A stretch of DNA of 64,000 bases from Peribacillus sp. ACCC06369 (GTDB taxonomy: Bacteria > Bacillota > Bacilli > Bacillales > DSM-1321). Position 1 is the stretch's first letter. Every line of letters begins with the position of its first letter. The position numbers and the translations under genes are program-made. This document shows positions 1 through 64,000 of this stretch, one piece after another. Location of the stretch: contig NZ_JAUCEN010000002.1 in the NCBI RefSeq assembly GCF_030348945.1, positions 4,650,001-4,714,000 of the forward strand, in the 5' to 3' direction. The notes beneath the pieces were generated by a model. That model searched no databases. It was not told the origin of the DNA and worked only from the letters and a program-made list of their open reading frames with translations.

Positions 1-1825
1 TTTCAGAAAGCTTAATCAGCTGACCAGCTTGTCCGACAATCTTGCCTTTCTTATCGAATTCCACATCGATCGTTCCTAAAAAGTCGCTATACTGATACCC
101 TTGAACGATGACTGTCGGATCTTTCGTTTTCCCCTTATCATCCTTATCAATTACAACGGGGGCGTTTAACTGCGTATGGCTATGTCCGCCCACAATCACG
201 TCGATGCCTTTGACCTTGGCAGCTAATGTTAAATCATTGTCATAAGCTGCATTGTCATCATAACCAATATGGGATACGGCAACTATCTTATTAACACCCA
301 TCCCTTTGAACGCCTTGACCGCTTTTTCGGCCTCTTCAAGATAGTTTTCGAATACTATACTTCCAGGACTTGAAATATCTTTCGTTTCTTCAGTCGTAAG
401 CCCGAAGAAACCCACCTTCTGACCATCCACTTGTTTTACGATTCCATTGTATATCTTCCCTTGCTCCGGCTCACTTGAAATAAGGTCCGAAAATAATCCC
501 TTAAACTTATCATCCTCGGAGAAGTCCACGTTCGAACTGACAAATGGGAACTGAGCCCCCTTAATGAAGTCAGCCAAAGCTTGATGCCCTTCAGCGCTTG
601 ATCCCAAGTCAAACTCATGATTCCCAAATGTCATGACGTCATATTTCATTAAATTCATGAAGCGAAGATCCGCTTGCCCTTTGAATTCATTAAAATAGAG
701 GGTTCCCGAGAATACGTCACCAGCATCCACCAATAGAGCTTGCGGTTTACTCTTACGCACTTCTTTAACAGCTGTCACCCTTTTGGCCACATTGTCCAAG
801 TGGGCATGCGTGTCATTCGTATGCATCAAGGAAAGCGTGATTGCCTTCGCCGGATTTTTCAAAGCTTCTTTAGCAGCTGCCACTTTCTTATCCGCCAATG
901 CTATTTTCGCTTCGAATTCCTTTCGGTCCGCCTCCTTGATCCCATTTAAATGGATGTCGGCTCTCGCCTTTTTAGCCGCTTTTATCTGTTCTTTCGTTTT
1001 AAGTTCCCCATTGGCAAGAGCTACATAGGTATTGACCCGTTTTGCCACTTCCTTTTTCTTTTCTGCATATACCGCTTCATCATACTTACCTTTCACCTCT
1101 TTAACATAAGCATGAATGGCTTTACCGAGCTTGGACGTTTTGCTGACCTTTTTCAACTGAGAAGAAACGGTATTCATCCGGTTGTCCGCGGTCTTTAAAT
1201 CACCTTTCTTCACCCAGTAAGCAGCTTTCTCATAGTAGTACGGCACTTTCAGGTCACCGCTCAAAGCCGTTTTGGTCGATTTAGTGAATTTATCGTATAA
1301 GAGCTTTTCGATTTTCGCACCGTAAACCGTATCTTTAATGGCTTTGTCTGTCTTTTTCACGGCAATATCCAGTGCCTCGTATTGATTCCTGATATCAATA
1401 GATTTCTTGGCAAGAATTGAATTCGTAAGGGCGCTAATCGATTTATCATGTGCAGCTTTTGCTTTCTCAGCCGCTTTATATCCTTTTACATAACCTTCTG
1501 AACGAGTGATGTACTTGTCATAAGCTTCAATTTCTTTGTATTTGGCGTCTTTTTCTTTTTTGCTTAACATTGATTTTTTAATGGTAGAGTTGATGTCATT
1601 TTTTGCTTGTTTTGCAGACTTGATTTGTTTCTCAACAGTGGATACGGAAGCGAGTTTAGAAGAGTAGAAATAGGTGTCAAATGGTTTTTTGATGGTGGCC
1701 TTTGCCGTTTTGATTTTACTATTCAGACTAGTGGCAGCATCGGATGGTGCCGGTGCTACTGCTACGATCGTTGTCGCAGCCATTATGGTTGCTGATGCAA
1801 TTTTAACGATTTTCTTTTTCCCCAT
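1..1825 (-). CDS. Secreted 5'-nucleotidase/metallophosphatase with helical N-terminal stalk (C-terminus beyond window)
   Basis: The reading frame is open to the window edge, so only about 608 N-terminal residues are seen. The ATG at 1825 follows a GGGGGGA ribosome binding site. Residues 1-30 form a signal peptide (KKK charge, hydrophobic core, SDAA cleavage region). Residues 35-330 are Lys/Ala/Glu-rich and look like a long helical stalk. The calcineurin-like metallophosphatase domain starts near residue 335 and carries all the metal motifs: HTNDTHAH (about 336), DAGDVFSGT, GNHEFD (about 402), SHIGYD and GGHSHT (about 546). Known relatives hydrolyse extracellular nucleotides at the cell surface; the C-terminal 5'-nucleotidase domain should lie outside the window. 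The stalk is an unusual addition and may hold the enzyme away from the wall (inference). Confidence 0.9.
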   Translation of the reverse strand, partial: MGKKKIVKIASATIMAATTIVAVAPAPSDAATSLNSKIKTAKATIKKPFDTYFYSSKLASVSTVEKQIKSAKQAKNDINSTIKKSMLSKKEKDAKYKEIEAYDKYITRSEGYVKGYKAAEKAKAAHDKSISALTNSILAKKSIDIRNQYEALDIAVKKTDKAIKDTVYGAKIEKLLYDKFTKSTKTALSGDLKVPYYYEKAAYWVKKGDLKTADNRMNTVSSQLKKVSKTSKLGKAIHAYVKEVKGKYDEAVYAEKKKEVAKRVNTYVALANGELKTKEQIKAAKKARADIHLNGIKEADRKEFEAKIALADKKVAAAKEALKNPAKAITLSLMHTNDTHAHLDNVAKRVTAVKEVRKSKPQALLVDAGDVFSGTLYFNEFKGQADLRFMNLMKYDVMTFGNHEFDLGSSAEGHQALADFIKGAQFPFVSSNVDFSEDDKFKGLFSDLISSEPEQGKIYNGIVKQVDGQKVGFFGLTTEETKDISSPGSIVFENYLEEAEKAVKAFKGMGVNKIVAVSHIGYDDNAAYDNDLTLAAKVKGIDVIVGGHSHTQLNAPVVIDKDDKGKTKDPTVIVQGYQYSDFLGTIDVEFDKKGKIVGQAGQLIKLSE

Positions 1826-2555
1826 TAGAGTAATCCCCCCATAAGTTCTATACTGGCATAACATTTTGCGAACATATCCATGGATTTGACACGTTTTTCA
1901 AAAAATTAAACCTGAATAAATTTTATTGCTTATACACAAATCCACCCTACTTTTTTCCTCTAAAGATTCGTGTATATCCTATATTACAACAAAATAATCC
2001 AATTTTAAAACAAATTTACAATGCCACACGGAATATTAACAGAATATTATCATTATAATCACCCCAAAATACCCATCTGTATCTAGATGATATATCAACA
2101 AAATTATTTAATGGTAAAATAGTATCATTATTTCTCCGCAATCAATTTTGGTCTTTATACCTACAGAAGGTCAAAAAAAAGAGAGAGATTTAAATCTCTC
2201 CCACAGACTGTACAAGTTGGACGTTGATTTCCGCTCCAGGTACTCGCTTTCCGCGGGCGGTCTGGGAGCCTCCTCGGCTTGCGCCTGCGGGGTCTCCCTA
2301 GACTCGCTTTTCCCGCAGGAGTCTCGCACCTTCCTCTCCAATCAACATTGTTATAAAATTTTGATATAATCCATACCTGAGGAGTTGAAGGTATTGCTTT
2401 GTGTCAGTTGGTTCTTGATCAAAGTTACGTTTTCCGAAGCCATTTGTCTACAAACTTGAGAGAGAGAGTTATATCTCTCCCAGTCTTTGAAGAGCAACAT
2501 TGAACATAAAATTTTAATAATTCATAACAAGCAGAACAACATTACTCCCATATTT
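1826..2555. other. Intergenic region with a dispersed repeat and two short palindromes
   Basis: No convincing gene is seen. The region holds the promoter side of the nucleotidase gene (AT-rich, 1850-2150), a dispersed GC-rich repeat (2221-2350), and two related palindromes that flank it: GAGAGATTTAAATCTCTC near 2182-2199 and GAGAGTTATATCTCTC near 2464-2479. The short open frames over the repeat are products of its GC-rich composition. Confidence 0.6.
2221..2350 (-). repeat. Dispersed GC-rich imperfect palindromic repeat, copy 1
   Basis: This is a roughly 130-bp element running from ACGTTGATTTCCGCTCCAGG to CAATCAACATTG. It shares the blocks TCGCTTTCCGCGGGCGG, GCCTCCTCGGC, GCCTGCGGGGTCTCCC and CCCGCAGGAGTCTCG with the inverted copies at 10790-10925 and 11008-11122. 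The ends are related as an inverted repeat (GTTGATT...AATCAAC), so the RNA could fold on itself. It is non-coding. Confidence 0.8.
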
Positions 2556-3110
2556 TTAAGTTGGATAATATAGGATCATGCTTAAGCGAGTTAATGTTTC
2601 CCCTGAATTATGGTAAGTATGCGGTCTGTCAGCCTTGAATCTGATAGAATCACCATTCCTTACTGTATATTCTTCGTTATTTACACGTACAGTCAATTCC
2701 CCTTCAAAAACAGTTATGTACTCTTCAGTTCCTTCTCTATGGGAATCGGAACTTAGGAATCCACCTTTTTCTATCTCGACTGAATATACTTCAAAGCGCT
2801 TCTCATCTTCAAAGGGAAAGTAGGGATAAACTCGATATTTGCCGTTATCTTCAGATAATGATTGAATTTCACTTTTTAAAACAATTTTTGTATCCGGCTG
2901 CGGACTATTTATCAGTGAAGAAAATGAAATCTTTAATCCATTGGCTATTTTCCAAATTGTTGTAATCGTAGGGCTCGATCCGCCCCTTTCGATTTGTCCG
3001 ATCATCGTTTTGCTTACTCCGGTTAATTCAGCAACCTTTTCAAGACTTAATTTCTTACTTTCCCTGATGGCTTTTAAATTGTTAGCAATAATAAAATTTA
3101 TTTCTTCCAT
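2556..3110 (-). CDS. XRE-family regulator with C-terminal cupin domain
   Basis: A 184-residue protein. Residues 8-62 form a lambda-repressor-type helix-turn-helix (LSLEKVAELTGVSKTMIGQIERG). Residues 105-180 form a cupin sensor domain (HREGTEEYITVFEGELTV, then GDSIRFKADRPHTYHN). Family members usually repress or activate a neighbouring transporter or catabolic gene in response to a small molecule bound by the cupin. Here the divergent neighbour is a LysE-type exporter 103 bp away, so it probably controls that exporter and itself (inference). The length is typical of the family. Confidence 0.92.
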   Translation of the reverse strand: MEEINFIIANNLKAIRESKKLSLEKVAELTGVSKTMIGQIERGGSSPTITTIWKIANGLKISFSSLINSPQPDTKIVLKSEIQSLSEDNGKYRVYPYFPFEDEKRFEVYSVEIEKGGFLSSDSHREGTEEYITVFEGELTVRVNNEEYTVRNGDSIRFKADRPHTYHNSGETLTRLSMILYYPT

Positions 3111-3213
3111 AAAAATGCTCCTTATTTACAATATAACGTCGGCATTGTACAATAAAAAGGAAGTCGTTATAGTGTCACTTTTGGTCATTATAACATACAA
3201 AGGGGAGTCAACC
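3111..3213. promoter_or_regulatory. Divergent promoter/operator region between the XRE-cupin and LysE genes
   Basis: A 103-bp spacer between divergent genes. It contains an inverted repeat (ATAACG near 3136, CGTTAT near 3166) that is a reasonable operator candidate for the XRE regulator. A LysE ribosome binding site (AAAGGGGAG) lies at about 3199-3207. Confidence 0.45.
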
Positions 3214-3798
3214 ATGCCTTTACTATCTTTTTTGCTATTTGTTTTTGTTACAAGTTTCACTCCAGGTCCAAATAACATCATGGCAATGTTATTTGCGAAC
3301 AAGTACGGGTTAAAAAAGACGATTAAATTTTGTTTCGGGGTAGGTGCCGGTTTTTTTGTAATAATGTTATTGTGTAGTTATTTTAATGTTTTGCTTGAAA
3401 ATTTCATACCAAAGATTGAATTTATCATGACTATCCTAGGTGCAATTTATATGCTGTACCTGGCCATAAAAATCATTTCCAGTTCAAATAAAGATAAGGA
3501 CAATAATGATGACAGGAACAACAGTTTTATAGCGGGCATGCTTTTACAATTCATAAATCCAAAAGGCATCTTATATGGCATCACGGCAATATCAACCTTC
3601 ATACTACCTTATCACTCTTCAAATTTCAGCTTACTATTCTTTTCATTATTTCTGGCTTTTGTTGGTTTTATGAGTACGTTCTGTTGGAGTATGTTCGGTT
3701 CGGTTTTTCAAACGGTTTTATCAAAGTATAGAAGTCAGTTTAATGTAATCATGGCTTTGTTATTAGTGTATAGCGCCATTTCGATTCTTGTACAATGA
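3214..3798 (+). CDS. LysE/RhtB-family amino acid or metabolite exporter
   Basis: A 194-residue integral membrane protein with about six hydrophobic segments. The N-terminal signature TPGPNN at residues 16-21 is the hallmark of the LysE/RhtB family, and QFINPKG near residue 118 is also typical. Family members export amino acids or derivatives. The ATG at 3214 is chosen because it follows AAGGGGAG; the frame is open further upstream but that part overlaps the divergent regulator. The XRE-cupin protein probably regulates it. The substrate cannot be told from the sequence. Confidence 0.9.
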   Translation: MPLLSFLLFVFVTSFTPGPNNIMAMLFANKYGLKKTIKFCFGVGAGFFVIMLLCSYFNVLLENFIPKIEFIMTILGAIYMLYLAIKIISSSNKDKDNNDDRNNSFIAGMLLQFINPKGILYGITAISTFILPYHSSNFSLLFFSLFLAFVGFMSTFCWSMFGSVFQTVLSKYRSQFNVIMALLLVYSAISILVQ

Positions 3799-3802
3799 AA
3801 AA

Positions 3803-3842
3803 GGGCAACGGGTTCGATCCTTCATTAAGAAGGATTGCCCCA
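3803..3842 (+). terminator. Possible terminator after the exporter gene
   Basis: GGGCAA...TTGCCC encloses an inner ATCCTTC...GAAGGAT stem. There is no strong T-run after it, so the call is tentative. Confidence 0.35.
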
Positions 3843-3860
3843 TACCTCCCTCTCCCTGCA

Positions 3861-4646
3861 TTAAATGTTTAAGCTCCCTTCGAATATGGTCACGGCATGG
3901 CCTGAAAGTTTAACTGTGTCTTCCGTTACTTCAACCTTCAGCAGTCCTCCTCTTTCCGATGCCTGATAGGCTATAGTGATACTTTTGTTCAGCTTGCTTT
4001 TCCAATATGGTCCCAGACAGCAATGGGCCGAGCCGGTTACTTGATCTTCGTCAAGGCCTTGGGCAGGGGAAAAGAAACGTGAAACGAAATCATATTCACT
4101 GTTATCCGATTGACTCGTCACGATGACGCCCCGAACCGGCAATTGGGCAATGGAGTCTATATCCGGCTTTAAATTCCTTACGATTTCCTCTGATTGAACT
4201 TCGACTAGAAGATCCCATTTGTTTTGCCCAACATACGCAGGCACAACTCCTAAAGCTTTTATCAGTAAATCAGGGGCAGTGGTCTCCTTCTCCCTTAATG
4301 ACGGAAATTCCAACTGAACCATCCCATCAACGAATTTTGCAGTGAGAAGCCCGCTTTTCGTCTGATAGGCAATCGGCTGATTCCTTGGCACGTATCCTTT
4401 ATCCCATAAAAAGAAAGAGCTTGCCAGCGTCCCATGTCCACAAATCGGGATTTCAATGAAAGGTGTGAACCATCGCAGCTTCCATTCCCCATTATGAGGT
4501 TGAATAAAAGCGGTAACAGGCATATTAATCTCTTTAGCTGTTCGCTGCATCCACTCGCTGTTACTTTCCCCGGTAAGAAGGCAGACTGCAGCAGGGTTTC
4601 CTTTAAAAGGTTGATCTGTAAACGTATTAATGATGGTTAATTCCAT
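3861..4646 (-). CDS. PhzF-like isomerase-fold protein lacking the usual catalytic Glu
   Basis: A 261-residue protein with the PhzF/DapF-like double fold. Conserved family parts are FTDQPFKGNPAAV (residues 8-20), CGHGTLAS (about 69) and DEDQVTGSAHCCL (about 205). ATG 4646 is chosen because it follows GGAGGAACATTTA; the frame runs 26 codons further without another good site. PhzF relatives catalyse proton shifts using a Glu in an N-E-T motif near residue 45. Here the equivalent stretch reads NMPVTAF, with Val in place of Glu, while the second PhzF at 25.5-26.4 kb keeps NETSF. Activity may therefore be altered or lost. Confidence 0.88.
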   Translation of the reverse strand: MELTIINTFTDQPFKGNPAAVCLLTGESNSEWMQRTAKEINMPVTAFIQPHNGEWKLRWFTPFIEIPICGHGTLASSFFLWDKGYVPRNQPIAYQTKSGLLTAKFVDGMVQLEFPSLREKETTAPDLLIKALGVVPAYVGQNKWDLLVEVQSEEIVRNLKPDIDSIAQLPVRGVIVTSQSDNSEYDFVSRFFSPAQGLDEDQVTGSAHCCLGPYWKSKLNKSITIAYQASERGGLLKVEVTEDTVKLSGHAVTIFEGSLNI

Positions 4647-4724
4647 TAAATGTTCCTCCGGTAAGTAATATTCTAGTCTCCTAATTCCACAATGAGGAGC
4701 CCTTTTCCTTTTTTGAATGACCAT

Positions 4725-4943
4725 TCCCTTGTTTTTAAAGAGTTCTCATTAAAATGAAAAGGACCACCATATGGCGTCCTCGATTAAGTCCCTTTATCTA
4801 CACAGGTTCCAGACGATTTTAACGTTGTTATAAAAATCCTGTAATTATGTAGTGCATTTCGAAATCACTAAAATAGACAGCTTTATAAAAAAGCTGCCCA
4901 TCACTATATCAATTATGTGATCTACCTTGCCGTAACAAACACC
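4725..4943. other. Intergenic region with a hairpin
   Basis: No gene is seen. A short hairpin (CAGCTTT...AAAGCTG, about 4877-4897) reads toward a T-rich stretch on the minus strand. It may terminate the LysM-GH18 gene upstream of it on that strand. Confidence 0.4.
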
Positions 4944-6362
4944 CTACAGTTTCCGTACAATGAATGTATCCCCAAGCAGTTCCCAATTCTGGGGGAACGG
5001 ATAACCAAGTACCCAATAACTGAGACCCCTTGACCTGTAAGTCTTCACCAGATCGAATTTGGCTTTGGCACTGCGTGCGTCCTCAAACCAAACTTCATGT
5101 GTGCGTCCCTGATCATCTTTGTACCTATAATAAGGGGATTGGGCTGTCTCGTCATATTTTATTTCTGCATTATATTGGACGGCTCGCCTGATGGCTTCCT
5201 GCATGTCGAAAGTCTCTGCTTCCTGTCCCTCTTCATGAGGAATAAGCCAGTCCCTGGCATAAATTTGAAATCCTATGAAGATTTTATTTGTTGGTATCAC
5301 CGTTACGGCATAATCAAGGACACGCTTTATTTCATTAATGGGAGAGATTGCCTGCGGCGGCCCCTTTCGGTAACCCCATTCATATGTCATCAGCACCACG
5401 AAGTCGAGCAGCCGTCCGTGAACTGGATAATCATGTGCCTCAACTAATGTCCCCTTTTGATTGGCGCTAGTTTTTGGGGCAAGGGAGGATGACACAAAGT
5501 AACCCTCAGGATGCAATCGATCCACTGCTCTTTGGAGAAAGCGATTATAGAGATCACGGTCCTCTGGTCTTACACTTTCAAAATCGATATTCAATCCACG
5601 GTATCCTTTATCTTTCATTGTTTTTATGACGTTGGTTAATAATGTTTCCACTAAACTTAAATCGGAAAGTATCGTATGGGCAAGCTGAGTTCCCGCTTCC
5701 GTCGCGGAAAAATTCGTTATGCACATCATGGGTATGACGCCAGTCGACTGTGCCGCCCGGATCGTCGGGATGTCATCTATGACTTCTAAGCTGCCATCTT
5801 GCCTCATTCTATAACCAAATGGACTTACATAGGTCAAATCATGGGCTACTTCACGTACCTGCTCCGCACCGGCTTGCCCGTAAACGTTTGTAAAACCATT
5901 TACTTCAATGATGGGTTTTGGTTTCTGGGGAATCCTCATTATCCGTCCTATATGGATATTGGACGGATCTGTAATCCTATTCATCTGCATAATGGCCTGA
6001 ACTGTCGTTCCATAACGGCTCGCTATATCATAAAGGGTATCTCGTTCCCTTACGGTATGATAAATAACCGGGATGGTTAGTCTCTGCCCTGGATAGATAG
6101 CGGAAGGATTTGTGATGCGATTCGATTGCATGATTTCCTGTACCGTAATTCCAAACTGATTTGCGATATTATTTAGAGCATCCCCTTGCTGAACCCTGTA
6201 CTGAAGATAAGGTTCAGGAATCAAAAGAGCTAGGCCAAGCACCAGCTTATCTGGATTTTCAAGGCCATTGATCCGAACAATCCGGTTGATACTGACACCA
6301 TATTGCTGGGAAATTCCCCACAAAGAATCCCCCCTATTCACCACATGGATTCTCACATGCAC
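4944..6362 (-). CDS. LysM-GH18 peptidoglycan hydrolase (YaaH/SleL-like)
   Basis: A 472-residue protein with three N-terminal LysM modules (residues about 4-48, 54-97 and 103-147; each with RGDSLWGIS-, QGDALNNIA- or ERDTLYDIA-type starts). A glycoside hydrolase family 18 domain follows (about 155-470) with GLNIDFESV near 257, matching the family's catalytic D-x-x-D-x-D/E strand in its variant N-I-D-F-E form. The SleL/YaaH group acts as a cortical-fragment N-acetylglucosaminidase on spores and usually carries two LysM modules, so three is slightly unusual. The GTG start at 6362 sits 7 bp after AAGGAAAG. There is no signal peptide, as in other spore-coat SleL proteins. Confidence 0.9.
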   Translation of the reverse strand: MHVRIHVVNRGDSLWGISQQYGVSINRIVRINGLENPDKLVLGLALLIPEPYLQYRVQQGDALNNIANQFGITVQEIMQSNRITNPSAIYPGQRLTIPVIYHTVRERDTLYDIASRYGTTVQAIMQMNRITDPSNIHIGRIMRIPQKPKPIIEVNGFTNVYGQAGAEQVREVAHDLTYVSPFGYRMRQDGSLEVIDDIPTIRAAQSTGVIPMMCITNFSATEAGTQLAHTILSDLSLVETLLTNVIKTMKDKGYRGLNIDFESVRPEDRDLYNRFLQRAVDRLHPEGYFVSSSLAPKTSANQKGTLVEAHDYPVHGRLLDFVVLMTYEWGYRKGPPQAISPINEIKRVLDYAVTVIPTNKIFIGFQIYARDWLIPHEEGQEAETFDMQEAIRRAVQYNAEIKYDETAQSPYYRYKDDQGRTHEVWFEDARSAKAKFDLVKTYRSRGLSYWVLGYPFPQNWELLGDTFIVRKL

Positions 6363-6541
6363 AGCCCCGCTTTCCTTTTAAATATTCCTTTCATTTTATT
6401 CCCTGGATAGCCCTAATATGTTTTTTGCGTTCAACACTCATTAAATGAATGTGTTCATAAGCCTGAGAAGGATATAGGGGAAAAATAATAATGGCAGCTA
6501 TCAATTCCAGGGAAGGTATGGAGGGCTTGTCCATGTTTTAA

Positions 6542-6971
6542 ATGAGACTGCAGCATGATAATACGATTTTTAGAGGGGATTTTGAAGCCGAAGTAATCCA
6601 GAAGAGAATCTATTATTCAGAAGGAAAGGATTCATTTAAGACTCAAAGCTTATGAGCATGAAAGAATTTCAGCATTGGCCTATTCCATGGATTGCAGTGT
6701 TAGTGTAGCAGCAACTATGCTGCTGATTGCTGGTATTAGAAATCGAGACGTCTCTACACAAATGGTGGATTCAGAGGTAATTCGTTTACTTGATCCGGGA
6801 ATTCTTAAAAGTTTAAAGATGATTCAGAAATACATTTCAAAACTGAATGACGAGCACATTTTCACTTTTTCTCTAATTCCATATGTTGGGCATGAAGTAG
6901 TGGAAACTTCAAAAACGCTTCATGAAAAAGTGAATCTTTGGATAGATGATAATATAAAAAATATTGATTAG
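6542..6971 (+). pseudogene. Probable frameshifted small gene (unrecognised)
   Basis: Two short open frames lie end to end in different frames. The first (ATG 6542 to TGA 6653) encodes 37 residues starting MRLQHDNTIFRGDF. The second is open from 6597 to 6971 and reads HLRLKAYEHERISALAYSMD then VSVAATMLL, ending NIKNID. The second has no good start codon or ribosome binding site (the only late start is TTG 6675), so the simplest reading is one ancestral gene broken by a frameshift near 6600-6650. The central helical region with RISALAYSMDCSVS faintly resembles ribbon-helix-helix DNA-binding proteins, but I do not recognise the family. Confidence 0.35.
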
Positions 6972-7017
6972 AATTATATGGAGAATAATAAGTCAAAACG
7001 GGTGAGGAGGAATGAGC

Positions 7018-7395
7018 ATGAAAATGTTTAAAATGAGTGCTGTGACATTGTTAGCTGCGCTGTTGTTCCCTTCTTCTACATTTGCAAGTGGCTGGGATTA
7101 CTTAGGAGAACAATCTCTTTATTCTAATGGTGCTGAAAGTGATCAGTTTCCCTCTACTGGTGGTGATTATAAGATTTGTCGGGATTCTTACGTGGGTCCA
7201 GCGGGTAAGATAAAAGTTGAATTATGGGAGTATGATCCTGACAGTTATAATGATTATGTAGGGGTAAGATATTTAGATCGAGGCCAATGTGGTATTTTCC
7301 GGGGTATTGGTAACTTTGTTGATGGAGGAAATGAAGCAGAATTTTTTGCGAAATCAAGGACTAACAGTGATATGCATTTAATCTTTTATGATTAA
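7018..7395 (+). CDS. Small secreted protein, unknown function
   Basis: A 125-residue protein with a clear signal peptide (MKMFKMSAVTLLAALLFPSS, cleavage after TFA). The mature part of about 100 residues is rich in Gly, Tyr and Asp and has exactly two cysteines (in YKICRD and GQCGIF), which could form one disulfide. The second of two close ATGs (7018) is chosen because GAGGAGG is 7 bp upstream of it, whereas the ATG at 7012 sits directly against the ribosome binding site. The composition suggests a small beta-sheet extracellular protein. I do not recognise the family. It lies beside a broken gene and another orphan small-protein locus. Confidence 0.7.
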   Translation: MKMFKMSAVTLLAALLFPSSTFASGWDYLGEQSLYSNGAESDQFPSTGGDYKICRDSYVGPAGKIKVELWEYDPDSYNDYVGVRYLDRGQCGIFRGIGNFVDGGNEAEFFAKSRTNSDMHLIFYD

Positions 7396-7510
7396 TTCAC
7401 TAACTGAATGAAAAAAAGACCTGAGATTGATTCGTAAATGCTAAAGGATATTCTTCTAAAATGAGTGCGTAAACACCTTAATATGACCGCTAATATATAT
7501 AGGGTTTTTT

Positions 7511-7543
7511 AGGCTGATGTATTTCCACTTCAGCCTTTTCTTA
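7511..7543 (+). terminator. Intrinsic terminator
   Basis: The stem AGGCTGA...TCAGCCT is followed by TTTTCTT. It lies about 115 bp downstream of the small secreted-protein gene. Confidence 0.6.
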
Positions 7544-8029
7544 TGCAGGAAAATAACTACTTGATTTATCTAAATGAAAAGTGTCATAACTTAAAGGTTG
7601 GTAGAAGAAAGAGCATAAGGAAGAACTGTCCCCAACTATGTTGTTGAAAAGGCAAAGCCTAGTGTTTTTGTGGGTACATGAAAACTCCCCTATTAAAGCC
7701 ATCACTGCCCCTTTCATGTCCCCCTATTTTATTAATTTTACTTTTTCATTGTTTTTTTCGATGAAAATTAGCGATATTGTACGCAGTTACACCAAAATAA
7801 ACCACTTGAAGGGGTTTATTGTCTTTCACCTTTATGGTTTATGTATGATTTTATTCACCTAAAAAAGTAGTTTCATAGTGTTAGATTGATTGTCCTTTTT
7901 TTCTCTACTGTTATTTAAGGACTCACCTCTATCAAAGGATTTGGCGTTTATTGTGTACCCCTGCTGGACACACAATAAACAAAGACCATCTTATAATGAT
8001 GGTCTTTGTTTTGGTTAGCAGATTAAACT
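7544..8029. other. Intergenic stretch with no supported gene
   Basis: An AT-rich stretch. A 74-codon frame at 7638-7862 has no ribosome binding site and reads as low-complexity Phe/Ile/Leu sequence, so I do not call it. The right part carries the two adjacent hairpins at 7946-8013. Confidence 0.5.
7946..8013 (-). terminator. Two adjacent hairpins, the right one an intrinsic terminator
   Basis: The right hairpin (AAAGACCATC...GATGGTCTTT, 7981-8009) has T-rich flanks on both sides and fits the end of the small minus-strand operon 8030-8416. Directly beside it is a perfect 11-bp inverted repeat (GTTTATTGTGT...ACACAATAAAC, 7946-7980). Confidence 0.65.
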
Positions 8030-8119
8030 TTAAATTGAATAAAAGCTTATAATTCCAATTATCATAGCGATTATTAGAATTGATACTACACCAATAAGTA
8101 TTTTCTTCCAAGTTTTCAT
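8030..8119 (-). CDS. 29-residue single-span membrane peptide
   Basis: A small frame too short for routine gene calling. It starts MKTWKKILIGVV and ends IISFYSI: a positively charged N-terminus followed by one hydrophobic span. The ATG at 8119 is preceded by TAGGTGAT, a fair ribosome binding site. It begins 24 bp after the end of the minus-strand gene 8144-8416 and precedes a terminator, so it is probably the last gene of a two-gene unit. Small membrane peptides of this kind can be immunity, toxin or regulatory peptides, but nothing here decides which. Confidence 0.5.
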   Translation of the reverse strand: MKTWKKILIGVVSILIIAMIIGIISFYSI

Positions 8120-8143
8120 ATAATCACCTACTATATGTAAAAT

Positions 8144-8416
8144 TTATTTTTTTACAGAAGTTTTTATACTACCTGAGAGTTTTCCTAGATGATTTCCTGA
8201 TACTTTAAGATAAACATTTCCTATTTGTACAATACCAAGCGATCCTACTCCAACTTTATAATAAAAAGTTACCTCTCCGTAATATTTTTTATTATTGATA
8301 TAACCACCATAATAAGTTAAATCTGTAGCGATGGTTGGATTATAATGATAGACTACTTCTCCTTTCCCGGATTCTTTATTGAGAAAAACAAGGGAGTGAT
8401 TACAGTAGAGGAACAA
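8144..8416 (-). CDS. Small Tyr/Gly-rich protein, possibly with a frameshifted signal peptide
   Basis: An open frame of 90 codons; the only early start is a TTG with no convincing ribosome binding site. The product is rich in Tyr, Gly and Val (DLTYYGGYINNKKYYGE, VGVGSLGIVQIGNVYLKVSG) and ends SIKTSVKK. Immediately upstream, in another frame, a stretch reads KKFPKSIGGFALALVPLL then a stop, which looks like a signal peptide. The simplest explanation is a small secreted protein whose leader has been separated by a one-base frameshift, so this may be a pseudogene. I do not recognise the family. Confidence 0.4.
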   Translation of the reverse strand: MFLYCNHSLVFLNKESGKGEVVYHYNPTIATDLTYYGGYINNKKYYGEVTFYYKVGVGSLGIVQIGNVYLKVSGNHLGKLSGSIKTSVKK

Positions 8417-8697
8417 GAGCTAAAGCAAATCCCCCAATACTTTTAGGAAACTTTTTAATTTAACAAACGATTCTGCGCTACCTCTATTAATCTGTTAGAA
8501 AACCCTCACATCAAAATAAATTAACACCTCAAGATATATCCCCGCTTTCCAAGCCTTATTTTTGACTCTTAAGAAACAAAAACAAGGGGTGTGTACCTCT
8601 CCATTAAATAGTTAATCAAACGCTTTAAAAAGAGTGTAAAGGGTCTTAAATAACCCGTTTTTAAGTACGGTTACCTCGGTCTAAAACTGGATTGGTA

Positions 8698-8706
8698 TGT
8701 TATAAT
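8698..8706 (+). promoter_or_regulatory. Extended -10 promoter of the TauE/SafE gene
   Basis: TGTTATAAT is a perfect -10 hexamer with a TG extension, placed 36 bp before the ATG at 8743. The -35 region is weak, as is common with extended -10 promoters. Confidence 0.5.
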
Positions 8707-8742
8707 AATAGAAGGTGTACTGTGCTTTTAGGAGGTGAACGA

Positions 8743-9492
8743 ATGACGACCAGCAGCATCATATTGGTGGTGGCGGCAGTGTTTATCGGCGCCTTGATGC
8801 GGACGATGTTCGGGTTCGGTGAAGCGATTGTCAGCATGCCTCTGCTTGCCTTACTTCACATTCCGCTTAATACTTCGGTTTCCCTGATTGGATTGGCTGG
8901 TCTTACCGTCGCTTCACTAACCGTCGTTAGCGGATGGCGGCATATCGAACGCTCCGTTTTAATCAGACTGGCGGCTTCAACGGTCATCGGCATACCAGCC
9001 GGCCTGGCTTTGCTCCATTACGCACCTTCTTTGATCATTACTTCTGCACTCGGTGTTTTTTTGATTGCATATGGAGGATATTCTCTTCTAAAGCAAAAAC
9101 TTTTTCAGACTGTGGATAAACCATTACTTAACTCGGAGCGCTGGGTATGGCCGTTCGGTTTTGCCTCAGGAGCCCTTGGCAGCGCCTATAACTTTAACGG
9201 GGTTCCGGTCGTCGTCTATGGAACTTTGCGAAGGTGGAATCCAGATCGATTCCGCGGAACATTGCAAGCCCATTTCCTGATATCCGGAATCCTGGTCGTG
9301 ACGGGTCATGCGCTAGGCGGACTATGGACAGCCGATTCACTTATTCTTTACGCTTATTCCATTCCAGCTATATTACTTGCGACAGGTCTCGGAATCTTCA
9401 TGAATAAGCGAATTCCCGCGAAGAAATTCGAAAGTTATTTATTCTTCATCATCATTGCACTAGGTGTACTATTATTGATTCCCCATGACTGA
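8743..9492 (+). CDS. TauE/SafE (TSUP) family permease
   Basis: A 249-residue integral membrane protein with about eight hydrophobic segments in two halves. The first loop motif FGFGEAIVSMPLLALL (about residues 22-37) and the second-half GAYNFNGVP-type motif (SAYNFNGVPVVVYG, about 146-159) match the sulfite exporter TauE/SafE family, whose members move sulfonates, sulfite or related anions. ATG 8743 follows GGAGGTGAACGA. The gene stands alone between a promoter and a strong terminator, so the substrate cannot be read from its neighbours. Confidence 0.88.
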   Translation: MTTSSIILVVAAVFIGALMRTMFGFGEAIVSMPLLALLHIPLNTSVSLIGLAGLTVASLTVVSGWRHIERSVLIRLAASTVIGIPAGLALLHYAPSLIITSALGVFLIAYGGYSLLKQKLFQTVDKPLLNSERWVWPFGFASGALGSAYNFNGVPVVVYGTLRRWNPDRFRGTLQAHFLISGILVVTGHALGGLWTADSLILYAYSIPAILLATGLGIFMNKRIPAKKFESYLFFIIIALGVLLLIPHD

Positions 9493-9496
9493 TAAC

Positions 9497-9546
9497 CAAT
9501 AAAAGCCTGATTTCTCATTAAAACAACGAGGAATCAGGCTTTTTTC
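9497..9546 (+). terminator. Intrinsic terminator of the TauE/SafE gene
   Basis: AAAAGCCTGATTTCTC pairs with GAGGAATCAGGCTTTTTT. A long stem and a T-run give a strong intrinsic terminator. Confidence 0.85.
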
Positions 9547-9631
9547 ACCTCAACCTTAGTTTAATTAAAAATTTGTAATAGAATAATTAAATTAGTTCAT
9601 AAACTATTGTCAGGAATTCAAATGAATTTAA

Positions 9632-9670
9632 GAAAAAACGGTGTGAATCGATATCTCCCATTCACACCGT
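9632..9670 (-). terminator. Intrinsic terminator of the GntR gene
   Basis: The perfect stem ACGGTGTGAAT...ATTCACACCGT is followed on the minus strand by a T-run (A-run at 9633-9638 on the plus strand). Confidence 0.8.
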
Positions 9671-9701
9671 AAAATCTTATTTAAGAATTTTCCTGCACTT
9701 T

Positions 9702-10400
9702 TTAAGTCAATGTTAATAATTTGGCTGAAGTGTAATTATATTTCTCGATTGATAAATCAAAAACGGCTCCCGCTTTTAAAAAGACCGTACTTTCAACGAT
9801 TAATGTCGGATCACCTGGCTGCAAGTCCAAAAGCCCAGCATCATCGTCATTAAGTTTTTCACACGAAATGATTTTATCCGCAAACCCGATATTCAACTTC
9901 AAATCCTCGACTATATATTCATAAATGGAACCATTTGCGATTTCTTTATTTATGAAGGGAATGATATCTTTATTGAAAAAGGATTCTTCTATTACAATGG
10001 GTTGACCATTTAAGTATCTAACCCTTTTCAGGTTATAGATTTTGGTTTTTACATTGCATTTCATTCGTTTGGCCAATTCCTCATCGGCTTCTATTAATTC
10101 TAACGTCAACACTTTACTTTTCATTTCATCATTTGGAAACACTTTGGTTAAGCCACCCATATCCCTCATCGAAATGCAGCCCGGTCTGGTAAATTCCCTA
10201 AGGAATATGCCGCTTCCTTGAACTTGATAGATATACCCCTGCTCAACCAATATGTTGATTGCTTTCCTAATGGTGTTCCTGCTGACATCGAACTTCTTCA
10301 TCAACTCTTCTTCAGTAGGTAACTTAGTATTTAATGTATATTTTCCATCTAATATTTCTTTCTCCATTTGTTCTACGACCATTCTATACTTTACACCCAT
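9702..10400 (-). CDS. GntR-family (HutC/UTRA) transcriptional regulator
   Basis: A 232-residue protein. Residues 5-70 form a winged helix (LPTEEELMKKFDVSRNTIRK, then GYIYQVQGSGIFL). Residues 85-230 form a UTRA ligand-binding domain with RVRYLNGQPIVIEESFF and the late FDLSIEKYNY motif. Members of this group usually sense sugar phosphates, amino-sugar phosphates or histidine-pathway intermediates and control nearby PTS or catabolic genes. Here no such target is adjacent: the nearest genes are a TSUP permease and repeat-filled DNA, so it appears orphaned or acts elsewhere. Confidence 0.9.
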   Translation of the reverse strand: MGVKYRMVVEQMEKEILDGKYTLNTKLPTEEELMKKFDVSRNTIRKAINILVEQGYIYQVQGSGIFLREFTRPGCISMRDMGGLTKVFPNDEMKSKVLTLELIEADEELAKRMKCNVKTKIYNLKRVRYLNGQPIVIEESFFNKDIIPFINKEIANGSIYEYIVEDLKLNIGFADKIISCEKLNDDDAGLLDLQPGDPTLIVESTVFLKAGAVFDLSIEKYNYTSAKLLTLT

Positions 10401-10517
10401 ATTTCCATATACCTTCCTCTATACATAATGATTTAGAACAATAATTTAGACTGAATGATAGGTTTTCTTTACAATAGTTTATTTTATAACGATTGTAAAG
10501 AAACCTCTGTTTCTTTC

Positions 10518-10700
10518 AGACTGCAGAGAAATCTGAAGAAAAGCAAATTTGTCTGCAGTCTTTTCTAAAAAACATTACAGCTGATTTCAGAAATTCGCTC
10601 CCTTTCCGCCGACTGTCTGCCAAGCCTCCTCGGCGTAAGCGCCTGTGGGGTCTCGGCTGGACAGTATTTCGGCAGGAGTGTCGCAATTTTCTTTCATCCA
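10518..10700 (-). repeat. Dispersed composite repeat (variant type) with terminator-like hairpin
   Basis: On the minus strand it contains GGCGGAAAGGGAGCGAATTT, then TTCTGAAATCAGCTG and a linker, then a hairpin with arms AGACTGCAGA...TCTGCAGTCT (10518-10561). The right half matches the sequence at 28436-28535 both in the GGAAAGGGAGCG block and in the hairpin. The left half (GCCTCCTCGGC, GGGGTCTCG, GCAGGAGTGTCGC) is a diverged relative of copies 1, 3 and 4. Confidence 0.7.
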
Positions 10701-10789
10701 ATGGGGATTACAGGTGAAAAACTTAAAGGATAAACTAGTCTCAAACATGGTTCGTGATGAGACCGACCTGCAGTTTTTTCTTTTAAAAC

Positions 10790-10925
10790 ACAAAGTTGAT
10801 TGGAACGTAAGGTACGAGACTCCTGCGGGAAAAGCATGGCATGGGAGACCCCGCAGGCGCGCCGAGGAGGCTCCCGCCCGCCCGCGGAAAGCGAGTGCCT
10901 GGAGTGGAAATCAATGAACGTCCCA
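10790..10925 (+). repeat. Dispersed GC-rich imperfect palindromic repeat, copy 3
   Basis: Runs from CACAAAGTTGATTGGAACG through GAGACTCCTGCGGGAAAAGC, GGGAGACCCCGCAGGCGC and GCCGAGGAGGCTCCC to GGAAATCAATG. It is the inverse orientation of copy 1 (2221-2350). A weaker hairpin of the GACTGTNGGCAAAC...GTTTGT type follows at 10931-10992. Confidence 0.8.
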
Positions 10926-11007
10926 TTTTACAAACCCACAAAAAAAAGACTGTCGGCAAACAAATATTATCTAGTTTGTAAACAATTAGGGTTCTATCTA
11001 AATAAAA

Positions 11008-11122
11008 CAAAGTTGATTGGAGCGGGTGTTCGAGACTCTTGCGGGGAAAGCGTGGCCAAGGGAGACCACGAGGGCGGACCGCCCGCGGAAAGCGAGTTCC
11101 CTACGTTCCAATCAACGATTAG
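11008..11122 (+). repeat. Dispersed GC-rich imperfect palindromic repeat, copy 4 (shortened)
   Basis: The same orientation and ends as copy 3 (AAAGTTGATTGGAGCGG...TTCCAATCAACG), but the central GCCGAGGAGGC block is missing, so it is about 20 bp shorter. Confidence 0.78.
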
Positions 11123-11135
11123 CTTTACTAACCAT

Positions 11136-11175
11136 GAAAAAAGAGACATCCAATCGATTAACGATAGGATGTCTC
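11136..11175 (-). terminator. Intrinsic terminator of the pepD gene
   Basis: The stem GAGACATCC...GGATGTCTC is followed on the minus strand by a run of T residues. It lies about 40 bp past the pepD stop. Confidence 0.85.
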
Positions 11176-11216
11176 CAAATCTATTGAATTTCAACTGTCC
11201 CCAGCCATGCAGTTGT

Positions 11217-12683
11217 TTATAAATCCTTCATTCTCTTTAATGTGTAAACAAAATATTCCCAGTTGTTTATGGTCGAAGGGATGCTTAAGTGTTCTTCAGG
11301 TGTATGTACGGAAAATATATCCGGTCCGATTGAAACAGTATCCAATCCTGGTATCTTATCAATGAATACCCCGCATTCGATCCCTGCATGCACAGCGATG
11401 ATTTCAATATCCTCATGATATTTTTCTTTGTATGTTTCTTCAAATAATTTCTTGAGTTTCGAATCGGGATTATAGGGCCATTCCGGATAATCCGCATCTA
11501 CCAATATCTCGCATCCAAGCATATCAGCTATCGCCTTTGCCTGAGTGACCATATTATATTTGAGGCTTTTGACCGAACTCCTGATTTCACTTTCGAATAT
11601 CATTTCCGCTTCATTTGTCGTAACGACCCCTAGATTCGTCGAACTTTCCACTAATCCTTCTATTCCCATGCTCATTCCTTGAACGCCATGCGGGATTACC
11701 AGTAAAGAGGTAATGGCTTTAGATACCGTCTCTTTGGAAAAAACGTTTGAAGAAATCGTTTCGATCTTTTCAAACCTAATCGATACCTCAGGGTCGGAAG
11801 ATTGCAGTTCATTTTTAAAAGTATCTTCCCATTGCCGGAGTCTCTCCCCTATCTTCTGAACATCTTCTACATGAATCAGTACAGTCGCCTCTGCTTCACG
11901 AGGAATCGCATTCCCTTTCAGGCCACCGTTCATTTGCTGTATGAAGCAAGGAAAGTCTGTCGTTAATTCATGTAATACTCTGCCCAAAAGTTTATTGGAG
12001 TTCCCTCTTTCCTTATGGATGGACATACCGGAGTGTCCGCCCTTTAACCCTTTAATCCTGATGATATAAGTTACAGCTTCAACAATTGAAGCCGATTCCC
12101 ATCCGATTTGCAGGATTTGCCGAACGCGTATTCCTCCTGCTGAGCTGACCAGCAGCTTTCCATCTTCCTCCGAATCGATATTGATCATCATTTTTCCCTT
12201 GAAGTGAGCCGGATCCACAGCAAGTGCACCGTTCATTGTCGTTTCTTCTTCAGTCGTTATGACTATTTCAAGAGCAGGATGCGGAATATCATTTGCATCC
12301 AATAATGCCAAAGCATAAGCAACTGCAATCCCATTATCCGCCCCTAAAGTTGTCTCCGTCGCATACAACATGTCACCCACAATCCTTAATTGAAGCGGAT
12401 CCTTCTCAAAATCATGAAGTGTACCCTTGTTCTTTTCGCAAACCATATCCATATGCCCCTGGATAATGACGGTAGGTGCACTTTCATATCCAATTGTGGC
12501 AGGCTTTTTGATAATGACATTCAGTGCTTCATCCTGAATCACCACCAGGTCCCTATCCTTAGCAAAGCGAACCAAATAGTCACTGATCGTTTTTTCATTG
12601 GCTGATCCTCTCGGGATTTCGGAAATCGCTGCAAAATAATGAAACACGGGATGGCCCGTTAATTTTTCTAAAGTGCTATACAT
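11217..12683 (-). CDS. pepD: Aminoacyl-histidine dipeptidase (M20 family)
   Basis: A 488-residue zinc peptidase of the M20C type. Metal and catalytic motifs are visible: IQGHMDMVCEK near residue 80, LGADNGIAVAYAL near 115, VITTEEETTMNGA near 145 and DSEEDGKLLVS near 172. A dimerisation lid occupies about 205-380, and the C-terminal IAVHAGIECGVF follows. PepD cleaves Xaa-His dipeptides and other short peptides in the cytoplasm. An ATG three codons upstream abuts the ribosome binding site AAAGG, so the second ATG (12683), 9 bp from it, is preferred. The VanZ-like gene ends 26 bp upstream on the same strand, suggesting co-transcription. Confidence 0.93.
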   Translation of the reverse strand: MYSTLEKLTGHPVFHYFAAISEIPRGSANEKTISDYLVRFAKDRDLVVIQDEALNVIIKKPATIGYESAPTVIIQGHMDMVCEKNKGTLHDFEKDPLQLRIVGDMLYATETTLGADNGIAVAYALALLDANDIPHPALEIVITTEEETTMNGALAVDPAHFKGKMMINIDSEEDGKLLVSSAGGIRVRQILQIGWESASIVEAVTYIIRIKGLKGGHSGMSIHKERGNSNKLLGRVLHELTTDFPCFIQQMNGGLKGNAIPREAEATVLIHVEDVQKIGERLRQWEDTFKNELQSSDPEVSIRFEKIETISSNVFSKETVSKAITSLLVIPHGVQGMSMGIEGLVESSTNLGVVTTNEAEMIFESEIRSSVKSLKYNMVTQAKAIADMLGCEILVDADYPEWPYNPDSKLKKLFEETYKEKYHEDIEIIAVHAGIECGVFIDKIPGLDTVSIGPDIFSVHTPEEHLSIPSTINNWEYFVYTLKRMKDL

Positions 12684-12709
12684 GGAATTCATCCTTTCAT
12701 TTATCTTAT

Positions 12710-13315
12710 TTATGAATCTACTCTAGAATGGATCGCTACCACTCTCGTGAACAATGGATACAGGATATACCCCAGGTAAACACCAATCATATTCAGTATC
12801 AGATCATCGACATCCAAACTGCCGCGCCGTAAAACAAACTGACAGATTTCGATGCCCGAAATCGAAAGTAATGGATAAAGAAATTTCCTTGAAGTTGATG
12901 GATCTTTCCCTTCCTTGGACAATAAATATAGCCCGAATGGAATGAACAGTCCCACATTGGCGCTAAGATTATAAAATGACACAAGCCCGTTCATTTCGTT
13001 CGAAATATATGAAAGAATCGTCGAAAAAGGAATCAAATTATAGGAATAAACCTGCCCTTTTGGCCGAAAGAACAACAAAACCATTAATGATAAACTGTAG
13101 CCACTAAAGGCTGCCTGCCACAAAAGGCGCGGAATCTTGACCATTTCACCTCGAAAATAAAGAACCGCAAGCGAAACGAAAATGAGTATACAAAACCAGA
13201 CAACCATGATCACCAAAGGATTCAAATATAATAGGAGCTGAAGGAAAAGAGGCAAACCGCATAAAAACAGTGCTTGCGACAGCAAAAGGGAAAGCATGAC
13301 CGATTTTAGAGACAT
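12710..13315 (-). CDS. VanZ-like membrane protein
   Basis: A 201-residue protein with about five hydrophobic segments. The VanZ-family pattern is clear: NLIPFSTI at about 103, a LFIPFGLYL-type segment near 138 and the block ICQFVLRRGSLDVDDLILN near 168. VanZ relatives are linked to teicoplanin resistance or envelope maintenance, but most chromosomal members have no known role. ATG 13315 follows GGGAGGGAG. It is the first gene of a probable two-gene unit with pepD, and repeat array A lies about 120 bp upstream of it. Confidence 0.85.
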   Translation of the reverse strand: MSLKSVMLSLLLSQALFLCGLPLFLQLLLYLNPLVIMVVWFCILIFVSLAVLYFRGEMVKIPRLLWQAAFSGYSLSLMVLLFFRPKGQVYSYNLIPFSTILSYISNEMNGLVSFYNLSANVGLFIPFGLYLLSKEGKDPSTSRKFLYPLLSISGIEICQFVLRRGSLDVDDLILNMIGVYLGYILYPLFTRVVAIHSRVDS

Positions 13316-13441
13316 GTAACTCCCTCCCCTTCTATTTCTTTCCAAATTACTGCATATCATTATATCCTAGGACATCTTTAACACCCCGTCAACAAACTAC
13401 TTCTAAGGGAAGCTTTTTAGAATGAATCAACGATGGGAAGG

Positions 13442-13597
13442 ATAATTCGTCCTTAATCCCCGATAATTCGTCCTTTGTGTGGGATATTCCGTCCTACATC
13501 CGGATAATTCGACCGATGTGTGGGTTTATTCGACCTACATCCGGATAATTCGACTGTTGTGTGGAATAATTCGACCTTCAACCAAAATTCGATCTTC
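13442..13597. repeat. Array A: eight ATTCGACC/ATTCGTCC cores at 20-21 bp spacing
   Basis: Cores start at about 13445, 13466, 13487, 13507, 13528, 13548, 13569 and 13587, giving spacings of 21, 21, 20, 21, 20, 21 and 18 bp. From 13487 on two spacer types alternate (TACATCCGGATA and GATGTGTGGG). The core read on the other strand is GGTCGAAT, the same as in array B at 27.8 kb. The array lies between the end of the ABC permease gene and the start of the VanZ-like gene, both on the minus strand. It is non-coding. Confidence 0.85.
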
Positions 13598-13700
13598 TTC
13601 CAGTAAGACAAAAAGCCGGTTCCTCACGATCCAGGAATCCGACTTTGTTTTACGTTATTCAGATGTAATCATCTTAGCAAGGATTGGTATTTAATCCTCA

Positions 13701-14717
13701 TTATAAGGCACGGTATTTTTTTAAACTGATGATATTGATGGTTATAAAAACGACGGAAAATGCCAGGAGAATGAGTAAATCCAGTAAAATATCATTAAAT
13801 GTGAAACCTTTGTACATAATGCCGTTCATGGCATCCGACGCGTAATAAAGCGGCATGACCTTGCCTATTTTTTGCAGCCAGTCTGCCATGCCATCTAATG
13901 GGAAAATCCCTGTAAAGAAGACTTGCGGCACGATGACCAGCGGAATGAATTGTACCATTTGGAATTCAGATGTTGCGAAACTCGATAGTAAAGTACCAAG
14001 CGATAATGCAACGAGCGCGACGAGTATATTCGTCAATAAAACGAGCCATATTGAGCCAACAAGCACGATATCCAGCACATTTACAGCATATAGGACGACT
14101 ATTATCGTTTGAATAAGAGCAAATAAGCCATATCCGATCACATAACCCGCTACGATTTCGTATCGTTTAATCGGTGTCGCAAGCAGCCGTTCCAACGTAC
14201 CACTTGTTCGCTCCTTCAAAAGCGCAATACCCGCTATTAAAAATACGAAGAAGAAAACGAAAAAGCTAACGAGCATCGGACTGAAAGTATCAAAACCCTT
14301 TGTGTTTGCATCCCCGTAAACAAATTGCTCCTCAATGGAAGGAGTATTTTTCTGTTTCCCTTGCAACGCCTGCATCATTTCCATTTGAACGGCCTTTGCT
14401 CGAGCCGGTTCGTCGTTTAACAGCGTCAGTTTTATCTGGCCATTTTCAACATGCAACCAGCCATCCGTAGTATTTTCAATCATTCTTTCCTTAGAAAACT
14501 TCTCAGCAGCCGTTACTTGAAAATCCGCTTGTTTCAATGCTTTAACCAGAGTTTCATCACTACCTGTAACAACGATTTCCAAATCACTCGCTTCTGTATC
14601 GAAAATAAAATACATGAGCGTTAAAATGAGCAATGGAGCAAGGAAAAATAAAGCGAGTGTCCTTCGATCCCGGCGCATCTGCTGTATAATTCGAGTAACA
14701 AGAGAGGCAATTCTCAT
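13701..14717 (-). CDS. ABC-2 type exporter permease
   Basis: A 338-residue membrane protein: one N-terminal span (residues 21-40), a large extracytoplasmic domain (45-165), then five spans (about 170-335), the usual ABC-2 layout. The block KERTSGTLERLLATPI near residue 188 is the family's conserved cytoplasmic loop. It overlaps the ATPase gene by 4 bp (ATGA), so the two are translationally coupled. Together they should form an exporter for a drug, lipid or peptide. The divergent TetR gene probably controls it. Confidence 0.9.
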   Translation of the reverse strand: MRIASLVTRIIQQMRRDRRTLALFFLAPLLILTLMYFIFDTEASDLEIVVTGSDETLVKALKQADFQVTAAEKFSKERMIENTTDGWLHVENGQIKLTLLNDEPARAKAVQMEMMQALQGKQKNTPSIEEQFVYGDANTKGFDTFSPMLVSFFVFFFVFLIAGIALLKERTSGTLERLLATPIKRYEIVAGYVIGYGLFALIQTIIVVLYAVNVLDIVLVGSIWLVLLTNILVALVALSLGTLLSSFATSEFQMVQFIPLVIVPQVFFTGIFPLDGMADWLQKIGKVMPLYYASDAMNGIMYKGFTFNDILLDLLILLAFSVVFITINIISLKKYRAL

Positions 14718-15439
14718 GATAGTCCACCTCCAATCCTCAAAAAAACATCATCAAGCGTTTCCACTGCATATTGTGTTTTTAAAGCTGCCGGTGTTCCTGA
14801 TGCGATTATTTCACCTTCACGGAGCATCGCCAGTTTATCGCATCGTTCCGCCTCATCCATCACATGAGTCGTGATGATGATCGTCTTATGATCTTCATTT
14901 CTTAAACGTTCAAGTTCCTGCCAAATGGATTGTTTCAGCAAAGGGTCTATCCCTACGGTCGGTTCATCCAAAATGAGGATCTCCGGGTTTTGGATGAGTG
15001 CTACCGCCAGTGACAGACGCCGTTTCATCCCACCGGAATAATACGCTACCCGAACGTTCAAATCATTCGTCAATTGTACGATTTCAGCTGCATATCGAAT
15101 GCGTTCCCTTCGCTCCTTTTTCGATAAACGGTAAAGCTTCGCAAAAAATGCGAGATTTTCAGCTCCCGTCAGTTCTGTATATAAAGCATCGGACTGTGCC
15201 ATATAGCCGACATCCATTAACAGTGCTTCATTTGGCACTTCATGATCAAGAACCGTGACTTTACCCGCATCGGGCTTAATCAATCCGACAATCATTTTAA
15301 TCAAGGTCGTCTTTCCGCATCCGGATGGACCTAGCAAGCCGAAAATCCCATTTTTTTCTATATTCAGGTTCAATGGCTGAATGACCTTTTTTTGGTGAAA
15401 ATCTTTAGCAATTCCTTCAATGGAAATAGCATTTTTCAT
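14714..15439 (-). CDS. ABC exporter ATP-binding protein
   Basis: A 241-residue nucleotide-binding subunit. Walker A is GPSGCGKTT (about 38-46), the Q-loop is in GYMAQSDALY, the signature motif is YYSGGMKRRLS, Walker B is ILILDEPTVGID, and the switch His is in IIITTHVMDE. ATG 15439 is chosen because it follows GAGGAAGGATG and starts the typical NAISIEGIAK strand; an earlier in-frame ATG has no site. It is the first gene of the exporter operon and is divergent from a TetR gene 119 bp away. Confidence 0.93.
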   Translation of the reverse strand: MKNAISIEGIAKDFHQKKVIQPLNLNIEKNGIFGLLGPSGCGKTTLIKMIVGLIKPDAGKVTVLDHEVPNEALLMDVGYMAQSDALYTELTGAENLAFFAKLYRLSKKERRERIRYAAEIVQLTNDLNVRVAYYSGGMKRRLSLAVALIQNPEILILDEPTVGIDPLLKQSIWQELERLRNEDHKTIIITTHVMDEAERCDKLAMLREGEIIASGTPAALKTQYAVETLDDVFLRIGGGLS

Positions 15440-15558
15440 TGTACACACATCCTTCCTCTTTAATTGACACGGTGTTGAGTGTATCATCATTCTAAGGTAG
15501 CATTTGGTCTAATACAATCAACATATTTGGAAAAAATGTTAAGTGAAGGAGACATTTC

Positions 15559-16158
15559 ATGGGATCGATTCATGAGGATATGGTACATAAAACGAAACTG
15601 CAGATACAACATCATTTTATTGCACTCGTAGAGGCAGAGGGGTTCTCACATGTAACAGTGAAGAAAATTGCGGAACGCGCTAACATTAATCGGGGCACAT
15701 TTTATTTGCATTATACGGATAAATATGAATTGATGGATCACTTACAGCAGGAATTGTTAAATGAACTTCAAACACGGATTACTGCCATTCTGCCGAAAGA
15801 GGCTTTTTTGGCTCTTCATCATCAACAACTTTACCCGCCCTTCGTAGCAATTTTTCAATTCATTAGTGAACATGCACATGCATTAAGGGCCATTCTTGGT
15901 GATCAGGGCGATCCTTCTTTTGCAAAAAAAATAAAGCGTGTATTCGGTGAAGTGCTGTTGGAGCGACTAATCAGCCAGCATCCAGCAGCAAAAGATGAGG
16001 CGTTTCGTAAGTATATGCATGCCTTCATGACATCAGCGATTTTAGGCGTGATACAGGAGTGGCTGGAGAATTGCGACGGCCAAACGGTGGAAGAAATGGC
16101 GAAAATTCATTTTCAAATCTTGAACTTCATCAGCCAAGTGCGGACATTCGTTCAATGA
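15559..16158 (+). CDS. TetR-family transcriptional regulator
   Basis: A 199-residue protein. Residues 12-58 form the TetR helix-turn-helix (VTVKKIAERANINRGTFYLHY), and the rest is a helical ligand-binding domain. ATG 15559 follows GAAGGAGACATTTC. It diverges from the ABC exporter operon across a 119-bp region, the usual arrangement for a local repressor that releases the exporter genes when its ligand binds. No operator dyad is obvious to me in that spacer. Confidence 0.92.
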   Translation: MGSIHEDMVHKTKLQIQHHFIALVEAEGFSHVTVKKIAERANINRGTFYLHYTDKYELMDHLQQELLNELQTRITAILPKEAFLALHHQQLYPPFVAIFQFISEHAHALRAILGDQGDPSFAKKIKRVFGEVLLERLISQHPAAKDEAFRKYMHAFMTSAILGVIQEWLENCDGQTVEEMAKIHFQILNFISQVRTFVQ

Positions 16159-16170
16159 AGTTTTTATAAG

Positions 16171-16197
16171 AGGCATGTTCCATTTACATGCCTTTTA
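16171..16197 (+). terminator. Intrinsic terminator between convergent genes
   Basis: The stem AGGCATGT...ACATGCCT is followed by TTTTAT. It lies between the convergent TetR and MFS genes. Confidence 0.75.
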
Positions 16198-16204
16198 TAA
16201 AAAG

Positions 16205-17452
16205 TTACATTTTTTCCCCGGCATTCCCAATGGAATAATACCTGCTCTTCGAGGCCTTCATACTAAGTATGGACAGTAAAATTGATACGGCGAACATGAT
16301 CATGGTACCTGAAATGACCACCAACCTAATCGAAATGAAATGAGCTGAGACACCAACAATCGCTGTAGTCATGATGATCAGTAAAGCTTCCAACAAGCCA
16401 AAAATACTTCGAACCCTCCCCATAATCTCCACTGGAATATTATTTTGATAAAATGTTTGAAATCCTGTGTTGGCAAAAGCCAGTGAAAAGGCAATGATGA
16501 AAAATCCGATGGCGGCCATCGAAAAGGAATTTGAAAGGGCATAGATCACATAACCTATCGATACAAATAAAGATCCAAGTCCAATTAGGTACGATATTGG
16601 TATTTTATTGATGAATACCGCATTGACTATTGCACCCGCAATGATGCCTGCCCCGGCGATGCTTACAAGGAATCCGTAATCGCTGTCCGACAAAAGGAGC
16701 ACGGCCTTGGCAAACACCGCTTCTTGGGAATCCATGGCCGTTTCCATTACTACCATACAGCTGAATAAGAAATAAATGAGCATGATATAGGAAAATTTCC
16801 GGCTGAAGTCCATGACGATGCCCCAATCCTTTTTCATGATGGTCCAAGACAGGTAATGACTGGATTGTTCAAGGGAACGTCCCTTTTCAAGATCGGGCAT
16901 GAATAGAGTGATGATGCCGGATAATAATAAGGCAGCCGCGTTAATGTAAATGGCTAAAACGGGTGTACCGATCAAGAAAAGGAGACCCGCTATCGCAGGT
17001 CCAATCAAAAAAGCCCCAGAATCCATTAAGCTTCGTAACGAGTTAAATCGTTTCCTCTGTTCAATGGGTATTAATTTTGTTATATAAGATCTTGATGTCG
17101 TTCCGAACATGGCCCCTGCCATATTGATCACGAAGACAAGGGAATAGATGACCCAAATAGAAGAAGTCAATGGCAGCAAGGCTATGAATACCGCTCGAAA
17201 TAGGTCAAGTGCCACCATTAGATTCCGCTTATTTATCCGGTCAATCACGCTGCCTGCCCAAACATTCGTAAATATGGCAGCCATCGGTTTAACGATATAA
17301 AGTCCAGCTACCGCTAAAGCTGAATCAGTCATATCCAGCACGATTAAATTAAGTGCAATAAAATAAACCCATGCACCAAAGTTGGAAATCCCGATCCCGC
17401 ACAATAGGATGGAAGGATATTTCCAAGCTACTAATGAATTTTTTAATGTCAA
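16205..17452 (-). CDS. MFS transporter (MFS_3, macrolide/siderophore exporter-like)
   Basis: A 415-residue protein with about twelve membrane spans. The loop 2-3 motif AGSVIDRINKRNLMVALD (about 61-78) and the GTTSRSYITKLIP stretch after span 4 match the group that includes Mef-type macrolide exporters and EntS. The TTG start at 17452 is well supported by GGAGGAGAAGCG. A structured leader with an intrinsic terminator lies directly upstream (17488-17690), so expression is probably controlled by attenuation. The substrate is unknown. Confidence 0.88.
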   Translation of the reverse strand: MTLKNSLVAWKYPSILLCGIGISNFGAWVYFIALNLIVLDMTDSALAVAGLYIVKPMAAIFTNVWAGSVIDRINKRNLMVALDLFRAVFIALLPLTSSIWVIYSLVFVINMAGAMFGTTSRSYITKLIPIEQRKRFNSLRSLMDSGAFLIGPAIAGLLFLIGTPVLAIYINAAALLLSGIITLFMPDLEKGRSLEQSSHYLSWTIMKKDWGIVMDFSRKFSYIMLIYFLFSCMVVMETAMDSQEAVFAKAVLLLSDSDYGFLVSIAGAGIIAGAIVNAVFINKIPISYLIGLGSLFVSIGYVIYALSNSFSMAAIGFFIIAFSLAFANTGFQTFYQNNIPVEIMGRVRSIFGLLEALLIIMTTAIVGVSAHFISIRLVVISGTMIMFAVSILLSILSMKASKSRYYSIGNAGEKM

Positions 17453-17487
17453 CGCTTCTCCTCCTTAGAAAAAGAAATATAAACAAT

Positions 17488-17690
17488 AAAAAAATCCCAT
17501 CCCCAGGAAAGGCTTCTCTGGGACGAGATCAATAGTGCGGTGTTACTACGCACCATAACGGAAGTTCCCGTCACAGCATCCCCTTCCCATACTGGAGAAT
17601 TGCTTCAATTTATGCTTACTCCTTCCAGTTGACGGTGCTCTCTGAAATGTGGTCATTCCATTTGCTTTCTCTTCATTACATCCAGATTCA
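17488..17690 (-). promoter_or_regulatory. T-box-like leader with attenuator, upstream of the MFS gene
   Basis: Read on the minus strand, the leader starts ATGAAGAGAAAGCAAATGG and carries the AGAGAGC bulge motif (17637-17643), nested stems CCGTCA...TGACGG and ACTGGA...TCCAGT, a conserved-looking CCGTTA, then GGTGCG...ACACCGCAC, and an intrinsic terminator (stem CCCAG...CTGGG ending in T7 at 17488-17494). The order matches the stem I-antiterminator-terminator layout of T-boxes, and the 5' part resembles the clear T-box at 26.6 kb. A possible specifier is GCA (Ala), after GAA and before A. The T-box sequence itself is atypical (AACACCGCAC rather than GGTACCGCG), so the class is uncertain. A promoter TTTACA-N18-TAAAAT lies just upstream. 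Confidence 0.5.
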
Positions 17691-17849
17691 TCATTTTTCT
17701 AAATTTTAACATTATTGTATTAATAGTGTAAACGTCATAATTTTCAACGCAAAAAAACTCATTCAAAAATAAATGAGTTAGCAAAACAAGTTATGGATTT
17801 TTCGCTCTAGTTCCCGGATAGTACACAGGATGACATAATTTCAGTTGAT

Positions 17850-18041
17850 TTACCTTAGAGAAAACAATTTTAACAACGGATTCTTTTTCTTATCCGTTAT
17901 CCTTAACTCATTCATTATGATTTGATCCTCATGATCGGCTATCCATTTCCTAAGTGCATCTTTATCCTGGCATTGTGTTAAATATGTCTGTCCACCCTTG
18001 CCTGTAGCGTTAATAACATATCTATTGAACGTCTTCTCCAT
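17850..18041 (-). CDS. Small conserved-looking protein of unknown function
   Basis: A 63-residue soluble, charged protein (MEKTFNRYVINATGKGG, then DKDALRKWIADHEDQ, ending NPLLKLFSLR). ATG 18041 is preceded by AAGGCGGGC at a good distance. The pattern of a short beta hairpin followed by helix resembles small Bacillus proteins of unknown role, but I cannot name a family. It stands alone between the MFS leader and the ktr riboswitch region. Confidence 0.6.
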   Translation of the reverse strand: MEKTFNRYVINATGKGGQTYLTQCQDKDALRKWIADHEDQIIMNELRITDKKKNPLLKLFSLR

Positions 18042-18384
18042 AATTGCCCGCCTTTTTTATAAAATGTTTGAAACCTTTAAATAAGAATGCCATACTTTTT
18101 TTTTTATGATTTTCAAAAGAAAAATAATTTATTTATATTAGAAAATAGATTTGCAATGACATGTTCTGCTTGAAAGTATTGAATAAAGTACATCGATGTT
18201 GGTCATCATAATCGCCTTAATCGAACCTATCATAATGTGCTAACTAATATTTGTCAATACGTTTTTAAAATGTAAATAAAACGTAAATTTTCAGTCTTGT
18301 TAAAGAAATATTTTTTTACACTTTAGGGGTTTACAACTGCTAAATGATGGGAGTAGAATACGTTTATCAATTTAATGCATTTCG
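18042..18384. other. AT-rich intergenic region
   Basis: No gene is seen. The right end should carry the promoter of the riboswitch-ktrBA transcript; a TTTACA (near 18313) to TAGAAT (near 18353) region is AT-rich but no clean hexamer pair stands out. Confidence 0.4.
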
Positions 18385-18547
18385 GCCAAAACTCAAGGGA
18401 ATTGAGTACGGAGGACCCAATCATTTGGGGTTAATTCTGCCTTGCAGAAGGGATGAGATCAGCTCTTTCGCCATCCTACCCGTCAGCTAACTTCGTCGGC
18501 TAAAGCGAAGGAGGTCATAAGACCGCCTATTTCGGGAGCTTTTTTTG
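18385..18547 (+). promoter_or_regulatory. c-di-AMP riboswitch (ydaO-yuaA type)
   Basis: It carries the conserved blocks of the family in order: CGGAGGACCCAA, TTTGGGGTTAATTC, a GGGATGAGATCAGC stretch, TTTCGCCATCCTACCCGTCAGCTAAC, then CTTCGTCGGC, followed by an expression platform with a hairpin and T7 (18541-18546). This class turns off potassium uptake genes when c-di-AMP is high and is known upstream of ktrAB in Bacillus. Here ktrB starts 138 bp downstream. Confidence 0.92.
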
Positions 18548-18684
18548 CACTCTTTTTGTGACAAAAAAGCCTTTCGATGTTTTCGCAGGTCTTTTTATTA
18601 TGCTTTGAAAAAGATTTATAAAGAGGATTGATGGTTAAGATTTCATAAGTTTTACACAATATTTTTATAGGTAGGGATGATCAT

Positions 18685-20022
18685 TTGATAAAAGCAAAAA
18701 ATTTATTGGATCCGCCAAAAATCCTTGTACTCGGCTTTGCCATCCTGATACTTATTGGGGCCTATTTGCTGACCCTGCCGATTTCGACTGAAAATGGGAA
18801 TGGCCTTTCTTTTCTGGATGCTTTATTCACCTCAACCTCCGCTACATGTGTAACAGGGCTTGTGGTGGTGGATACGGGAACGACTTTCACCACCTTTGGT
18901 GAGTTGGTCATCTTAACACTGATTCAGATAGGCGGCCTAGGGTTCATGACATTTGCCACGTTTTTCTTTTTCTTATTAGGCAAAAAGATTTCTTTAAAAG
19001 GCAGGTTACTCTTGCAGGAGTCCTTAAATAATCTATCCATGGCAGGTGTAGTCAAGTTAGTAAAACGGCTTTTAATTTTCACGGCCATCATTGAAGGCGT
19101 GGGTGCCCTTATCTTATCAATCCGCTTTTCTTTTGACATGCCAGTCGGCAAGGCGATCTATTACGGGGTTTTTCATTCCATATCGAATTTCAATAACGCC
19201 GGCTTTGATTTAATGGGGGAATTCAGGAGTTTGACCCCTTATGTATCGGACCCATTCGTAACCCTTACCGTCGCCTTCCTCATCACGTTTGGCGGAATAG
19301 GTTTTATCGTAATGAATGAACTATACGAATATCGTGAAACCCATCGTTTATCCGTACATACCAAGGTTGTTCTGATGACTAGCTTGACCCTTACAATCGT
19401 CGGCGCAATTTTAATCTTTTTATTCGAGTTCGGTAATGCCAAAACATTGCAGCCTTTATCTTTCATGGGTAAAGCGTTATCGTCTTTATTTCAATCGGTT
19501 TCACCAAGGACAGCAGGCTCCAATACGTTGAATATCCCTGATTTAACTCAACCTACATTACTGCTCATCATTTTCTTGATGTTCGTTGGGGCATCACCCG
19601 GATCGACTGGCGGCGGGATTAAAACAACAACATTTGCGACGCTTCTTGGAACGGTTTGGTCACAGATTAAAGGAAAGGGTGATGTGGTATTATTCCGTCA
19701 CCGCATTTTGAATGAAACCATCTTTAAATCATTATCCGTTACATTCATCGGGGGCTTCCTCGTTTCAATCATTTCCATTCTGCTGACCATCACAGAAAGC
19801 GGAAGTGATTTCTTGATGATTTTATTTGAAGCCACTTCAGCATTCGCCACAGTGGGGCTTTCAATGGGTTTGACCCCCGAATTATCACCTGTTGGCCGAT
19901 TGCTCATCATTTTCACGATGTTTGCAGGCCGGGTGGGTCCTTTGACTTTGGCCTTTGCCATCGCAATGAGGCGTAAGCCAGATCCCTTCCGTCATCCAAA
20001 AGGGAAAATCATGATTGGTTAA
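18685..20022 (+). CDS. ktrB: Ktr potassium uptake system, membrane subunit
   Basis: A 445-residue TrkH/KtrB-type channel subunit built from four M1-P-M2 repeats. Selectivity-filter-like loops are visible: SATCVTGLVV (about 51), NFNNAGFD (about 170), SPRTAGSNT (about 273) and ATSAFATVGLS (about 390). The gate-region run of glycines SPGSTGGGIKTTT near 307 is conserved. The TTG start at 18685 follows TAGGTAGGGATG. It forms an operon with ktrA 20 bp downstream, under the c-di-AMP riboswitch. Whether it is the ktrAB or ktrCD orthologue is best judged by the adjacent ktrA, which favours ktrB. Confidence 0.93.
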   Translation: MIKAKNLLDPPKILVLGFAILILIGAYLLTLPISTENGNGLSFLDALFTSTSATCVTGLVVVDTGTTFTTFGELVILTLIQIGGLGFMTFATFFFFLLGKKISLKGRLLLQESLNNLSMAGVVKLVKRLLIFTAIIEGVGALILSIRFSFDMPVGKAIYYGVFHSISNFNNAGFDLMGEFRSLTPYVSDPFVTLTVAFLITFGGIGFIVMNELYEYRETHRLSVHTKVVLMTSLTLTIVGAILIFLFEFGNAKTLQPLSFMGKALSSLFQSVSPRTAGSNTLNIPDLTQPTLLLIIFLMFVGASPGSTGGGIKTTTFATLLGTVWSQIKGKGDVVLFRHRILNETIFKSLSVTFIGGFLVSIISILLTITESGSDFLMILFEATSAFATVGLSMGLTPELSPVGRLLIIFTMFAGRVGPLTLAFAIAMRRKPDPFRHPKGKIMIG

Positions 20023-20042
20023 CCAAAACTGAAGGAGTGTAA

Positions 20043-20702
20043 ATGATGGGAAAACGACAATATGCCGTGATCGGTTTAGGCAGATTCGGAAGTAGTGTGG
20101 CAGATAGATTATATACCGCTGGCCAAGAGGTATTGGGTATTGATATCAGCGAGGAAAGAGTCGAGAATGCGGAACTGAGCGTTACCCATGCAGTCATGGC
20201 GGATACCACTGAAGAAGAGACATTGAAATCCATCGGAATCCGTAATTTTGATTGTGTCATCGTAGCCATCGGAAATGATATGCAATCAAGCATTTTGACT
20301 ACCTTGCTTTTAAAAGAGCTTGGGGTCAAAAAGGTCATTGCCAAAGCACTTAATAAAAATCACGGTCAGGTGCTCACTAAAGTTGGTGCCGACTGGGTCA
20401 TCTATCCTGAGAGGGATATGGGGGAACGGGTCGCGAATCAGCTCCTGTTCCCTAACATGCTGAACTATATCGAGCTGTCTAAAGAATACAATATCGAGGA
20501 AATCATCCTCCCCATGAGCATGAAGGGAAAAAGCCTCAGGGAACTTGATTTACGCGCAAAATATAATATCAGCGTCATTGCCATCGTGAGTAACGGAGAA
20601 ATTATCATAGCACCGTCACCAGATCAGGATATCCATGAAAAAGATATGCTTTTGGTCGTTGGCAATAAAGAAGACCTAGCCGTCTTTGCAAATATTGAAT
20701 AA
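20043..20702 (+). CDS. ktrA: Ktr potassium uptake system, cytosolic regulatory subunit
   Basis: A 219-residue RCK protein. Residues 5-125 are the nucleotide-binding TrkA-N Rossmann domain (YAVIGLGRFGSSVADRL, with Asp at the end of strand 2 in GIDIS). Residues 135-219 are the TrkA-C domain, where c-di-AMP binds in studied homologues. A ring of KtrA gates KtrB in response to ATP/ADP. It starts 20 bp after ktrB with GAAGGAGTG as ribosome binding site, so the pair is one transcript. Confidence 0.95.
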   Translation: MMGKRQYAVIGLGRFGSSVADRLYTAGQEVLGIDISEERVENAELSVTHAVMADTTEEETLKSIGIRNFDCVIVAIGNDMQSSILTTLLLKELGVKKVIAKALNKNHGQVLTKVGADWVIYPERDMGERVANQLLFPNMLNYIELSKEYNIEEIILPMSMKGKSLRELDLRAKYNISVIAIVSNGEIIIAPSPDQDIHEKDMLLVVGNKEDLAVFANIE

Positions 20703-20706
20703 TCCG

Positions 20707-20750
20707 GTAGGTGGCCGGCTTTTGCCTTATGGAGCCCGCCACCTATTTTG
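20707..20750 (+). terminator. Terminator after ktrA
   Basis: TAGGTGGC...GCCACCTA is followed by TTTTG. It lies just after the ktrA stop. Confidence 0.65.
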
Positions 20751-20771
20751 AATGTAGCATCACCTATACAT

Positions 20772-20803
20772 GCGAGAAGACCGCCATATGGAGGTCTTCT
20801 CGC
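20772..20803. terminator. Perfect hairpin between convergent genes
   Basis: GCGAGAAGACC and GGTCTTCTCGC form a perfect 11-bp stem. It sits between ktrA and the convergent RsbR-like gene and probably ends the latter. Confidence 0.6.
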
Positions 20804-20846
20804 TGAAATTTATAACGAGCATACCCTTGCCATGTATATGTATGTA

Positions 20847-21680
20847 TTATTTTATCGTACTGATCGCTTGGGCAAGAGTAGACTTTATCGTCACTTTATC
20901 AAAAGGCAGTTGAAGCTTAACGGCAGTCATGGCTATTTCCGGCCGAAGTCCTGAAAGGGTTGTATGAATTCCGATCAAATGTAAGGATTCAATCAATTGT
21001 GACAGTTGGTGGGCGGATGCACTATCTATTGCATGAACGCCCGATAGGTCAATGAAAAGCCTGGTGACATTTTTTTCAGCGCACTTTTGTAAGGTGTTTT
21101 CAAGCAAGGACATGCCCCTCGTCGTGTCAATATCGCCTATCAGGGGAAGCAACGCGGTATTATCTTTAAGGGAAATGATGGGCGTGCTCAATTCATCGAT
21201 CGTGGCCTGTTGGGCTTTCATAATTTTATTGGCATATTTATGATTCGCTTCCGTAAACCTCTCCATCACTTCACTGAACACCTTGACCACTATCCGATAC
21301 CAGGAATTTACTTCCTCCCGTGTATATCGATCTCCATGCAATCCCACAAATCGGTCAATGTAATCCAGATATTGCTCTTGCGTTCGAAAAAACTCCCTCA
21401 ATATAAAATAGATGGGTGTGTTTAAATGCTGCTCATCCTGACCGATATCTTCAATCCACTCATCAAGACGCTTAAAGAATTCCCTTTCCTCTGTAACAAA
21501 TATCTGAAAGAAATGTAAGTGGAATTCATTATTTTGTTGCTTCAGTTTTTTAATCACTTTGGGATCGGGTGAGCTATAAACCCCCGACTTATCATTTTTA
21601 TTCAATGTTGCGTACCAATCCTCAGTCAATTGAGCTGCCTCACCTAATAAAAAGGAATATAGTTCTTTATTTCTGTGCAT
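20847..21680 (-). CDS. RsbR-like STAS protein (stressosome component)
   Basis: A 277-residue protein. The N-terminal 150 residues form a helical, non-haem globin-like sensor region; residues 160-277 are a STAS domain with the RsbR block LPLIGDIDTTRG and the phosphoacceptor region LSGVHAIDSASAHQL. In RsbRA the two modified residues are Thr; the second site here is Ser (IDS). Such proteins assemble with RsbS and RsbT into stressosomes that control sigma-B. The ATG at 21680 follows AGGTGGAGGAG at proper spacing; a GTG four codons upstream is inside that site. No rsbS/rsbT are nearby. Confidence 0.85.
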   Translation of the reverse strand: MHRNKELYSFLLGEAAQLTEDWYATLNKNDKSGVYSSPDPKVIKKLKQQNNEFHLHFFQIFVTEEREFFKRLDEWIEDIGQDEQHLNTPIYFILREFFRTQEQYLDYIDRFVGLHGDRYTREEVNSWYRIVVKVFSEVMERFTEANHKYANKIMKAQQATIDELSTPIISLKDNTALLPLIGDIDTTRGMSLLENTLQKCAEKNVTRLFIDLSGVHAIDSASAHQLSQLIESLHLIGIHTTLSGLRPEIAMTAVKLQLPFDKVTIKSTLAQAISTIK

Positions 21681-21692
21681 AAACTCCTCCAC

Positions 21693-22027
21693 CTATTTAA
21701 TTTTTTTATAATATCTAATGCTATTAAAGACTGAATCAGCATTGTCAGGGTATTGAAAGTTAACCGTTTTATCAACAAAAGAAGCATCGAAGATAACCGC
21801 TTCAATACTTAAGATCCCATGCCAATGGTCCCTTCATTCCATATACCTTCCCAGCTGTTTTTGAAACCATACAACCACTGATTTTTCAAAAAAAAAAATC
21901 TGCAAGAACATTCATCTATCATTCTGGTAAAGCAGCATTCACCAAATCGTATTTTTTTGTTATAGTTTACCATTTTTATTTTTTGTTAACAAATTCACCG
22001 CCATCCTGCCCCTTTTCTTTATCACGT
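21693..22027. other. Intergenic region, nothing recognised
   Basis: An AT-rich stretch with poly-A runs. I see no gene, repeat or RNA motif apart from the terminator at its right end. Confidence 0.5.
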
Positions 22028-22051
22028 AAAAAAGGACCTGATCCCAGATCC
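22028..22051 (-). terminator. Terminator of methyltransferase 1
   Basis: On the minus strand the short stem GGATCTG...CAGGTCC is followed by TTTTTT. Confidence 0.6.
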
Positions 22052-22107
22052 TCCGTTCAGTGAAATTGAGCTATACTATCCACATAACCTAATTAACACC
22101 ATGAGAA

Positions 22108-22821
22108 TTACCTTTTCATAAATATTGCGGTCCATAAACCCTGCACCCCAAAGGTTTCATCAGATTGTTCCATTTTCCTCATTTTACGTATTTCCACCAC
22201 TTCAAAATCCTTGAAGATCATTCTAAGTTTTTCTTCAGTAAAACCTAATCCGCCTTTAAGGCTTCTTTGCCTATATACCTCCCAATCCGAGATATCTGCA
22301 CCACCCAATATGCCGCCTTCCACAAAACAAGTAATCGAATACATTCCCTTAGGCCTTAACGCCTTTTTCACCATCTCTAAATAATTGATCCTTCGATGTG
22401 GAGCAATATGATGAAAACAACCTGAATCATATACAAAGTCATATTGCCCTTCCCCAATGTCCAATTCAAACATATTCCTTTGAATGAAGTTCACGTGCAC
22501 TTTGCTTTCTTCCGCTCGTTCTTTCCCCCATTCCAAGGCTTCCTTTGAAAGATCCACCGCATCAACGGAACAGCCCTTTTGAGCAAGGTAAATAGCATTT
22601 CTTCCAGGTCCGCACCCAAGCTCAAGAACCTTTCCTGACCCAAGTAACCCACTATCAAAGTATTGAACCAAATTCTCATCAGGGAGGTTTCCGAAAAAGG
22701 GAATCCCTTTTTCACGGTCTTCATAAAAACCATTCCAGAATGCAGTGGGCTCACGCAATAACGAGTCCAGCATGTTCAATAGATCTTCATAGGTTGTAAT
22801 CGTCTCCGACAAAACCCTCAC
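22108..22821 (-). CDS. SAM-dependent methyltransferase (class I)
   Basis: A 237-residue protein. Motif I is VLELGCGPGRNAIYLA (about 66-81), the acidic end of strand 2 is in VDAVDLS, and motif IV is FVYDSGCFHHIAP. The long N-terminal segment with AFWNGFYEDREKGIPFF is typical of the tellurite/thiopurine-methyltransferase-like group. The substrate is unknown. The start is uncertain: GTG 22821 lies very near GGGAAGAG, while a TTG three codons on (22812) has GAGGTGAGG upstream. Confidence 0.8.
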   Translation of the reverse strand: MRVLSETITTYEDLLNMLDSLLREPTAFWNGFYEDREKGIPFFGNLPDENLVQYFDSGLLGSGKVLELGCGPGRNAIYLAQKGCSVDAVDLSKEALEWGKERAEESKVHVNFIQRNMFELDIGEGQYDFVYDSGCFHHIAPHRRINYLEMVKKALRPKGMYSITCFVEGGILGGADISDWEVYRQRSLKGGLGFTEEKLRMIFKDFEVVEIRKMRKMEQSDETFGVQGLWTAIFMKR

Positions 22822-23023
22822 CTCTTCCCATTAAATCCCACCACTTAATTATATCGATTTCGGTCGGTTCCCATGTAACAGCTGCATCAAAAATGCGTTA
22901 CAGATGGCGTTCACACACTATTGGACCCCGTTGATTATTTAATGTCCACTGGCATTTAAAGGTATCAAGAATGTGCTCTAACTGCCTTCTGATAGTATTT
23001 ATCCACCATTACTTAATAACCCG

Positions 23024-23326
23024 TTGATCAGTCCTATATCCATAATAGATGAGGCAGGGGCTTTTTATTTACATGTCAATCATTACATGTACTTTACAGC
23101 GGATCAGGCTTACGTTTTCCTATATAAACAGACTGATCCATATGTAAGGCTGTATAGAAAAGAAGGACACTTAGAAGACTTAATTGGAATTTTTCTTTTT
23201 AAAAATCCTTTTAAAATAAGCCGACCTAAGGAAAAACAAACAAAAGGTATGATGGATGACGTAATAAGTGAGATTGAAGAGTATATGAACGATGACTGGA
23301 AATCATTCAGATTACCAAATCTATAA
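23024..23326 (+). CDS. Hypothetical protein (unrecognised, weak start)
   Basis: An open frame of 100 codons from a TTG. The product is soluble and reads like a true protein (GAFYLHVNHYMYFTADQAYV, then KEGHLEDLIGIFLF), ending in an acidic helix and DDWKSFRLPNL. No ribosome binding site precedes the TTG, so it may be the 3' part of a decayed gene or use a different start. It is flanked by methyltransferase genes on the other strand. Confidence 0.4.
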   Translation: MISPISIIDEAGAFYLHVNHYMYFTADQAYVFLYKQTDPYVRLYRKEGHLEDLIGIFLFKNPFKISRPKEKQTKGMMDDVISEIEEYMNDDWKSFRLPNL

Positions 23327-23407
23327 GAATATAAACTTCTTAAGTGTTTTCATGTTGAGCCCTTTCATTTTCGAGAATGTTTCCACACCTTTATAGGTCT
23401 TTACATG

Positions 23408-24031
23408 TCATATCCGTTTACTGATGATTATCTTTCTGTACATTCCATTCAGCATGATCGGTCGATCTTCTTCAATTTTCATATTCATTTCATGTCTACT
23501 GAACAAGTCCTCAAACCGCAAGCCAATATCTGTACCTAACAATCCAATGATGGGTCTCAGAACCTTTTTGGGTAATGAAAGCCGTTCATCTTTAGAAATG
23601 AACTTATCAAATAGTATTATTTTCCCCTCTCCTTTTAAAACCCTGATCATTTCCTGAAGGCATTGATTGGCATCAGGTACGACGGAAAGGACCAAACTTC
23701 CAAGTACATAGTCAAACGATTCATTATCGAATTCCATATTCTGTGCATCCATCTCCAGGAATTTGATCGTTGTATTTTCATATTTCCCCATCGCTTTCTT
23801 CAGCATATCGGCTGATAGATCTATCGCCGTTATCTCAAGGTCAAGGTTCTTGATCAACTCCAAATCGGCACCCGTACCTACGCCTACAAACAGAACCTTC
23901 TCATTATCATGAAAATGCATCTCTTCAAATATTCTTTTCCTGGCATCTAAAAAGAGATGAGAGTTGAAGATTTTATCATAAATCGGCGACCAAAACTTAT
24001 AAATCACTTTATTCCACGAATTATTCAACAT
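23408..24031 (-). CDS. SAM-dependent methyltransferase (UbiE/PmtA-like)
   Basis: A 207-residue class I methyltransferase. Motif I is VLFVGVGTGADLELI (about 46-60), strand 2 ends in ITAIDLS, and motif IV is FDYVLGSLVLSVVPD. The YKFWSPIYDKIF start is typical of the UbiE/phospholipid methyltransferase group. ATG 24031 follows AAGGGG by five bases; a GTG two codons earlier is closer to that site. The substrate cannot be assigned. Confidence 0.82.
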   Translation of the reverse strand: MLNNSWNKVIYKFWSPIYDKIFNSHLFLDARKRIFEEMHFHDNEKVLFVGVGTGADLELIKNLDLEITAIDLSADMLKKAMGKYENTTIKFLEMDAQNMEFDNESFDYVLGSLVLSVVPDANQCLQEMIRVLKGEGKIILFDKFISKDERLSLPKKVLRPIIGLLGTDIGLRFEDLFSRHEMNMKIEEDRPIMLNGMYRKIIISKRI

Positions 24032-24265
24032 CCCCACCCCTTACATACTTCTTCTATGTAGCATAATAAATCCCTTCCAAGCGGATATTATATCTGGCAA
24101 ATTAGTAAAATTAAAAATAGTATGCGACGCAGTGGTCCGCGATAACGGACATGTTTAAGAACGACCCTCCAAATATAAAGCCCCCAACTGACACACTCCA
24201 TATTATACAAATTACCTTGACTGTCATAGTAATACACTATAAGATATACCAAAGGAGGTGAGGAT

Positions 24266-24595
24266 TTGGTTGAACGTAAACTATCCTCTGACTTGCTTCG
24301 CGGACATGTAGATACGATGATTCTAAAACTCCTGCAAAGTGGCGATAAATATGGTTATGAAATCAGCAAACTGATATATGTGAGTTCAAATGAGCAATAT
24401 GAAATAAAGGAAGCTACGATGTATTCCAGCTTAAAACGTCTAGAAAAGGATGGTTGCATCCTCTCTTATTGGGGAGATGCTACACAAGGCGGAAGAAGGA
24501 AGTATTACAAAATCACCCCAATCGGGGAAGAGACATATACGCAAAATAAAAATGACTGGGAGCAGGCCAAGAGAATACTTGAACGCCTCTTGTAA
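24266..24595 (+). CDS. PadR-family transcriptional regulator
   Basis: A 109-residue winged-helix protein with the PadR block LRGHVDTMILKLLQSGDKYG (residues about 10-29) and EATMYSSLKRLEKDG, then the wing GGRRKYYKITPIG. The TTG start at 24266 is backed by a near-perfect AAAGGAGGTGA. It is the first gene of an operon with a pentapeptide-repeat protein (16 bp downstream) and a 32-residue membrane peptide. PadR proteins usually repress their own operon. Confidence 0.92.
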   Translation: MVERKLSSDLLRGHVDTMILKLLQSGDKYGYEISKLIYVSSNEQYEIKEATMYSSLKRLEKDGCILSYWGDATQGGRRKYYKITPIGEETYTQNKNDWEQAKRILERLL

Positions 24596-24611
24596 GAAAG
24601 GAAGATGAAAT

Positions 24612-25331
24612 GTGATTGAAAAACTGCATGCACATGTTCATAGCATTTTTGCCCCGTACAAAAATGCAAAAACCACAAAGGAATTGGAAGAAGAACTGCT
24701 GCAAAACTTACTGGAAAAATACAATGACCATAAAAGGAATGGCTCTAGTGAGCAAGAAGCTTATAAGCTGACTGTGGATTCAATTGGAGAAGTATCAGAG
24801 CTCATGGAATCACTCAACCTTCAGTATAACGAGCTTGAGCAGGCGATATCCATGGACTATTCCAGACACCGTTTATTGGATTCCGACTTCCGCTCGGTTT
24901 CCGTGCATGATGGGAAATTTAATTCCTGTGATTTAAGCCGTTCCGACTTCAGCCATTCGGACCTGACGAACAGCACATTTAAAAGCAGTAACTTAAATGA
25001 CTGCATCTTTGAAAACGCCAATTTAACTAGTACCTTATTTAAAAGTGCCAATTTAAAAGGCGTAACTTTCAAGAACAGCATTTATAACAAGACCCATTTT
25101 AAAGGCTGTAATTTATCTGGTCTTATATTTGATGGGGAAACATTCAACCAAACCGTTTTCGAGGGTTCTTCATTGAAAAAGGCATCATTTCGCGACGCCA
25201 CACTCATCAATGTTCAATTTCGGGTGTCCGATTTAAAGAAAATTGACTTTACGGGAGCTTCGATGGATAAACTCACTTACAACTTTTTACATGGAGGTAA
25301 GGTTGATCTTAGCGGCGTGACCATCATCTAA
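24612..25331 (+). CDS. Pentapeptide-repeat protein with N-terminal helical prefix domain
   Basis: A 239-residue protein. Residues 1-75 are a helical domain of the kind found with PadR regulators (KTTKELEEELLQNLLEKYND, then AYKLTVDSIGEVSELM), resembling permease-prefix/DUF1700 regions. Residues 80-239 are a right-handed pentapeptide-repeat helix with A(D/N)LXX units (CDLSRSDFSHSDLTNSTF, then ANLTSTLFKSANLKG). There is no membrane span. The GTG start at 24612 follows AAAGGAAGATG. The neighbouring regulator and membrane peptide suggest a sensing or protection role, but this is inference. Confidence 0.82.
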   Translation: MIEKLHAHVHSIFAPYKNAKTTKELEEELLQNLLEKYNDHKRNGSSEQEAYKLTVDSIGEVSELMESLNLQYNELEQAISMDYSRHRLLDSDFRSVSVHDGKFNSCDLSRSDFSHSDLTNSTFKSSNLNDCIFENANLTSTLFKSANLKGVTFKNSIYNKTHFKGCNLSGLIFDGETFNQTVFEGSSLKKASFRDATLINVQFRVSDLKKIDFTGASMDKLTYNFLHGGKVDLSGVTII

Positions 25332-25344
25332 GGAGGAATTTCCA

Positions 25345-25443
25345 ATGACTTTACCGATAGCGATTGTCGTATCCACCTCAATCATTTGCGTGACCGTATT
25401 TCTGACTGCGGTCGTTTTAAAAGGAATGAGCATGGGGGAATGA
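25345..25443 (+). CDS. 32-residue membrane peptide
   Basis: A small frame starting MTLPIAIVVSTSIICVTVFL and ending KGMSMGE: one membrane span with a short charged tail. It has a strong ribosome binding site (AAGGAGGAAT, 13 bp after the pentapeptide gene stop) and is followed by a strong terminator, so it is very likely the third gene of the PadR operon. It resembles the small membrane proteins often found in Bacillus PadR-controlled operons; no function is known to me. Confidence 0.7.
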   Translation: MTLPIAIVVSTSIICVTVFLTAVVLKGMSMGE

Positions 25444-25452
25444 TTCATCAAG

Positions 25453-25495
25453 AACCCTCTGCTAAGACATGAAACGTCTTGGCAGAGGGTTTTTC
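25453..25495 (+). terminator. Intrinsic terminator of the PadR operon
   Basis: A long stem of AACCCTCTGC and CAAGAC-type pairs closes on GCAGAGGGTT, followed by TTTTT. Confidence 0.88.
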
Positions 25496-25552
25496 GTATT
25501 TTCAATATACCTTTCTCATCATTCACCCCCCCATCCTCCCCTGCATGAACCT

Positions 25553-26452
25553 TTAGACTTCCACTTCAAATTCATTAACGTAGACAGCATTCCCTGTGAT
25601 TTCAATATCATAGTTGTCATGGTTTTTTGTAGCCGTAACGCGGACCCTGCCATCCTTTCCGATTTCAATTCCCTGTTCTATTAACAGGTGCAGCTCATTT
25701 TCACGGTCATCTTTTATGTATTTTGCATAATAAGCGCCCATTACACCTGAAGCCGTTCCTGTAACCGGGTCCTCAAGCGTACCTGAAAATGGCGAGGAGA
25801 AATGCCGGGCATGCATATGGGCATCCTGATCGTACGTTTCCAAGCAAAAGGGATGAACAGAAGCTCTTGGCATTTCCTTTAAAATTTGTGGAAACAGTTT
25901 ATTGTTCGCCTTCATCTTTTTGAATCCATTGAGGTCATTTATCGGAATCAGTAAAGTCCATAAACCTGTACTTCCATACATAATAGGTAACTCCGCTTCC
26001 AGATCTTCTATATCAAGTCCGAGGGAACTCGCTAAATCCCGCTTATCTCCGCTAAACTCTTCAAACGTTGGGGTAGCCTGCTTCATCGTAATGTATAGCT
26101 CTCGATCAGCCATCGTATGGATCTTGATTGGTAATATTCCCGCTCCTGTTTCAATCATCAGCTCATCTTTATCCAATAATCCTCTGGTCTTCAGTGCATG
26201 AATGGCAGCCATTGTCGCGTGTCCGCAAAGATTCATTTCGTGTCCTGGTGTAAAATAACGGATTCTAAGATCGGCAATATCGGACTCCATGGGAAAAGAG
26301 GTTTCATTGAACCCCACCTTCAGCGCTATATCCTGCATTTCCTTTTCCGTCAGTCCATCCGCATCTAAAACCACACCTGCCGGATTTCCTTTATTCGGTT
26401 TACTGCTGAACGCATCGTAATGAAAAACCCTAACCATTTTCAAATCTAACAT
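25553..26452 (-). CDS. PhzF-family isomerase
   Basis: A 299-residue PhzF/DapF-fold protein with all the usual landmarks: [16 protein letters not shown] (about 15-30), the catalytic Glu in GFNETSF (about 50), [12 protein letters not shown] and [16 protein letters not shown]. The family catalyses proton transfers on small cyclic or keto acids; the substrate of this group is unknown. ATG 26452 abuts AGGAG, so a TTG three codons later or ATG five codons later may be the real start. It is paralogous to the protein at 3861-4646. Confidence 0.9.
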
Positions 26453-26612
26453 CTCCTATTAACCGAATGGTGCTTCTCTTGAATAGTAATTCTATGTTCT
26501 TTATAAAATCCCTTTTTCGTCCAGTTTACCTATATTAAGAGAAACAACCATTGATTTTATTTTCTGACTATTGTACAATGACTCAAATTCATCTAATTTC
26601 ATTTAAAATTCC

Positions 26613-26873
26613 ATGAAGGGAAAAAGTACGTTATAGTTTCTGTTCCAAAGAGAGCTGGTGCTTTGCTGAAAGCCAGTGTCCAGAATATAACCGAAGATCA
26701 TCCCTGAGAAGTAAAGCCGAATCCTTAGTAAGCTTTATCGGTTTCCCCCGTTATAAGGGACAACGTATTATTGTACGTTCGTAAAGGGTAGTAATTTGCT
26801 TTCGAAGCATTTTATTAAACAAGAGTGGTACCGCGAGTTCAAATCTCGTCTCTTAATGAGACGGGATTTTTTG
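26613..26873 (+). promoter_or_regulatory. T-box leader upstream of the ATP-grasp gene
   Basis: A canonical T-box: stem I with the AGAGAGC bulge (26649-26655) and a GAAGATCATCC specifier region (26693-26703), then the T-box sequence AGAGTGGTACCGCG (26822-26835) and a terminator CTCGTCTC...GAGACGGGATTTTTT (26845-26872). The specifier is either ATC (Ile, 26697-26699, followed by the expected purine A) or GAT (Asp, one base earlier); ATC fits the usual spacing better. Low charging of that tRNA should allow read-through into the ATP-grasp gene. Confidence 0.93.
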
Positions 26874-26915
26874 TATTTAAATCAATGAAAATAAAGGCAA
26901 AGAGGTGCAGGTCTA

Positions 26916-27740
26916 ATGCAGACACTATTATTCGTAACAGATTTAAACTATGAAGCAAAAGGAAGAAATTATTACGAGGAGGATTTATATCTAACTTCAA
27001 AACTTAGGGAAGATTTTCAATTGGTCATTTGTCATCCTGAAGATATTGAAACGTTTGAAAAGGATTTTGACCTAATTGTATTTCGAAATGCTGGTCCAGT
27101 AGCAAATTTTAAAGATAAGTATCAAGCATTCCGTAAAAGAGTGGCTACCAATCATTTGAAAACTTACAATTCATTTATAGGAAAGGCTGATATGAACGGA
27201 AAAGAATACTTAATAGAACTAACGAATGCTCAATTTCCTGTCATTCCAACTATCGATACGGTTCACTCCCTAGATAAACTGCCTAATGTAGACACGTATA
27301 TCGTAAAGCCGAAAGATGGAGCGGATTCTATCGGTTTGGAATTTGTTACGAAAGATGCATTGAATGGCAAAGTTAATTCTGAATTGAAAAATACATTGGT
27401 ACAACCATTTATCAATTTTGAATATGAAGTCTCATTTTACTTTATCGATACAGAATTTCAGTATGCCCTTTATGCTCCGGATAAAGAGAAAAGATGGGAA
27501 TTGAAAGAATATGCACCTACTGAAGAAGATCTAGCTTTTGCTCAACAATTTATTGAATGGAACAACCTTGATTGGGGGATTCAACGAGTTGATGCGTGCC
27601 GGAATGAACATGGTGAACTATTATTAGTTGAACTGGAAGATTTAAATCCCTATCTTTCTTTGTTGGAATTAACCGATGAAACACGCCAGAAATTCGTAGA
27701 AGCCCTGAAAAAATCAATCCAGAAAGCACTGGAAGCTTAG
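26916..27740 (+). CDS. Small ATP-grasp ligase under T-box control
   Basis: A 274-residue protein. The N-terminal 75 residues form a Rossmann-like preATP-grasp domain (LLFVTDLNYEAKGRNYY). Residues 95-270 carry ATP-grasp features: the first-strand lysine in YIVKPKDGADSIGLEFV, LVQPFINFEYEVSFY, and the metal-binding block LLLVELEDLNPYLSL. ATP-grasp enzymes of this size usually join an amino acid or small acid to an amine through an acyl phosphate. ATG 26916 follows GAGGTGCAGG. The amino-acid-responsive leader suggests an amino acid-related substrate (inference). Repeat array B follows directly. Confidence 0.85.
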   Translation: MQTLLFVTDLNYEAKGRNYYEEDLYLTSKLREDFQLVICHPEDIETFEKDFDLIVFRNAGPVANFKDKYQAFRKRVATNHLKTYNSFIGKADMNGKEYLIELTNAQFPVIPTIDTVHSLDKLPNVDTYIVKPKDGADSIGLEFVTKDALNGKVNSELKNTLVQPFINFEYEVSFYFIDTEFQYALYAPDKEKRWELKEYAPTEEDLAFAQQFIEWNNLDWGIQRVDACRNEHGELLLVELEDLNPYLSLLELTDETRQKFVEALKKSIQKALEA

Positions 27741-27742
27741 AA

Positions 27743-27914
27743 TGTCGAATGAAGTGTGTGTAGCTCGAATTACTGCGGGGACGGTCGAATAAAGCACGCG
27801 GTAGCTCGAATTACTGCGGGGACGGTCGAATAAAGTACGCGGTAGGTCGAATTACTGCGGGGACGGTCGAATAAAGTACGCGGTAGGTCGAATTACTGCG
27901 GGGACGGTCGAAAG
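27743..27914. repeat. Array B: nine TCGAA cores at alternating 20/21 bp
   Basis: Cores TCGAAT (last copy TCGAAA) start at about 27745, 27765, 27785, 27806, 27826, 27847, 27867, 27888 and 27908, giving spacings 20, 20, 21, 20, 21, 20, 21 and 20. Two spacers alternate strictly (TACTGCGGGGACGG and AAAGTACGCGGTAGG), so the true unit is 41 bp with about four copies. Most cores read GGTCGAAT, the complement of the array A core. It starts 2 bp after the ATP-grasp stop codon and ends 115 bp before the next co-oriented gene. Confidence 0.9.
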
Positions 27915-28028
27915 TAAGAAGACTGATCTCATTACTCCCCAATTAAATTGTCCAAACGATAATAATAATTTGGTCTAAACGAAGTACGCTAAAGCTAGCT
28001 TTATTTAATAAAATATGAGGTGGTTAAT

Positions 28029-28349
28029 TTGAAACAATATCATGATTATTATCAAAATCTATTAAAAAGACTTTGTAAAGCTGATAATATCTCTCCTCGA
28101 AAACCTAGGTTTGAAAATATTGAAGATCTAGTAATAATTCATGTTAAAAATCATTTGAAAGAAGGAGTAGATTTAGAATGTTTTAAGATTTTAAATCTTA
28201 TTTATCAAACAGTCGTACCTTTAGGTATAAAATTCAATCAACAGTTATATTTATATCCAAATGGAGATAGATTAGATAGAGTAGCGATAACCTTTAACAA
28301 AGATGATTATATACTTTTAAACAAAAAACTAGAAAATGGAGAGTTATGA
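28029..28349 (+). CDS. Hypothetical AT-rich small protein
   Basis: A 106-residue soluble protein (MKQYHDYYQNLLKRLCKADN, then HLKEGVDLECFKILNLIY, ending LLNKKLENGEL). The TTG start at 28029 is chosen because TGAGGTGG is six bases upstream. The coding sequence is distinctly more AT-rich than its neighbours, which suggests horizontal gain. I do not recognise the family. A probable terminator follows and array B lies upstream. Confidence 0.55.
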   Translation: MKQYHDYYQNLLKRLCKADNISPRKPRFENIEDLVIIHVKNHLKEGVDLECFKILNLIYQTVVPLGIKFNQQLYLYPNGDRLDRVAITFNKDDYILLNKKLENGEL

Positions 28350-28371
28350 ATAATTAATACATATTGGAGAT

Positions 28372-28400
28372 GGCCTCCCTCTATGGTGGGCTATTTTTTT
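28372..28400 (+). terminator. Probable terminator
   Basis: GCCTCCC pairs imperfectly with GGTGGGC, followed by T7. Confidence 0.55.
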
Positions 28401-28435
28401 AGGTTTTCCTCATTGTTTTAGGTATGTCGGCTTGA

Positions 28436-28535
28436 CCGGAAAGGGAGCGGATTTCTGAAATCACCTGCAACTTTCTTTAAATAAAAAAACTGCAGGCAAA
28501 CTCGCTTTTCTTCGAGTTTGTCTACAGTCTGAAAC
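28436..28535 (+). repeat. Partial composite dispersed repeat carrying the galE terminator
   Basis: It matches the minus strand of the element at 10518-10700: GGAAAGGGAGCGGATTTCTG, AAATCACCTGCA, then a linker and the hairpin ACTGCAGGCAAACTCG...CGAGTTTGTCTACAGT (28489-28528). On the minus strand the hairpin is followed by seven T, so the copy also serves as the intrinsic terminator of galE. The GC-rich left half of the element is missing here. Confidence 0.75.
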
Positions 28536-28558
28536 GACTATCGAGTCCCAAGGGACCT

Positions 28559-29530
28559 TTAATTCATTTGAGATTTATGCCATTTCCATGCACTTTCAAT
28601 AATCTCTTCCAAATCTATTGATGCCTTCCATCCAAGTTCTTCAAATATCTTATTAGCAGAAGCAACCAGACGGGCTGGATCACCAGGGCGTCGGTCTGCA
28701 TACTCTATGGTCGGTTTCACTCCTGTGACTTTTTCGCAAGTGTCGATTACATCCTTAACCGAAAATCCTTTTCCATTCCCAAGATTGTAGGTGGCCGTAT
28801 CCTTCTTCCCGGACAATAGGGCTTGAAGCGCGATTATATGAGCTTGAGCTAAATCCGTTACATGAATATAATCACGGATGCAAGTGCCATCTTCTGTGTC
28901 ATAGTCCGTACCAAACACGGAAATCTTATCACGTTGACCTAATAAATGCTGTAAAATAATGGGGATCAGGTGTGTTTCCGGATCATGGCTTTCACCGATT
29001 TCTGCCGATACATGTGCTCCAGCCGCATTAAAGTATCGCAAAACTACATAATGGAGTCCATATGCCTTTGCAAAGTCACCTAAGATTTGCTCTACCATCA
29101 ATTTCGAGCGGCCATATGGATTAATCGGATTAGTTGGCTGATCTTCATCAATCATATCTACATTTGGTATCCCGTATGTAGCTGCCGTTGATGAAAAAAT
29201 GAAATTCTTAACATCATGCTTGAGCATGGTATTCAATAATGTAAGAGTTGCACCAACATTATTCTCATAGTATTTATAAGGGTCTTGAACAGACTCACCA
29301 ACCAAGCTATTAGCAGCAAAGTGCATAACGGCTTTAATGGGATATTTAAGGAATATTTCATTCAAAACCGCTTTGTCCCCTAAATTCCCTTCAACCAAGA
29401 TGGCCTTCGAATCGACCAGCGAACGAAAACCGGTTGAGAGATTATCCAGAATGACAACCTCTTCTGTATTCACTAACTCTTTTACAAGATGACTTCCAAT
29501 ATATCCTGCACCGCCAACGACCAAAATCAT
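28559..29530 (-). CDS. galE: UDP-glucose 4-epimerase
   Basis: A 323-residue extended SDR enzyme. The NAD-binding motif is GGAGYIGSHLV (residues 6-16), the catalytic Ser-Tyr-Lys set is in SSTAATYG (about 113) and NPYGRSKLMVEQ (Tyr about 138), and GKGFSVKDVI and ADRRPGDPARLVA lie near the C-terminus. It interconverts UDP-glucose and UDP-galactose in the cytoplasm. Together with pgcA and gtaB on the same strand it supplies sugar nucleotides for envelope polymers, and probably for the large glycosyltransferase encoded just upstream. Confidence 0.95.
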   Translation of the reverse strand: MILVVGGAGYIGSHLVKELVNTEEVVILDNLSTGFRSLVDSKAILVEGNLGDKAVLNEIFLKYPIKAVMHFAANSLVGESVQDPYKYYENNVGATLTLLNTMLKHDVKNFIFSSTAATYGIPNVDMIDEDQPTNPINPYGRSKLMVEQILGDFAKAYGLHYVVLRYFNAAGAHVSAEIGESHDPETHLIPIILQHLLGQRDKISVFGTDYDTEDGTCIRDYIHVTDLAQAHIIALQALLSGKKDTATYNLGNGKGFSVKDVIDTCEKVTGVKPTIEYADRRPGDPARLVASANKIFEELGWKASIDLEEIIESAWKWHKSQMN

Positions 29531-29589
29531 ATAGAATTTCCCCTTTTACTTTAAGCTTTATTCGTAACCTATTTATGTCCTTAGAGTTT

Positions 29590-29624
29590 GAGGGGCTCTT
29601 TTTTATTATTGAAAAGAGCCCCTC
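29590..29624. terminator. Inverted repeat between galE and the teichoic acid gene
   Basis: A near-perfect stem GAGGGGCTCTTTT...AAAAGAGCCCCTC lies right after the large gene's stop. There is no clear T-run outside the stem on the minus strand, so termination may be partial. Confidence 0.45.
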
Positions 29625-29631
29625 CCTTATT

Positions 29632-32600
29632 TTATAAGCATTTTTTGAAGGTTTCCATGGCTAATCCATTATATTGGTTGTAATCAAACTTTTCTAGTTT
29701 AGGATTATCAGTACTAACCATAGTAGATAAGCCTTTTTCAAGTCCATTTATGCTATTTTCAACAAGTAAACCATATTTACCGTTTTCCAAAACGGTTCGG
29801 TTAGCAACTATATCAGTAGCCATGATTTTCATTCCTAAAGTCATTGCCTCCAATAATACCATAGGCTGTCCTTCATAATGTGATGAAAGAACGAAACAGT
29901 CACATTTTTCCATGAACGAAAATGGATTTTCAAGCTGGCCCAAAAGATGAATGGAATGATTTAATTCCAGCTCATCAATGATTGCCTGCAAATCTTCCTT
30001 TAATGGACCTTGTCCTAAAATATACAGCTTGCTATTACTGTATTTCTCATGAAAACCTGCGAATGCACGAATCAAATTATCCTGACCTTTTTCAGGAGAT
30101 AACCTTCCCATATTGACAAAATTGAAATCATTTTTATCAGGAAATGGAACGAATTGATTGTTTACTTCCAATCCATGCACTTTTTCTACGATCAACGCCT
30201 GTTCATCTATCCAACCTAGAGATATCCCGTCCAATGATATATGAGCATAAGTACCAAGTTGAGTAACCGCTTCTTTATCGAATTCCACAATCCGGCCATT
30301 AAAGGTTGGCCCATTTTCCACGACCATGGCATCTTGCAACCCATAAGGCTTATCCCAAATATTATAATCTCCCAAGTTAATTTCTGCGGTGCCGCGCACT
30401 TCCCGCTCTTTTAACAGTATTGGCTCTTCCATAATTTCGAATGCCCTTGTATTCAACCAGCCAATTCTCTTATTATCTATTTCGAAAAGGTAATAGCCGC
30501 CTTTTCTGGTTCTGTTATATTTTATGATCTTGACGATTTGCCCTTCAAAATCGATAGCCTTAGTTACTCTTTTAGCCTTGTAATTCGGATAAGCCTTCGT
30601 CCAGATTGTATGGTCTTCCGGTTCCGTTATTTTTCCATACTTCTGATTGCCTGTGTTTATTTCCTTCAACGTTCTATTATCGATCTTATCAATGAATTTT
30701 TTATTGTTTTTATAGTTTCTGGATATTATATACTTTCTTTTCACCATGATTTGAAGCTTGTCACCTAAGCTCGTGTTTTCATTGATCGTACAATGTTCAA
30801 GCATGGATAAAGCTGCATTATCTATCCAACCTATTACCTTGTTTTTCACAGATATCCTGCTATAAATCGAATGTTGGGTCTTTACTTCCCTATCAATTTT
30901 TACAATGATCCCTTTAAAATCTTGACTGCCAGAAACCTTGTACGTTCCTTCAACCTTATATGGCATGGACCAAATATAGTTCGATCGAGGCCTTACTAAC
31001 CTTGCAATTTTATCCAATTCCTTTTCGTAAATAATGCTGTCTGGCAACAACTCAACAGCGTCTTCACTAATCCAGCCAATTATTTGATTGTTATGACTGA
31101 ATTTGTAGAAAGTATTTTGATCTGCATGGCCTTTCCTCGAAATCATGATTTCAGCTTCTTCAAATCGTTCATCCAGAGGAAATTGAGTGGCATTTGAAAT
31201 TCCCGGAAGGGTATTCCAAACCTGATTATCCTTCACATTCCTTAATATCGCTCTTGCTTTGAAGTTTTCAGTGGTCAACGCATCTTCATCATTATCGCTG
31301 ACTTCAGAGTTATTTGACTCGAGTTGAAGGATTTTATCCGGGTTGATAGAATTCATTACGAAATCAAATTTATCAAAGTCTGCATACTCCAATAGGTTCT
31401 TTCGGTTTAATTCCATCGTTCCCTCAGAAACACTTACAAGTTTATCAAATCGATTATATACAGAAAAAATCCCTCTTAGATTAATACGGTGAGGTCTCTT
31501 TCCATTAATGATACGCTCACTATCAGACAGTAAATCATTATGCATATAACAAACTTTCTTTTTTGCATCTGCCGCTAGCAGATATTTAGCCCAATAATGG
31601 CTATAACCACTAAAATCGATAACAAAATCAAATTTAGTTTTACCGAATAAACGTGCATGCTCTCTAATATAGGCATTTTCCGGGTAAAGCTTTTTCCCTA
31701 AGAAACCTCTTTCCCCTCTGTTATGGATGAATTTATCTTTATAGACTTCCAAAAATTTATACACAGGTAAGCCAGGTTTAAAAAGAAAACGCACATTTTT
31801 ATTTACTTTGTCCATATTTTTCAAAACCTCGTATGAGTGAGGAGTGGCAGTGAAACAGCTGACATCATATTTCTCATAATCAATATTATTCATTAGGTTA
31901 AGAAAAGAGGATGTAATTCCGTTATCCCTCAATCCGCCAGGATAAATTAATATTTTTTCCTTTGAGGAATCCAGGCCAGTAATTGTGTTTAGTTCTTTCG
32001 CAGACTTATTGAAGAGATAGTTGACTATTCTCTCCGTTACATGTCCATCCTCATGGTTAGTGAATTTTTCCTGCATCTTTTTATATTTATCGGAATAACT
32101 CAATTTCACATTATTGATATCTTTAATTGCGATCGCCAATTCTTTCGAGTTAAAAAGCATCGGGCCTGGGAGTTCATCATTTTGGAGATACTGTCCCCTT
32201 TGTTCTGTATAAACGTCCGTATCCCATGTGTAAAATAGGATGGGCTTATTGGTAACAAGGAAATCAAAGAAAATGCTGGAATAATCCGTGATAAGCAAAT
32301 CAACAGCAGCAAGTAATTCATTCGTATCCACATAGTCAGGTATCAATCTATCCATGATTTCTGAATGCTTGGCAGCTTCTTTATATAGAAATGGATGCAC
32401 CTTGATGAATAAGTTATATTGTTCACCGATTTGACTTTGTAAATAATTAATATCGGCAATGATTTGAAGAAGGTCGTTATCCACTTTGGCAAGGTTCGTT
32501 CCCTTCCAAGTCGGAGCATATAAAATATTCTCCTTACCATCACTGATGTTCAAACCCAGGGTCCTTAGATATTCCTTATACTCCCCTGGATTCGTATTCA

Positions 32601-33234
32601 ACGTTAAATCGATCCTCGGATATCCTTCTTCTATAATTTCACCTTTATACAATCCGTTTAACTTATAGCTATCTGTAAATATCTTGGTAGTGTGGGAATT
32701 AGGGCTCAAAATGTAATCTGCACTCAAAAAGTTCCTTACAACGTTTTGAGAGACCGAAGGGTTACCGGGTATATCAAAGCCCATATTCTTAAGGGGCGTT
32801 CCATGCCAGGTATTCATGTAAATTTGATCGCTTTTAGGTATGAAGAAGGACTGGAATGTGGAGTTATTGATTAAATACTCACTTGTTGCCAACCACTTTA
32901 AATACTCCTTTGAATTACGTTGAACAAATTTCACATTCGGCATATCCTTATATTTCGATATTACACCTGAGAGGGCACTAAAATCCTGGATTGACCAAAT
33001 GTGCATGAAATCTTTAAAGTCTTGCTTTTCCAGCATATATTTAAACATCGCGTATGGACTGTCAGTCATACTGTTTCCATCACGACTCTCATATAAAATC
33101 GTGTTTTTTTGCACATTTAATTTCTCAAAATACTTCGCATATCTATTTACACGCTGATGGTTCTCCTTCAATAGAAAATTGGCAAGCGGCTGTTTAAGGA
33201 AATCGACTTTTCTTTTTATTACCTTCTTATTCAC
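29632..33234 (-). CDS. TagF-like glycerophosphotransferase fused to a GT4 glycosyltransferase with four GW-like modules inserted
   Basis: A 1200-residue cytoplasmic-face enzyme. Residues about 40-410 are a CDP-glycerol glycerophosphotransferase domain (TWHGTPLKNMGF at 142-153, LLITDYSSIFFDF at 313-325). Residues about 426-640 look like the N-terminal Rossmann half of a GT4 glycosyltransferase (YPGGLRDNGITSSFLN). Then come four modules of about 72 residues (658-732, 742-813, 865-936, 945-1017), each with an IW/VW start and an IGWI- or LGWI-type end, as in GW/SH3-like modules. The C-terminal GT4 half follows (1036-1195: MGRLSPEKGQDNLI and the E-x7-E motif EGQPMVLLE at 1121-1129). It probably polymerises and glycosylates a wall or lipoteichoic acid. 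The GTG start follows AAAGGGGAT. Confidence 0.85.
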   Translation of the reverse strand: MNKKVIKRKVDFLKQPLANFLLKENHQRVNRYAKYFEKLNVQKNTILYESRDGNSMTDSPYAMFKYMLEKQDFKDFMHIWSIQDFSALSGVISKYKDMPNVKFVQRNSKEYLKWLATSEYLINNSTFQSFFIPKSDQIYMNTWHGTPLKNMGFDIPGNPSVSQNVVRNFLSADYILSPNSHTTKIFTDSYKLNGLYKGEIIEEGYPRIDLTLNTNPGEYKEYLRTLGLNISDGKENILYAPTWKGTNLAKVDNDLLQIIADINYLQSQIGEQYNLFIKVHPFLYKEAAKHSEIMDRLIPDYVDTNELLAAVDLLITDYSSIFFDFLVTNKPILFYTWDTDVYTEQRGQYLQNDELPGPMLFNSKELAIAIKDINNVKLSYSDKYKKMQEKFTNHEDGHVTERIVNYLFNKSAKELNTITGLDSSKEKILIYPGGLRDNGITSSFLNLMNNIDYEKYDVSCFTATPHSYEVLKNMDKVNKNVRFLFKPGLPVYKFLEVYKDKFIHNRGERGFLGKKLYPENAYIREHARLFGKTKFDFVIDFSGYSHYWAKYLLAADAKKKVCYMHNDLLSDSERIINGKRPHRINLRGIFSVYNRFDKLVSVSEGTMELNRKNLLEYADFDKFDFVMNSINPDKILQLESNNSEVSDNDEDALTTENFKARAILRNVKDNQVWNTLPGISNATQFPLDERFEEAEIMISRKGHADQNTFYKFSHNNQIIGWISEDAVELLPDSIIYEKELDKIARLVRPRSNYIWSMPYKVEGTYKVSGSQDFKGIIVKIDREVKTQHSIYSRISVKNKVIGWIDNAALSMLEHCTINENTSLGDKLQIMVKRKYIISRNYKNNKKFIDKIDNRTLKEINTGNQKYGKITEPEDHTIWTKAYPNYKAKRVTKAIDFEGQIVKIIKYNRTRKGGYYLFEIDNKRIGWLNTRAFEIMEEPILLKEREVRGTAEINLGDYNIWDKPYGLQDAMVVENGPTFNGRIVEFDKEAVTQLGTYAHISLDGISLGWIDEQALIVEKVHGLEVNNQFVPFPDKNDFNFVNMGRLSPEKGQDNLIRAFAGFHEKYSNSKLYILGQGPLKEDLQAIIDELELNHSIHLLGQLENPFSFMEKCDCFVLSSHYEGQPMVLLEAMTLGMKIMATDIVANRTVLENGKYGLLVENSINGLEKGLSTMVSTDNPKLEKFDYNQYNGLAMETFKKCL

Positions 33235-33447
33235 TAATAGGCATCCCCTTTTAAGAATTTAGTATTCACCATTCAAAATCATGATTTCATTAACAAAAAA
33301 TAACAACTATGAATGATCAATAGTTGGAGATTTTTTTTAAACTCTATTAAACTTAAAACTTAATGACTACAACCATCATTTGCTGTGTAGATAATCTTTC
33401 TTTAAACTGAAAAAATCGATTTGGCGGTAATACAGTAAATCAATAAA
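33235..33447. other. Intergenic region
   Basis: 213 bp, AT-rich, containing the promoter side of the large teichoic acid gene. No further feature is recognised. Confidence 0.4.
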
Positions 33448-34338
33448 TCATTTTTTGTTCACTGCCTTGTGCCGTTCGAGGATTTTTTCCATTTCCTTTA
33501 TAATGTCATCTCTTAATTCAGGATGTTGCAGGGCAAATTCAATTGTCGTTTTCACAAAGCCATCGACAACTCCGACATCATAGCGTTTCCCTTCAAAATC
33601 GTATGCGAAAACTCTTTGGATTTCATTCAGTTTTTGGATGGCATCCGTTAACTGGATTTCACCGCCAGCTCCCGTTTCTTGCTTAGCTAAGAAATCGAAT
33701 ATTTCCGGAGTCAGTATGTATCTTCCCATAATGGCCAAATTGGATGGTGCCGTTCCTTGTTTGGGTTTTTCAACGAAACGATTCACTTCGTATCTTCTGC
33801 CTTCTTGGGTAAGCGGGTCAATGATGCCATATCTATGTGTCTCGTTCTCATTTACTGGCTGCACTCCAATGATGGACGAACCCGTCGCATCATATTCGTT
33901 GATTAATTGACTTAGAGAGGGTATTTCGCTTTGAACGATGTCATCGCCTAATAGTACGGCAAACGGCTCATCACCAATAAAGTTACGTGCACACCATACA
34001 GCATGTCCAAGACCTCTCGGTTCTTTTTGCCTAATGTAGTGGATATTAGCTAAATTGGATGGGTATTGTACTTTCTCCAATAAATCGAATTTCCCTTTTT
34101 CCCTCAAGTTATTCTCTAGCTCGTATGCATTATCAAAATGATCTTCTATCGCACGTTTATTCTTTCCTGTGACAATGATTATATCTTCAATTCCCGATTT
34201 CACGGCTTCTTCTATAATATATTGAATAGTTGGTTTATCCACTATTGGCAGCATCTCTTTTGGCATTGCCTTCGTAGCAGGTAAAAATCTAGTTCCCAAT
34301 CCCGCTGCAGGTATAATAGCCTTTTTAACTTTTTTCAT
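33448..34338 (-). CDS. gtaB: UTP-glucose-1-phosphate uridylyltransferase
   Basis: A 296-residue nucleotidyltransferase. The N-terminal signature [19 protein letters not shown] (residues about 10-28), [13 protein letters not shown], and the sugar-binding block [15 protein letters not shown] near 170 match GalU/GtaB. It makes UDP-glucose from UTP and glucose 1-phosphate. ATG 34338 is preferred over an upstream start because the site GGAGGAG lies just before it and homologues begin with [12 protein letters not shown]. It sits between pgcA, which makes its substrate, and the teichoic acid gene, which may use its product. Confidence 0.95.
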
Positions 34339-34496
34339 TCTTTTGTAACTCCTCCACATTAATATAAAACTAAAAAATTTACTTATTCACCCTTTTCATA
34401 GTAACATAGACTTGTTTTTTGTAAATATGTTATCATGAAACATTTGTAATCCCATATATAATTGCAACTTTTCCCCAAAACCATCTTCAGAAAATA

Positions 34497-34540
34497 TAAA
34501 GGCCTTTTCCCGATGAAAACAGGAAAAGGCCTTATTTTCT
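34497..34540 (-). terminator. Terminator after pgcA
   Basis: The perfect stem AAGGCCTTTTCC...GGAAAAGGCCTT, with T-rich sequence on the minus-strand side, lies just past the pgcA stop. Confidence 0.8.
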
Positions 34541-34575
34541 TCAATATATATGGCTGTCAGGTCCAAGGGTCTGAC

Positions 34576-36324
34576 TTATATAGCACTATTGATTATCCCA
34601 TTAATTTTTTCCATGAAAGCATTCATGACCTGCTTCAATTTCAGCTCGGCTGATTCCATCTTTTCACCTTGGACCCCGAAATAGAATTTGATTTTAGGTT
34701 CTGTGCCAGATGGACGTAAGCATACCCATGTACCATCCTCAAGGAAGTACTTAATTACATTTGATTTAGGTAAATCAATGACTTCTTCCTTATTGGTGCC
34801 CATGTTGAGCTTCACGCCACTTTGATAATCCTCTTGAATCGTTACAGCTTTTCCGGCTATATGCTTTGGAGGAGCATTGCGGAATTGATTCAATATCCCT
34901 TGAATCTGCCCAGCGCCTTCAATCCCCTTTAAAGTCAATGACTGAAGTCCCTCCAGGTAATATCCGTACTCTTCAAAGATATTAAGCAATCCTTCATATA
35001 GGTCCATGCCCTGTTTTTTATAGTAGGCACAAACTTCCACCGCAAGAATGGCCGCTTGGATCGCATCTTTATCACGGGCAAAATCCTTGATTAAATAACC
35101 ATAACTTTCTTCATATCCGAATAAGAAAGTATGCTTACCGCTTTCCTCATATTCGTTGATCTTTTCAGCGATGAATTTAAAACCCGTTAATACATCAACG
35201 GTCCCTAAACCATATTCCTTTGCGATTCTGCGGCCTATTTCAGAGGTTACTATCGTTTTTAAGACAACTCCATTTTCAGGTAAAGTGCCTTTAGATTTCT
35301 TTTCTTTCAAAAGATAATCCAATATTAGTGCACCTGTTTGATTACCTGTAAGCACCACATATTCGCCATCTTTATTTTTAACGGCGATACCGAGTCGATC
35401 TGCATCAGGATCTGTTGCGATCAAGAGGTCTGCCGATACCTCATTTCCTAATTCAATGGCCATTTCAAATGCTGCATGCTCTTCAGGGTTCGGGGATTTG
35501 ACTGTCGAAAAATTGGGATCAGGCAATTCCTGCTCTTTTACAACATGTACCTTGTCGTATCCCAGATCTTGTAAAGCCCTTCTAACCGACTTATTTGCCG
35601 TGCCATGAAGCGGTGTGAATACTACAGTCACATCAACTTCTTCACTTAGGTTTTTATTTTCGGGCACAGTAAGCAATTTATTATTATAAGCGGTATCGAT
35701 TTCCTCTCCGACCATCTTGATGAGGCCTTGCGCTTTCAATGTATCTTCATCTTTTACCGAAATGGCAAGTTCATTTTCAATCGCATTCACGAATTCAATC
35801 ACTTTATCAGCCGTTGCCGGAGGAAGCTGGGCACCATCTGGCCCGTACACTTTATAGCCATTATATTCAGGGGGATTATGACTTGCTGTGATAACGATCC
35901 CAGCATAAGCATTCAGTTCACGAACGGCAAAGGATAACTCCGGCGTTGGTCTTAACTCATCGAATAGATAAGCCTTGATACCTTCTGTAGCCAGTGTCTT
36001 GGCTGCTTCCAAGGCAAATTCAGGCGATTTGAAACGTGAATCGTAGGCAATCGCGACACCTCTGCGTTTTGCTTCATCACCCATCGATTGCAGATAATGG
36101 GCTAATCCCAATGTTGCTTTACGGACTGTATATAGATTCATCCGATTGGTACCTGCCCCAATTTCCCCTCGCATACCGCCTGTGCCGAATTCCAAGTTCT
36201 TATAAAACGCATCTTCAATATTTTTTTCATCATCTTGCATCTTGTTAAGTAATGATTTCATTTCCTCATCAAGGTTTTCGAAATTCACCCATGAGTGGTA
36301 AGAACATTTCCAATCCATCTTCAC
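34576..36324 (-). CDS. pgcA: Alpha-phosphoglucomutase
   Basis: A 582-residue phosphohexomutase of the PgcA type. The catalytic serine loop is [16 protein letters not shown] (about 141-156), the metal loop is [11 protein letters not shown] (about 303-313), the sugar loop [10 protein letters not shown] is near 405, and the phosphate-binding loop [12 protein letters not shown] is near 540. It interconverts glucose 6-phosphate and glucose 1-phosphate, feeding gtaB. The start is GTG 36324 or ATG 36318, both within reach of GAAGGAC. Confidence 0.95.
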
Positions 36325-36525
36325 ATAGTCCTTCTTTCTTTCTAGTTTCCCTTGGAAAATCTAGATGTTTTCACTAAAAAATAACAATTACCGCTGAAAT
36401 AAAAAAAAGCCGTTCATACGACTTTCTTCGCTATATTATCAGCAATAAATAGACATCAGTCAATATTCTCAACATAAAAAATTTGTTGGAAGGCAAAAAT
36501 AGAGGATGGCGATGTTGCGATGATC

Positions 36526-36561
36526 ATGGACATCACCGCCTGTAAACAGGAGCGATGTCCA
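36526..36561. repeat. Hairpin upstream of the oxidoreductase stop
   Basis: The inverted repeat GGACATC...GATGTCC, extended by flanking ATCAT...ATGAT, has no T-run on either side. It may stabilise the 3' end of the oxidoreductase mRNA. Confidence 0.45.
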
Positions 36562-36583
36562 CGATGATGGATCACCTTACAAA

Positions 36584-37225
36584 TTATTCAGCTTCGGCAA
36601 CAACGGTGAAGCGTTGGTTGATGTGTTGCGGGTTTTCAATTTCATCAAGTACTGCAAGGGCAAAATCGGCGTAACTTACATAACTCTCACCCTTTGAGTT
36701 TACAAGAAGGTTGTCTCTACCCAATTTATACCCTCCGGTTCTATTTCCTTGCGGATCAAAGAAGGCTGAAGGACTGATGAACGTCCATTGGATCCCAGTG
36801 GCATTTTGTAAATCCTCAAGGTTCTTGGATTGATTATATGCCGTTGCAAAGTATTCTTTAGGGAATTCAGGCGTTTCCAGTACACGTGTCGTTTTCGCCT
36901 CGTCAACGAAAAGACTTCCAGCTCCGCCAACAACGATCAGTTTAGTTTTAGGAGCCCCTTTCATGGCGTCAATTAGGATTTTTCCTGCATCCACATGCAG
37001 ATGTTCTTTCCCTGGAGCAGCGCCAAAGGCATTCACTACCACATCAAATTCTTTAATATCTTCCGCTTTCAGAGCGAATAGATCCTTTTCCAGTACGGAT
37101 GCACCTTGAATTTGGACTTTGGCTTCATCTCTGACAATGGCCGTAACTTCATGTCCCCTAGTCAATGTTTCCTTTAAAATCAGACTTCCAGCTTTTCCGC
37201 TCGCACCTATAATACCTATTTTCAT
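36584..37225 (-). CDS. NAD(P)H-binding oxidoreductase (atypical SDR, YwnB-like)
   Basis: A 213-residue NmrA/HSCARG-like protein. The dinucleotide-binding motif is IGIIGASGKAGSLI (residues 3-16), followed by IVRDEAKV, VVNAFGAAPG and VVGGAGSLF. The C-terminal YVSYADFALAVLDEIE block is typical of the YwnB-type group. These enzymes bind NAD(P)H and often respond to redox stress; the reaction is not known. ATG 37225 follows ATAGGAGGAAT; an upstream in-frame ATT/ATG region lacks a site. Its promoter shares an operator-like motif with bdbD and with the Rrf2 gene (see 37276-37298). Confidence 0.85.
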   Translation of the reverse strand: MKIGIIGASGKAGSLILKETLTRGHEVTAIVRDEAKVQIQGASVLEKDLFALKAEDIKEFDVVVNAFGAAPGKEHLHVDAGKILIDAMKGAPKTKLIVVGGAGSLFVDEAKTTRVLETPEFPKEYFATAYNQSKNLEDLQNATGIQWTFISPSAFFDPQGNRTGGYKLGRDNLLVNSKGESYVSYADFALAVLDEIENPQHINQRFTVVAEAE

Positions 37226-37275
37226 TTTCAAATTCCTCCTATATCGTTTTTGAATTATAATTGTAATCAAATTAC

Positions 37276-37316
37276 TTACATGTAATAATATAAGTTACAG
37301 GTTTCTGTTTTGTCAA
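37276..37316 (-). promoter_or_regulatory. Promoter with shared redox operator motif
   Basis: On the minus strand, -35 TTGACA (37311-37316), 17-bp spacer, -10 TTATAT (37288-37293). The motif TTACATGTAATAATATAAG (37276-37294) overlaps the -10 and is nearly repeated at 39349-39371 in the bdbD promoter. It includes the palindrome TTACATGTAA. Confidence 0.6.
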
Positions 37317-37342
37317 CTTATTTATCGAGGAAGTATTTCGAT

Positions 37343-38079
37343 GATATATTGCGATTTTCGCTGATATATTTCATTTTTCGGAGATATATCCCGATTTTCG
37401 CTGATATATTGCATTTTCCGATAGATATATTGCGATTTCGTCGATATATTTCATTTTTCGGAGATATATCCCGATTTTCGTCGATATATTGCGATTTCCA
37501 ATAGATATATCCCGTTTTCGTCGATATATTGCCATTTCCTATTGATATATCCCGATTTTCGTCGATATATTGCAATTTCCGATTGATATATCCCGATTTT
37601 CGTCGATATATTGCAATTTCCGATTGATATATCCCGATTTTCGCTGATATATTGCAATTCCCGATAGATATATCCCGATTTTCGTCGATATATTGCCATT
37701 TCCGATAGATATATCCCGATTTCCGTTGATATATTGCAATTTCCGATTGATATATCCTGATTTCGTCGATATATTGCGATTTCCGATTGATATATCCCGA
37801 TTTTCGGAGATATATTGCGATTTCCGATTGATATATCCCGTTTTCGTCGATATATTGCAATTTCCGATTGATATATCCCGATTTTCGCTGATATATTGCG
37901 ATTTTCGTAGATATATTTCATTTTCCGGAGATATATTGCAATTTCCGATTGATATATCCCGATTTTCGTCGATATATTGCAATTTCCGATAGATATATCC
38001 CGATTTTCGTCGATATATTGCGATTTCCAATAGATATATCCCGATATCCGTTGATATATTTCATTTTTCGGAGATATAT
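37343..38079. repeat. Array C: 37 copies of GATATAT at 20-21 bp
   Basis: GATATAT occurs 37 times between 37343 and 38079, an average of about 20.3 bp apart. Two spacers mostly alternate (TGCAATTTCCGATT and CCCGATTTTCGTC), giving a 41-bp unit; many cores are the perfect palindrome GATATATC. Because the unit has no stop codon on the minus strand and 41 is not a multiple of three, all three minus-strand frames stay open for 160-220 codons; these are artefacts. The array lies between the bdbC terminator and the promoter of the oxidoreductase, both genes being on the minus strand. Confidence 0.92.
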
Positions 38080-38095
38080 CCCGATTTTCGTCGAT

Positions 38096-38134
38096 AAAAA
38101 AAGCACCATTCCTTGCAGACACAAGGAATGGTGC
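38096..38134 (-). terminator. Intrinsic terminator of bdbDC
   Basis: The perfect 13-bp stem GCACCATTCCTTG...CAAGGAATGGTGC is followed on the minus strand by T7. It separates bdbC from array C. Confidence 0.88.
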
Positions 38135-38143
38135 ACTTATTGA

Positions 38144-38557
38144 TCAGTTCTTTCCATTCTTCCTCATTAGCAATCCCATACAGATAGTAATGAGAGTAAA
38201 AGCAATAAAAGCCAAAAACGGGATCGTGATGAATCCTAGCCAATTTATATACTCGCCTGAGCAGGGAACACCGCTTTGGCACATTTCGAAATGCTGTAGG
38301 GCCGGAATTTTTTGCAGACTATAGTGATACCCTGACACCAACATGCCCAAAATCGATAATGGGAGGATGTATCGATGGATTTTCAGGTCTTGCTCATAAA
38401 AGGCCCGGCCCAATAAAATAACGAGCGGGTACATCAAGATCCTTTGATACCAACAAAAGGTACAAGGTACATAATGGAGAATCTCACTAAAGTAGAGACT
38501 TCCAGCAGTGGCAATGATGGATAGGATCCACGAAAATAATAGTGGTTTGTTCATCAC
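38144..38557 (-). CDS. bdbC: Disulfide bond formation protein (DsbB family)
   Basis: A 137-residue quinone-dependent thiol oxidase with four membrane spans. The first redox pair is CTFC in VPCTFCWYQRILMYP (about 32-40) and the second is in CQSGVPCSGEYINW (about 95-105). It re-oxidises BdbD and passes electrons to the quinone pool. Its GTG start overlaps the bdbD stop by one base, and its ribosome binding site (GAAGGAG) lies inside bdbD, so the two are coupled. Confidence 0.93.
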   Translation of the reverse strand: MMNKPLLFSWILSIIATAGSLYFSEILHYVPCTFCWYQRILMYPLVILLGRAFYEQDLKIHRYILPLSILGMLVSGYHYSLQKIPALQHFEMCQSGVPCSGEYINWLGFITIPFLAFIAFTLITICMGLLMRKNGKN

Positions 38558-39249
38558 TATTTCTCCTTCGCTGCATCATCAACCATTTTCACTAAATCAT
38601 CAATTGTATTTCCTTCAAACTTCTTGCCATTGACAAATAAGGAAGGTGTTCCAGAAACGCCCAATTCGTCGGCCAACTCCATATCCTTGTTCCATTGGTC
38701 CTCGGACTTTTCGGCTTTAAAAGAGGAAACGACCTTTTTCACATCTTTGTCATTTGCGATTTCTTTCAATGTTTCTTCTAAGAATTTATCCGTAAAGACA
38801 TCTTCCTTTTCATATTTCAAGTCATCTGGCTGCTTATCGTACAACAGCTCATGAAATTTCCAAAAGGTATCATTTCCTAATTCTTGATAAACACTTTCCG
38901 CAAATTTAGCGGATCTGGTTGAATCGACGTTAATGAACGAATAATTCATGAAATAAAATTGCGCTTTTCCTGTTTCGATCAGTTCACTTTGTATGGAAGG
39001 AAAGAATTGTTCCTCGAATGTCTTACATACTGGACATTTATAATCACCAAATTCCACTATTTGGACAGGAGCCGATTTTTCTCCCAAATAAGGCTGTGAT
39101 TTATAATCGATTTCATTAACGGCTGTATCTTCGTCCTTCCCATTTGCTAAAAATATAAAGCCAATAATGATTACAGCGATTAACCCTATGATCCAAAACG
39201 TGAATGCAGAAGATTGTTTTTGATTACCCTTTTTTTTATTAGCCATCAT
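38557..39249 (-). CDS. bdbD: DsbA-like thiol-disulfide oxidoreductase
   Basis: A 230-residue membrane-anchored protein: one N-terminal span (about 17-38), then a DsbA-fold thioredoxin domain with the CPVC active site in FGDYKCPVCKTFEEQF (about 67-82) and the cis-Pro loop GVSGTPSLFVNGK near 195. It introduces disulfides into exported proteins. ATG 39249 follows GGAGGTATATG. It is the first gene of the bdbDC operon; its promoter carries the motif shared with the nearby oxidoreductase. Confidence 0.93.
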   Translation of the reverse strand: MMANKKKGNQKQSSAFTFWIIGLIAVIIIGFIFLANGKDEDTAVNEIDYKSQPYLGEKSAPVQIVEFGDYKCPVCKTFEEQFFPSIQSELIETGKAQFYFMNYSFINVDSTRSAKFAESVYQELGNDTFWKFHELLYDKQPDDLKYEKEDVFTDKFLEETLKEIANDKDVKKVVSSFKAEKSEDQWNKDMELADELGVSGTPSLFVNGKKFEGNTIDDLVKMVDDAAKEK

Positions 39250-39348
39250 ATACCTCCATCACTTGTAGTTGTGTCGATATTCCTTTTGCAGCCATAGCGG
39301 CCGATTTCAGTTCCCCCTTCCTGTAGCCTTCACCTGTAACTGATTCAT

Positions 39349-39387
39349 TTACACGTTATAATATAAGTTTCATCATGATGGTTTGTC
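39349..39387 (-). promoter_or_regulatory. bdbD promoter with shared redox operator motif
   Basis: On the minus strand TTGACA (about 39385-39390), a 17-bp spacer, then TTATAT, with TTACACGTTATAATATAAG (39349-39367) overlapping the -10 and downstream. This matches TTACATGTAATAATATAAG at 37276 in 16 of 19 positions and in the same position relative to the promoter. Confidence 0.6.
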
Positions 39388-39483
39388 AATTACACATACC
39401 TTTTATTTTTGCCTTTGCAAAAACGGCGTGACTTGACAAGGAAACGGTTAATGGATAAATATTATTCTTGCAGGCCATTATAA

Positions 39484-39532
39484 CTTGTAACCACTTGAAT
39501 TACATGTTAAATAATTTATACTATATAAGAAT
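39484..39532 (+). promoter_or_regulatory. Rrf2 gene promoter with related motif
   Basis: TTGAAT (about 39494), an 18-bp spacer, then TACTAT. The spacer contains TTACATGTTAAATAAT, related to the motif in the bdbD and oxidoreductase promoters, and GTAACCACTTGAA precedes it. This placement would suit autoregulation by the Rrf2 protein. Confidence 0.5.
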
Positions 39533-39559
39533 AGAGATTTTAAAGGAGAGAAAAAAGAG

Positions 39560-39991
39560 ATGTCCATCAGTACCCGCTTTTCCGTAGGAATCCATATATT
39601 ATCTCTTTTAGAAATAAACAAAGAAGGCGTTAACACTTCTGATTTTATAGCAAAAAGTGTAAACACAAACCCAGCCTTAATCAGAAAAATCACCGGCATG
39701 CTGAAGAATGCAGGTTTAGTGAACGTTCGGCCGGGTATCGCCGGAGCGACATTGGCCAAGGACTTATCAGATATTACTTTGCTCGATGTTTATCAGGCTG
39801 TTAACGTTGTCTCCGATAAAGAATTATTTGGAATCCATGAAAATCCTAATCCAGCATGCACTGTTGGAAGAAATATACAAGATACAATAGAGCCCATCTT
39901 TTCAGTCGCTGAACTTGCCTTGGAAAAGGCGCTTGGAGTGGTGACTATAGAGGATGTCGTTAGAGGTATTCTGGAAAAGGATAAAAACTAA
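39560..39991 (+). CDS. Rrf2-family regulator (YwnA-like)
   Basis: A 143-residue winged-helix protein (RFSVGIHILSLLEIN, NPALIRKITGMLKNAGLVN, GIAGATLAKDLSDITLLDVY). It lacks the three cysteines of Fe-S-binding Rrf2 proteins and has a single Cys100 in NPACTVGRN, so it may sense oxidants through one thiol (inference). ATG 39560 follows AAAGGAGAG. It is convergent with the autolysin gene and divergent from bdbDC, and its promoter has a motif in common with bdbD and the oxidoreductase gene. Confidence 0.88.
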   Translation: MSISTRFSVGIHILSLLEINKEGVNTSDFIAKSVNTNPALIRKITGMLKNAGLVNVRPGIAGATLAKDLSDITLLDVYQAVNVVSDKELFGIHENPNPACTVGRNIQDTIEPIFSVAELALEKALGVVTIEDVVRGILEKDKN

Positions 39992-39996
39992 ATAGC

Positions 39997-40030
39997 AAAA
40001 AAACACATGAGTCGGACTCATGTGTTTTTT
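39997..40030. terminator. Bidirectional intrinsic terminator
   Basis: The stem AAAACACATGAGT...ACTCATGTGTTTT with A- and T-runs on both sides lies between the convergent Rrf2 and autolysin genes. Confidence 0.88.
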
Positions 40031-40039
40031 CCTGTTTTC

Positions 40040-43000
40040 TTATTTATACTTAGGAACTTCAATCGTCATTTTATAGGAATCTAGTAAACTATACAAATTA
40101 TAAATCTGTTTCACTTGTTTTGTTGCCCAGCCAATATCAGTTGCATACTGGTGTGAAGCATTTCCATTTTTCTCTGCAGCTGTAGGATTCCATCTCATTT
40201 TGTAAAGCGTGTCCTGTCCAGCAGAGATATACCCTTTGGCGATGAATTCGGCACCGCCTATTATGGCCGCTTCCGGGGTGAACCAGCCTGCTTTATATGC
40301 GTATTGAGCGCCGCTGCTTACCGCTGTTCCGTCAAAAGCTCCCACTCCGTACATATTATAGACCGTTTTCCCATTCACCTTAACTCCAGTTGCTAACGGT
40401 GAAGTACCGTTCCCGGTCTCCAGCAAAGCATGTGAAATCAGGTAAATTTCATTGACCCCATATTTTTCCCCTGCCGTAGTGAAGGTTGCAGCTTGGCCTT
40501 GTAAAATCCCTTTACCTGAAAGGATTCTAGCATTCACTTCAGAAACGTTCATGTTGGTGACCTGGGAGAGCTTAACGAACTGGAACGATTTGATTGGATC
40601 ATTCACAAAATTATCTGGGTTGAGATTATAGTTTATATCATCCGGACTGGCATTTACCCATGTCTTGTTATAACTCACTTCATACCAATAGTATCCGTCA
40701 GAGCCCTTTACTTTTGATTTAATATTCAATGATTGATTATTGCTGACGGCACCGACTGCCCAATAATTAGATCCAGCTCCGCCCCTAACACGCCATCCGC
40801 TTCCTTTTACCGTTCCCGTTGTTGAATTGATTAAAGTTAACCCATCCTCACGTATGTAGGTTTTATACGTTTTATCCGTTTGACCATTTACGGCCATTTG
40901 AATTTCAACCATCTTGTCCATCGTAAGATTGTACTCTTTATCGATCCTGATTATCGATCCATTCGAACTTCCTGGACCTTGTGCTTTAGCAGTTAAATAT
41001 TGCGTACTGACATATCCCGTTTTTCCATTAGCCGTGACCCTTGACCAACCATTGGACTCAGAATACACCGTTACGGCCGTATTGTTTACGAGTTTGGCTA
41101 TAATTGAAGCGGAAGCTGATGCAAAAGAGCGCATATTAAGACTGGAGCCATCATTCACTTTTACATATTTAACTAACGTGGTTTCTTCCTCGTCTGGATT
41201 GAGATTCGGGCTTTCCGGTACAGAACCAGGCTTCGTTGCTGATAGATATTGCGTATTGACATAACCTTCTCCGCCATACGCTTTTATTTTTGACCAGCCA
41301 TTTGATTCCGAGATGACTTCCACCTTCACACCCTTTGCCAATTTCACAATAACGGAAGCACTTTCTGACGGTTTATTCCGCATATTCAGAGAACCAGAGC
41401 TTACATTTACATATTTCACCGTCGTTTTTTCAGGTATGGAGGGTTTGGCTTCTGGCTTTGTTGTTGAAAGAAGGTCAGCACTGACATACCCATCTTGCCC
41501 ATTGGCTTTGATTTTCGCCCAACCTTTGGTTTCCGAATACACCGTTACTTGCGTTCCTTTTGAAAGCTTCGCGACTATGCTGGCACTTTCCGACCCGCTT
41601 TTTCTCATATTAAGCGTTCCTGAGCTTACATTGACATATTTCGTCGTCGTTTTATCAGGTATGGAGGGCGTGGTTTCCGTTCCTGGTTTTGTTGTCGATA
41701 AATATTTGGTGCTGACATGTCCGTCTTTTCCATTGGCCTTGATCTTCGCCCAGCCTTTGGATTCCAAATATACCGTCACTTTCGTTCCTTTTGAAAGCAT
41801 CGAAACTATGCTTGAACTTGCTGTACCACTTTTTCGCATATTAAGTAAACCCGTGTTCACATATTTCGTCGTCGTTTTTTCTGGCGTGGCTACTGTGGAT
41901 CCCGATCCCGGCTTTGACGTCGATAGATATTTGGTGCTGACATATCCGTCCTTTCCATTGGCTTTGACTTTCCCCCAGCCTTTGGATTCCAAATACACCG
42001 TCACTTTCGTTCCTTTTGAAAGCCTCGCGACTATGTTTGAACTTTCTGTACCACTTTTTCGCATATTGAGTGAACCCGTGTTCACATATTTTATCGTCGT
42101 TTTTTCAGGTGTGGCTACTGTAGTTCCCGATTCCGGCTTTGCAGCAGACAGGTATTTGGTGCTGACATAACCGTCTTTTCCATTGGCTTTGATTTTTGCC
42201 CAGCCATTGGATTCCGAATACACCGTCACTTTGGTTCCTTTTGAAAGCCTCGTAATTATGCTTGAACTTACTGTCGCGCTTTTTCGCATATTGAGCGTGC
42301 TTGCATTGACATATTTTGTCGTCGTTTTAACGGGTGCCGCAGCCTTGGTTACCGTACCAGGCTTCGTTGCCGATAGATACTTCGTACTGACATATCCGTC
42401 TTTTCCATTGGCTTTGATCTTCGCCCAGCCTTTGGATTCCGAATACACCGTTACCTGTGTGCCTCTTGTCAGCTTCGCGACTACGCTTGCACTATCTGCC
42501 CCACTTTTCCGCATAATAAGTGAACCTGTGCTCACATTCACATATTTCATTGTCGTTTTAACGGGTGCCGCAGCCTTGGTTACCGTACCAGGCTTCGTTG
42601 CCGATAGATACTTCGTACTGACATATCCGTCTTTTCCATTGGCTTTGATCTTCGCCCAGCCTTTGGATTCCGAATACACCGTTACCTGTGTGCCCCTTGT
42701 CAGCTTCGCGACTACGCTTGCACTATCCATTCCACTTTTGCGCATATTGAGTGAACCTGTACTGACATTCACATATTTCTCTGCCGTTTTAATGGTTACT
42801 GCAGCTTTAGTTAAAGTCCCTGGCTTCGTTGCCGATAAATACTTGGTACTGACATATCCATCTTTTCCATTGGCTCTGATCTTCGCCCAGCCTCTGGATT
42901 CCGAATATACGGTTACTTGTGTGCCTTTTGCCAGCTTTGCAACTATGCTTGCACTATCCCCACCAGTTTTTCTCATATTTAGCGAACCGGAATTTACATT

Positions 43001-43126
43001 TACAAACATGACGCTCTTTTCAATATTGGCATGCTCTGCTTGTAGTGGAGCTGCAGATATTTTTTCTTCGAAAGCAACTGTAGACAACACTGCAAAACAG
43101 AAAGTTGGTATAATTAATTTCTTCAT
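40040..43126 (-). CDS. Secreted N-acetylglucosaminidase autolysin with nine SH3 modules
   Basis: A 1028-residue exported protein. Residues 1-25 are a signal peptide (MKKLIIPTFCFAVLSTVA). Nine bacterial SH3 modules of about 75-80 residues follow (about 37-725), each with an LNMR(K/N/S) strand and a GWAKIKANGKDGYVS-type end, joined by Thr/Pro/Lys linkers; modules 2-3 are almost identical, pointing to recent duplication. A tenth, diverged SH3-like region lies about 770-850. The C-terminal 150 residues are a glucosaminidase domain (catalytic Glu in SHALLETGNGTS, then YNMYGVGAFDG and NPTAAEKNG) like LytD/LytG. It should cut glycan strands in the wall during growth or separation. Confidence 0.92.
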   Translation of the reverse strand: MKKLIIPTFCFAVLSTVAFEEKISAAPLQAEHANIEKSVMFVNVNSGSLNMRKTGGDSASIVAKLAKGTQVTVYSESRGWAKIRANGKDGYVSTKYLSATKPGTLTKAAVTIKTAEKYVNVSTGSLNMRKSGMDSASVVAKLTRGTQVTVYSESKGWAKIKANGKDGYVSTKYLSATKPGTVTKAAAPVKTTMKYVNVSTGSLIMRKSGADSASVVAKLTRGTQVTVYSESKGWAKIKANGKDGYVSTKYLSATKPGTVTKAAAPVKTTTKYVNASTLNMRKSATVSSSIITRLSKGTKVTVYSESNGWAKIKANGKDGYVSTKYLSAAKPESGTTVATPEKTTIKYVNTGSLNMRKSGTESSNIVARLSKGTKVTVYLESKGWGKVKANGKDGYVSTKYLSTSKPGSGSTVATPEKTTTKYVNTGLLNMRKSGTASSSIVSMLSKGTKVTVYLESKGWAKIKANGKDGHVSTKYLSTTKPGTETTPSIPDKTTTKYVNVSSGTLNMRKSGSESASIVAKLSKGTQVTVYSETKGWAKIKANGQDGYVSADLLSTTKPEAKPSIPEKTTVKYVNVSSGSLNMRNKPSESASVIVKLAKGVKVEVISESNGWSKIKAYGGEGYVNTQYLSATKPGSVPESPNLNPDEEETTLVKYVKVNDGSSLNMRSFASASASIIAKLVNNTAVTVYSESNGWSRVTANGKTGYVSTQYLTAKAQGPGSSNGSIIRIDKEYNLTMDKMVEIQMAVNGQTDKTYKTYIREDGLTLINSTTGTVKGSGWRVRGGAGSNYWAVGAVSNNQSLNIKSKVKGSDGYYWYEVSYNKTWVNASPDDINYNLNPDNFVNDPIKSFQFVKLSQVTNMNVSEVNARILSGKGILQGQAATFTTAGEKYGVNEIYLISHALLETGNGTSPLATGVKVNGKTVYNMYGVGAFDGTAVSSGAQYAYKAGWFTPEAAIIGGAEFIAKGYISAGQDTLYKMRWNPTAAEKNGNASHQYATDIGWATKQVKQIYNLYSLLDSYKMTIEVPKYK

Positions 43127-43170
43127 CTCATTCTCCCTACTAAAGAATTATATTTTTAACATTTATTTAA

Positions 43171-43197
43171 ATATCGGTTAAATTTAGTATGATATTA
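43171..43197 (-). promoter_or_regulatory. Possible sigma-D-type promoter of the autolysin gene
   Basis: On the minus strand TAAT-N15-ACCGATAT resembles the sigma-D consensus TAAA-N15-GCCGATAT. It lies 45 bp before the ATG. LytD-type autolysins are known sigma-D targets in Bacillus subtilis. Confidence 0.4.
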
Positions 43198-43544
43198 TAG
43201 GCAATTGTGCTTATTCGTTAAAAATATAACATATTCCTTTAGATCTATAGAGAGATGGACGAGATTGTAACACAACAGTAAACTAATAGACATTTAAGTA
43301 ATTAATTAGTAACATTAGAAATGAAATCCATTTCACTAAGTTCCATAAGAAGCGGATACAAGCTTAATGACGTAAAATAAGATATTTTGAAATAATTCAT
43401 TCATACTCATAGTAATGTTTATGAGACGAGCATCTTTCTACGCATACCGAATATACATAAAGGGTAAGCCTACAATCCTTATATTTGACGGATCGAGGCC
43501 ATAACCTATATAATTACTGTATATAACCTATATGAATCCTTCTG
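43198..43544. other. Intergenic region, nothing recognised
   Basis: An AT-rich stretch between the divergent autolysin promoter and the riboswitch. The promoter of the riboswitch transcript should lie at its right end. Confidence 0.4.
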
Positions 43545-43660
43545 TTAAGGGGAGTAGCTATACAATAAAGTCGTCAGTACAGGATTTAATCCTCGGCTTT
43601 ATTGGCAACTGATTTTAGTTGTTTGCAAGACCTTGCCGATTATTTGGTGAGGTCTTTTTA
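43545..43660 (+). promoter_or_regulatory. Probable yybP-ykoY (manganese) riboswitch
   Basis: It contains the conserved blocks in order: AAGGGGAGTAGC (43547-43558), AAAGTCGTCAGTACAGG, a TTGGCAACTGA arm, then TTTGCAAGACCTTGCC. The last block is the start of an intrinsic terminator (AAGACCT...AGGTCTTTTTA, 43627-43660). The class binds Mn2+ and usually turns on Mn exporters or TerC-like proteins. Here the next gene is a kinase-like protein, and a second terminator lies in between. Confidence 0.72.
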
Positions 43661-43670
43661 ATTTTTAAAA

Positions 43671-43707
43671 GACGGTATAACCAAAAATCGGTTATACCGT
43701 CTTTTTT
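43671..43707 (+). terminator. Second intrinsic terminator between the riboswitch and the kinase-like gene
   Basis: The perfect stem GACGGTATAACC...GGTTATACCGTC is followed by T6. It would stop transcripts that pass the riboswitch terminator, or act as a further attenuator. Confidence 0.85.
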
Positions 43708-43740
43708 AATCGAAAAAATTGCACAATAGAGGTGAAAAGT

Positions 43741-44346
43741 ATGCAGAACTATAATGAATTAGCTCAAAGCGTTAAGATTTCCGATGATAAAAAGCATATA
43801 TTGCTTGATGCCGACCCATCTTTATCACTTATCGGAAAAGGCCGCAGCGCTTATGTATTCCGAATACATTCCACCAATAAAGCACTAAAAGTATTTTTCC
43901 CGGACCATACTCACACAGCTAAAGTAGAAGCTGAAATATACAAAACCGTTCAATCGATCGATTACTATCCAACCCTATATGATGCGGGGGTAAATTATCT
44001 GGTAATAGATCACATCGAAGGCAACACCCTTTTTGAATGTTTAACATTGGGAATCCCAATAACGGAAGAAAATATCAAGGAGATTGACCATGCCTTACAA
44101 TTAGCAAGGAAAGAGGGATTGAACCCTTCTGATATTCATTTACGAAACATCTTCATCACTTCCGAAAAGAAGGTGAAGATCATTGACGTTGCGAGGTTTA
44201 AGCAAGTGAAATCCTGCAATCAGTGGCACGACCTGAAAAGTGCTTTTCACCTTTTCTATTCGAAGTCATTTTTTCCGAAGAAAATCCCAGGCTTCATACT
44301 GAATTCCATTGCAGCGATTTATAAAAAGAGATTCTTGCCCATCTGA
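43741..44346 (+). CDS. Protein kinase-like protein (YrzF/RIO-like)
   Basis: A 201-residue small kinase-fold protein. A Gly-rich start GKGRSAYVFRI (about 35-45), a lysine in NKALKVFFPD, a hinge LVIDHIEGNTLFE, a catalytic-loop-like stretch GLNPSDIHLRNIFI (about 136-149) and KIIDVARFK in place of DFG (Asp retained as IID) are visible. These features match small Bacillus Ser/Thr kinase-like proteins such as YrzF. The HRD motif is replaced by PSDIHLRN, which keeps the catalytic Asp and Asn. ATG 43741 follows GAGGTGA. Targets are unknown. Confidence 0.75.
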   Translation: MQNYNELAQSVKISDDKKHILLDADPSLSLIGKGRSAYVFRIHSTNKALKVFFPDHTHTAKVEAEIYKTVQSIDYYPTLYDAGVNYLVIDHIEGNTLFECLTLGIPITEENIKEIDHALQLARKEGLNPSDIHLRNIFITSEKKVKIIDVARFKQVKSCNQWHDLKSAFHLFYSKSFFPKKIPGFILNSIAAIYKKRFLPI

Positions 44347-44382
44347 TCATATCACTATAAAAAAATCACATTGGAGGCACAT

Positions 44383-44826
44383 ATGAAAAAAATCATGACC
44401 ATTGCTTTACTGTCCATCCTTACATTAAGCGGATGCTCGCTTTTGGGAGAAGTCAATTCATCATTGGAGTATGCAGATAATGCCACGGAGTATATAAGTA
44501 CCGTTAAGGAATTTTCCAATGAGGTGCCCGCATTGTCACAAGACGCCGTCGCGAATACCGAAGCAAGAGCAAATCTTGAAAAAGAACTGGAATTAATGAA
44601 AACGGAGATTGAAGAATTCAATTCAACTGAACCACCCCAAATCGCTGAAGGCATCCATGAGAAGATCGTCAGCTCAAATCAACAGCTTTCAGATGGAATT
44701 GAATTATACTTGAATAATATTGAAAATGGCCAAATTGACCCTAAGGCATTGGAAGATTCAGAGATAATGAAATCAATCGATAATATAACAGGATTGGCAA
44801 AGCAAATTGAAGAGTTGGGTAATTAA
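44383..44826 (+). CDS. Small lipoprotein, unknown function (DUF6376-like)
   Basis: A 147-residue lipoprotein. The signal peptide MKKIMTIALLSILTLSGCSLLG ends in the lipobox LSGC, so Cys18 should be lipidated. The mature part is acidic and helical (LEYADNATEYISTVKEF, then IAEGIHEKIVSSN), ending LAKQIEELGN. ATG 44383 follows TTGGAGGCAC. It starts 36 bp after the kinase-like gene and may be co-transcribed. It resembles a Bacillus-specific lipoprotein family that I tentatively recall as DUF6376; no function is known. Confidence 0.75.
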   Translation: MKKIMTIALLSILTLSGCSLLGEVNSSLEYADNATEYISTVKEFSNEVPALSQDAVANTEARANLEKELELMKTEIEEFNSTEPPQIAEGIHEKIVSSNQQLSDGIELYLNNIENGQIDPKALEDSEIMKSIDNITGLAKQIEELGN

Positions 44827-44921
44827 GCAGCCTGCTCCATTAAAATGAAGAACTCCTCGTACCGATGTCCCTTTTAATTTCAAGGAATCATGAATAAAAA
44901 AGGAATGTTCGGAACAAATTA

Positions 44922-44974
44922 TTGACATGAAACCAAAAGGTTTTATATAATCGATAAAGCGAAACCAATTGGTT
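44922..44974 (+). promoter_or_regulatory. SRPBCC-arsR promoter with two operator dyads
   Basis: TTGACA (44922-44927), an 18-bp spacer, then TATAAT (44946-44951). The spacer holds AACCAAAAGGTT (44931-44942), and the start-site region holds the perfect palindrome AACCAATTGGTT (44963-44974), both inside GAAACCAANNGGTTTTATAT. The 32-bp centre spacing is three helical turns, so two repressor dimers could bind the same face. The downstream ArsR protein is the obvious candidate. Confidence 0.75.
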
Positions 44975-45004
44975 TTATATTTTTAATTAAATAGGAGAAT
45001 CAGT

Positions 45005-45433
45005 ATGGAAAATCAACATACATTACAAGATATCAAAAAGACGATTATTCTTGAAGCACCCATCCAAAAAGTTTGGGATACAGTTTCGACTGCCGAGGGT
45101 ATAGCTTCATGGTTCATGCCAAATGATTTTCAACCGAAAGTTGGACATGAGTTCCATGTCCAATCACCTTTTGGTCCTTCTCCTTGTAAGGTATTAGAGT
45201 TAGATGCTCCTCATCGGCTTTCATTCGCTTGGGATACGGACGGTTGGATCATATCGTTCACTTTAAAAGAACTGGATGGCAAAACGGAGTTTACCCTTAT
45301 TCATGGTGGTTGGAAAGAGCCTGACACGATTCTTCCGAAACCGAACGAAAAAAGCTCAGTCATTCGCGATAGAATGGATCATGGCTGGGAACAGATCGTT
45401 AATCAAAATCTTAAAAAGGCTGTTGAGGGCTAA
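45005..45433 (+). CDS. SRPBCC (AHSA1/START-like) protein
   Basis: A 142-residue ligand-binding helix-grip protein. The start [20 protein letters not shown], then [18 protein letters not shown] and the C-terminal [14 protein letters not shown] match the AHSA1-like SRPBCC group, which is often encoded next to an ArsR repressor in Firmicutes. ATG 45005 follows AGGAGAATC. The arsR gene starts directly after its stop. The ligand is unknown. Confidence 0.9.
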
Positions 45434-45805
45434 GTGTCTGCAGCAGAAAAGCATGATGTATTTCAGGCTATCGCGGACCCAACCCGCAGAAAGGTCCTGC
45501 AATTGCTTGCTGAAGGTGATTTACCCATTTCAGAAATCACTTCTCACTTTTCCATGAGCCGTACAGCGATTGCCAAGCATCTTCATATCCTTTCTGAAGC
45601 TGAATTGGTCAGTGGCCGGAAGGTAGGAAGAGAGAAACGCTTTCGGCTTCATCCAGAACCTTTAGCGGAATTGAAACAGTGGCTTTCTTTTTACGATCAA
45701 TTTTGGGATAACAAACTATCCATCCTTAAACATGTGATTGAAAATCCAAGGGAAAATGGATTTAAAGCCGCCGAAAAAGAAAAGGACACGGATGAACAAT
45801 CATAA
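45434..45805 (+). CDS. ArsR-family repressor
   Basis: A 123-residue winged-helix protein (AIADPTRRKVLQLLAEG, ISEITSHFSMSRTAIAKHL, GREKRFRLHPEPL). It has no Cys-x-x-Cys metal site, so it belongs to the non-metal ArsR group paired with SRPBCC proteins. The GTG start at 45434 is immediately after the SRPBCC stop, with ribosome binding provided from within that gene, so translation is probably coupled. It is likely to repress its own operon through the dyads at 44931 and 44963. Confidence 0.9.
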   Translation: MSAAEKHDVFQAIADPTRRKVLQLLAEGDLPISEITSHFSMSRTAIAKHLHILSEAELVSGRKVGREKRFRLHPEPLAELKQWLSFYDQFWDNKLSILKHVIENPRENGFKAAEKEKDTDEQS

Positions 45806-45809
45806 TGAA

Positions 45810-45842
45810 GAACCCCCCGGCGCATTGCACCGGGGGGTTTTC
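45810..45842. terminator. Bidirectional intrinsic terminator
   Basis: The stem AACCCCCCGG...CCGGGGGGTT with TTTTCTTC lies between convergent genes. Confidence 0.88.
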
Positions 45843-45851
45843 TTCATTAAT

Positions 45852-48707
45852 TTATGCATCCATTTCAATATTGTGTTCTTTGCGCTTCCTGATGACCATC
45901 GTTAGCAACAACAGTAAATTAAATACAATTATGCATCCAGTAAGGAACATGATACTCGTTGTCAATGCATCCGCTCCAAGGCTCGTACTCATCGCCTGAC
46001 GGAAGCCCATGACTGAGTATGTCATTGGTATGAACGGGTGAACATGACTGAAGAAGTTATTGGTCAGTTCCACAGGGAACATTCCTCCGCTTGCTCCTAG
46101 CTGTAATACAAGGAATATCATCGCTAATAAACGACCTGGATTTCCAAATCCTACAGTTAAGAAAGTAACGATGAACATGAAAGTAAGGGAAGTCAATATG
46201 GAAACCCCTATGAATTGCCCCATGTTCTCGACCTGTAAATCCATTCCCCAAATCATGATTGCATCCAATACTAATGCTGAAATCGTGGCTTGTATAAATA
46301 GGACCGTAAATTTACTGAACCACCATGCCGCTCCTGATGTAGGTCTTGTAGATGGCTTGCCTGTCGGGTATCCCATATTGAAGGCAATCGCTCCTACAAA
46401 TAACCCTAGAGACAATACGTAAGGAGCCAGAGCATGACCATAATTAGGCACCTCACTGCTTTTTTGTTCTTTAACCTGTGTCGGCTCAGCAATCATGCTG
46501 TAATTATCATCGGTTGTTTTATTTCCCCTTATTTCTTCTGCACCATCACTTAGTTTTTCCGAAAGTTCGACCGTTCCATCTTTTAGTGAGGAGATTCCAT
46601 CACCCAATTTATGTGAACCTTCAGCTAGTGCCGATGAACCTTCATTGATCTTACCTGCGCCTTCAGCAAGTTGGATCACCCCATTGCTTAAAGTAGGCAG
46701 ATTGCTTGCCAATTGTTCAGTGCCTTTAACAAGTGCTGATGAGCCATCGTTCAAGGATGCTGAGTTGGCATTCAGTTGATTGGCTCCATTAGCAAGTTTG
46801 TTCGCCCCCTCGCCAACTTTGCTAACACCAAATGCATACTTCTCCAGACCATTTCCAAAGGAGGATGACCCTGCTTGAAGTTGTGAAACTCCATCAACCA
46901 ACTGACCAGATCCCTCAGTTAGTTTTGACAAGCCATTATTTAACGAGGAACCGCCTTGTGCTAACTGATTGATCCCATTCACTAGTTCCGGTGCTCGTTC
47001 ATTTAAGCTTTCGGTTGCCGCCGTTAATTGATTGCTGCCTTTAACTGCTTCATTCAAGCCGCTATTTAATTGGGTTGCACCAGGAATCAATTGTTCTTCC
47101 AGTGCGTTCCTTATCGCGGTATATCCATTTAACGCTGATGCCGCGTTTGGATTGACTTTATTCACCGCATTATTTAAATTGGCCACTTGTTCTGGAAGCT
47201 GGCCTAATCCATTCAATACTGGCATTACTTTATTCGTTAATTGTGTTGATAAGTCGGATACACTTGAAGCAAGAGTCGATGCAATTTGTTTTTGTGCTTC
47301 CGCTTGCATTTGAAGTTCATTTTGAATGGCTCCGATTAATTCGGATTGTTGTTCACTGGTCATACTTTTGTATGCTTCAGTGTTTTGTACAGTATTGATT
47401 GTGCTTTGTCCATTATTCGCAATCGTTGATTGAAGTTCTGTTAAAGCTGCTTGGCTATTCTCGAGATTTGCTGTAATGCCCGATACGGTACCGGACGCAC
47501 CGCTTCCTGCAGGAACCGCTTCTTGCAATTGATTTACACCGCTTTGAATGCTTGTCAGGCCTTGCTTAAGCTGACTCAGCTGTTCTTCCGCGGGCAATTG
47601 GCCATCCATCTTTTTCAGGCCGTCATTTAATGCCTGGCTTCCTTCTGAAAGTTTAGTGATTCCCTCATTTAAGCTCTGCTGACCTACTGCCATTTTTGGG
47701 ATTCCCGTAGATTCGTCAGTCAGCTGGCTTGCATTTTGTGATAACTGATTCAAGCCATCATTTAAATTCGCACTGCCTGTTTGCGCTTGTGCCAATCCAT
47801 TATTTAATGTTTGGGCTCCTGGAACCATTTTTGCAAGCCCTGTGGAAAGTTGGGAAGAACCTTGTATAAGCGCTCCACTATTATTAGTCAACTCCCCTGT
47901 ACCAGATGCGAGTTCGTTAGCACCCGTTTGCAACTGACCGACACCAGACGTGTATTGTGAAATTCCCTTGCTTAATTCCGACGCCCCACGTTCAAGTTTA
48001 TTGGCTCCTTCCAAAAACTCGCCAACGCCAATTTGAAGTTTATTCGCGCCATCTTTAAAAGTTAATGTACTAGAAGCCAATTTATTCAGATTGTCTGTCA
48101 CTTCTTTGTTTCCATCATGCAGTTTTTCAGCACCGTCATCCAGTTTTGATGCCCCGTCTGCTGCATCACCGAATCCATCTCCGATTTCATCCAGTTGTGA
48201 GAAGATCGCTTCTGCATATTCCTTTGTGACACTTTCTGCAATTTCAGTCTTCAAATTATTCGTTGCCTGTTTTCCGACCGTTTCAGAAACGAAACTGCGT
48301 CCAGGATTCACATCATACGTTAAATTCATTTTTTGTGGCTTATCATCCATGACGGTTGAAGCATTTTTCGAAAAGTCCTCAGGAATGGTGACGACCATAT
48401 AATATGTACCATCATCGAATCCTTTTTTCGCCGCTTTTTCCGTTACGAAATGCCATTCTAAATCATCGTTGTCCCTTAATTGCTCGATTAGCTCATCACC
48501 GACAGATAAGGTTTTACCCTCATACTCCGCCTTCACATCATTATTCACGACTGCAACAGGCAATTTACCGGTATTTCCGTATGGATTCCAAGCAGAACTT
48601 AGGAATAACCCCCCATAAATAATCGGCACGAACAGTAATACGATTGCGACCCCGATCAGTTTTCGATTTGTAAGTAAAAGCTTCCATTCTTGTTTAAGCA
48701 TGTTCAC
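45852..48707 (-). CDS. YhgE/Pip family membrane protein
   Basis: A 951-residue protein. One N-terminal span (about 17-35) is followed by the YhgE/Pip N-domain (LPVAVVNNDVKAEYEGKTL, DGTYYMVVTIPEDFSKNAS). A long extracytoplasmic region (about 170-720) holds many repeats of the pattern L-x-x-G-x-x-x-L (LNDGLNQLS, LAEGSHKLGDG), predicted as helical or coiled coil. Five C-terminal spans (about 760-940) have an ABC-2-like layout. The family includes the phage infection protein Pip and YhgE; some are linked to type VII secretion. It is longer than typical YhgE (about 775). The GTG start overlaps the rrf2 stop by 4 bp. Confidence 0.9.
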   Translation of the reverse strand: MNMLKQEWKLLLTNRKLIGVAIVLLFVPIIYGGLFLSSAWNPYGNTGKLPVAVVNNDVKAEYEGKTLSVGDELIEQLRDNDDLEWHFVTEKAAKKGFDDGTYYMVVTIPEDFSKNASTVMDDKPQKMNLTYDVNPGRSFVSETVGKQATNNLKTEIAESVTKEYAEAIFSQLDEIGDGFGDAADGASKLDDGAEKLHDGNKEVTDNLNKLASSTLTFKDGANKLQIGVGEFLEGANKLERGASELSKGISQYTSGVGQLQTGANELASGTGELTNNSGALIQGSSQLSTGLAKMVPGAQTLNNGLAQAQTGSANLNDGLNQLSQNASQLTDESTGIPKMAVGQQSLNEGITKLSEGSQALNDGLKKMDGQLPAEEQLSQLKQGLTSIQSGVNQLQEAVPAGSGASGTVSGITANLENSQAALTELQSTIANNGQSTINTVQNTEAYKSMTSEQQSELIGAIQNELQMQAEAQKQIASTLASSVSDLSTQLTNKVMPVLNGLGQLPEQVANLNNAVNKVNPNAASALNGYTAIRNALEEQLIPGATQLNSGLNEAVKGSNQLTAATESLNERAPELVNGINQLAQGGSSLNNGLSKLTEGSGQLVDGVSQLQAGSSSFGNGLEKYAFGVSKVGEGANKLANGANQLNANSASLNDGSSALVKGTEQLASNLPTLSNGVIQLAEGAGKINEGSSALAEGSHKLGDGISSLKDGTVELSEKLSDGAEEIRGNKTTDDNYSMIAEPTQVKEQKSSEVPNYGHALAPYVLSLGLFVGAIAFNMGYPTGKPSTRPTSGAAWWFSKFTVLFIQATISALVLDAIMIWGMDLQVENMGQFIGVSILTSLTFMFIVTFLTVGFGNPGRLLAMIFLVLQLGASGGMFPVELTNNFFSHVHPFIPMTYSVMGFRQAMSTSLGADALTTSIMFLTGCIIVFNLLLLLTMVIRKRKEHNIEMDA

Positions 48708-49210
48708 TCTTTTTCACCTTTCTTTTCACGAATTAATTCACCCAATGACCCCGAATTCCAATTAACAGTCGGTATATCCGTGGTGCCAAAGCTTTCTTTA
48801 AGCAAATCTGCTACTGTTTGACTGGAAAAGAAATCCATTAAAAGTTCATCCGCCTGAGAAAACATCCGACGAAGAACGTCCATGCCCTTTTCTGCATACT
48901 CTCCATCTTTAAACGCTTTTTCTATAAGTCCTGTATCTGGAAACATCGAAATGGGGCCTTCCATCGCTTCAATAATTTCAAGGTTTTTAATCTTATCTAC
49001 ACTTTTGGCAAGAGAAAGGCCGCCATTATTACCAGGAACGGAAGTGATTATCTGCTTAACGACCAATTTCCTAATGATTTTCTTCAAATAAGAAGGAGAC
49101 ACCTCTAACCGCCTGCTGATCTCATTAGACGAAAGCGGTACATTTTTATCCTGGGTAGAGAGTATAACAATGATGCATATAGCTTGCTCGACACCTTTTG
49201 TTAATTGCAA
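48704..49210 (-). CDS. Rrf2-family regulator of the YhgE/Pip gene
   Basis: A 168-residue winged-helix protein with the Rrf2 pattern (QLTKGVEQAICIIVILS, EISRRLEVSPSYLKKIIRKL, PGNNGGLSLAKSVDKI). It has no cysteine in the Fe-S segment, so it does not use a cluster. The TTG start at 49210 follows GAGGTGAAC. The 4-bp overlap with yhgE and the dyad in its own promoter suggest an autoregulated two-gene operon. Confidence 0.85.
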   Translation of the reverse strand: MQLTKGVEQAICIIVILSTQDKNVPLSSNEISRRLEVSPSYLKKIIRKLVVKQIITSVPGNNGGLSLAKSVDKIKNLEIIEAMEGPISMFPDTGLIEKAFKDGEYAEKGMDVLRRMFSQADELLMDFFSSQTVADLLKESFGTTDIPTVNWNSGSLGELIREKKGEKE

Positions 49211-49246
49211 ATCAGTTCACCTCTTCAAGTATGTATGTGGATGTTT

Positions 49247-49266
49247 GATATCCATAATGGATATTC
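49247..49266 (-). promoter_or_regulatory. Dyad in the Rrf2-YhgE promoter
   Basis: GATATCCATAATGGATATTC is an almost perfect inverted repeat 37 bp upstream of the start; a second related half-site GGTATCTATAAT follows. It is a good candidate operator for the adjacent Rrf2 protein. Confidence 0.55.
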
Positions 49267-49354
49267 GGTATCTATAATTAAACCCTGTTTCAACTTAGAA
49301 ATCAAGTTATTTCTAGAAAAAATTTCTAAAAAAGCGTTTTGGGTCCTCAAAACA

Positions 49355-49394
49355 AGGTGAACCCCACATGACAACATCATGCGGGGTTCACCTT
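49355..49394 (-). terminator. Hairpin after the thioredoxin-like gene
   Basis: AGGTGAACCCC...GGGGTTCACCT, with an inner CATGA...TCATG extension, follows the thioredoxin-like stop. On the minus strand it is followed by TGTTTTGAGG, a modest T-tract. Confidence 0.7.
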
Positions 49395-49406
49395 TGGAAG
49401 GATCTA

Positions 49407-49721
49407 TTATAGGTCATTTAAAAATTCATTGACTGCCTCTGGAGTTTTAGCATTTGCACTGTGCAGGTGTGCAACCTTTTCTCCATTTTTAAATACTAAT
49501 AAAGATGGAATTCCCATTACGGTTTGCTCTTCAGAAATCTCTGGGAACTCGTCACGATCGATTGTAAACCACTGTTTGTCTTGATGTTCTTGAGTGATCT
49601 CATCAATGAACATGTCTAAACGTTTGCAGTCTGGACACCACGTAGTCGTAAAAATCCCGACCGTCAGTCCCTCTTGTTTGATGTGTTCACGGTATTCTTG
49701 TTCTGTATTAATATTTTTCAT
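49407..49721 (-). CDS. Thioredoxin-like protein (YtpP type)
   Basis: A 104-residue thioredoxin-fold protein with the active site CPDC in TTTWCPDCKRLDMF (about 26-39) and the cis-Pro loop VMGIPSLLVFKNG (about 69-81). The CPDC motif and short length match the YtpP-like group that reduces bacillithiol-type or protein disulfides in the cytoplasm. ATG 49721 follows GGAGGAGAC. It appears monocistronic. Confidence 0.9.
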   Translation of the reverse strand: MKNINTEQEYREHIKQEGLTVGIFTTTWCPDCKRLDMFIDEITQEHQDKQWFTIDRDEFPEISEEQTVMGIPSLLVFKNGEKVAHLHSANAKTPEAVNEFLNDL

Positions 49722-49950
49722 GATTGTCTCCTCCGAGCTTTTCTTATCATCATCATACTTTAATCAATGAATATATGTACTCAAGAATTACTATATAATT
49801 TATTCCTTCCCAGTTCAAACGGTTTAACCTCGATCTATCCCACTATTGCCCGGTTTATGTTGATTGTTTATGAAAAATTCTCCTTTTTCCGTCGACAGGT
49901 ATGTGATATTACTTTTAATCTAGCAATCCACAAATCAGTGTTTATTCATG
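49722..49950. other. Intergenic region
   Basis: Holds the promoter of the thioredoxin-like gene. A 78-codon plus-strand frame runs across it into the VOC gene but has no ribosome binding site, so I do not call it. Confidence 0.4.
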
Positions 49951-49972
49951 AAAAAAGCCACTTTCCAGTGGT
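49951..49972 (-). terminator. Short terminator of the VOC gene
   Basis: On the minus strand CCACTGGAAAGTGG is followed by CTTTTTT. The stem is short and the loop tight. Confidence 0.7.
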
Positions 49973-49985
49973 CTTTTCACTTCAT

Positions 49986-50387
49986 TCATATTGGGAGAGT
50001 TAGTTGCCAGGAAACACCGAACTTATCGGATACCCATCCGAACTTCTTACTAAAGAAATAATCACCCAATGGCATCATCACTTGTCCGCCATCAGTTAAG
50101 CTCGCATAAAGCCTGTCAATTTCCTCTTCACTATCACATGTAAGGAATATTGAAAACGAAGGTGTAAACGTAAATTGATGCTTAACATTGCTATCGATGC
50201 ACATAAATTCCTGATCCTTCAAGGTAAAGGTAGCCTGCATGACACTCCCCTCTGTACCTGATTCATTTGCACCATACCGTTTCATGCTGGTTATTTTCGA
50301 TCCTTCAATTAAAGATGTGTAGTAATTCATTGCTTCTTCCGCATTTCCTTCGAACATCAAGAAAGGTGTGACCTTCATCATTCTCAT
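49986..50387 (-). CDS. VOC-family protein (PhnB/3-demethylubiquinone-like)
   Basis: A 133-residue VOC fold protein of the PhnB-like subgroup (VTPFLMFEGNAEEAMNYYTS, MQATFTLKDQEFMCIDS, then SEEEIDRLYASLTDGGQVMMPLGDYFFSKKFGWVSDKFGVSW split over the second half). The subgroup is named for glyoxalase-like folds, but reactions are mostly unknown. The start at 50387 is preferred because AAAAGGGG lies five bases upstream; other ATGs surround it. Confidence 0.85.
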   Translation of the reverse strand: MRMMKVTPFLMFEGNAEEAMNYYTSLIEGSKITSMKRYGANESGTEGSVMQATFTLKDQEFMCIDSNVKHQFTFTPSFSIFLTCDSEEEIDRLYASLTDGGQVMMPLGDYFFSKKFGWVSDKFGVSWQLTLPI

Positions 50388-50426
50388 CAAACCCCTTTTC
50401 ATCTTTAATTAATTTCTTGCATTGAA

Positions 50427-51704
50427 TCATGGCGCCCACCAGTTACCTGAAACCACGATCATTGTCTGTAATTTTATCGTATTGGCAAAATAATCATCAT
50501 CATCTTGTTCCTGTATCGTCCGATTCCATAACTGATTAATCCATTGCTGATTGGAGGAATCAACCATGGCACTTGCCATGAATGGAGCAACGAAGCTTGT
50601 ACTATTCCCTTCTTCCAAGGCTTTTCCGCTTAGCGTATAGCCCGATTGGATATTTTCAGGGTTTCCATCCGTTTCCTCTTTAATCCAATCATTCATCCGC
50701 TTTAATTGCGGCAGCGCCCTTTCATCACCAGTCAGTAAGTAATCGAGCGTATACCGCCAAGGGGTCCTGCTGCTGTTCCAGCTATAATTGCCGTCATTCT
50801 CCCCTTCTAAAAAGTCAGCTTGTGCTGGCTGATACTCTCCCTTGGATTGTACAATGAAGTCCGGCATGAGACCAGTATTGCCGCTTTTCTCCTTATAAAT
50901 GGAATGAATGATCGCATAGGCCTTATCCGTAACACCTTTCCATTCATGATTCCCAGTTGCCTCCTCAAATGACTTCAAATGATTCAGAAGAAAGTCCGAT
51001 GAACGAGTCGATTGTCCGTATACTTCATCTTCATCCTCCGCCCAGTCACCTAGTTTAATCAGGGACTGCGACCGATTTATCTCATTCGACATGATCGCAT
51101 CCATGATGTCCTTTGCTCTGGCGAGATAGTCGATGTCCCCTTCACTCCCCCACTGGCGATCAGCCAATAATAACGAATAGGCGATATCCATATCGCCATC
51201 AGTTGCTGAATCGGCATCCCCTGGAGTATTTATGATTTTGCCCGATTTATCCTTAACTTGCTGCCACGCCATTAATGAAGGGTCATTGTCACTTCGATGC
51301 GCTTTATAAAAACGATAAAGACCATCGAAGTACTGTTTGTCCTTGCTGCCTGCCATTATTGCCGTAACCATCATCCCATAACCGTGCGCTTCAGAAACGG
51401 TCACTGCGTTCTTGGGTTCTGCATATCCTTTATCATTGTAAAAGATATAATATTCATCATTTTTATCAGCAGGCTGCTTCAAATATTCATTTTTCCAGGT
51501 TTTATAATAATTCGCTACGGCATCATCCATCGCCTTCTGAGATAGATTGTCAGGTTTTATCGTACCCGCTTGATAGACTGTATGCTGAGGAAATGCCCTT
51601 TTACCGGCACTCTCTTTCTTTGTGTTTTGAGATACCAATGCTAGCGAGGCAATGATCACGAAAACGATCGATCCCACCGCTATCAATAAACTTCTTTTTT
51701 TCAT
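50427..51704 (-). CDS. Glycoside hydrolase family 8 protein (endoglucanase/chitosanase-like)
   Basis: A 425-residue exported enzyme with an N-terminal signal or anchor (KKRSLLIAVGSIVFVIIASL). The GH8 (alpha/alpha)6 barrel shows the acid SEAHGYGMMVTAIMAG (about 105-120) and the base region ATDGDMDIAYSLLLADRQWG (about 167-186), plus WNSSRTPWRYTLDYL near 310. GH8 members cut beta-1,4-glucans, chitosan or xylan. ATG 51704 follows AAGGAGCGAG. No exopolysaccharide synthase is nearby, so a degradative role is as likely as a biosynthetic one. Confidence 0.9.
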   Translation of the reverse strand: MKKRSLLIAVGSIVFVIIASLALVSQNTKKESAGKRAFPQHTVYQAGTIKPDNLSQKAMDDAVANYYKTWKNEYLKQPADKNDEYYIFYNDKGYAEPKNAVTVSEAHGYGMMVTAIMAGSKDKQYFDGLYRFYKAHRSDNDPSLMAWQQVKDKSGKIINTPGDADSATDGDMDIAYSLLLADRQWGSEGDIDYLARAKDIMDAIMSNEINRSQSLIKLGDWAEDEDEVYGQSTRSSDFLLNHLKSFEEATGNHEWKGVTDKAYAIIHSIYKEKSGNTGLMPDFIVQSKGEYQPAQADFLEGENDGNYSWNSSRTPWRYTLDYLLTGDERALPQLKRMNDWIKEETDGNPENIQSGYTLSGKALEEGNSTSFVAPFMASAMVDSSNQQWINQLWNRTIQEQDDDDYFANTIKLQTMIVVSGNWWAP

Positions 51705-51856
51705 GGCTCGCTCCTTGGGTTATGGTGCAGTATTCACTTCTTTTTTATGTTTGGCTATGAGCATTTCAATCTATTAACATGACTTTTCTTCCTTTCCGGA
51801 AGACAAAAGAAAAAGGGCCTACTTTACCCTTTTACAAAACATTAAGATTCATAGCC

Positions 51857-52027
51857 TTATTTAAAGAAAGTGATATTTAATTTACTCCTAATTATTAATA
51901 CTGATATCAGGAGTAATAAGTTTATACTCATAAAATTTGAATCAGTAATGAGATTAAATGAATATCTTAATCCGAATAGGATAATTAAACTTAAAATAAC
52001 CATTGTCAAAAAAATGAAATTCCTCAA
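51857..52027 (-). CDS. 56-residue two-span membrane protein
   Basis: A short frame starting MRNFIFLTMVILSLIILFG and ending RSKLNITFFK. Two hydrophobic stretches (about 3-20 and 35-47) are joined by a polar loop. The TTG start at 52027 is preceded by AAGAGGTGAG at the right distance. It lies between the VOC gene and the GH8 gene on the same strand but is separated from both by more than 50 bp. No family is recognised. Confidence 0.6.
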   Translation of the reverse strand: MRNFIFLTMVILSLIILFGLRYSFNLITDSNFMSINLLLLISVLIIRSKLNITFFK

Positions 52028-52082
52028 TTAACTCACCTCTTTCATCATTCCAAATTCCGGACATATCAATCTTACCCCTTGG

Positions 52083-52769
52083 TCATTCCACTTTTTTCAA
52101 CTCCATAAGGCCTTCGCCATCCAATGAAATTTCTAATTGCTGATTAACGACTATCGAAAGCGGAAAGATTTCCGACTCTCTATCCGAAAAGATCCACCGC
52201 CGTTTACTTGGACCTAAAAGTAAAAACGAACCTGCTTCATGTTCCCCCATGAAATTCAATCCATCTTCACTTAACGTTTCAGCCTTCCTTACGGGTACAC
52301 CAAAACTGACCAACTGATTTCCCAAGCTCCTTACTTCATTCGTCGTAATGTTTATTTCACTAATACACAGAACGTTTTGAGCTGAGAAAGACTCCGCCTC
52401 AGATTTGGGTGATACGGAATATCTGGAAATGAACTCGACAATGTTGCCTGAAGGGTCTGAAAAATAAAAGGCATGTGCATTTGAATAGCTGAAATAAACT
52501 TCGTCCACATCATCTTCTCTAGTCAATTCCACTTTTGATTTCGCCCATGCTTTGGCCGAAGTGAATAAATTGGTCGGTATATTCATGGCAAAATGATAAA
52601 AAGGCTTTTCCTGGAGATGATATTTTTTAATTTCAAGCACACTGTCCCCTGCCTTAATTTCAAAACCATCATCAGTATGCGATAGTAACTCAAATCCTAA
52701 CTCATTAACATAAAAATTCCGCATATCATTCAATGCATGACTATACAAAGTGACCTTATTGATAATCAA
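52083..52769 (-). CDS. VOC-family protein (tandem glyoxalase domains)
   Basis: A 228-residue protein. The first VOC module (about 1-118) is well conserved: KVTLYSHALNDMRNFYVNELGF, then HAFYFSDPSGNIVEFISRY. The second (about 130-225) is diverged. Known relatives include CatE/CppA-like dioxygenases and fosfomycin-type enzymes; here metal ligands are partly visible (His in FYHFAMNI, Glu in NIVEF). The TTG start at 52769 follows AGGGGGATT. The reaction is unknown. Confidence 0.8.
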   Translation of the reverse strand: MIINKVTLYSHALNDMRNFYVNELGFELLSHTDDGFEIKAGDSVLEIKKYHLQEKPFYHFAMNIPTNLFTSAKAWAKSKVELTREDDVDEVYFSYSNAHAFYFSDPSGNIVEFISRYSVSPKSEAESFSAQNVLCISEINITTNEVRSLGNQLVSFGVPVRKAETLSEDGLNFMGEHEAGSFLLLGPSKRRWIFSDRESEIFPLSIVVNQQLEISLDGEGLMELKKVE

Positions 52770-52839
52770 AGTTTAATCCCCCTTCTCCCAAACCCGTACT
52801 CTTCATTTACATATTAAAATATATATATTCATATTCACT

Positions 52840-53139
52840 TTACCTATTTTTACCACAAATAGCCAATGGAATATCCCTTAATTTTTCGGCCAGCCAACTC
52901 AAAAAGGACCACCAAATCGGTGGTCCCCCGTATACATATAGTAAAGGCGGCCTTATTGAAAAAATATCTCCGCCAGCGCAGTTTACGATGGTTCCATTTA
53001 ACATGATCGCCCCTGTTGTTGAAGCAAAAATGACCATGTCGGCAATTTCTTCTACCGTAGCTGAAATGTTCGGCCCTGTTGGAGAACCATTAATTAAACC
53101 ACTTTGTTTTGAATCATTTCTCCTACTCCATTTGGTCAT
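52840..53139 (-). pseudogene. Remnant of a short-chain dehydrogenase (C-terminal part)
   Basis: An open frame of 99 codons. Its middle part (GPNISATVEEIADMVIFAST, then NGTIVNCAGGDIFS) matches the C-terminal end of classical SDR enzymes, where homologues have a VDGG-type motif. The N-terminal Rossmann fold with TGxxxGxG and the Ser-Tyr-Lys catalytic residues are absent, and the sequence after GGD is out-of-family read-through. This is therefore the tail of a deleted SDR gene, next to the pentapeptide gene. Confidence 0.65.
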
Positions 53140-53168
53140 GTATTTTCATCTTTTCATCTTAAAAAGGA

Positions 53169-53816
53169 TCATTCTTTAATTTTCATTCCAAGCATGGCTG
53201 CAAAGCCTATCGCTTGGTCCGGGGAAACTTCGCATCCATTTAAATCCTCCAGGGATACGGTAAGCCTTTGAAATGTAGAACTGCTAATATCGATTCCTTT
53301 GAGCGGTGTCCGGGAAAAGTTCGCTTCATTTAATCTACATGTTTCGATCTTCACTTTAATGAATTTACACTCATAATAATCAGCACTTTCCATTGAGCAA
53401 TGATCGAACTTCACTTGCTTCAAACCGGAATAACCGAATGCACTTAAATTCAAGTTGCAATTCTCAAAAGAGACATTGCCTAAACTTGCGTCAGACAGGT
53501 TAATGCCTAAAAGTTTGGACTCCTTGAATTCCACCCGATGAATCGAGCCACCCATGAAATCGGCATTCGTCAAATCGCAATGGTCAAAAATGACATCCGT
53601 CAGCTCGATATTCCTGAAAGATACATCGCTGAATATCACATTTTTAAAAACAACCTGTGATAATACGATTTTGTCCATTTTTTCTCTATCGATCGTGCAG
53701 TTAGTTATGATACAGGACTCAAGATAAGGCTCATCCTGATAATATATTTCCTGAAAGTTCGCTTGAGTTAAGTCTTGGGGGATCTTTGGCTGTTCAATTT
53801 TGATTTTGCCTGACAT
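53169..53816 (-). CDS. Pentapeptide-repeat protein (Qnr-like C-terminus)
   Basis: A 215-residue right-handed beta-helix protein made of A(D/N)LXX- and FXX-type units over residues 45-195 (DLTNADFMGGS, ESKLLGINLSDASLGN, ESADYYECKF). The C-terminal tail CEVSPDQAIGFAAMLGMKIKE is split as NGCEVSPDQAIGFAAML plus GMKIKE and closely resembles the dimerisation tail of Qnr/MfpA-like gyrase-protecting proteins. A role in topoisomerase protection is therefore possible but unproven. ATG 53816 follows AAAAGGTGAT. Confidence 0.85.
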   Translation of the reverse strand: MSGKIKIEQPKIPQDLTQANFQEIYYQDEPYLESCIITNCTIDREKMDKIVLSQVVFKNVIFSDVSFRNIELTDVIFDHCDLTNADFMGGSIHRVEFKESKLLGINLSDASLGNVSFENCNLNLSAFGYSGLKQVKFDHCSMESADYYECKFIKVKIETCRLNEANFSRTPLKGIDISSSTFQRLTVSLEDLNGCEVSPDQAIGFAAMLGMKIKE

Positions 53817-54085
53817 ATTATCACCTTTTCGCTTTATTTCTTTTTCCCAACTACTGCATCACACTTCTTTACAGGAAACAGTACGTTTTGCTTTTAACAG
53901 CGTATCCCTTTATTTGAAAGGTGCGGTGCATTGAACCGATAAGGGTTCACCTCTGGTAATATAGCAACTGGTCTACTCAATTTCGGCTTAAATATAAACT
54001 ATATTTCGGTGAAGTTCAATCTAAGAATTTTACGAAAATGACTATTATTTTTGGTACTTTTGTGTCACCTTTGCCACTGCAAATT
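53817..54085. other. Intergenic region, nothing recognised
   Basis: 269 bp containing the promoter side of the pentapeptide gene; no RNA motif or gene was seen. Confidence 0.4.
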
Positions 54086-54108
54086 AAAAAGCTGCCTCAT
54101 CGGCAGCC
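54086..54108 (-). terminator. Terminator of the membrane protein gene
   Basis: On the minus strand GGCTGCC...GGCAGC is followed by TTTTTAATTT. Confidence 0.8.
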
Positions 54109-54116
54109 TTGTGACT

Positions 54117-54596
54117 TTAAATTTCAGTATTGAATCCTGTTGGCATCCGGAAATAATATATAGCTGCGCCCATTATCGCTATCATTCCACCTATCAGGAA
54201 AAAAGTTTGAAAGATATTTCCTCCAACAGTCGGGGAAGCGGATATGAAACCACTTGAAATCAGAAAAAGGACCCCCAATCCAGCCAAAAATAGTGCTATC
54301 TTTTTAATGCTTCTTTTGAATAAGGTATAACCCGTAAATATGATTATATATGAAGCGGTAAGGGCCATTAGAAATGGAAATAACGGCTTGAATTTTGCGG
54401 CATACACGAAATGATCCAAATTCGAGATATCATGTGCCTCCATCACCTCATCATCACTTACTTGTGAAAAATGCGCGGAATACTTCCATTCCCAAGGTTC
54501 ATCCAGAATTTCGCTGCCTTCAAACCATGCACAAAATGAAAATACCATAAAGAAAAGTGCAGCGATTATTATTTGCAAAAAATATTTAAAAGTCAA
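54117..54596 (-). CDS. Membrane protein of unknown function (DUF4306-like)
   Basis: A 159-residue protein with four membrane spans (about 5-22, 76-95, 101-117, 132-152) and an outer loop carrying WFEGSEILDEPWEWKYSAHF. The PWEWKYS motif is typical of a small Bacillus membrane family that I recall as DUF4306; no function is known. TTG 54596 is preferred because the site GGAGGAG abuts an ATG two codons upstream and is properly spaced from the TTG. Confidence 0.65.
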   Translation of the reverse strand: MTFKYFLQIIIAALFFMVFSFCAWFEGSEILDEPWEWKYSAHFSQVSDDEVMEAHDISNLDHFVYAAKFKPLFPFLMALTASYIIIFTGYTLFKRSIKKIALFLAGLGVLFLISSGFISASPTVGGNIFQTFFLIGGMIAIMGAAIYYFRMPTGFNTEI

Positions 54597-54748
54597 TGCC
54601 ATCTCCTCCAGCCGTCATCATACCAATAAATGGGTAAAATTCACACTCAATCTTGAAACAAAACTGTCTTTATACCCCAAAGCAATATGTAAACATACAC
54701 TGTTTCCTGAATAATATAATGTAACCACTTTTAAGGAGCGTTTAAGAT

Positions 54749-55399
54749 ATGATCACTCATGGAGATGACCTCCTTATTTCAGGAGCATGGTTACTGGGCC
54801 TCGGTACACTCGTAGGTGCAATCGGTCAAACCCGGCAAACTTTAACGGGCACTAATCTCGGCAAAGATCTGGTCCTCAAAGGGAATGTCATTGAAGCGGT
54901 TGGAAATTCGCTGCAAGCAATCGGCCGGACGAAAATGCTGAATTCGGAAAATGAACGTTCCGAAACCTATTTCATATTCGGTGGTTGGCTTGAGGCTGCT
55001 GGTAATACCGCAAATGCAGTTGGAATAGATATCCAGTTGAGTGGTTCAGAAGAAGAGGGCACCAGAACCGATGCACTCGGCAGTGGAATCCAAGGCCTAG
55101 GTGCCGCTTTTGAAGCATTCGGGGCATCACTGACGGAGGCGACATTTTCACGCTCTCTAGAGATCAAAGGAAATGGCCTCATTGCTGCAGGTTCTTTTTT
55201 GGAATCGATCGGAAATATTTTCATTTTGAATGAAAAACGACGGATGGGAGAGCAAATTCTTTTGCTTGGCAGCTGGACCCAAGTTATCGGTGCATTCATA
55301 TTAATCGATGCCTTATCCATTGGACCAGAACCCGAACAACCTGAGAAAGGTAAGGATGAACATAACGGCCATTATAGCTATGCAAACTATTACGCATGA
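54749..55399 (+). CDS. Repetitive glycine-rich protein (DUF6944-like)
   Basis: A 216-residue protein built from about six repeats of roughly 30 residues with the pattern G-x-x-h-x-x-h-G-x-x-h-x-A-h-G (for example SGAWLLGLGTLVGAIGQ, KGNVIEAVGNSLQAIG, GGWLEAAGNTANAVG, GSGIQGLGAAFEAFG, KGNGLIAAGSFLESIGN, LGSWTQVIGAFI). Ala/Gly/Leu-rich amphipathic helices may pack side by side or on a membrane. The tail HNGHYSYANYYA is polar. ATG 54749 follows AAGGAGCG. It resembles a Bacillus-specific repetitive family of unknown function, and array D begins 220 bp downstream. Confidence 0.7.
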   Translation: MITHGDDLLISGAWLLGLGTLVGAIGQTRQTLTGTNLGKDLVLKGNVIEAVGNSLQAIGRTKMLNSENERSETYFIFGGWLEAAGNTANAVGIDIQLSGSEEEGTRTDALGSGIQGLGAAFEAFGASLTEATFSRSLEIKGNGLIAAGSFLESIGNIFILNEKRRMGEQILLLGSWTQVIGAFILIDALSIGPEPEQPEKGKDEHNGHYSYANYYA

Positions 55400-55618
55400 A
55401 ATTGGCTGGTAATTAAGTGCCTGCAAGTTCGACTTTCATCAAGAACCCTTGTTTCCGCTTGTACAAAAACAATGCATATACTTCTCATCCAATTTCCAAC
55501 TCTTCCCGCTTCCCCTCCTGGAATGGCTCATAGCTCATCCCCTCCAAAAACCAATGGTCCTGTTTAAATTTGATACATACAGCTCAAAATTATCATCGCT
55601 TTTCGTAAATTTCGGCAC

Positions 55619-56196
55619 TTTACTCGTGAATTCGGGACTTTTACTCGTGAGTTTCGGCGTTACTCGTGAGTTTCGGCTCTTTACTCGTGAATTCGGGGCT
55701 TTTACTCGTGAGTTTCGGCTCTTTACTCGTGAATTCGGGGCTTTTACTCGTGAGTTTCGGCTCTTTACTCGTGAATTCGGGGCTTTTACTCGTGAGTTTC
55801 GGCGTTACTCGTGAGTTTCGGCTCTTTACTCGTGAATTCGGGGCTTTTACTCGTGAGCTTCGGCGTTACTCGTGAGTTTCGGCTCTTTACTCGTGAATTC
55901 GGGGCTTTTACTCGTGAGTTTCGGCCTTTTACTCGTGAATTCGGGGCTTTTACTCGTGAGTTTCGGCCTGTTACTCGTGAATTTGGGGCTTTTACTCGTG
56001 AGTTTCGGCTCTTTACTCGTGAGTTTCGGCCTGTTACTCGTGAGTTTCGGCTCTTTACTCGTGAGTTTCGGCTCTTTACTCGTGAATTCGGGGCTTTTAC
56101 TCGTGAGTTTCGGCTCTTTACTCGTGAGTTTCGGCCTTTTACTCGTGAGTTTCGGCCTGTTACTCGTGAATTTGGGGCTTTTACTCGTGAGTTTCA
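55619..56196. repeat. Array D: 28 copies of TTACTCGTGA at 19-21 bp
   Basis: ACTCGTGA occurs 28 times from 55622 to 56190. Nearly all steps are 21 bp; a few (ending GTTTCGGCG) are 19 bp. Two spacers partly alternate (GTTTCGGCTCT or GTTTCGGCCTG, and ATTCGGGGCTT). Most cores followed by GT have the near-palindrome ACTC-GT-GAGT. Since 21 is a multiple of three, plus-strand frames stay open and encode heptads such as TREFRLF; there is no ribosome binding site, so these are artefacts. The array lies between two co-oriented genes and ends about 75 bp before the MarR operator. Confidence 0.92.
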
Positions 56197-56271
56197 GGAT
56201 CGCTCCTCCCCTTCATTTTATTAAATTAACAATACAAATCCGAGTGGACAGAATGGAATTACTTTGTTATT

Positions 56272-56308
56272 ATAGTTACTCAGGGTAACAATTACTCACA
56301 GTAACTAT
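56272..56308 (+). promoter_or_regulatory. MarR operator: two dyads TTAC-N5-GTAA
   Basis: GTTACTCAGGGTAAC (56275-56289) and TTACTCACAGTAA (56292-56304) are two inverted repeats with centres about 16 bp apart, together framed by ATAGTTAC...GTAACTAT. They lie just upstream of the MarR-MFS operon and suit binding by the MarR protein. Each left half TTACTC matches the start of the core repeated in array D. Confidence 0.65.
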
Positions 56309-56324
56309 ATATTAAGTATAAGGG

Positions 56325-56753
56325 GTGTTTCTGATAGAGACTTACCAAAAGTTCTTTCAGCAATTTTTGCTGCTGTACCGTCCGTTTGAAAATAATCTTA
56401 ATATCCAGCTGAACAAGCATGATTTACACAGGGCGCAATGGTCCATTTTACATTTCTTAATCAATTATGGTTCGGCGACGCTTGTAGAGCTTGCCAATTA
56501 TCAAGGTGTGGAAAAACCAACGATTACGAGGACCATTGCCCGTTTGGAAGAGCTGGGGTATGTCGAGCATGTGCCAAGCAAAGATAAGCGCGAAAAAAGA
56601 ATGCGGCTTACGGAGCTTGGCAAAAAGATCTACAGTGAAGTCCGCGTGACAATTGATCAATACGAACAGGCTATCTTGAAAGGAATCACTGAAGAGGAAC
56701 AACTCGCAGCCATACGCATCATGGGCGAAATAAGAAATAACATTATAAAATAA
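56325..56753 (+). CDS. MarR-family regulator
   Basis: A 142-residue winged-helix protein: helices, then LVELANYQGVEKPTITRTIARLEELGYVEHVPSKDKREKR split around the recognition helix and wing (about 52-95), and a helical dimer tail. The GTG start at 56325 lies close to AAGGGG and is therefore somewhat uncertain. It precedes the MFS transporter by 12 bp. Such pairs usually respond to a drug or phenolic that is the transporter's substrate. Confidence 0.92.
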   Translation: MFLIETYQKFFQQFLLLYRPFENNLNIQLNKHDLHRAQWSILHFLINYGSATLVELANYQGVEKPTITRTIARLEELGYVEHVPSKDKREKRMRLTELGKKIYSEVRVTIDQYEQAILKGITEEEQLAAIRIMGEIRNNIIK

Positions 56754-56765
56754 GGAGATAATAAC

Positions 56766-57965
56766 ATGGATCAATCCAGAGCCAGACTGTGGACGAAGGA
56801 CTTTGTCATCGTTTCGTCCATCAATTTTTTCATAACATTAATCTTTTATTTACTGATGGTGACACTTGCCATCTATGCTGTTAATGAATTGGATGCTTCT
56901 ACAAGTGAAGCCGGACTCATATCGGGTATTTTTATTATCGGGACGTTAATCGGACGTCTGTTCATTGGCCGTTTCATTGATTCAATCGGCCGCAAGAAAA
57001 CATTATTCATAGGTTTGATCTTTTTCACTTTGACAACACTTCTATATTTTGTGGACCTTGGAATTGGCTTCCTGCTTGTTAACCGCCTGATCCATGGTAT
57101 GGCGATGGGGATGGCGAGTACTGCGACAGGAACGATCGTTGCCCAGATCATCCCGGCAACACGAAAGGGAGAAGGCATCGGCTATTACAGCATGAGTGCA
57201 ACACTTGCGACGGCAATTGGTCCTTTCATCGGTCTGTATATGGCTCAACATACAAGCTTCCAAGTCATTTTCAGTTTCTGCCTGGCTTTAGGAGTGATCA
57301 GCCTGATTACAGCATTCTTCTTACATGTCCCGGCATTGAAAGTGACGGCCAAAGTTACGGAAAGCAAAGGATTCAAGCTTTCCAATTTCATTGAACCTAA
57401 GGCACTGCCCATCTCAATCATCACTCTGGTATTGGCATTCTGTTATTCCAGTGTCCTTTCTTTCATCAGTTTTTATGCCATTGAAATCAATCTGGTCAAT
57501 ACGGCTAGCTTCTTCTTTGTAGTTTACGCAGTAGCCGTATTGTTATCACGTCCATTCTCAGGACCATTGATGGACCGGAAAGGATCGAACTTCATTATGT
57601 ATCCGGCTTTCATTATTTTCGGAATCGGCTTGCTGCTTCTAAGTATGACAACCAATAGTTTCACTTTACTGGCAGCTGGTTTCCTCATTGGCCTTGGGTT
57701 CGGTAATATGCAATCAAGCTCGCAGGCGATTGCCGTTAAACTGACACCGCCTCACCGAATGGGGATGGCAACGTCCACCTTCTTTATCATGCTTGATGCA
57801 GGACTTGGCTTCGGCCCTTATATTCTGGGATTCATCATTCCGGTAACAGGTTACAGCACACTTTATGTCATCTTGGGCGTTGTGGTCATCTTAACCTCTG
57901 TCCTTTACTACTTCTTGCACGGCAAGAAGGAACGTACAGCCAGAACGAACTTGGCTTCCATTTAA
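56766..57965 (+). CDS. MFS multidrug-type transporter
   Basis: A 399-residue protein with twelve spans. Motif A is GRFIDSIGRKKTLFIG (about 76-91), and motif C-like glycine-rich GYYSMSATLATAIGPFIGLYM lies in span 5 region (split around residues 140-160), characteristic of drug/H+ antiporters. ATG 56766 follows AAGGAGATAAT. It forms an operon with the MarR gene. The specific drug is unknown. Confidence 0.9.
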   Translation: MDQSRARLWTKDFVIVSSINFFITLIFYLLMVTLAIYAVNELDASTSEAGLISGIFIIGTLIGRLFIGRFIDSIGRKKTLFIGLIFFTLTTLLYFVDLGIGFLLVNRLIHGMAMGMASTATGTIVAQIIPATRKGEGIGYYSMSATLATAIGPFIGLYMAQHTSFQVIFSFCLALGVISLITAFFLHVPALKVTAKVTESKGFKLSNFIEPKALPISIITLVLAFCYSSVLSFISFYAIEINLVNTASFFFVVYAVAVLLSRPFSGPLMDRKGSNFIMYPAFIIFGIGLLLLSMTTNSFTLLAAGFLIGLGFGNMQSSSQAIAVKLTPPHRMGMATSTFFIMLDAGLGFGPYILGFIIPVTGYSTLYVILGVVVILTSVLYYFLHGKKERTARTNLASI

Positions 57966-57970
57966 ATGAA

Positions 57971-58004
57971 AAAGGGATATCCTATTGGAGGATATCCCTT
58001 TTTC
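57971..58004. terminator. Bidirectional intrinsic terminator
   Basis: The stem AAAGGGATATCC...GGATATCCCTTT with a T-run lies after the MFS gene and before the convergent Ytr-like operon end. Confidence 0.85.
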
Positions 58005-58032
58005 ATTTAACAGCTTCTAGCTATAGTGATCC

Positions 58033-59274
58033 TTATTTTACTTCCAATTCATCGATAAAGATTCCAAATTTTTTGCCATTATTTTTATTTGTTGCTTGCA
58101 TGACCGATTCACCTTTATATAAAGTCTTTCCAGTCTTTATATCAGCGATTAGAAGTTTGGCAGGGTTGTATGTTAATGAGCCCACTTGATCCACTCCGTT
58201 GCCTAATAGGAAGTACACACGCCCATTCTTAATGGCAGCGAAGTTTTGTTCCTTTTTATTAACAGCTAAATCTAGCTCCATGTCATTCGTTAATGTTTGA
58301 CTGCTTAGGTCAAACATTTTAATGCGATAATTATCGGATTTCTTATCAATTAGGTAAAGGTTTTTCCCGTCCACATATCCTGATTCAACCATACCAAGGC
58401 TAAGAGATTCCCTTTTGGGTAATTTAACCGTTTCTACTTTTTCCGTTTCATAATTATAAGATAACAGTTTGCTTTCATTTAATTTTTCCTCATAGGGACC
58501 GTCCTCATGATTTACTCCTTTAATTACAGAAATTAAAACCATATTGTTTGGCTGGGAAGGAGCAATATCAATTGGCATCTCAAAATCTACTTGATTGGGG
58601 TAAGTAAAGGTTTCGGATAAAAGGGTTTTATCGCTCAAAACTTTTTTATTAGCTAAATCGATCGTATACAGATGAACCTCTTTCGTTTGCTTATCATCAC
58701 TTGAATTCACATCATTCATCGTTAAAACCTGTAGTTTTGAATGGACCAACTGCACATCCCTGACATCAGCATTCATGATTCTCTCTTGGTCGGGAAGTTC
58801 AATTTGGAAAAAAGTTTCCTCTTCGTCCTTCTTCTCCAGTAAACCGATATCAAACTTCGCTTCCATTTTCCCGTTATTCGTAATTTCGTTATTCACCCAA
58901 GCGTAAGCCAGAAAATCATCGTCTTCATATAAAGAACTAATGGAATCCTTGCCACGCATAAACGAACGATGTTCTTTTATTAATCTTTCAATTTGATAAT
59001 CTTGTCTTCCAGATAAGTTCTGCCAGTAAGACTTTTCACTGTCATATGTGGTTCGATTTGATTCAATTGTTAACGATTCATAAAAGACACCATTTTCAAG
59101 CGAAGCATTTATGGTCACCGGATCAAGCTCTTTATCACTGCCTTCTAGCGTCTTGAACGTATACTTTGGTAGGCTGGAAGCGGAGGAAGCTACTTTGACA
59201 TAATAGGTCCCGATGCTTAAGATGACAACCATTCCAATAATGATGCTGCATAGATAACGTTTCACCTTGTTCAC
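58033..59274 (-). CDS. Membrane-anchored protein of the Ytr-like ABC operon, unknown function
   Basis: A 413-residue protein with one N-terminal span (about 9-30) and a large extracytoplasmic domain rich in beta strands (LVHSKLQVLTMNDVNSS, then YVDGKNLYLIDKKSDN and IKNGRVYFLLGNG), reminiscent of a beta-propeller. ATG/GTG region 59274 follows AAAGGAGAG. It is the last gene of the GntR-ATPase-permease operon, 19 bp after the permease gene. It may be an exported partner of the transporter; no family is recognised. Confidence 0.75.
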   Translation of the reverse strand: MNKVKRYLCSIIIGMVVILSIGTYYVKVASSASSLPKYTFKTLEGSDKELDPVTINASLENGVFYESLTIESNRTTYDSEKSYWQNLSGRQDYQIERLIKEHRSFMRGKDSISSLYEDDDFLAYAWVNNEITNNGKMEAKFDIGLLEKKDEEETFFQIELPDQERIMNADVRDVQLVHSKLQVLTMNDVNSSDDKQTKEVHLYTIDLANKKVLSDKTLLSETFTYPNQVDFEMPIDIAPSQPNNMVLISVIKGVNHEDGPYEEKLNESKLLSYNYETEKVETVKLPKRESLSLGMVESGYVDGKNLYLIDKKSDNYRIKMFDLSSQTLTNDMELDLAVNKKEQNFAAIKNGRVYFLLGNGVDQVGSLTYNPAKLLIADIKTGKTLYKGESVMQATNKNNGKKFGIFIDELEVK

Positions 59275-59293
59275 TCTCCTTTAATAGTTGTTG

Positions 59294-60127
59294 TTATACG
59301 GTAACGCGGTTTTTCAATAACCAGGAACCAAGCCAAATCGAAAGCCCTGTCACAATGATTCCTAATGCGAGCAGCAGACCAAATAATTCATTAGGATAAA
59401 AATGGAATTTACCAAGCGCCATTACGAAAACAGGAGCTAAAAACAATGCAGCAGCAATTCCGCAATACACCAAGCCCAGTACGATTCCTTTTATGCGGAA
59501 ACTTCTTTCAAACATGATCGCTGTGAATAATATCGACATGACCATAAGACCGATGCCATAGGAAAGCAGGAATTGCGTGAAGGTACTTGGGATGATCAAC
59601 ATCAATACCTGATTGGCTTTCGCTATGGAGTAAGTTGACATTTCCGCATTCAAGAATGCTTCCGGCACATTTGAATTAAATAGGGCATTTTCCATTGGTA
59701 AAATGATGATCTGGAAAGCAATCAACCCTAATACCATAAGGAAGATGGCCGTAGCTTTTGAAAGGTAGATCGATAATCTGGATGTCGGTAACATTAATAG
59801 CCGATAAATGAATGTATTCTTACCAAACCAATCACGATACCAAATAAGGAAAATGTAAAAAATAAGGGCAACCGCACTCAGCGCAATCGGTCCTACAAAC
59901 AAGAGGGTATTGGCGATATGGCTAAAATCAATGCCATTATAAGTCGCAATATAGGCAGCTTCGGATAGTCTTTCATCCGACATGATCTTCCTGGCATCTT
60001 TAAGAAGGCTCTTCGTTACGATGATCACTCCAGCAAATTGCGAAACCAAGGTTATCAACAATAAGGATATATATATTTTACTAAATCGATTGATTTCAAA
60101 GTTCACTAGCTTTAAATATCGCATCAT
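59294..60127 (-). CDS. ABC transporter permease (Ytr-like)
   Basis: A 277-residue membrane protein with six spans and the layout of ABC-2 permeases of the YtrC/YtrD type (start YLKLVNFEINRFSKIYISLL). Its start overlaps the ATPase stop (ATGATG). It should pair with the adjacent ATPase. The Bacillus subtilis ytr operon is induced by cell-wall antibiotics and linked to acetoin use; the substrate is not settled. Confidence 0.85.
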   Translation of the reverse strand: MMRYLKLVNFEINRFSKIYISLLLITLVSQFAGVIIVTKSLLKDARKIMSDERLSEAAYIATYNGIDFSHIANTLLFVGPIALSAVALIFYIFLIWYRDWFGKNTFIYRLLMLPTSRLSIYLSKATAIFLMVLGLIAFQIIILPMENALFNSNVPEAFLNAEMSTYSIAKANQVLMLIIPSTFTQFLLSYGIGLMVMSILFTAIMFERSFRIKGIVLGLVYCGIAAALFLAPVFVMALGKFHFYPNELFGLLLALGIIVTGLSIWLGSWLLKNRVTV

Positions 60128-60810
60128 GATTGATACACCTCTCTCATTACATCGACTACCGATTTTCCTTCCTCTTCACGCATTTCTTCTGTTTTGAACT
60201 CTTTAAGCACTGTACCGTTATCCAATAAAATGACCTTATCGATTAAATGTTCAATATCACCGATTTCATGGGTCGTGATGATGACTCCTCTATCTTCAAT
60301 AAGGTGGCTCGCAAAGACATCGGCGATTTGCTCGCGGCTAAACATATCGATGCCTGAAAATGGTTCGTCCATCAGTACATAATCCACGTCAAGGGACAAA
60401 CCAAGCATCAGGTTGAGCTTAGCTGTATTCCCCTTTGACAGTTCCGAAATGGGGGTCTCCTCTTTCAGCTTGAAGAATCCCATCAATTGGTTAGCTCTTT
60501 CCGAATTCCATGACGTATAGAAATCCTCCATGAAAACCATTGCCTGTTTAACGGTCATTTGCGGAAGCATGATCGGTGCGTCCGGAATGAAGGTGATTTT
60601 TTCATAACTGTCCTTTGTCATCTTTTGATCATCGATCAGGATTTCACCTTTATATGGCGTCAATCCCATAATGGCTTTGAGTGTAGTCGTTTTACCTACA
60701 CCATTTATCCCGATCAGACACGTGACTTCCCCTTTATTAGCTGTAAAAGAAACACTATCCAAGATTTTTTTCCGGCCGTAATTCTTGGAAATCCGTTTTA
60801 CTTCTATCAT
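60124..60810 (-). CDS. ABC transporter ATP-binding protein (YtrB-like)
   Basis: A 228-residue nucleotide-binding subunit: Walker A GINGVGKTT (about 34-42), Q-loop-like region FIPDAPIML, signature LSKGNTAKLNLML, Walker B YVLMDEPFSGID and switch His in VIITTHEIGD. The signature is the LSKG variant typical of the YtrB/antibiotic ABC group. Both ends overlap neighbouring genes by 4 bp, so expression is tightly coupled. Confidence 0.92.
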   Translation of the reverse strand: MIEVKRISKNYGRKKILDSVSFTANKGEVTCLIGINGVGKTTTLKAIMGLTPYKGEILIDDQKMTKDSYEKITFIPDAPIMLPQMTVKQAMVFMEDFYTSWNSERANQLMGFFKLKEETPISELSKGNTAKLNLMLGLSLDVDYVLMDEPFSGIDMFSREQIADVFASHLIEDRGVIITTHEIGDIEHLIDKVILLDNGTVLKEFKTEEMREEEGKSVVDVMREVYQS

Positions 60811-61196
60811 TTTTCTTCCTCCTCCCTTATTTCTTCCGAATATTTTTCTTTAACAACACGAAGCAGTTCATCAACTGGTACATTAATCGGACGAATCGCA
60901 TCGACAAACGAATCAACGGCTGCCAGAATCAATTCCTGCCTTACAGCCTGTAAAATCGTTTCATTCGTCGTGATTTGACTTGGGAAATTTCGTTCTGTAT
61001 GAATCAAGCCCTGTTCCTCCATTTCTTTATACGCTTTTTGAGCGGTATTAGGATTTATATTCAGTGAAGCCGCCAGTTCCCTTCGCGAGGGAATCTCCTG
61101 TCCAGCAACGAATTTACCAATGGCTATTTGTTCTTTAAAATGCCTAACGACTTGCAGATATACCGGTTCCCGGGTATTAACATTCATTAAAAACAC
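60807..61196 (-). CDS. GntR-family regulator (YtrA-like)
   Basis: A 129-residue short GntR protein of the YtrA group: winged helix (VYLQVVRHFKEQIAIGKF, IPSRRELAASLNINPNTAQK, GLIHTERN) with only a short helical tail for dimerisation. It begins the ABC operon and should repress it. ATG 61196 follows GGGGGTG. The inverted repeat GTGTATG...CATACAC upstream resembles known YtrA operators. Confidence 0.92.
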   Translation of the reverse strand: MFLMNVNTREPVYLQVVRHFKEQIAIGKFVAGQEIPSRRELAASLNINPNTAQKAYKEMEEQGLIHTERNFPSQITTNETILQAVRQELILAAVDSFVDAIRPINVPVDELLRVVKEKYSEEIREEEEK

Positions 61197-61229
61197 CCCC
61201 TATTTATTTAGAATTACGTGTATTAACTT

Positions 61230-61296
61230 GTGTATGTACTAAGTGGTTCATACACCTTATAGATGTACTATACCCGTAATACACCTAAGCTGTCAA
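61230..61296 (-). promoter_or_regulatory. Promoter and operator of the Ytr-like operon
   Basis: On the minus strand TTGACA (61291-61296), an 18-bp spacer, then TATAGT (61267-61272). Downstream is the perfect inverted repeat GTGTATG-N12-CATACAC (61230-61255), and GGTGTATTAC lies in the spacer. Repeated GTGTA/TACAC half-sites suit a YtrA-type repressor. Confidence 0.65.
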
Positions 61297-61316
61297 CAAG
61301 GAATTCCAAAAAAATG

Positions 61317-61351
61317 AAAACCCCGTATGCGCAGTGCAGACGGGGTTTTTC
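61317..61351. terminator. Bidirectional intrinsic terminator
   Basis: The stem AACCCCGT...ACGGGGTT is flanked by A-rich and T-rich runs. It serves the minus-strand AAA ATPase gene; the T-run on the plus strand would also stop plus-strand transcription. Confidence 0.7.
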
Positions 61352-61382
61352 CTTAGTTGCTTTTCATGGAGATGCTAAAATC

Positions 61383-62138
61383 TCATTGAAATAGATGATG
61401 AAGCAGCCGATCTTTATCTTCAAAAAACTGTTTCATTAACAAATAGTGATTGGACTCCTCTAACGTCACTTCATTCATTCCCTCTTCTGAAATCTGAAGG
61501 ATTTTAGCATCCGGGTAGGCCATGATGATCGGGGAATGGGTGGAAATGATAAATTGGGAACCTTGTTGAACAAGCTCATTTATCCTGGCCAGCATCGATA
61601 TTTGTCTCAATGGCGACAAAGCAGCTTCAGGCTCATCAAGGATATACAATCCATCGCCTTGAAATCGTTCTACAAAGGCTGAGAAAAAAGATTCCCCATG
61701 TGATTGTTGATGAAGTGATTTTCCACCGAAGGAATCGATGATTTTCGAACCAAACGATGCCTCCCTGTCCAATTCCTCTATATTCGTAGCTAAATTATAA
61801 AAAGTTTCCGCCCTAAAGAAAAAATTATCCTTCGGTTTGTAAACTCCTTTTTTCAAACGGAGGTATTCGTCCAAATTCGAATGTGAATCATAATTGGAAA
61901 AATTGAAATTCAACGTTCCGCCTTCTGGATTGAAGCCATACGCAATCGCAATACCTTCAAGCAAGGTGGACTTCCCCATTCCATTTTCCCCGATAACATA
62001 GGTAACACTGGGATGAAAGGTCACTTCATTAAGGTGGTTGATAACCGGAAGATCAAGAGGAAAATGGTCATACGAAGATATTCGGTCTCTATTCAGGTAG
62101 ACGCCCCTGATGTACTGTGTATCATAATTTAGTTTCAT
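61383..62138 (-). CDS. AAA-family ATPase (ABC-ATPase-like, SMC/RecF type)
   Basis: A 251-residue stand-alone ATPase. Walker A is VIGENGMGKSTLLEGIA (about 47-63), the signature-like SHGESFFSAF lies near 146, Walker B is GLYILDEPEAALSP (about 163-176) and the His switch is FIISTHSPIIMAYPDA. It has no membrane or partner domain. Similar proteins (often annotated as predicted ATPase or AAA_23) are common in Firmicutes and of unknown role. ATG 62138 follows AGAAGGTGAT. It is monocistronic. Confidence 0.88.
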   Translation of the reverse strand: MKLNYDTQYIRGVYLNRDRISSYDHFPLDLPVINHLNEVTFHPSVTYVIGENGMGKSTLLEGIAIAYGFNPEGGTLNFNFSNYDSHSNLDEYLRLKKGVYKPKDNFFFRAETFYNLATNIEELDREASFGSKIIDSFGGKSLHQQSHGESFFSAFVERFQGDGLYILDEPEAALSPLRQISMLARINELVQQGSQFIISTHSPIIMAYPDAKILQISEEGMNEVTLEESNHYLLMKQFFEDKDRLLHHLFQ

Positions 62139-62342
62139 ATATAATCACCTTCTGTATAATAGATTCTTATAAACATTTAAAGAGCTGGTATATTCTATCA
62201 TGCTTACATTCTTAAAACGGCTAAGAACTGCAATCCAGGAGCCTTCCCTATCGAAGAACTCCATTGATTAGCCAAATTCATAGATTGATAATGAGGGAGG
62301 TCCTGTCATTTCCTTATTTTAACATCAATCTATATGCATCAC

Positions 62343-62380
62343 AAAAAAAGCAACTGGGACTACAATCCCAGTTGCTTTTA
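62343..62380 (-). terminator. Intrinsic terminator of the kdg genes
   Basis: AAAGCAACTGGGA...TCCCAGTTGCTTTT is a strong stem with A/T runs on both sides; it lies just after the kdgT stop. Confidence 0.88.
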
Positions 62381-62404
62381 GTTAACGCTTACACTTCATA
62401 TGTT

Positions 62405-63430
62405 TTACTTCGCTCTTTTTATGGAAGTTACATTTAGATCTTTTAATATGGCTGGTTTCATGCCTCTACGGTGCGGAATGCCTCTTTCTTCTTGTTTCTT
62501 TGCGACCCACATCGTCAGCATGGGTGTTAGAATCGCCGTTACCAATACACTTGTTGCGATAATCGCGGTTGCCGATTCCGCTACAGGAGCAAATTGCGGG
62601 TTTAACTCGGCAATGATGAATGGTACAGCAACTGCTGCACCCGCTGTGGAAGAAGCGGCGACCCCAGCAACACCATCAGAGCCTGTAACGTAGCGGTCCA
62701 GTAAATATAAGACACCTCCGGAAAGGAAGACGACAGCAACACCCATTAAAATACCCATGAATCCGGATTTTAAGATCATGCCAAAGTCCAACCCGAATCC
62801 TAGAGCTAATGCGAAGAACGGGATAAGGACCGGTACGGCCTGTCCAAAGAATTCCCGGCATTCTTTATCAATATTCCCTACAATCATGCCGACTGCAAAT
62901 GGAATCAAAGTGGAGACGATTGTTTGCCATGGAAATGTAGCAAGCCCGCCTACTCCCAGGATGATCATTGTGAAGAACGGTCCGCTTTCAATACTGATGA
63001 ACGGGAATGCGGCAGCATCTTCCGTTCTGCCCAATTTTGTCATAAGTGCGGTATAAAGACCGCCGTTCGTTTCATTAAAAGCTGCTATCAGCACTAAAAC
63101 CGAAAGACCGGAAAAGAGACCAGTTTGAATCCCATTCTCTGGAAGCAGCAAAGCTGCCCCATATCCTAATAATGCCGCAAATACGACTTTACCGATAAGC
63201 AATGTAAATCCTTTTCTGGCAATATACCCGGATTGCTTAACATCTATCGTAGCTCCGACACAAAAGAAAAAGACGGCTAATATCGATGCGGTACCTGTTA
63301 GCATGGCACCTGTAAATCCTCCAAAGAAGGTTGCCGTATCAGGAAAAATAGTATGTATCAAGGCTCCTATGAACAAAGGGACAACCATCATGCCACCAGG
63401 GATTTTTTCTATTGCAGCTTTTATTCTCAT
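62405..63430 (-). CDS. kdgT: 2-keto-3-deoxygluconate permease
   Basis: A 341-residue membrane protein with about ten spans and family-typical blocks: start KIPGGMMVVPLFIGALIHTIFP (split around residues 8-29), VGATIDVKQSGYIARKG, NETNGGLYTALM and GVAASSTAGAAVAVP. It imports 2-keto-3-deoxygluconate by proton symport. ATG 63430 follows GGAGAGATT. It ends the kdg unit and lies 84 bp after the sugar kinase gene on the same strand. Confidence 0.93.
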   Translation of the reverse strand: MRIKAAIEKIPGGMMVVPLFIGALIHTIFPDTATFFGGFTGAMLTGTASILAVFFFCVGATIDVKQSGYIARKGFTLLIGKVVFAALLGYGAALLLPENGIQTGLFSGLSVLVLIAAFNETNGGLYTALMTKLGRTEDAAAFPFISIESGPFFTMIILGVGGLATFPWQTIVSTLIPFAVGMIVGNIDKECREFFGQAVPVLIPFFALALGFGLDFGMILKSGFMGILMGVAVVFLSGGVLYLLDRYVTGSDGVAGVAASSTAGAAVAVPFIIAELNPQFAPVAESATAIIATSVLVTAILTPMLTMWVAKKQEERGIPHRRGMKPAILKDLNVTSIKRAK

Positions 63431-63514
63431 CGCAATCTCTCCACTTCATTATCAAATTTATGATTATTTGTAATTGGAAGTCTAGTTGTGGAGTTAACTG
63501 GTTGCTGTCATCGA

Positions 63515-64000
63515 TCATTCAACGTTTAAAAGTTCATTCTGGCTTTCAATAAAGTCCTGTAATTTTTTCCGGCTAGGCATACCATCCATATCACCAGGTG
63601 ACATGACTTGAAGAGCGCCAATCGCATTACCCCGAGTAACGGTTTCAATCGTAGATTTCCCTTCAAGCAAGCCGCTGATCACCCCGACGGCAAAACCATC
63701 GCCGGCACCTACTGTATCAACAACCTTTTCGGGGACAAAACCTTTAATATACCCTTCTTCATCCGCATTTTTATAATAGGCTCCCTCTGCTCCAAGCTTG
63801 ATGACGATCATTTTAACTCCTTTGTTCAAATAAAATTCAGCCACCTCTTCAGGTCTTTTAAGTCCTGTTAAAACTTCCGCTTCGGACATGCCAGGAAGAA
63901 ATAAATCACAAATGTAAGCAAGCTGATTAATGCAATCCACCATTTTTTGTTTATCCGGCCATAGGTTAGGTCGTAAATTCGGGTCAAATGAAACCGTTTT
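63515..64000 (-). CDS. kdgK: 2-keto-3-deoxygluconate kinase-like PfkB kinase (N-terminus beyond window)
   Basis: The 162 C-terminal codons are seen; the frame is open at the window edge, so the N-terminal half is missing. SFDPNLRPNLWPDK (the conserved DxNxR of the ribokinase family), FLPGMSEAEVLTGL, VIKLGAEGAYY and the PfkB signature 2 DTVGAGDGFAVGVI with its catalytic Asp are present. PfkB kinases phosphorylate sugars; the adjacent kdgT strongly suggests 2-keto-3-deoxygluconate as substrate, yielding KDPG. Confidence 0.85.
   Translation of the reverse strand, partial: KTVSFDPNLRPNLWPDKQKMVDCINQLAYICDLFLPGMSEAEVLTGLKRPEEVAEFYLNKGVKMIVIKLGAEGAYYKNADEEGYIKGFVPEKVVDTVGAGDGFAVGVISGLLEGKSTIETVTRGNAIGALQVMSPGDMDGMPSRKKLQDFIESQNELLNVE

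Follow-up and report, generated by a model that had tools for sequence, protein, structure and literature searches.

Short phased arrays in the intergenic DNA of Peribacillus are probably dispersed recognition arrays, that is, cognate sites, of proteins that combine a NERD nuclease domain with a Cys4 ribbon and a winged helix, and they were perhaps spread by these proteins. Recognition (probable) and spreading (possible) are what we infer. At the level of sequence, the NERD genes are linked to arrays, core and protein diverge together, the dispersed cores match those that flank the genes, and the presumed nuclease motif is conserved.

Arrays in the window

The window, the whole 64,000-nt stretch of Peribacillus sp. 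ACCC06369 DNA that was analysed, holds four arrays, A to D, with these neighbours:

12710..13360 (-), VanZ-like family gene (Pfam PF04892), downstream of array A
13441..13594 (-), array A; 8 cores at steps of 18-21 bp, GGNCGAAT as read along the flanking genes
13701..14717 (-), ABC-2 type transporter permease gene (Pfam PF12698), 3' end facing array A
26604-26856, T-box leader ahead of gene 26916..27740
26916..27740 (+), gene directly preceding array B; weak ATP-grasp match below cut-off, function not assigned
27744..27912 (+), array B; 41-bp unit with steps of 20/21 bp; 9 cores that read GGTCGAAT or a close variant
37335..38096 (-), array C; 38 cores, TTCGNNGATATAT on the plus strand, ATATATCNNCGAA on the minus strand; steps of 19-21 bp, 41-bp unit
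38103..38134 (-), intrinsic terminator of gene 38144-38557, with its T run directly next to array C
38144..38557 (-), disulfide oxidoreductase gene (DsbB/BdbC-like; PF02600 and NF002849), upstream of array C
55603..56195 (-), array D; 28 cores, TCACGAGTAA on the minus strand, TTACTCGTGA on the plus strand; steps of 21 and 19 bp
56325..56753 (+), MarR-family regulator gene (PF12802 / PF01047), behind array D; orthologues in relatives

All four arrays described by the first-pass annotation are real, with head-to-tail cores every ~20-21 bp at the positions it had given. Its copy numbers of about 8, 9, 37 and 28 agree with ours for A, B and D, but 38 cores were counted in C. The eight cores of A comprise seven found by pattern and one degenerate copy within a 41-bp step. 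Array A lies behind the terminator of the permease gene, which has orthologues in relatives, and a terminator-like stem precedes the array. Array B begins 4 bp past a stop codon and has a mean core spacing of 20.38 bp. The spacings in C are 19, 20 or 21 bp (mean 20.27), and those in D are 21 bp in 24 of 27 steps and 19 bp in the other three (mean 20.78). The same annotation had placed all cores on one face of the helix; over the 38 C copies (mean 20.3) a strict alignment would either need slight overtwisting or be local only.

The arrays had been called unrelated, but A and B have a common core (GGNCGAAT / ATTCGNCC), so that there are three core families and not four. The proposed palindromic core is not supported either; the cores are directional, and in each of 77 classified arrays exact cores occur in one orientation at most.

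Periodicity and placement in the genome

An excess of repeats at 20-21 bp had been predicted, and the intergenic scan gave strong peaks only there and at multiples, far beyond chance. Non-overlapping 7-mer repeats were counted by lag in a 1.66-Mb sample of the same genome, of which 406 kb is intergenic. The intergenic DNA yielded 81 repeats at lag 20 and 295 at lag 21, then 92 at lag 40, 161 at lag 41 and 291 at lag 42; counts peaked again at 60-63 and 81-84, and the remaining lags from 8 to 89 gave 17-54 each, except for 69 at lag 30. Over the own genome and the related loci fetched, 623 of 644 distances between consecutive cores, of at most 110 bp, fell within 1.6 bp of a multiple of 20.5 (D 376/383, A 192/204, C 55/57).

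The dispersed arrays are intergenic and mostly near gene 3' ends. By a gene model that misses some genes, 39 of the 77 classified arrays lie in co-directional gaps, 33 in convergent and 5 in divergent ones; all 746 gaps of at least 100 bp in the genome divide into 485, 112 and 149. The setting between co-oriented genes that was first described is correct for the four arrays of the window, although for B this requires that a short open frame at 28020-28349, for which the family searches gave no match, be a gene. In co-directional gaps, cores run with or against transcription in 13 and 1 cases for D, 9 and 1 for C and 7 and 8 for A. No orientation rule is claimed, because the C cases come largely from one orthologous locus and because D and C disagree in the sense of their NERD genes.

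Arrays in Peribacillus relatives

Paired cores of the D family occur in 18, of C in 21 and of A in 24 of 36 Peribacillus genomes. The arrays are not one-off slippage events. At least two exact C cores (range 2 to 20) were present in the array C gap of 9 of the 17 Peribacillus genomes that have a neighbouring-gene orthologue at 78% identity or more. Among nine genomes with the gene next to array B, three more carry an array in that gap (G006, G016 and G022) and five have none. D cores also stand in the array D gap of G004, G016 and G006. Upstream of the MarR gene in G013 there are A cores; this apparent core swap was not counted because another open frame intervenes. Pattern searches for A, C and D across genomes found core and step kept while the spacers differ.

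NERD genes beside the arrays

For each of the three core families, the genus contains a matching gene for a NERD-ribbon-winged-helix protein, located outside the window. The partner proteins, of about 323 residues, combine a NERD nuclease domain with a Cys4 ribbon and carry a winged helix at the C terminus. NERD (PF08378) was the sole Pfam match above cut-off in the six partner proteins searched (62.3-79.9 bits, cut-off 22.1). Residues E45, D78, E91 and K93 are invariant, and the four Cys nearly so, across 31 aligned proteins; alignment A1 includes one HRDC-like NERD protein (L340, no array). Many NERD-HRDC proteins were also listed in a follow-up search. A structure model of a partner protein predicts a nuclease fold, near Can2/Card1-type nucleases, and a winged helix.

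In 36 Peribacillus genomes, where 73 loci were read among 106 NERD matches (40 of these hand-chosen, not random), an array lies within 900 bp of 46 of the 55 full-length ribbon-bearing NERD genes, or 43 of 52 without the three discovery cases; the other nine of the 55 have no array by the threshold used. None of ten ribbon-less NERD genes has an array within this distance, a set that includes L338 and a C-type gene whose end is changed (L316). None of the 73 loci showed an array when either of two sets of control lags was used. Ordinary genes, drawn as a control from the own genome alone, have an adjacent array in 18 of 499 cases (Fisher p 3.8e-41 for the difference from the NERD genes); with one set of control lags the count was 5 of 499. 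Other genera gave the same picture: an array stands beside 26 of 29 distinct NERD loci, with three lacking one and 0 at control lags. From the matches of a 60-genome search, 30 loci were fetched (two representing one genome); 9 further loci were chosen by hand, of which L404 has no array.

Most full-length partner genes are flanked by an array of their own core, either upstream or just past the stop codon, and some on both sides. The upstream arrays end a median of 102 bp before the NERD start codon (quartiles 81-117; 69 arrays) and downstream arrays begin a median of 22.5 bp past the stop codon (44 arrays); both medians include a few doubtful core calls, such as L296, L363 and the distant downstream arrays of L403 and L406. 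NERD genes between paired arrays were missed by the gene model and located by direct reading of the sequence.

The search for plasmid carriage of NERD genes returned no plasmid match, and no confirmed viral contig was among 83 matches to one peptide pattern. One phage record has 29.6% identity over 58% of a NERD protein, and the NERD part has a match to a PHROG without assigned function, with E values down to 4.3e-8.

Joint divergence of cores and proteins

A core run of at least 8 is shared by 111 of 144 protein pairs above 60% identity and by 7 of 676 below it. Core and protein divergence are correlated (Mantel r 0.83, 0 of 2000 permutations), a joint divergence that includes shared descent. 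Two genes of one locus (L351, L355) were left out of the test, and L296, L363, L318, L329, L308, L328 and L316, which have no clear array, were excluded by hand.

Counts of core-pair patterns in the 36 genomes were compared with the presence of proteins at 60% identity or more. An A-type NERD gene, or a remnant of one, is present in ten genomes, all of which have at least 14 A pairs; 25 of the other 26 have at most 8. Among 16 genomes with a D-type gene, 12 have at least 120 D pairs and the remaining four carry variant cores. The core ACTCGCCA was read next to NERD genes in G013 and G017. As predicted from this, it is scattered over both genomes (109 and 99 pairs), with 1 pair in G273, 2 in G002 and 0 in the other 32 genomes; its reversed control pattern gave up to 14 matches in one genome (G014).

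In Fictibacillus, the core of the array at the bdbC gap of L170 also flanks a NERD gene of the same genome (L405), upstream as well as downstream. Seven NERD genes read in Fictibacillus G282 have seven different cores, and the core of Fictibacillus array L166 was at none of the seven NERD genes read among the eight matches of its genome.

No matching NERD gene was found for the D pairs of G000 (483), G001 (170) and G022 (35), the A pairs of G019 (150), or the C pairs of G005 (17), G014 (13), G004 (8) and G268 (6); therefore arrays can outlive the protein, or the matching is incomplete. In twelve relatives the D-type gene is found at one constant position, and the genome with most D arrays has none there. 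In the own genome, array C is paired with an intact NERD gene, A and B with a broken one, and the D-type gene is absent from its usual place.

Proposed mechanism and alternative explanations

The first-pass annotation had regarded the arrays as bound by protein, diversifying in sequence while conserving geometry. This interpretation is partly supported: its core idea, that sequence-diverse, geometry-constant arrays are best explained by a bound protein, holds, and the palindromic core and the four unrelated arrays are not supported. We propose that the winged helix very likely reads the core, with one subunit per two helical turns arranged head to tail; core and step would be kept while spacers drift because of this reading. 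The narrow range of upstream distances suggests that the NERD protein may well control its own gene through the upstream array. The nuclease could possibly nick or cut at arrays, with repair and recombination expanding, contracting and copying them. Such a satellite system would work like RAYT-REP with an unrelated enzyme. Tentatively, the NERD nuclease and its co-evolving phased satellite might form a previously unrecognised genetic system across Bacillales, with several independent versions per genome, in which the protein reads the core via its winged helix, multimerises at the two-turn step and writes new intergenic arrays by nuclease-primed repair. Such a nuclease would have hundreds of sites on the chromosome that encodes it and would need restraint.

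The constancy of core and step beside differing spacers would also suit chromosome-organising or insulating binders at gene ends, with arrays that arise through ordinary slippage and recombination, that selection for binding maintains and that the nuclease does not spread. The scarcity of arrays in divergent gaps (5 of 77 arrays, 149 of 746 gaps) and the absence of any sign of phage or plasmid carriage point the same way, and a polymerising protein is also proposed in PMC8161180. We nevertheless think this unlikely: the presumed active-site residues, invariant in 31 proteins, are needless for a purely structural role, and the genome richest in D arrays lacks a D-type gene at the usual place. 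Defence genes are usually patchy in distribution, unlike the D-type genes with their constant place in twelve relatives, and a defence or self-marking system, in which the arrays would keep the nuclease on the host chromosome or label it there while invading DNA is attacked, is very improbable. NERD domains do occur in defence proteins, several NERD versions exist per genome, and the model fold resembles Can2/Card1-type nucleases; in PADLOC, two of the proteins match PglW (E 0.0075 and 3.1e-4) and one matches a candidate defence family (E 0.0054), in each case weakly and over the NERD part.

It is hardly credible that the arrays are transcribed and act as small RNAs or RNA sponges, a role suggested for 52-nt repeats. 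Array C begins at the T run of a strong terminator and A lies behind its terminator-like stem, A-family arrays in co-directional gaps face both senses almost equally, an Rfam search gave no match at the arrays, and the partner looks like a DNA-binding nuclease. What favours transcription is the report, in PMC8161180 and PMC8625621, that 52-nt satellites of Bacillus coagulans are transcribed.

Relation to known repeat systems

RAYT proteins are HUH (Y1) transposases and REPs are palindromes. In RAYT-REP/REPIN systems, a chromosomal enzyme gene is flanked by repeats that are scattered in intergenic DNA, enzyme and repeat diverge together, and repeats can outlive the enzyme. The NERD genes are likewise flanked, with exceptions, by a repeat dispersed in the genome, with joint divergence and repeats that can persist without the enzyme; in contrast, the partner is not an HUH Y1 transposase, its nuclease fold is predicted to be of PD-(D/E)XK type, and the repeats are directional tandem arrays at a two-turn step rather than palindromic single repeats. 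Plasmid iterons and ParR-parC centromere arrays consist of head-to-tail sites about two turns apart; protein occupies them in a row, and the gene that encodes it is often adjacent. The present arrays share this spacing and lie beside the gene of a candidate binder, but iterons and parC occupy one or two places on a plasmid, whereas the arrays are chromosome-wide and the protein has a nuclease domain. CRISPR arrays have longer repeats, unique spacers and cas genes; here the steps are 19-21 bp, spacers recur, and none of ten proteins flanking the arrays matched a Cas protein above cut-off.

Tandem repeats of constant size, 20-21 nt, in Bacillus of the simplex group have been published as an unexplained class (Subirana and Messeguer, PMC8161180). 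In the part of that paper considered here, the two-helical-turn remark is already made, and B. simplex and B. muralis have repeat families in common. Like those satellites, the present arrays belong to the simplex group (Peribacillus) and are intergenic, with a 20-21 nt step, several families per genome and a short conserved core. Compared with that part, four things are new: the link to NERD genes, the divergence of core together with protein, the 41-bp higher-order step and the spread over other genera. That part names no partner gene, and we found none in the open-access library searched, where titles and the beginnings of abstracts likewise gave no report tying a NERD domain to such arrays. 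Repeats published as an enigma without function or partner thus gain a candidate gene family that co-varies with the core, which makes it testable which protein acts, at which site, and what the nuclease does. Dozens of natural protein–site pairs become available for studying DNA recognition by a winged helix. Bacteria would also offer a second case, unrelated to the first, in which an enzyme gene has dispersed repeats of its own. If true, the nuclease–satellite system would account for the enigma of constant-size 20-21 nt bacterial repeats.

Spo0A boxes were considered as the identity of the arrays and rejected, as the C and D cores do not fit. The A core GGNCGAAT resembles the 0A box. As an impression, many cores, not all, share a form in which a CG or GAC part is followed by an A/T-rich part.

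Arrays in the window and across the genome

The first-pass annotation had placed intergenic arrays A, B, C and D at about 13.44, 27.74, 37.34 and 55.62 kb, and re-examination of the window sequence found all four at these positions. Its copy numbers of about 8, 9 and 28 stood for A, B and D, but array C, given as about 37, has 38 by core count; the mean core step by the same count is 20.3-20.8 bp for arrays B, C and D. The arrays had been described as unrelated, but A and B carry the same core, so that the window holds three families:

Family A core, arrays A and B: GGNCGAAT
Family C core, array C: ATATATCNNCGAA
Family D core, array D: TCACGAGTAA

In classified arrays, all copies share one orientation. 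Array B starts 4 bp past a stop codon, array C borders the T run of a strong terminator, and array A is preceded by a terminator-like stem that is common to relatives.

The window covers positions 4,650,001-4,714,000 of a 5.47-Mb contig (NZ_JAUCEN010000002.1, here C2) of the 5.62-Mb genome, from which 1.664 Mb was sampled (80 stretches of 20 kb plus the window). An excess of repeats at 20-21 and 41-42 bp had been anticipated, and in the intergenic DNA of this sample 7-mer repeats peak at lags 20-21, 40-42, 60-63 and 81-84; genic DNA gives multiples of three plus a smaller peak at lag 21. Sixteen intergenic arrays exceeded the threshold (family A 4, C 3, D 9, no other family), against 2, 0 and 0 for three control lag sets. 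Twelve of the 16 lie in C2 3.996-5.382 Mb, a part that supplied 524 kb of the 1,664-kb sample. Neighbours could be called on both sides of 77 classified arrays from own and related loci, many of them fetched for their arrays; the gaps were co-directional in 39 cases, convergent in 33 and divergent in 5. One gap of this genome (L100 14337-15174, C2 ~4.388 Mb) holds a fourth core, ATCGATCAAACTC, as an array directly after a D-family array.

Arrays in related genomes

Compared between strains, arrays recur in relatives: paired D, C and A cores were present in 18, 21 and 24 of 36 genus genomes, with 1 to 483 pairs in each positive genome, and reversed core patterns gave at most three matches in any of the 36. 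Across 249 genomes of the order, D pairs turned up in the own genome (483) and G006 (270), with one lone match in each of two other genera. The array C gap lies downstream of a disulfide oxidoreductase (bdbC-like) gene. Of the 17 Peribacillus genomes whose orthologue reaches ≥78% identity, nine hold at least two exact C cores there (range 2-20); in three Fictibacillus records the gap contains an array with ~20 bp step and a different core, CGCTCAAAA. In G007, a long N run (L206 ~5300-7850) lies between two D arrays; arrays thus also mark assembly gaps, and draft copy numbers are uncertain.

NERD-domain genes lie beside arrays

Two D arrays in one genome and two A arrays in another, each pair ~1.1 kb apart, enclose a NERD-domain gene, and a third such case was found after these two. 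Searched with Pfam, the 36 genomes yielded 106 NERD matches, of which 73 loci were read. Counted first by length, arrays stood beside 46 of 58 genes for proteins of 300-370 aa, on both sides in 17 cases, and beside 5 of 15 genes for proteins of other lengths. By anatomy, an array lies alongside 46 of 55 full-length proteins with a Cys4 ribbon (43 of 52 minus the three discovery cases), 0 of 10 ribbon-less proteins of at least 270 aa, four of five fragments and one of three short ribbon-bearing proteins. Two control lag sets gave 0/73. Ordinary genes of the own genome lie beside an array in 18 of 499 cases, and in 5 of 499 when a control lag set is used; the count by length differs from these ordinary genes with Fisher p 3.8e-41. 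In genomes lacking families A, C and D, NERD genes mostly have other cores, e.g. GGCTACAAA in G005 and CAGACGGGA in G019.

A profile built from 31 NERD proteins was run against 60 genomes beyond Peribacillus, one of them entered twice; 46 gave matches, up to 14 in a single genome. Arrays were near 26 of 30 fetched loci (26 of 29 distinct) and at none with control lags, and their cores were mostly their own. Upstream arrays stop a median of 102 bp ahead of the start codon (quartiles 81-117, 69 arrays), and downstream arrays start 22.5 bp past the stop (quartiles 14-47, 44 arrays). Further arrays were seen in Fictibacillus L164 (3214-3327, core CGCAAGTAA; 10 NERD-profile matches in its genome) and, at 20-21 bp with their own cores, in Sporosarcina L190 (80-221) and L191 (311-417 and 1084-1322), whose genomes have 11 and 14 matches.

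Core and protein diverge together

Among 41 Peribacillus NERD proteins, pairs more than 60% identical share a core run of at least 8 in 111 of 144 cases and pairs below that level in 7 of 676, and protein and core divergence are correlated (Mantel r 0.83, 0/2000 permutations). Shared descent is part of this joint divergence. Dispersed cores were also compared with the gene types present in each of the 36 genomes. Every one of the 10 genomes that carry an A-type gene or its remnant holds at least 14 A pairs, versus at most 8 in 25 of 26 without (exception G019, 150). D pairs number 120-366 in 12 of the 16 genomes that carry a D-type gene or remnant, and the other four (0, 0, 0 and 19 D pairs) have variant cores; of the 20 genomes lacking one, 15 have no D pairs, the others being G000 (483), G001 (170), G022 (35), G020 (4) and G273 (1). 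Where a C-type gene or remnant is present, 15 of 16 genomes have C pairs (1-21); elsewhere six of 20 do (1-17). Two predictions were followed. In G013 and G017 the D-type genes are flanked by a variant core, ACTCGCCA, which was predicted to be dispersed there, and 109 and 99 pairs were found, against one in G273, two in G002 and zero in the other 32; its reversed pattern gave 0-14 matches per genome. The core of a Fictibacillus array in the oxidoreductase gap (L170) recurs on both sides of a NERD gene in that genome, L405, among four NERD loci read in it; for array L166 of another strain, seven of the eight NERD matches were read and not one carries the core of L166.

The own genome retains the following:

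about C2:5,072,435-5,073,448, minus strand: C-type NERD gene, the sole intact one, with C cores 53 bp ahead of the open frame
near C2:3,668,640-3,669,610: broken A-type NERD gene, between A arrays

The Pfam NERD search found no D-type match in this genome. Twelve loci of relatives that bear a D-type gene, in one case as a fragment, align to it on both flanks (~85-94%), and it has a short array alone (C2:3,740,085-3,740,254) versus array, gene and array in the relatives, most simply read as a solo array left after recombination between the flanking two. D pairs nevertheless outnumber those of the other families here, so arrays can outlive their protein.

Proposed mechanism

At the level of sequence, gene and array are linked, core and protein diverge jointly, dispersed cores match cores that flank the genes, and the putative nuclease motif is conserved. 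We propose that the winged helix would bind the core, that the protein may regulate its own gene, and that arrays could spread via nicking and repair. In its working the system would resemble RAYT-REP, yet it falls outside that group, since the enzyme is no HUH transposase and the repeats, whose cores the first-pass annotation called palindrome-containing, are not palindromes. Array spread may serve only itself or may also serve the cell (gene ends, nucleoid).

Subirana and Messeguer (PMC8161180) describe Bacillus repeats of 20-21 and 52 nt that vary in sequence but not in size. They single out the simplex group for its wealth of 21-nt repeats, remark on the two helical turns, and put forward a polymerising protein or a small RNA; a follow-up (PMC8625621) presents their transcription as its subject.

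Other features of the window

An ordinary c-di-AMP riboswitch (18374-18516) and an ordinary T-box leader (26604-26856) were also seen. A 225-bp tandem repeat (41379-42988) lies within a long open frame (40040-43126, minus strand), and repeats of 204-231 bp occur at about the same site in related loci; these are thus probably coding repeats.
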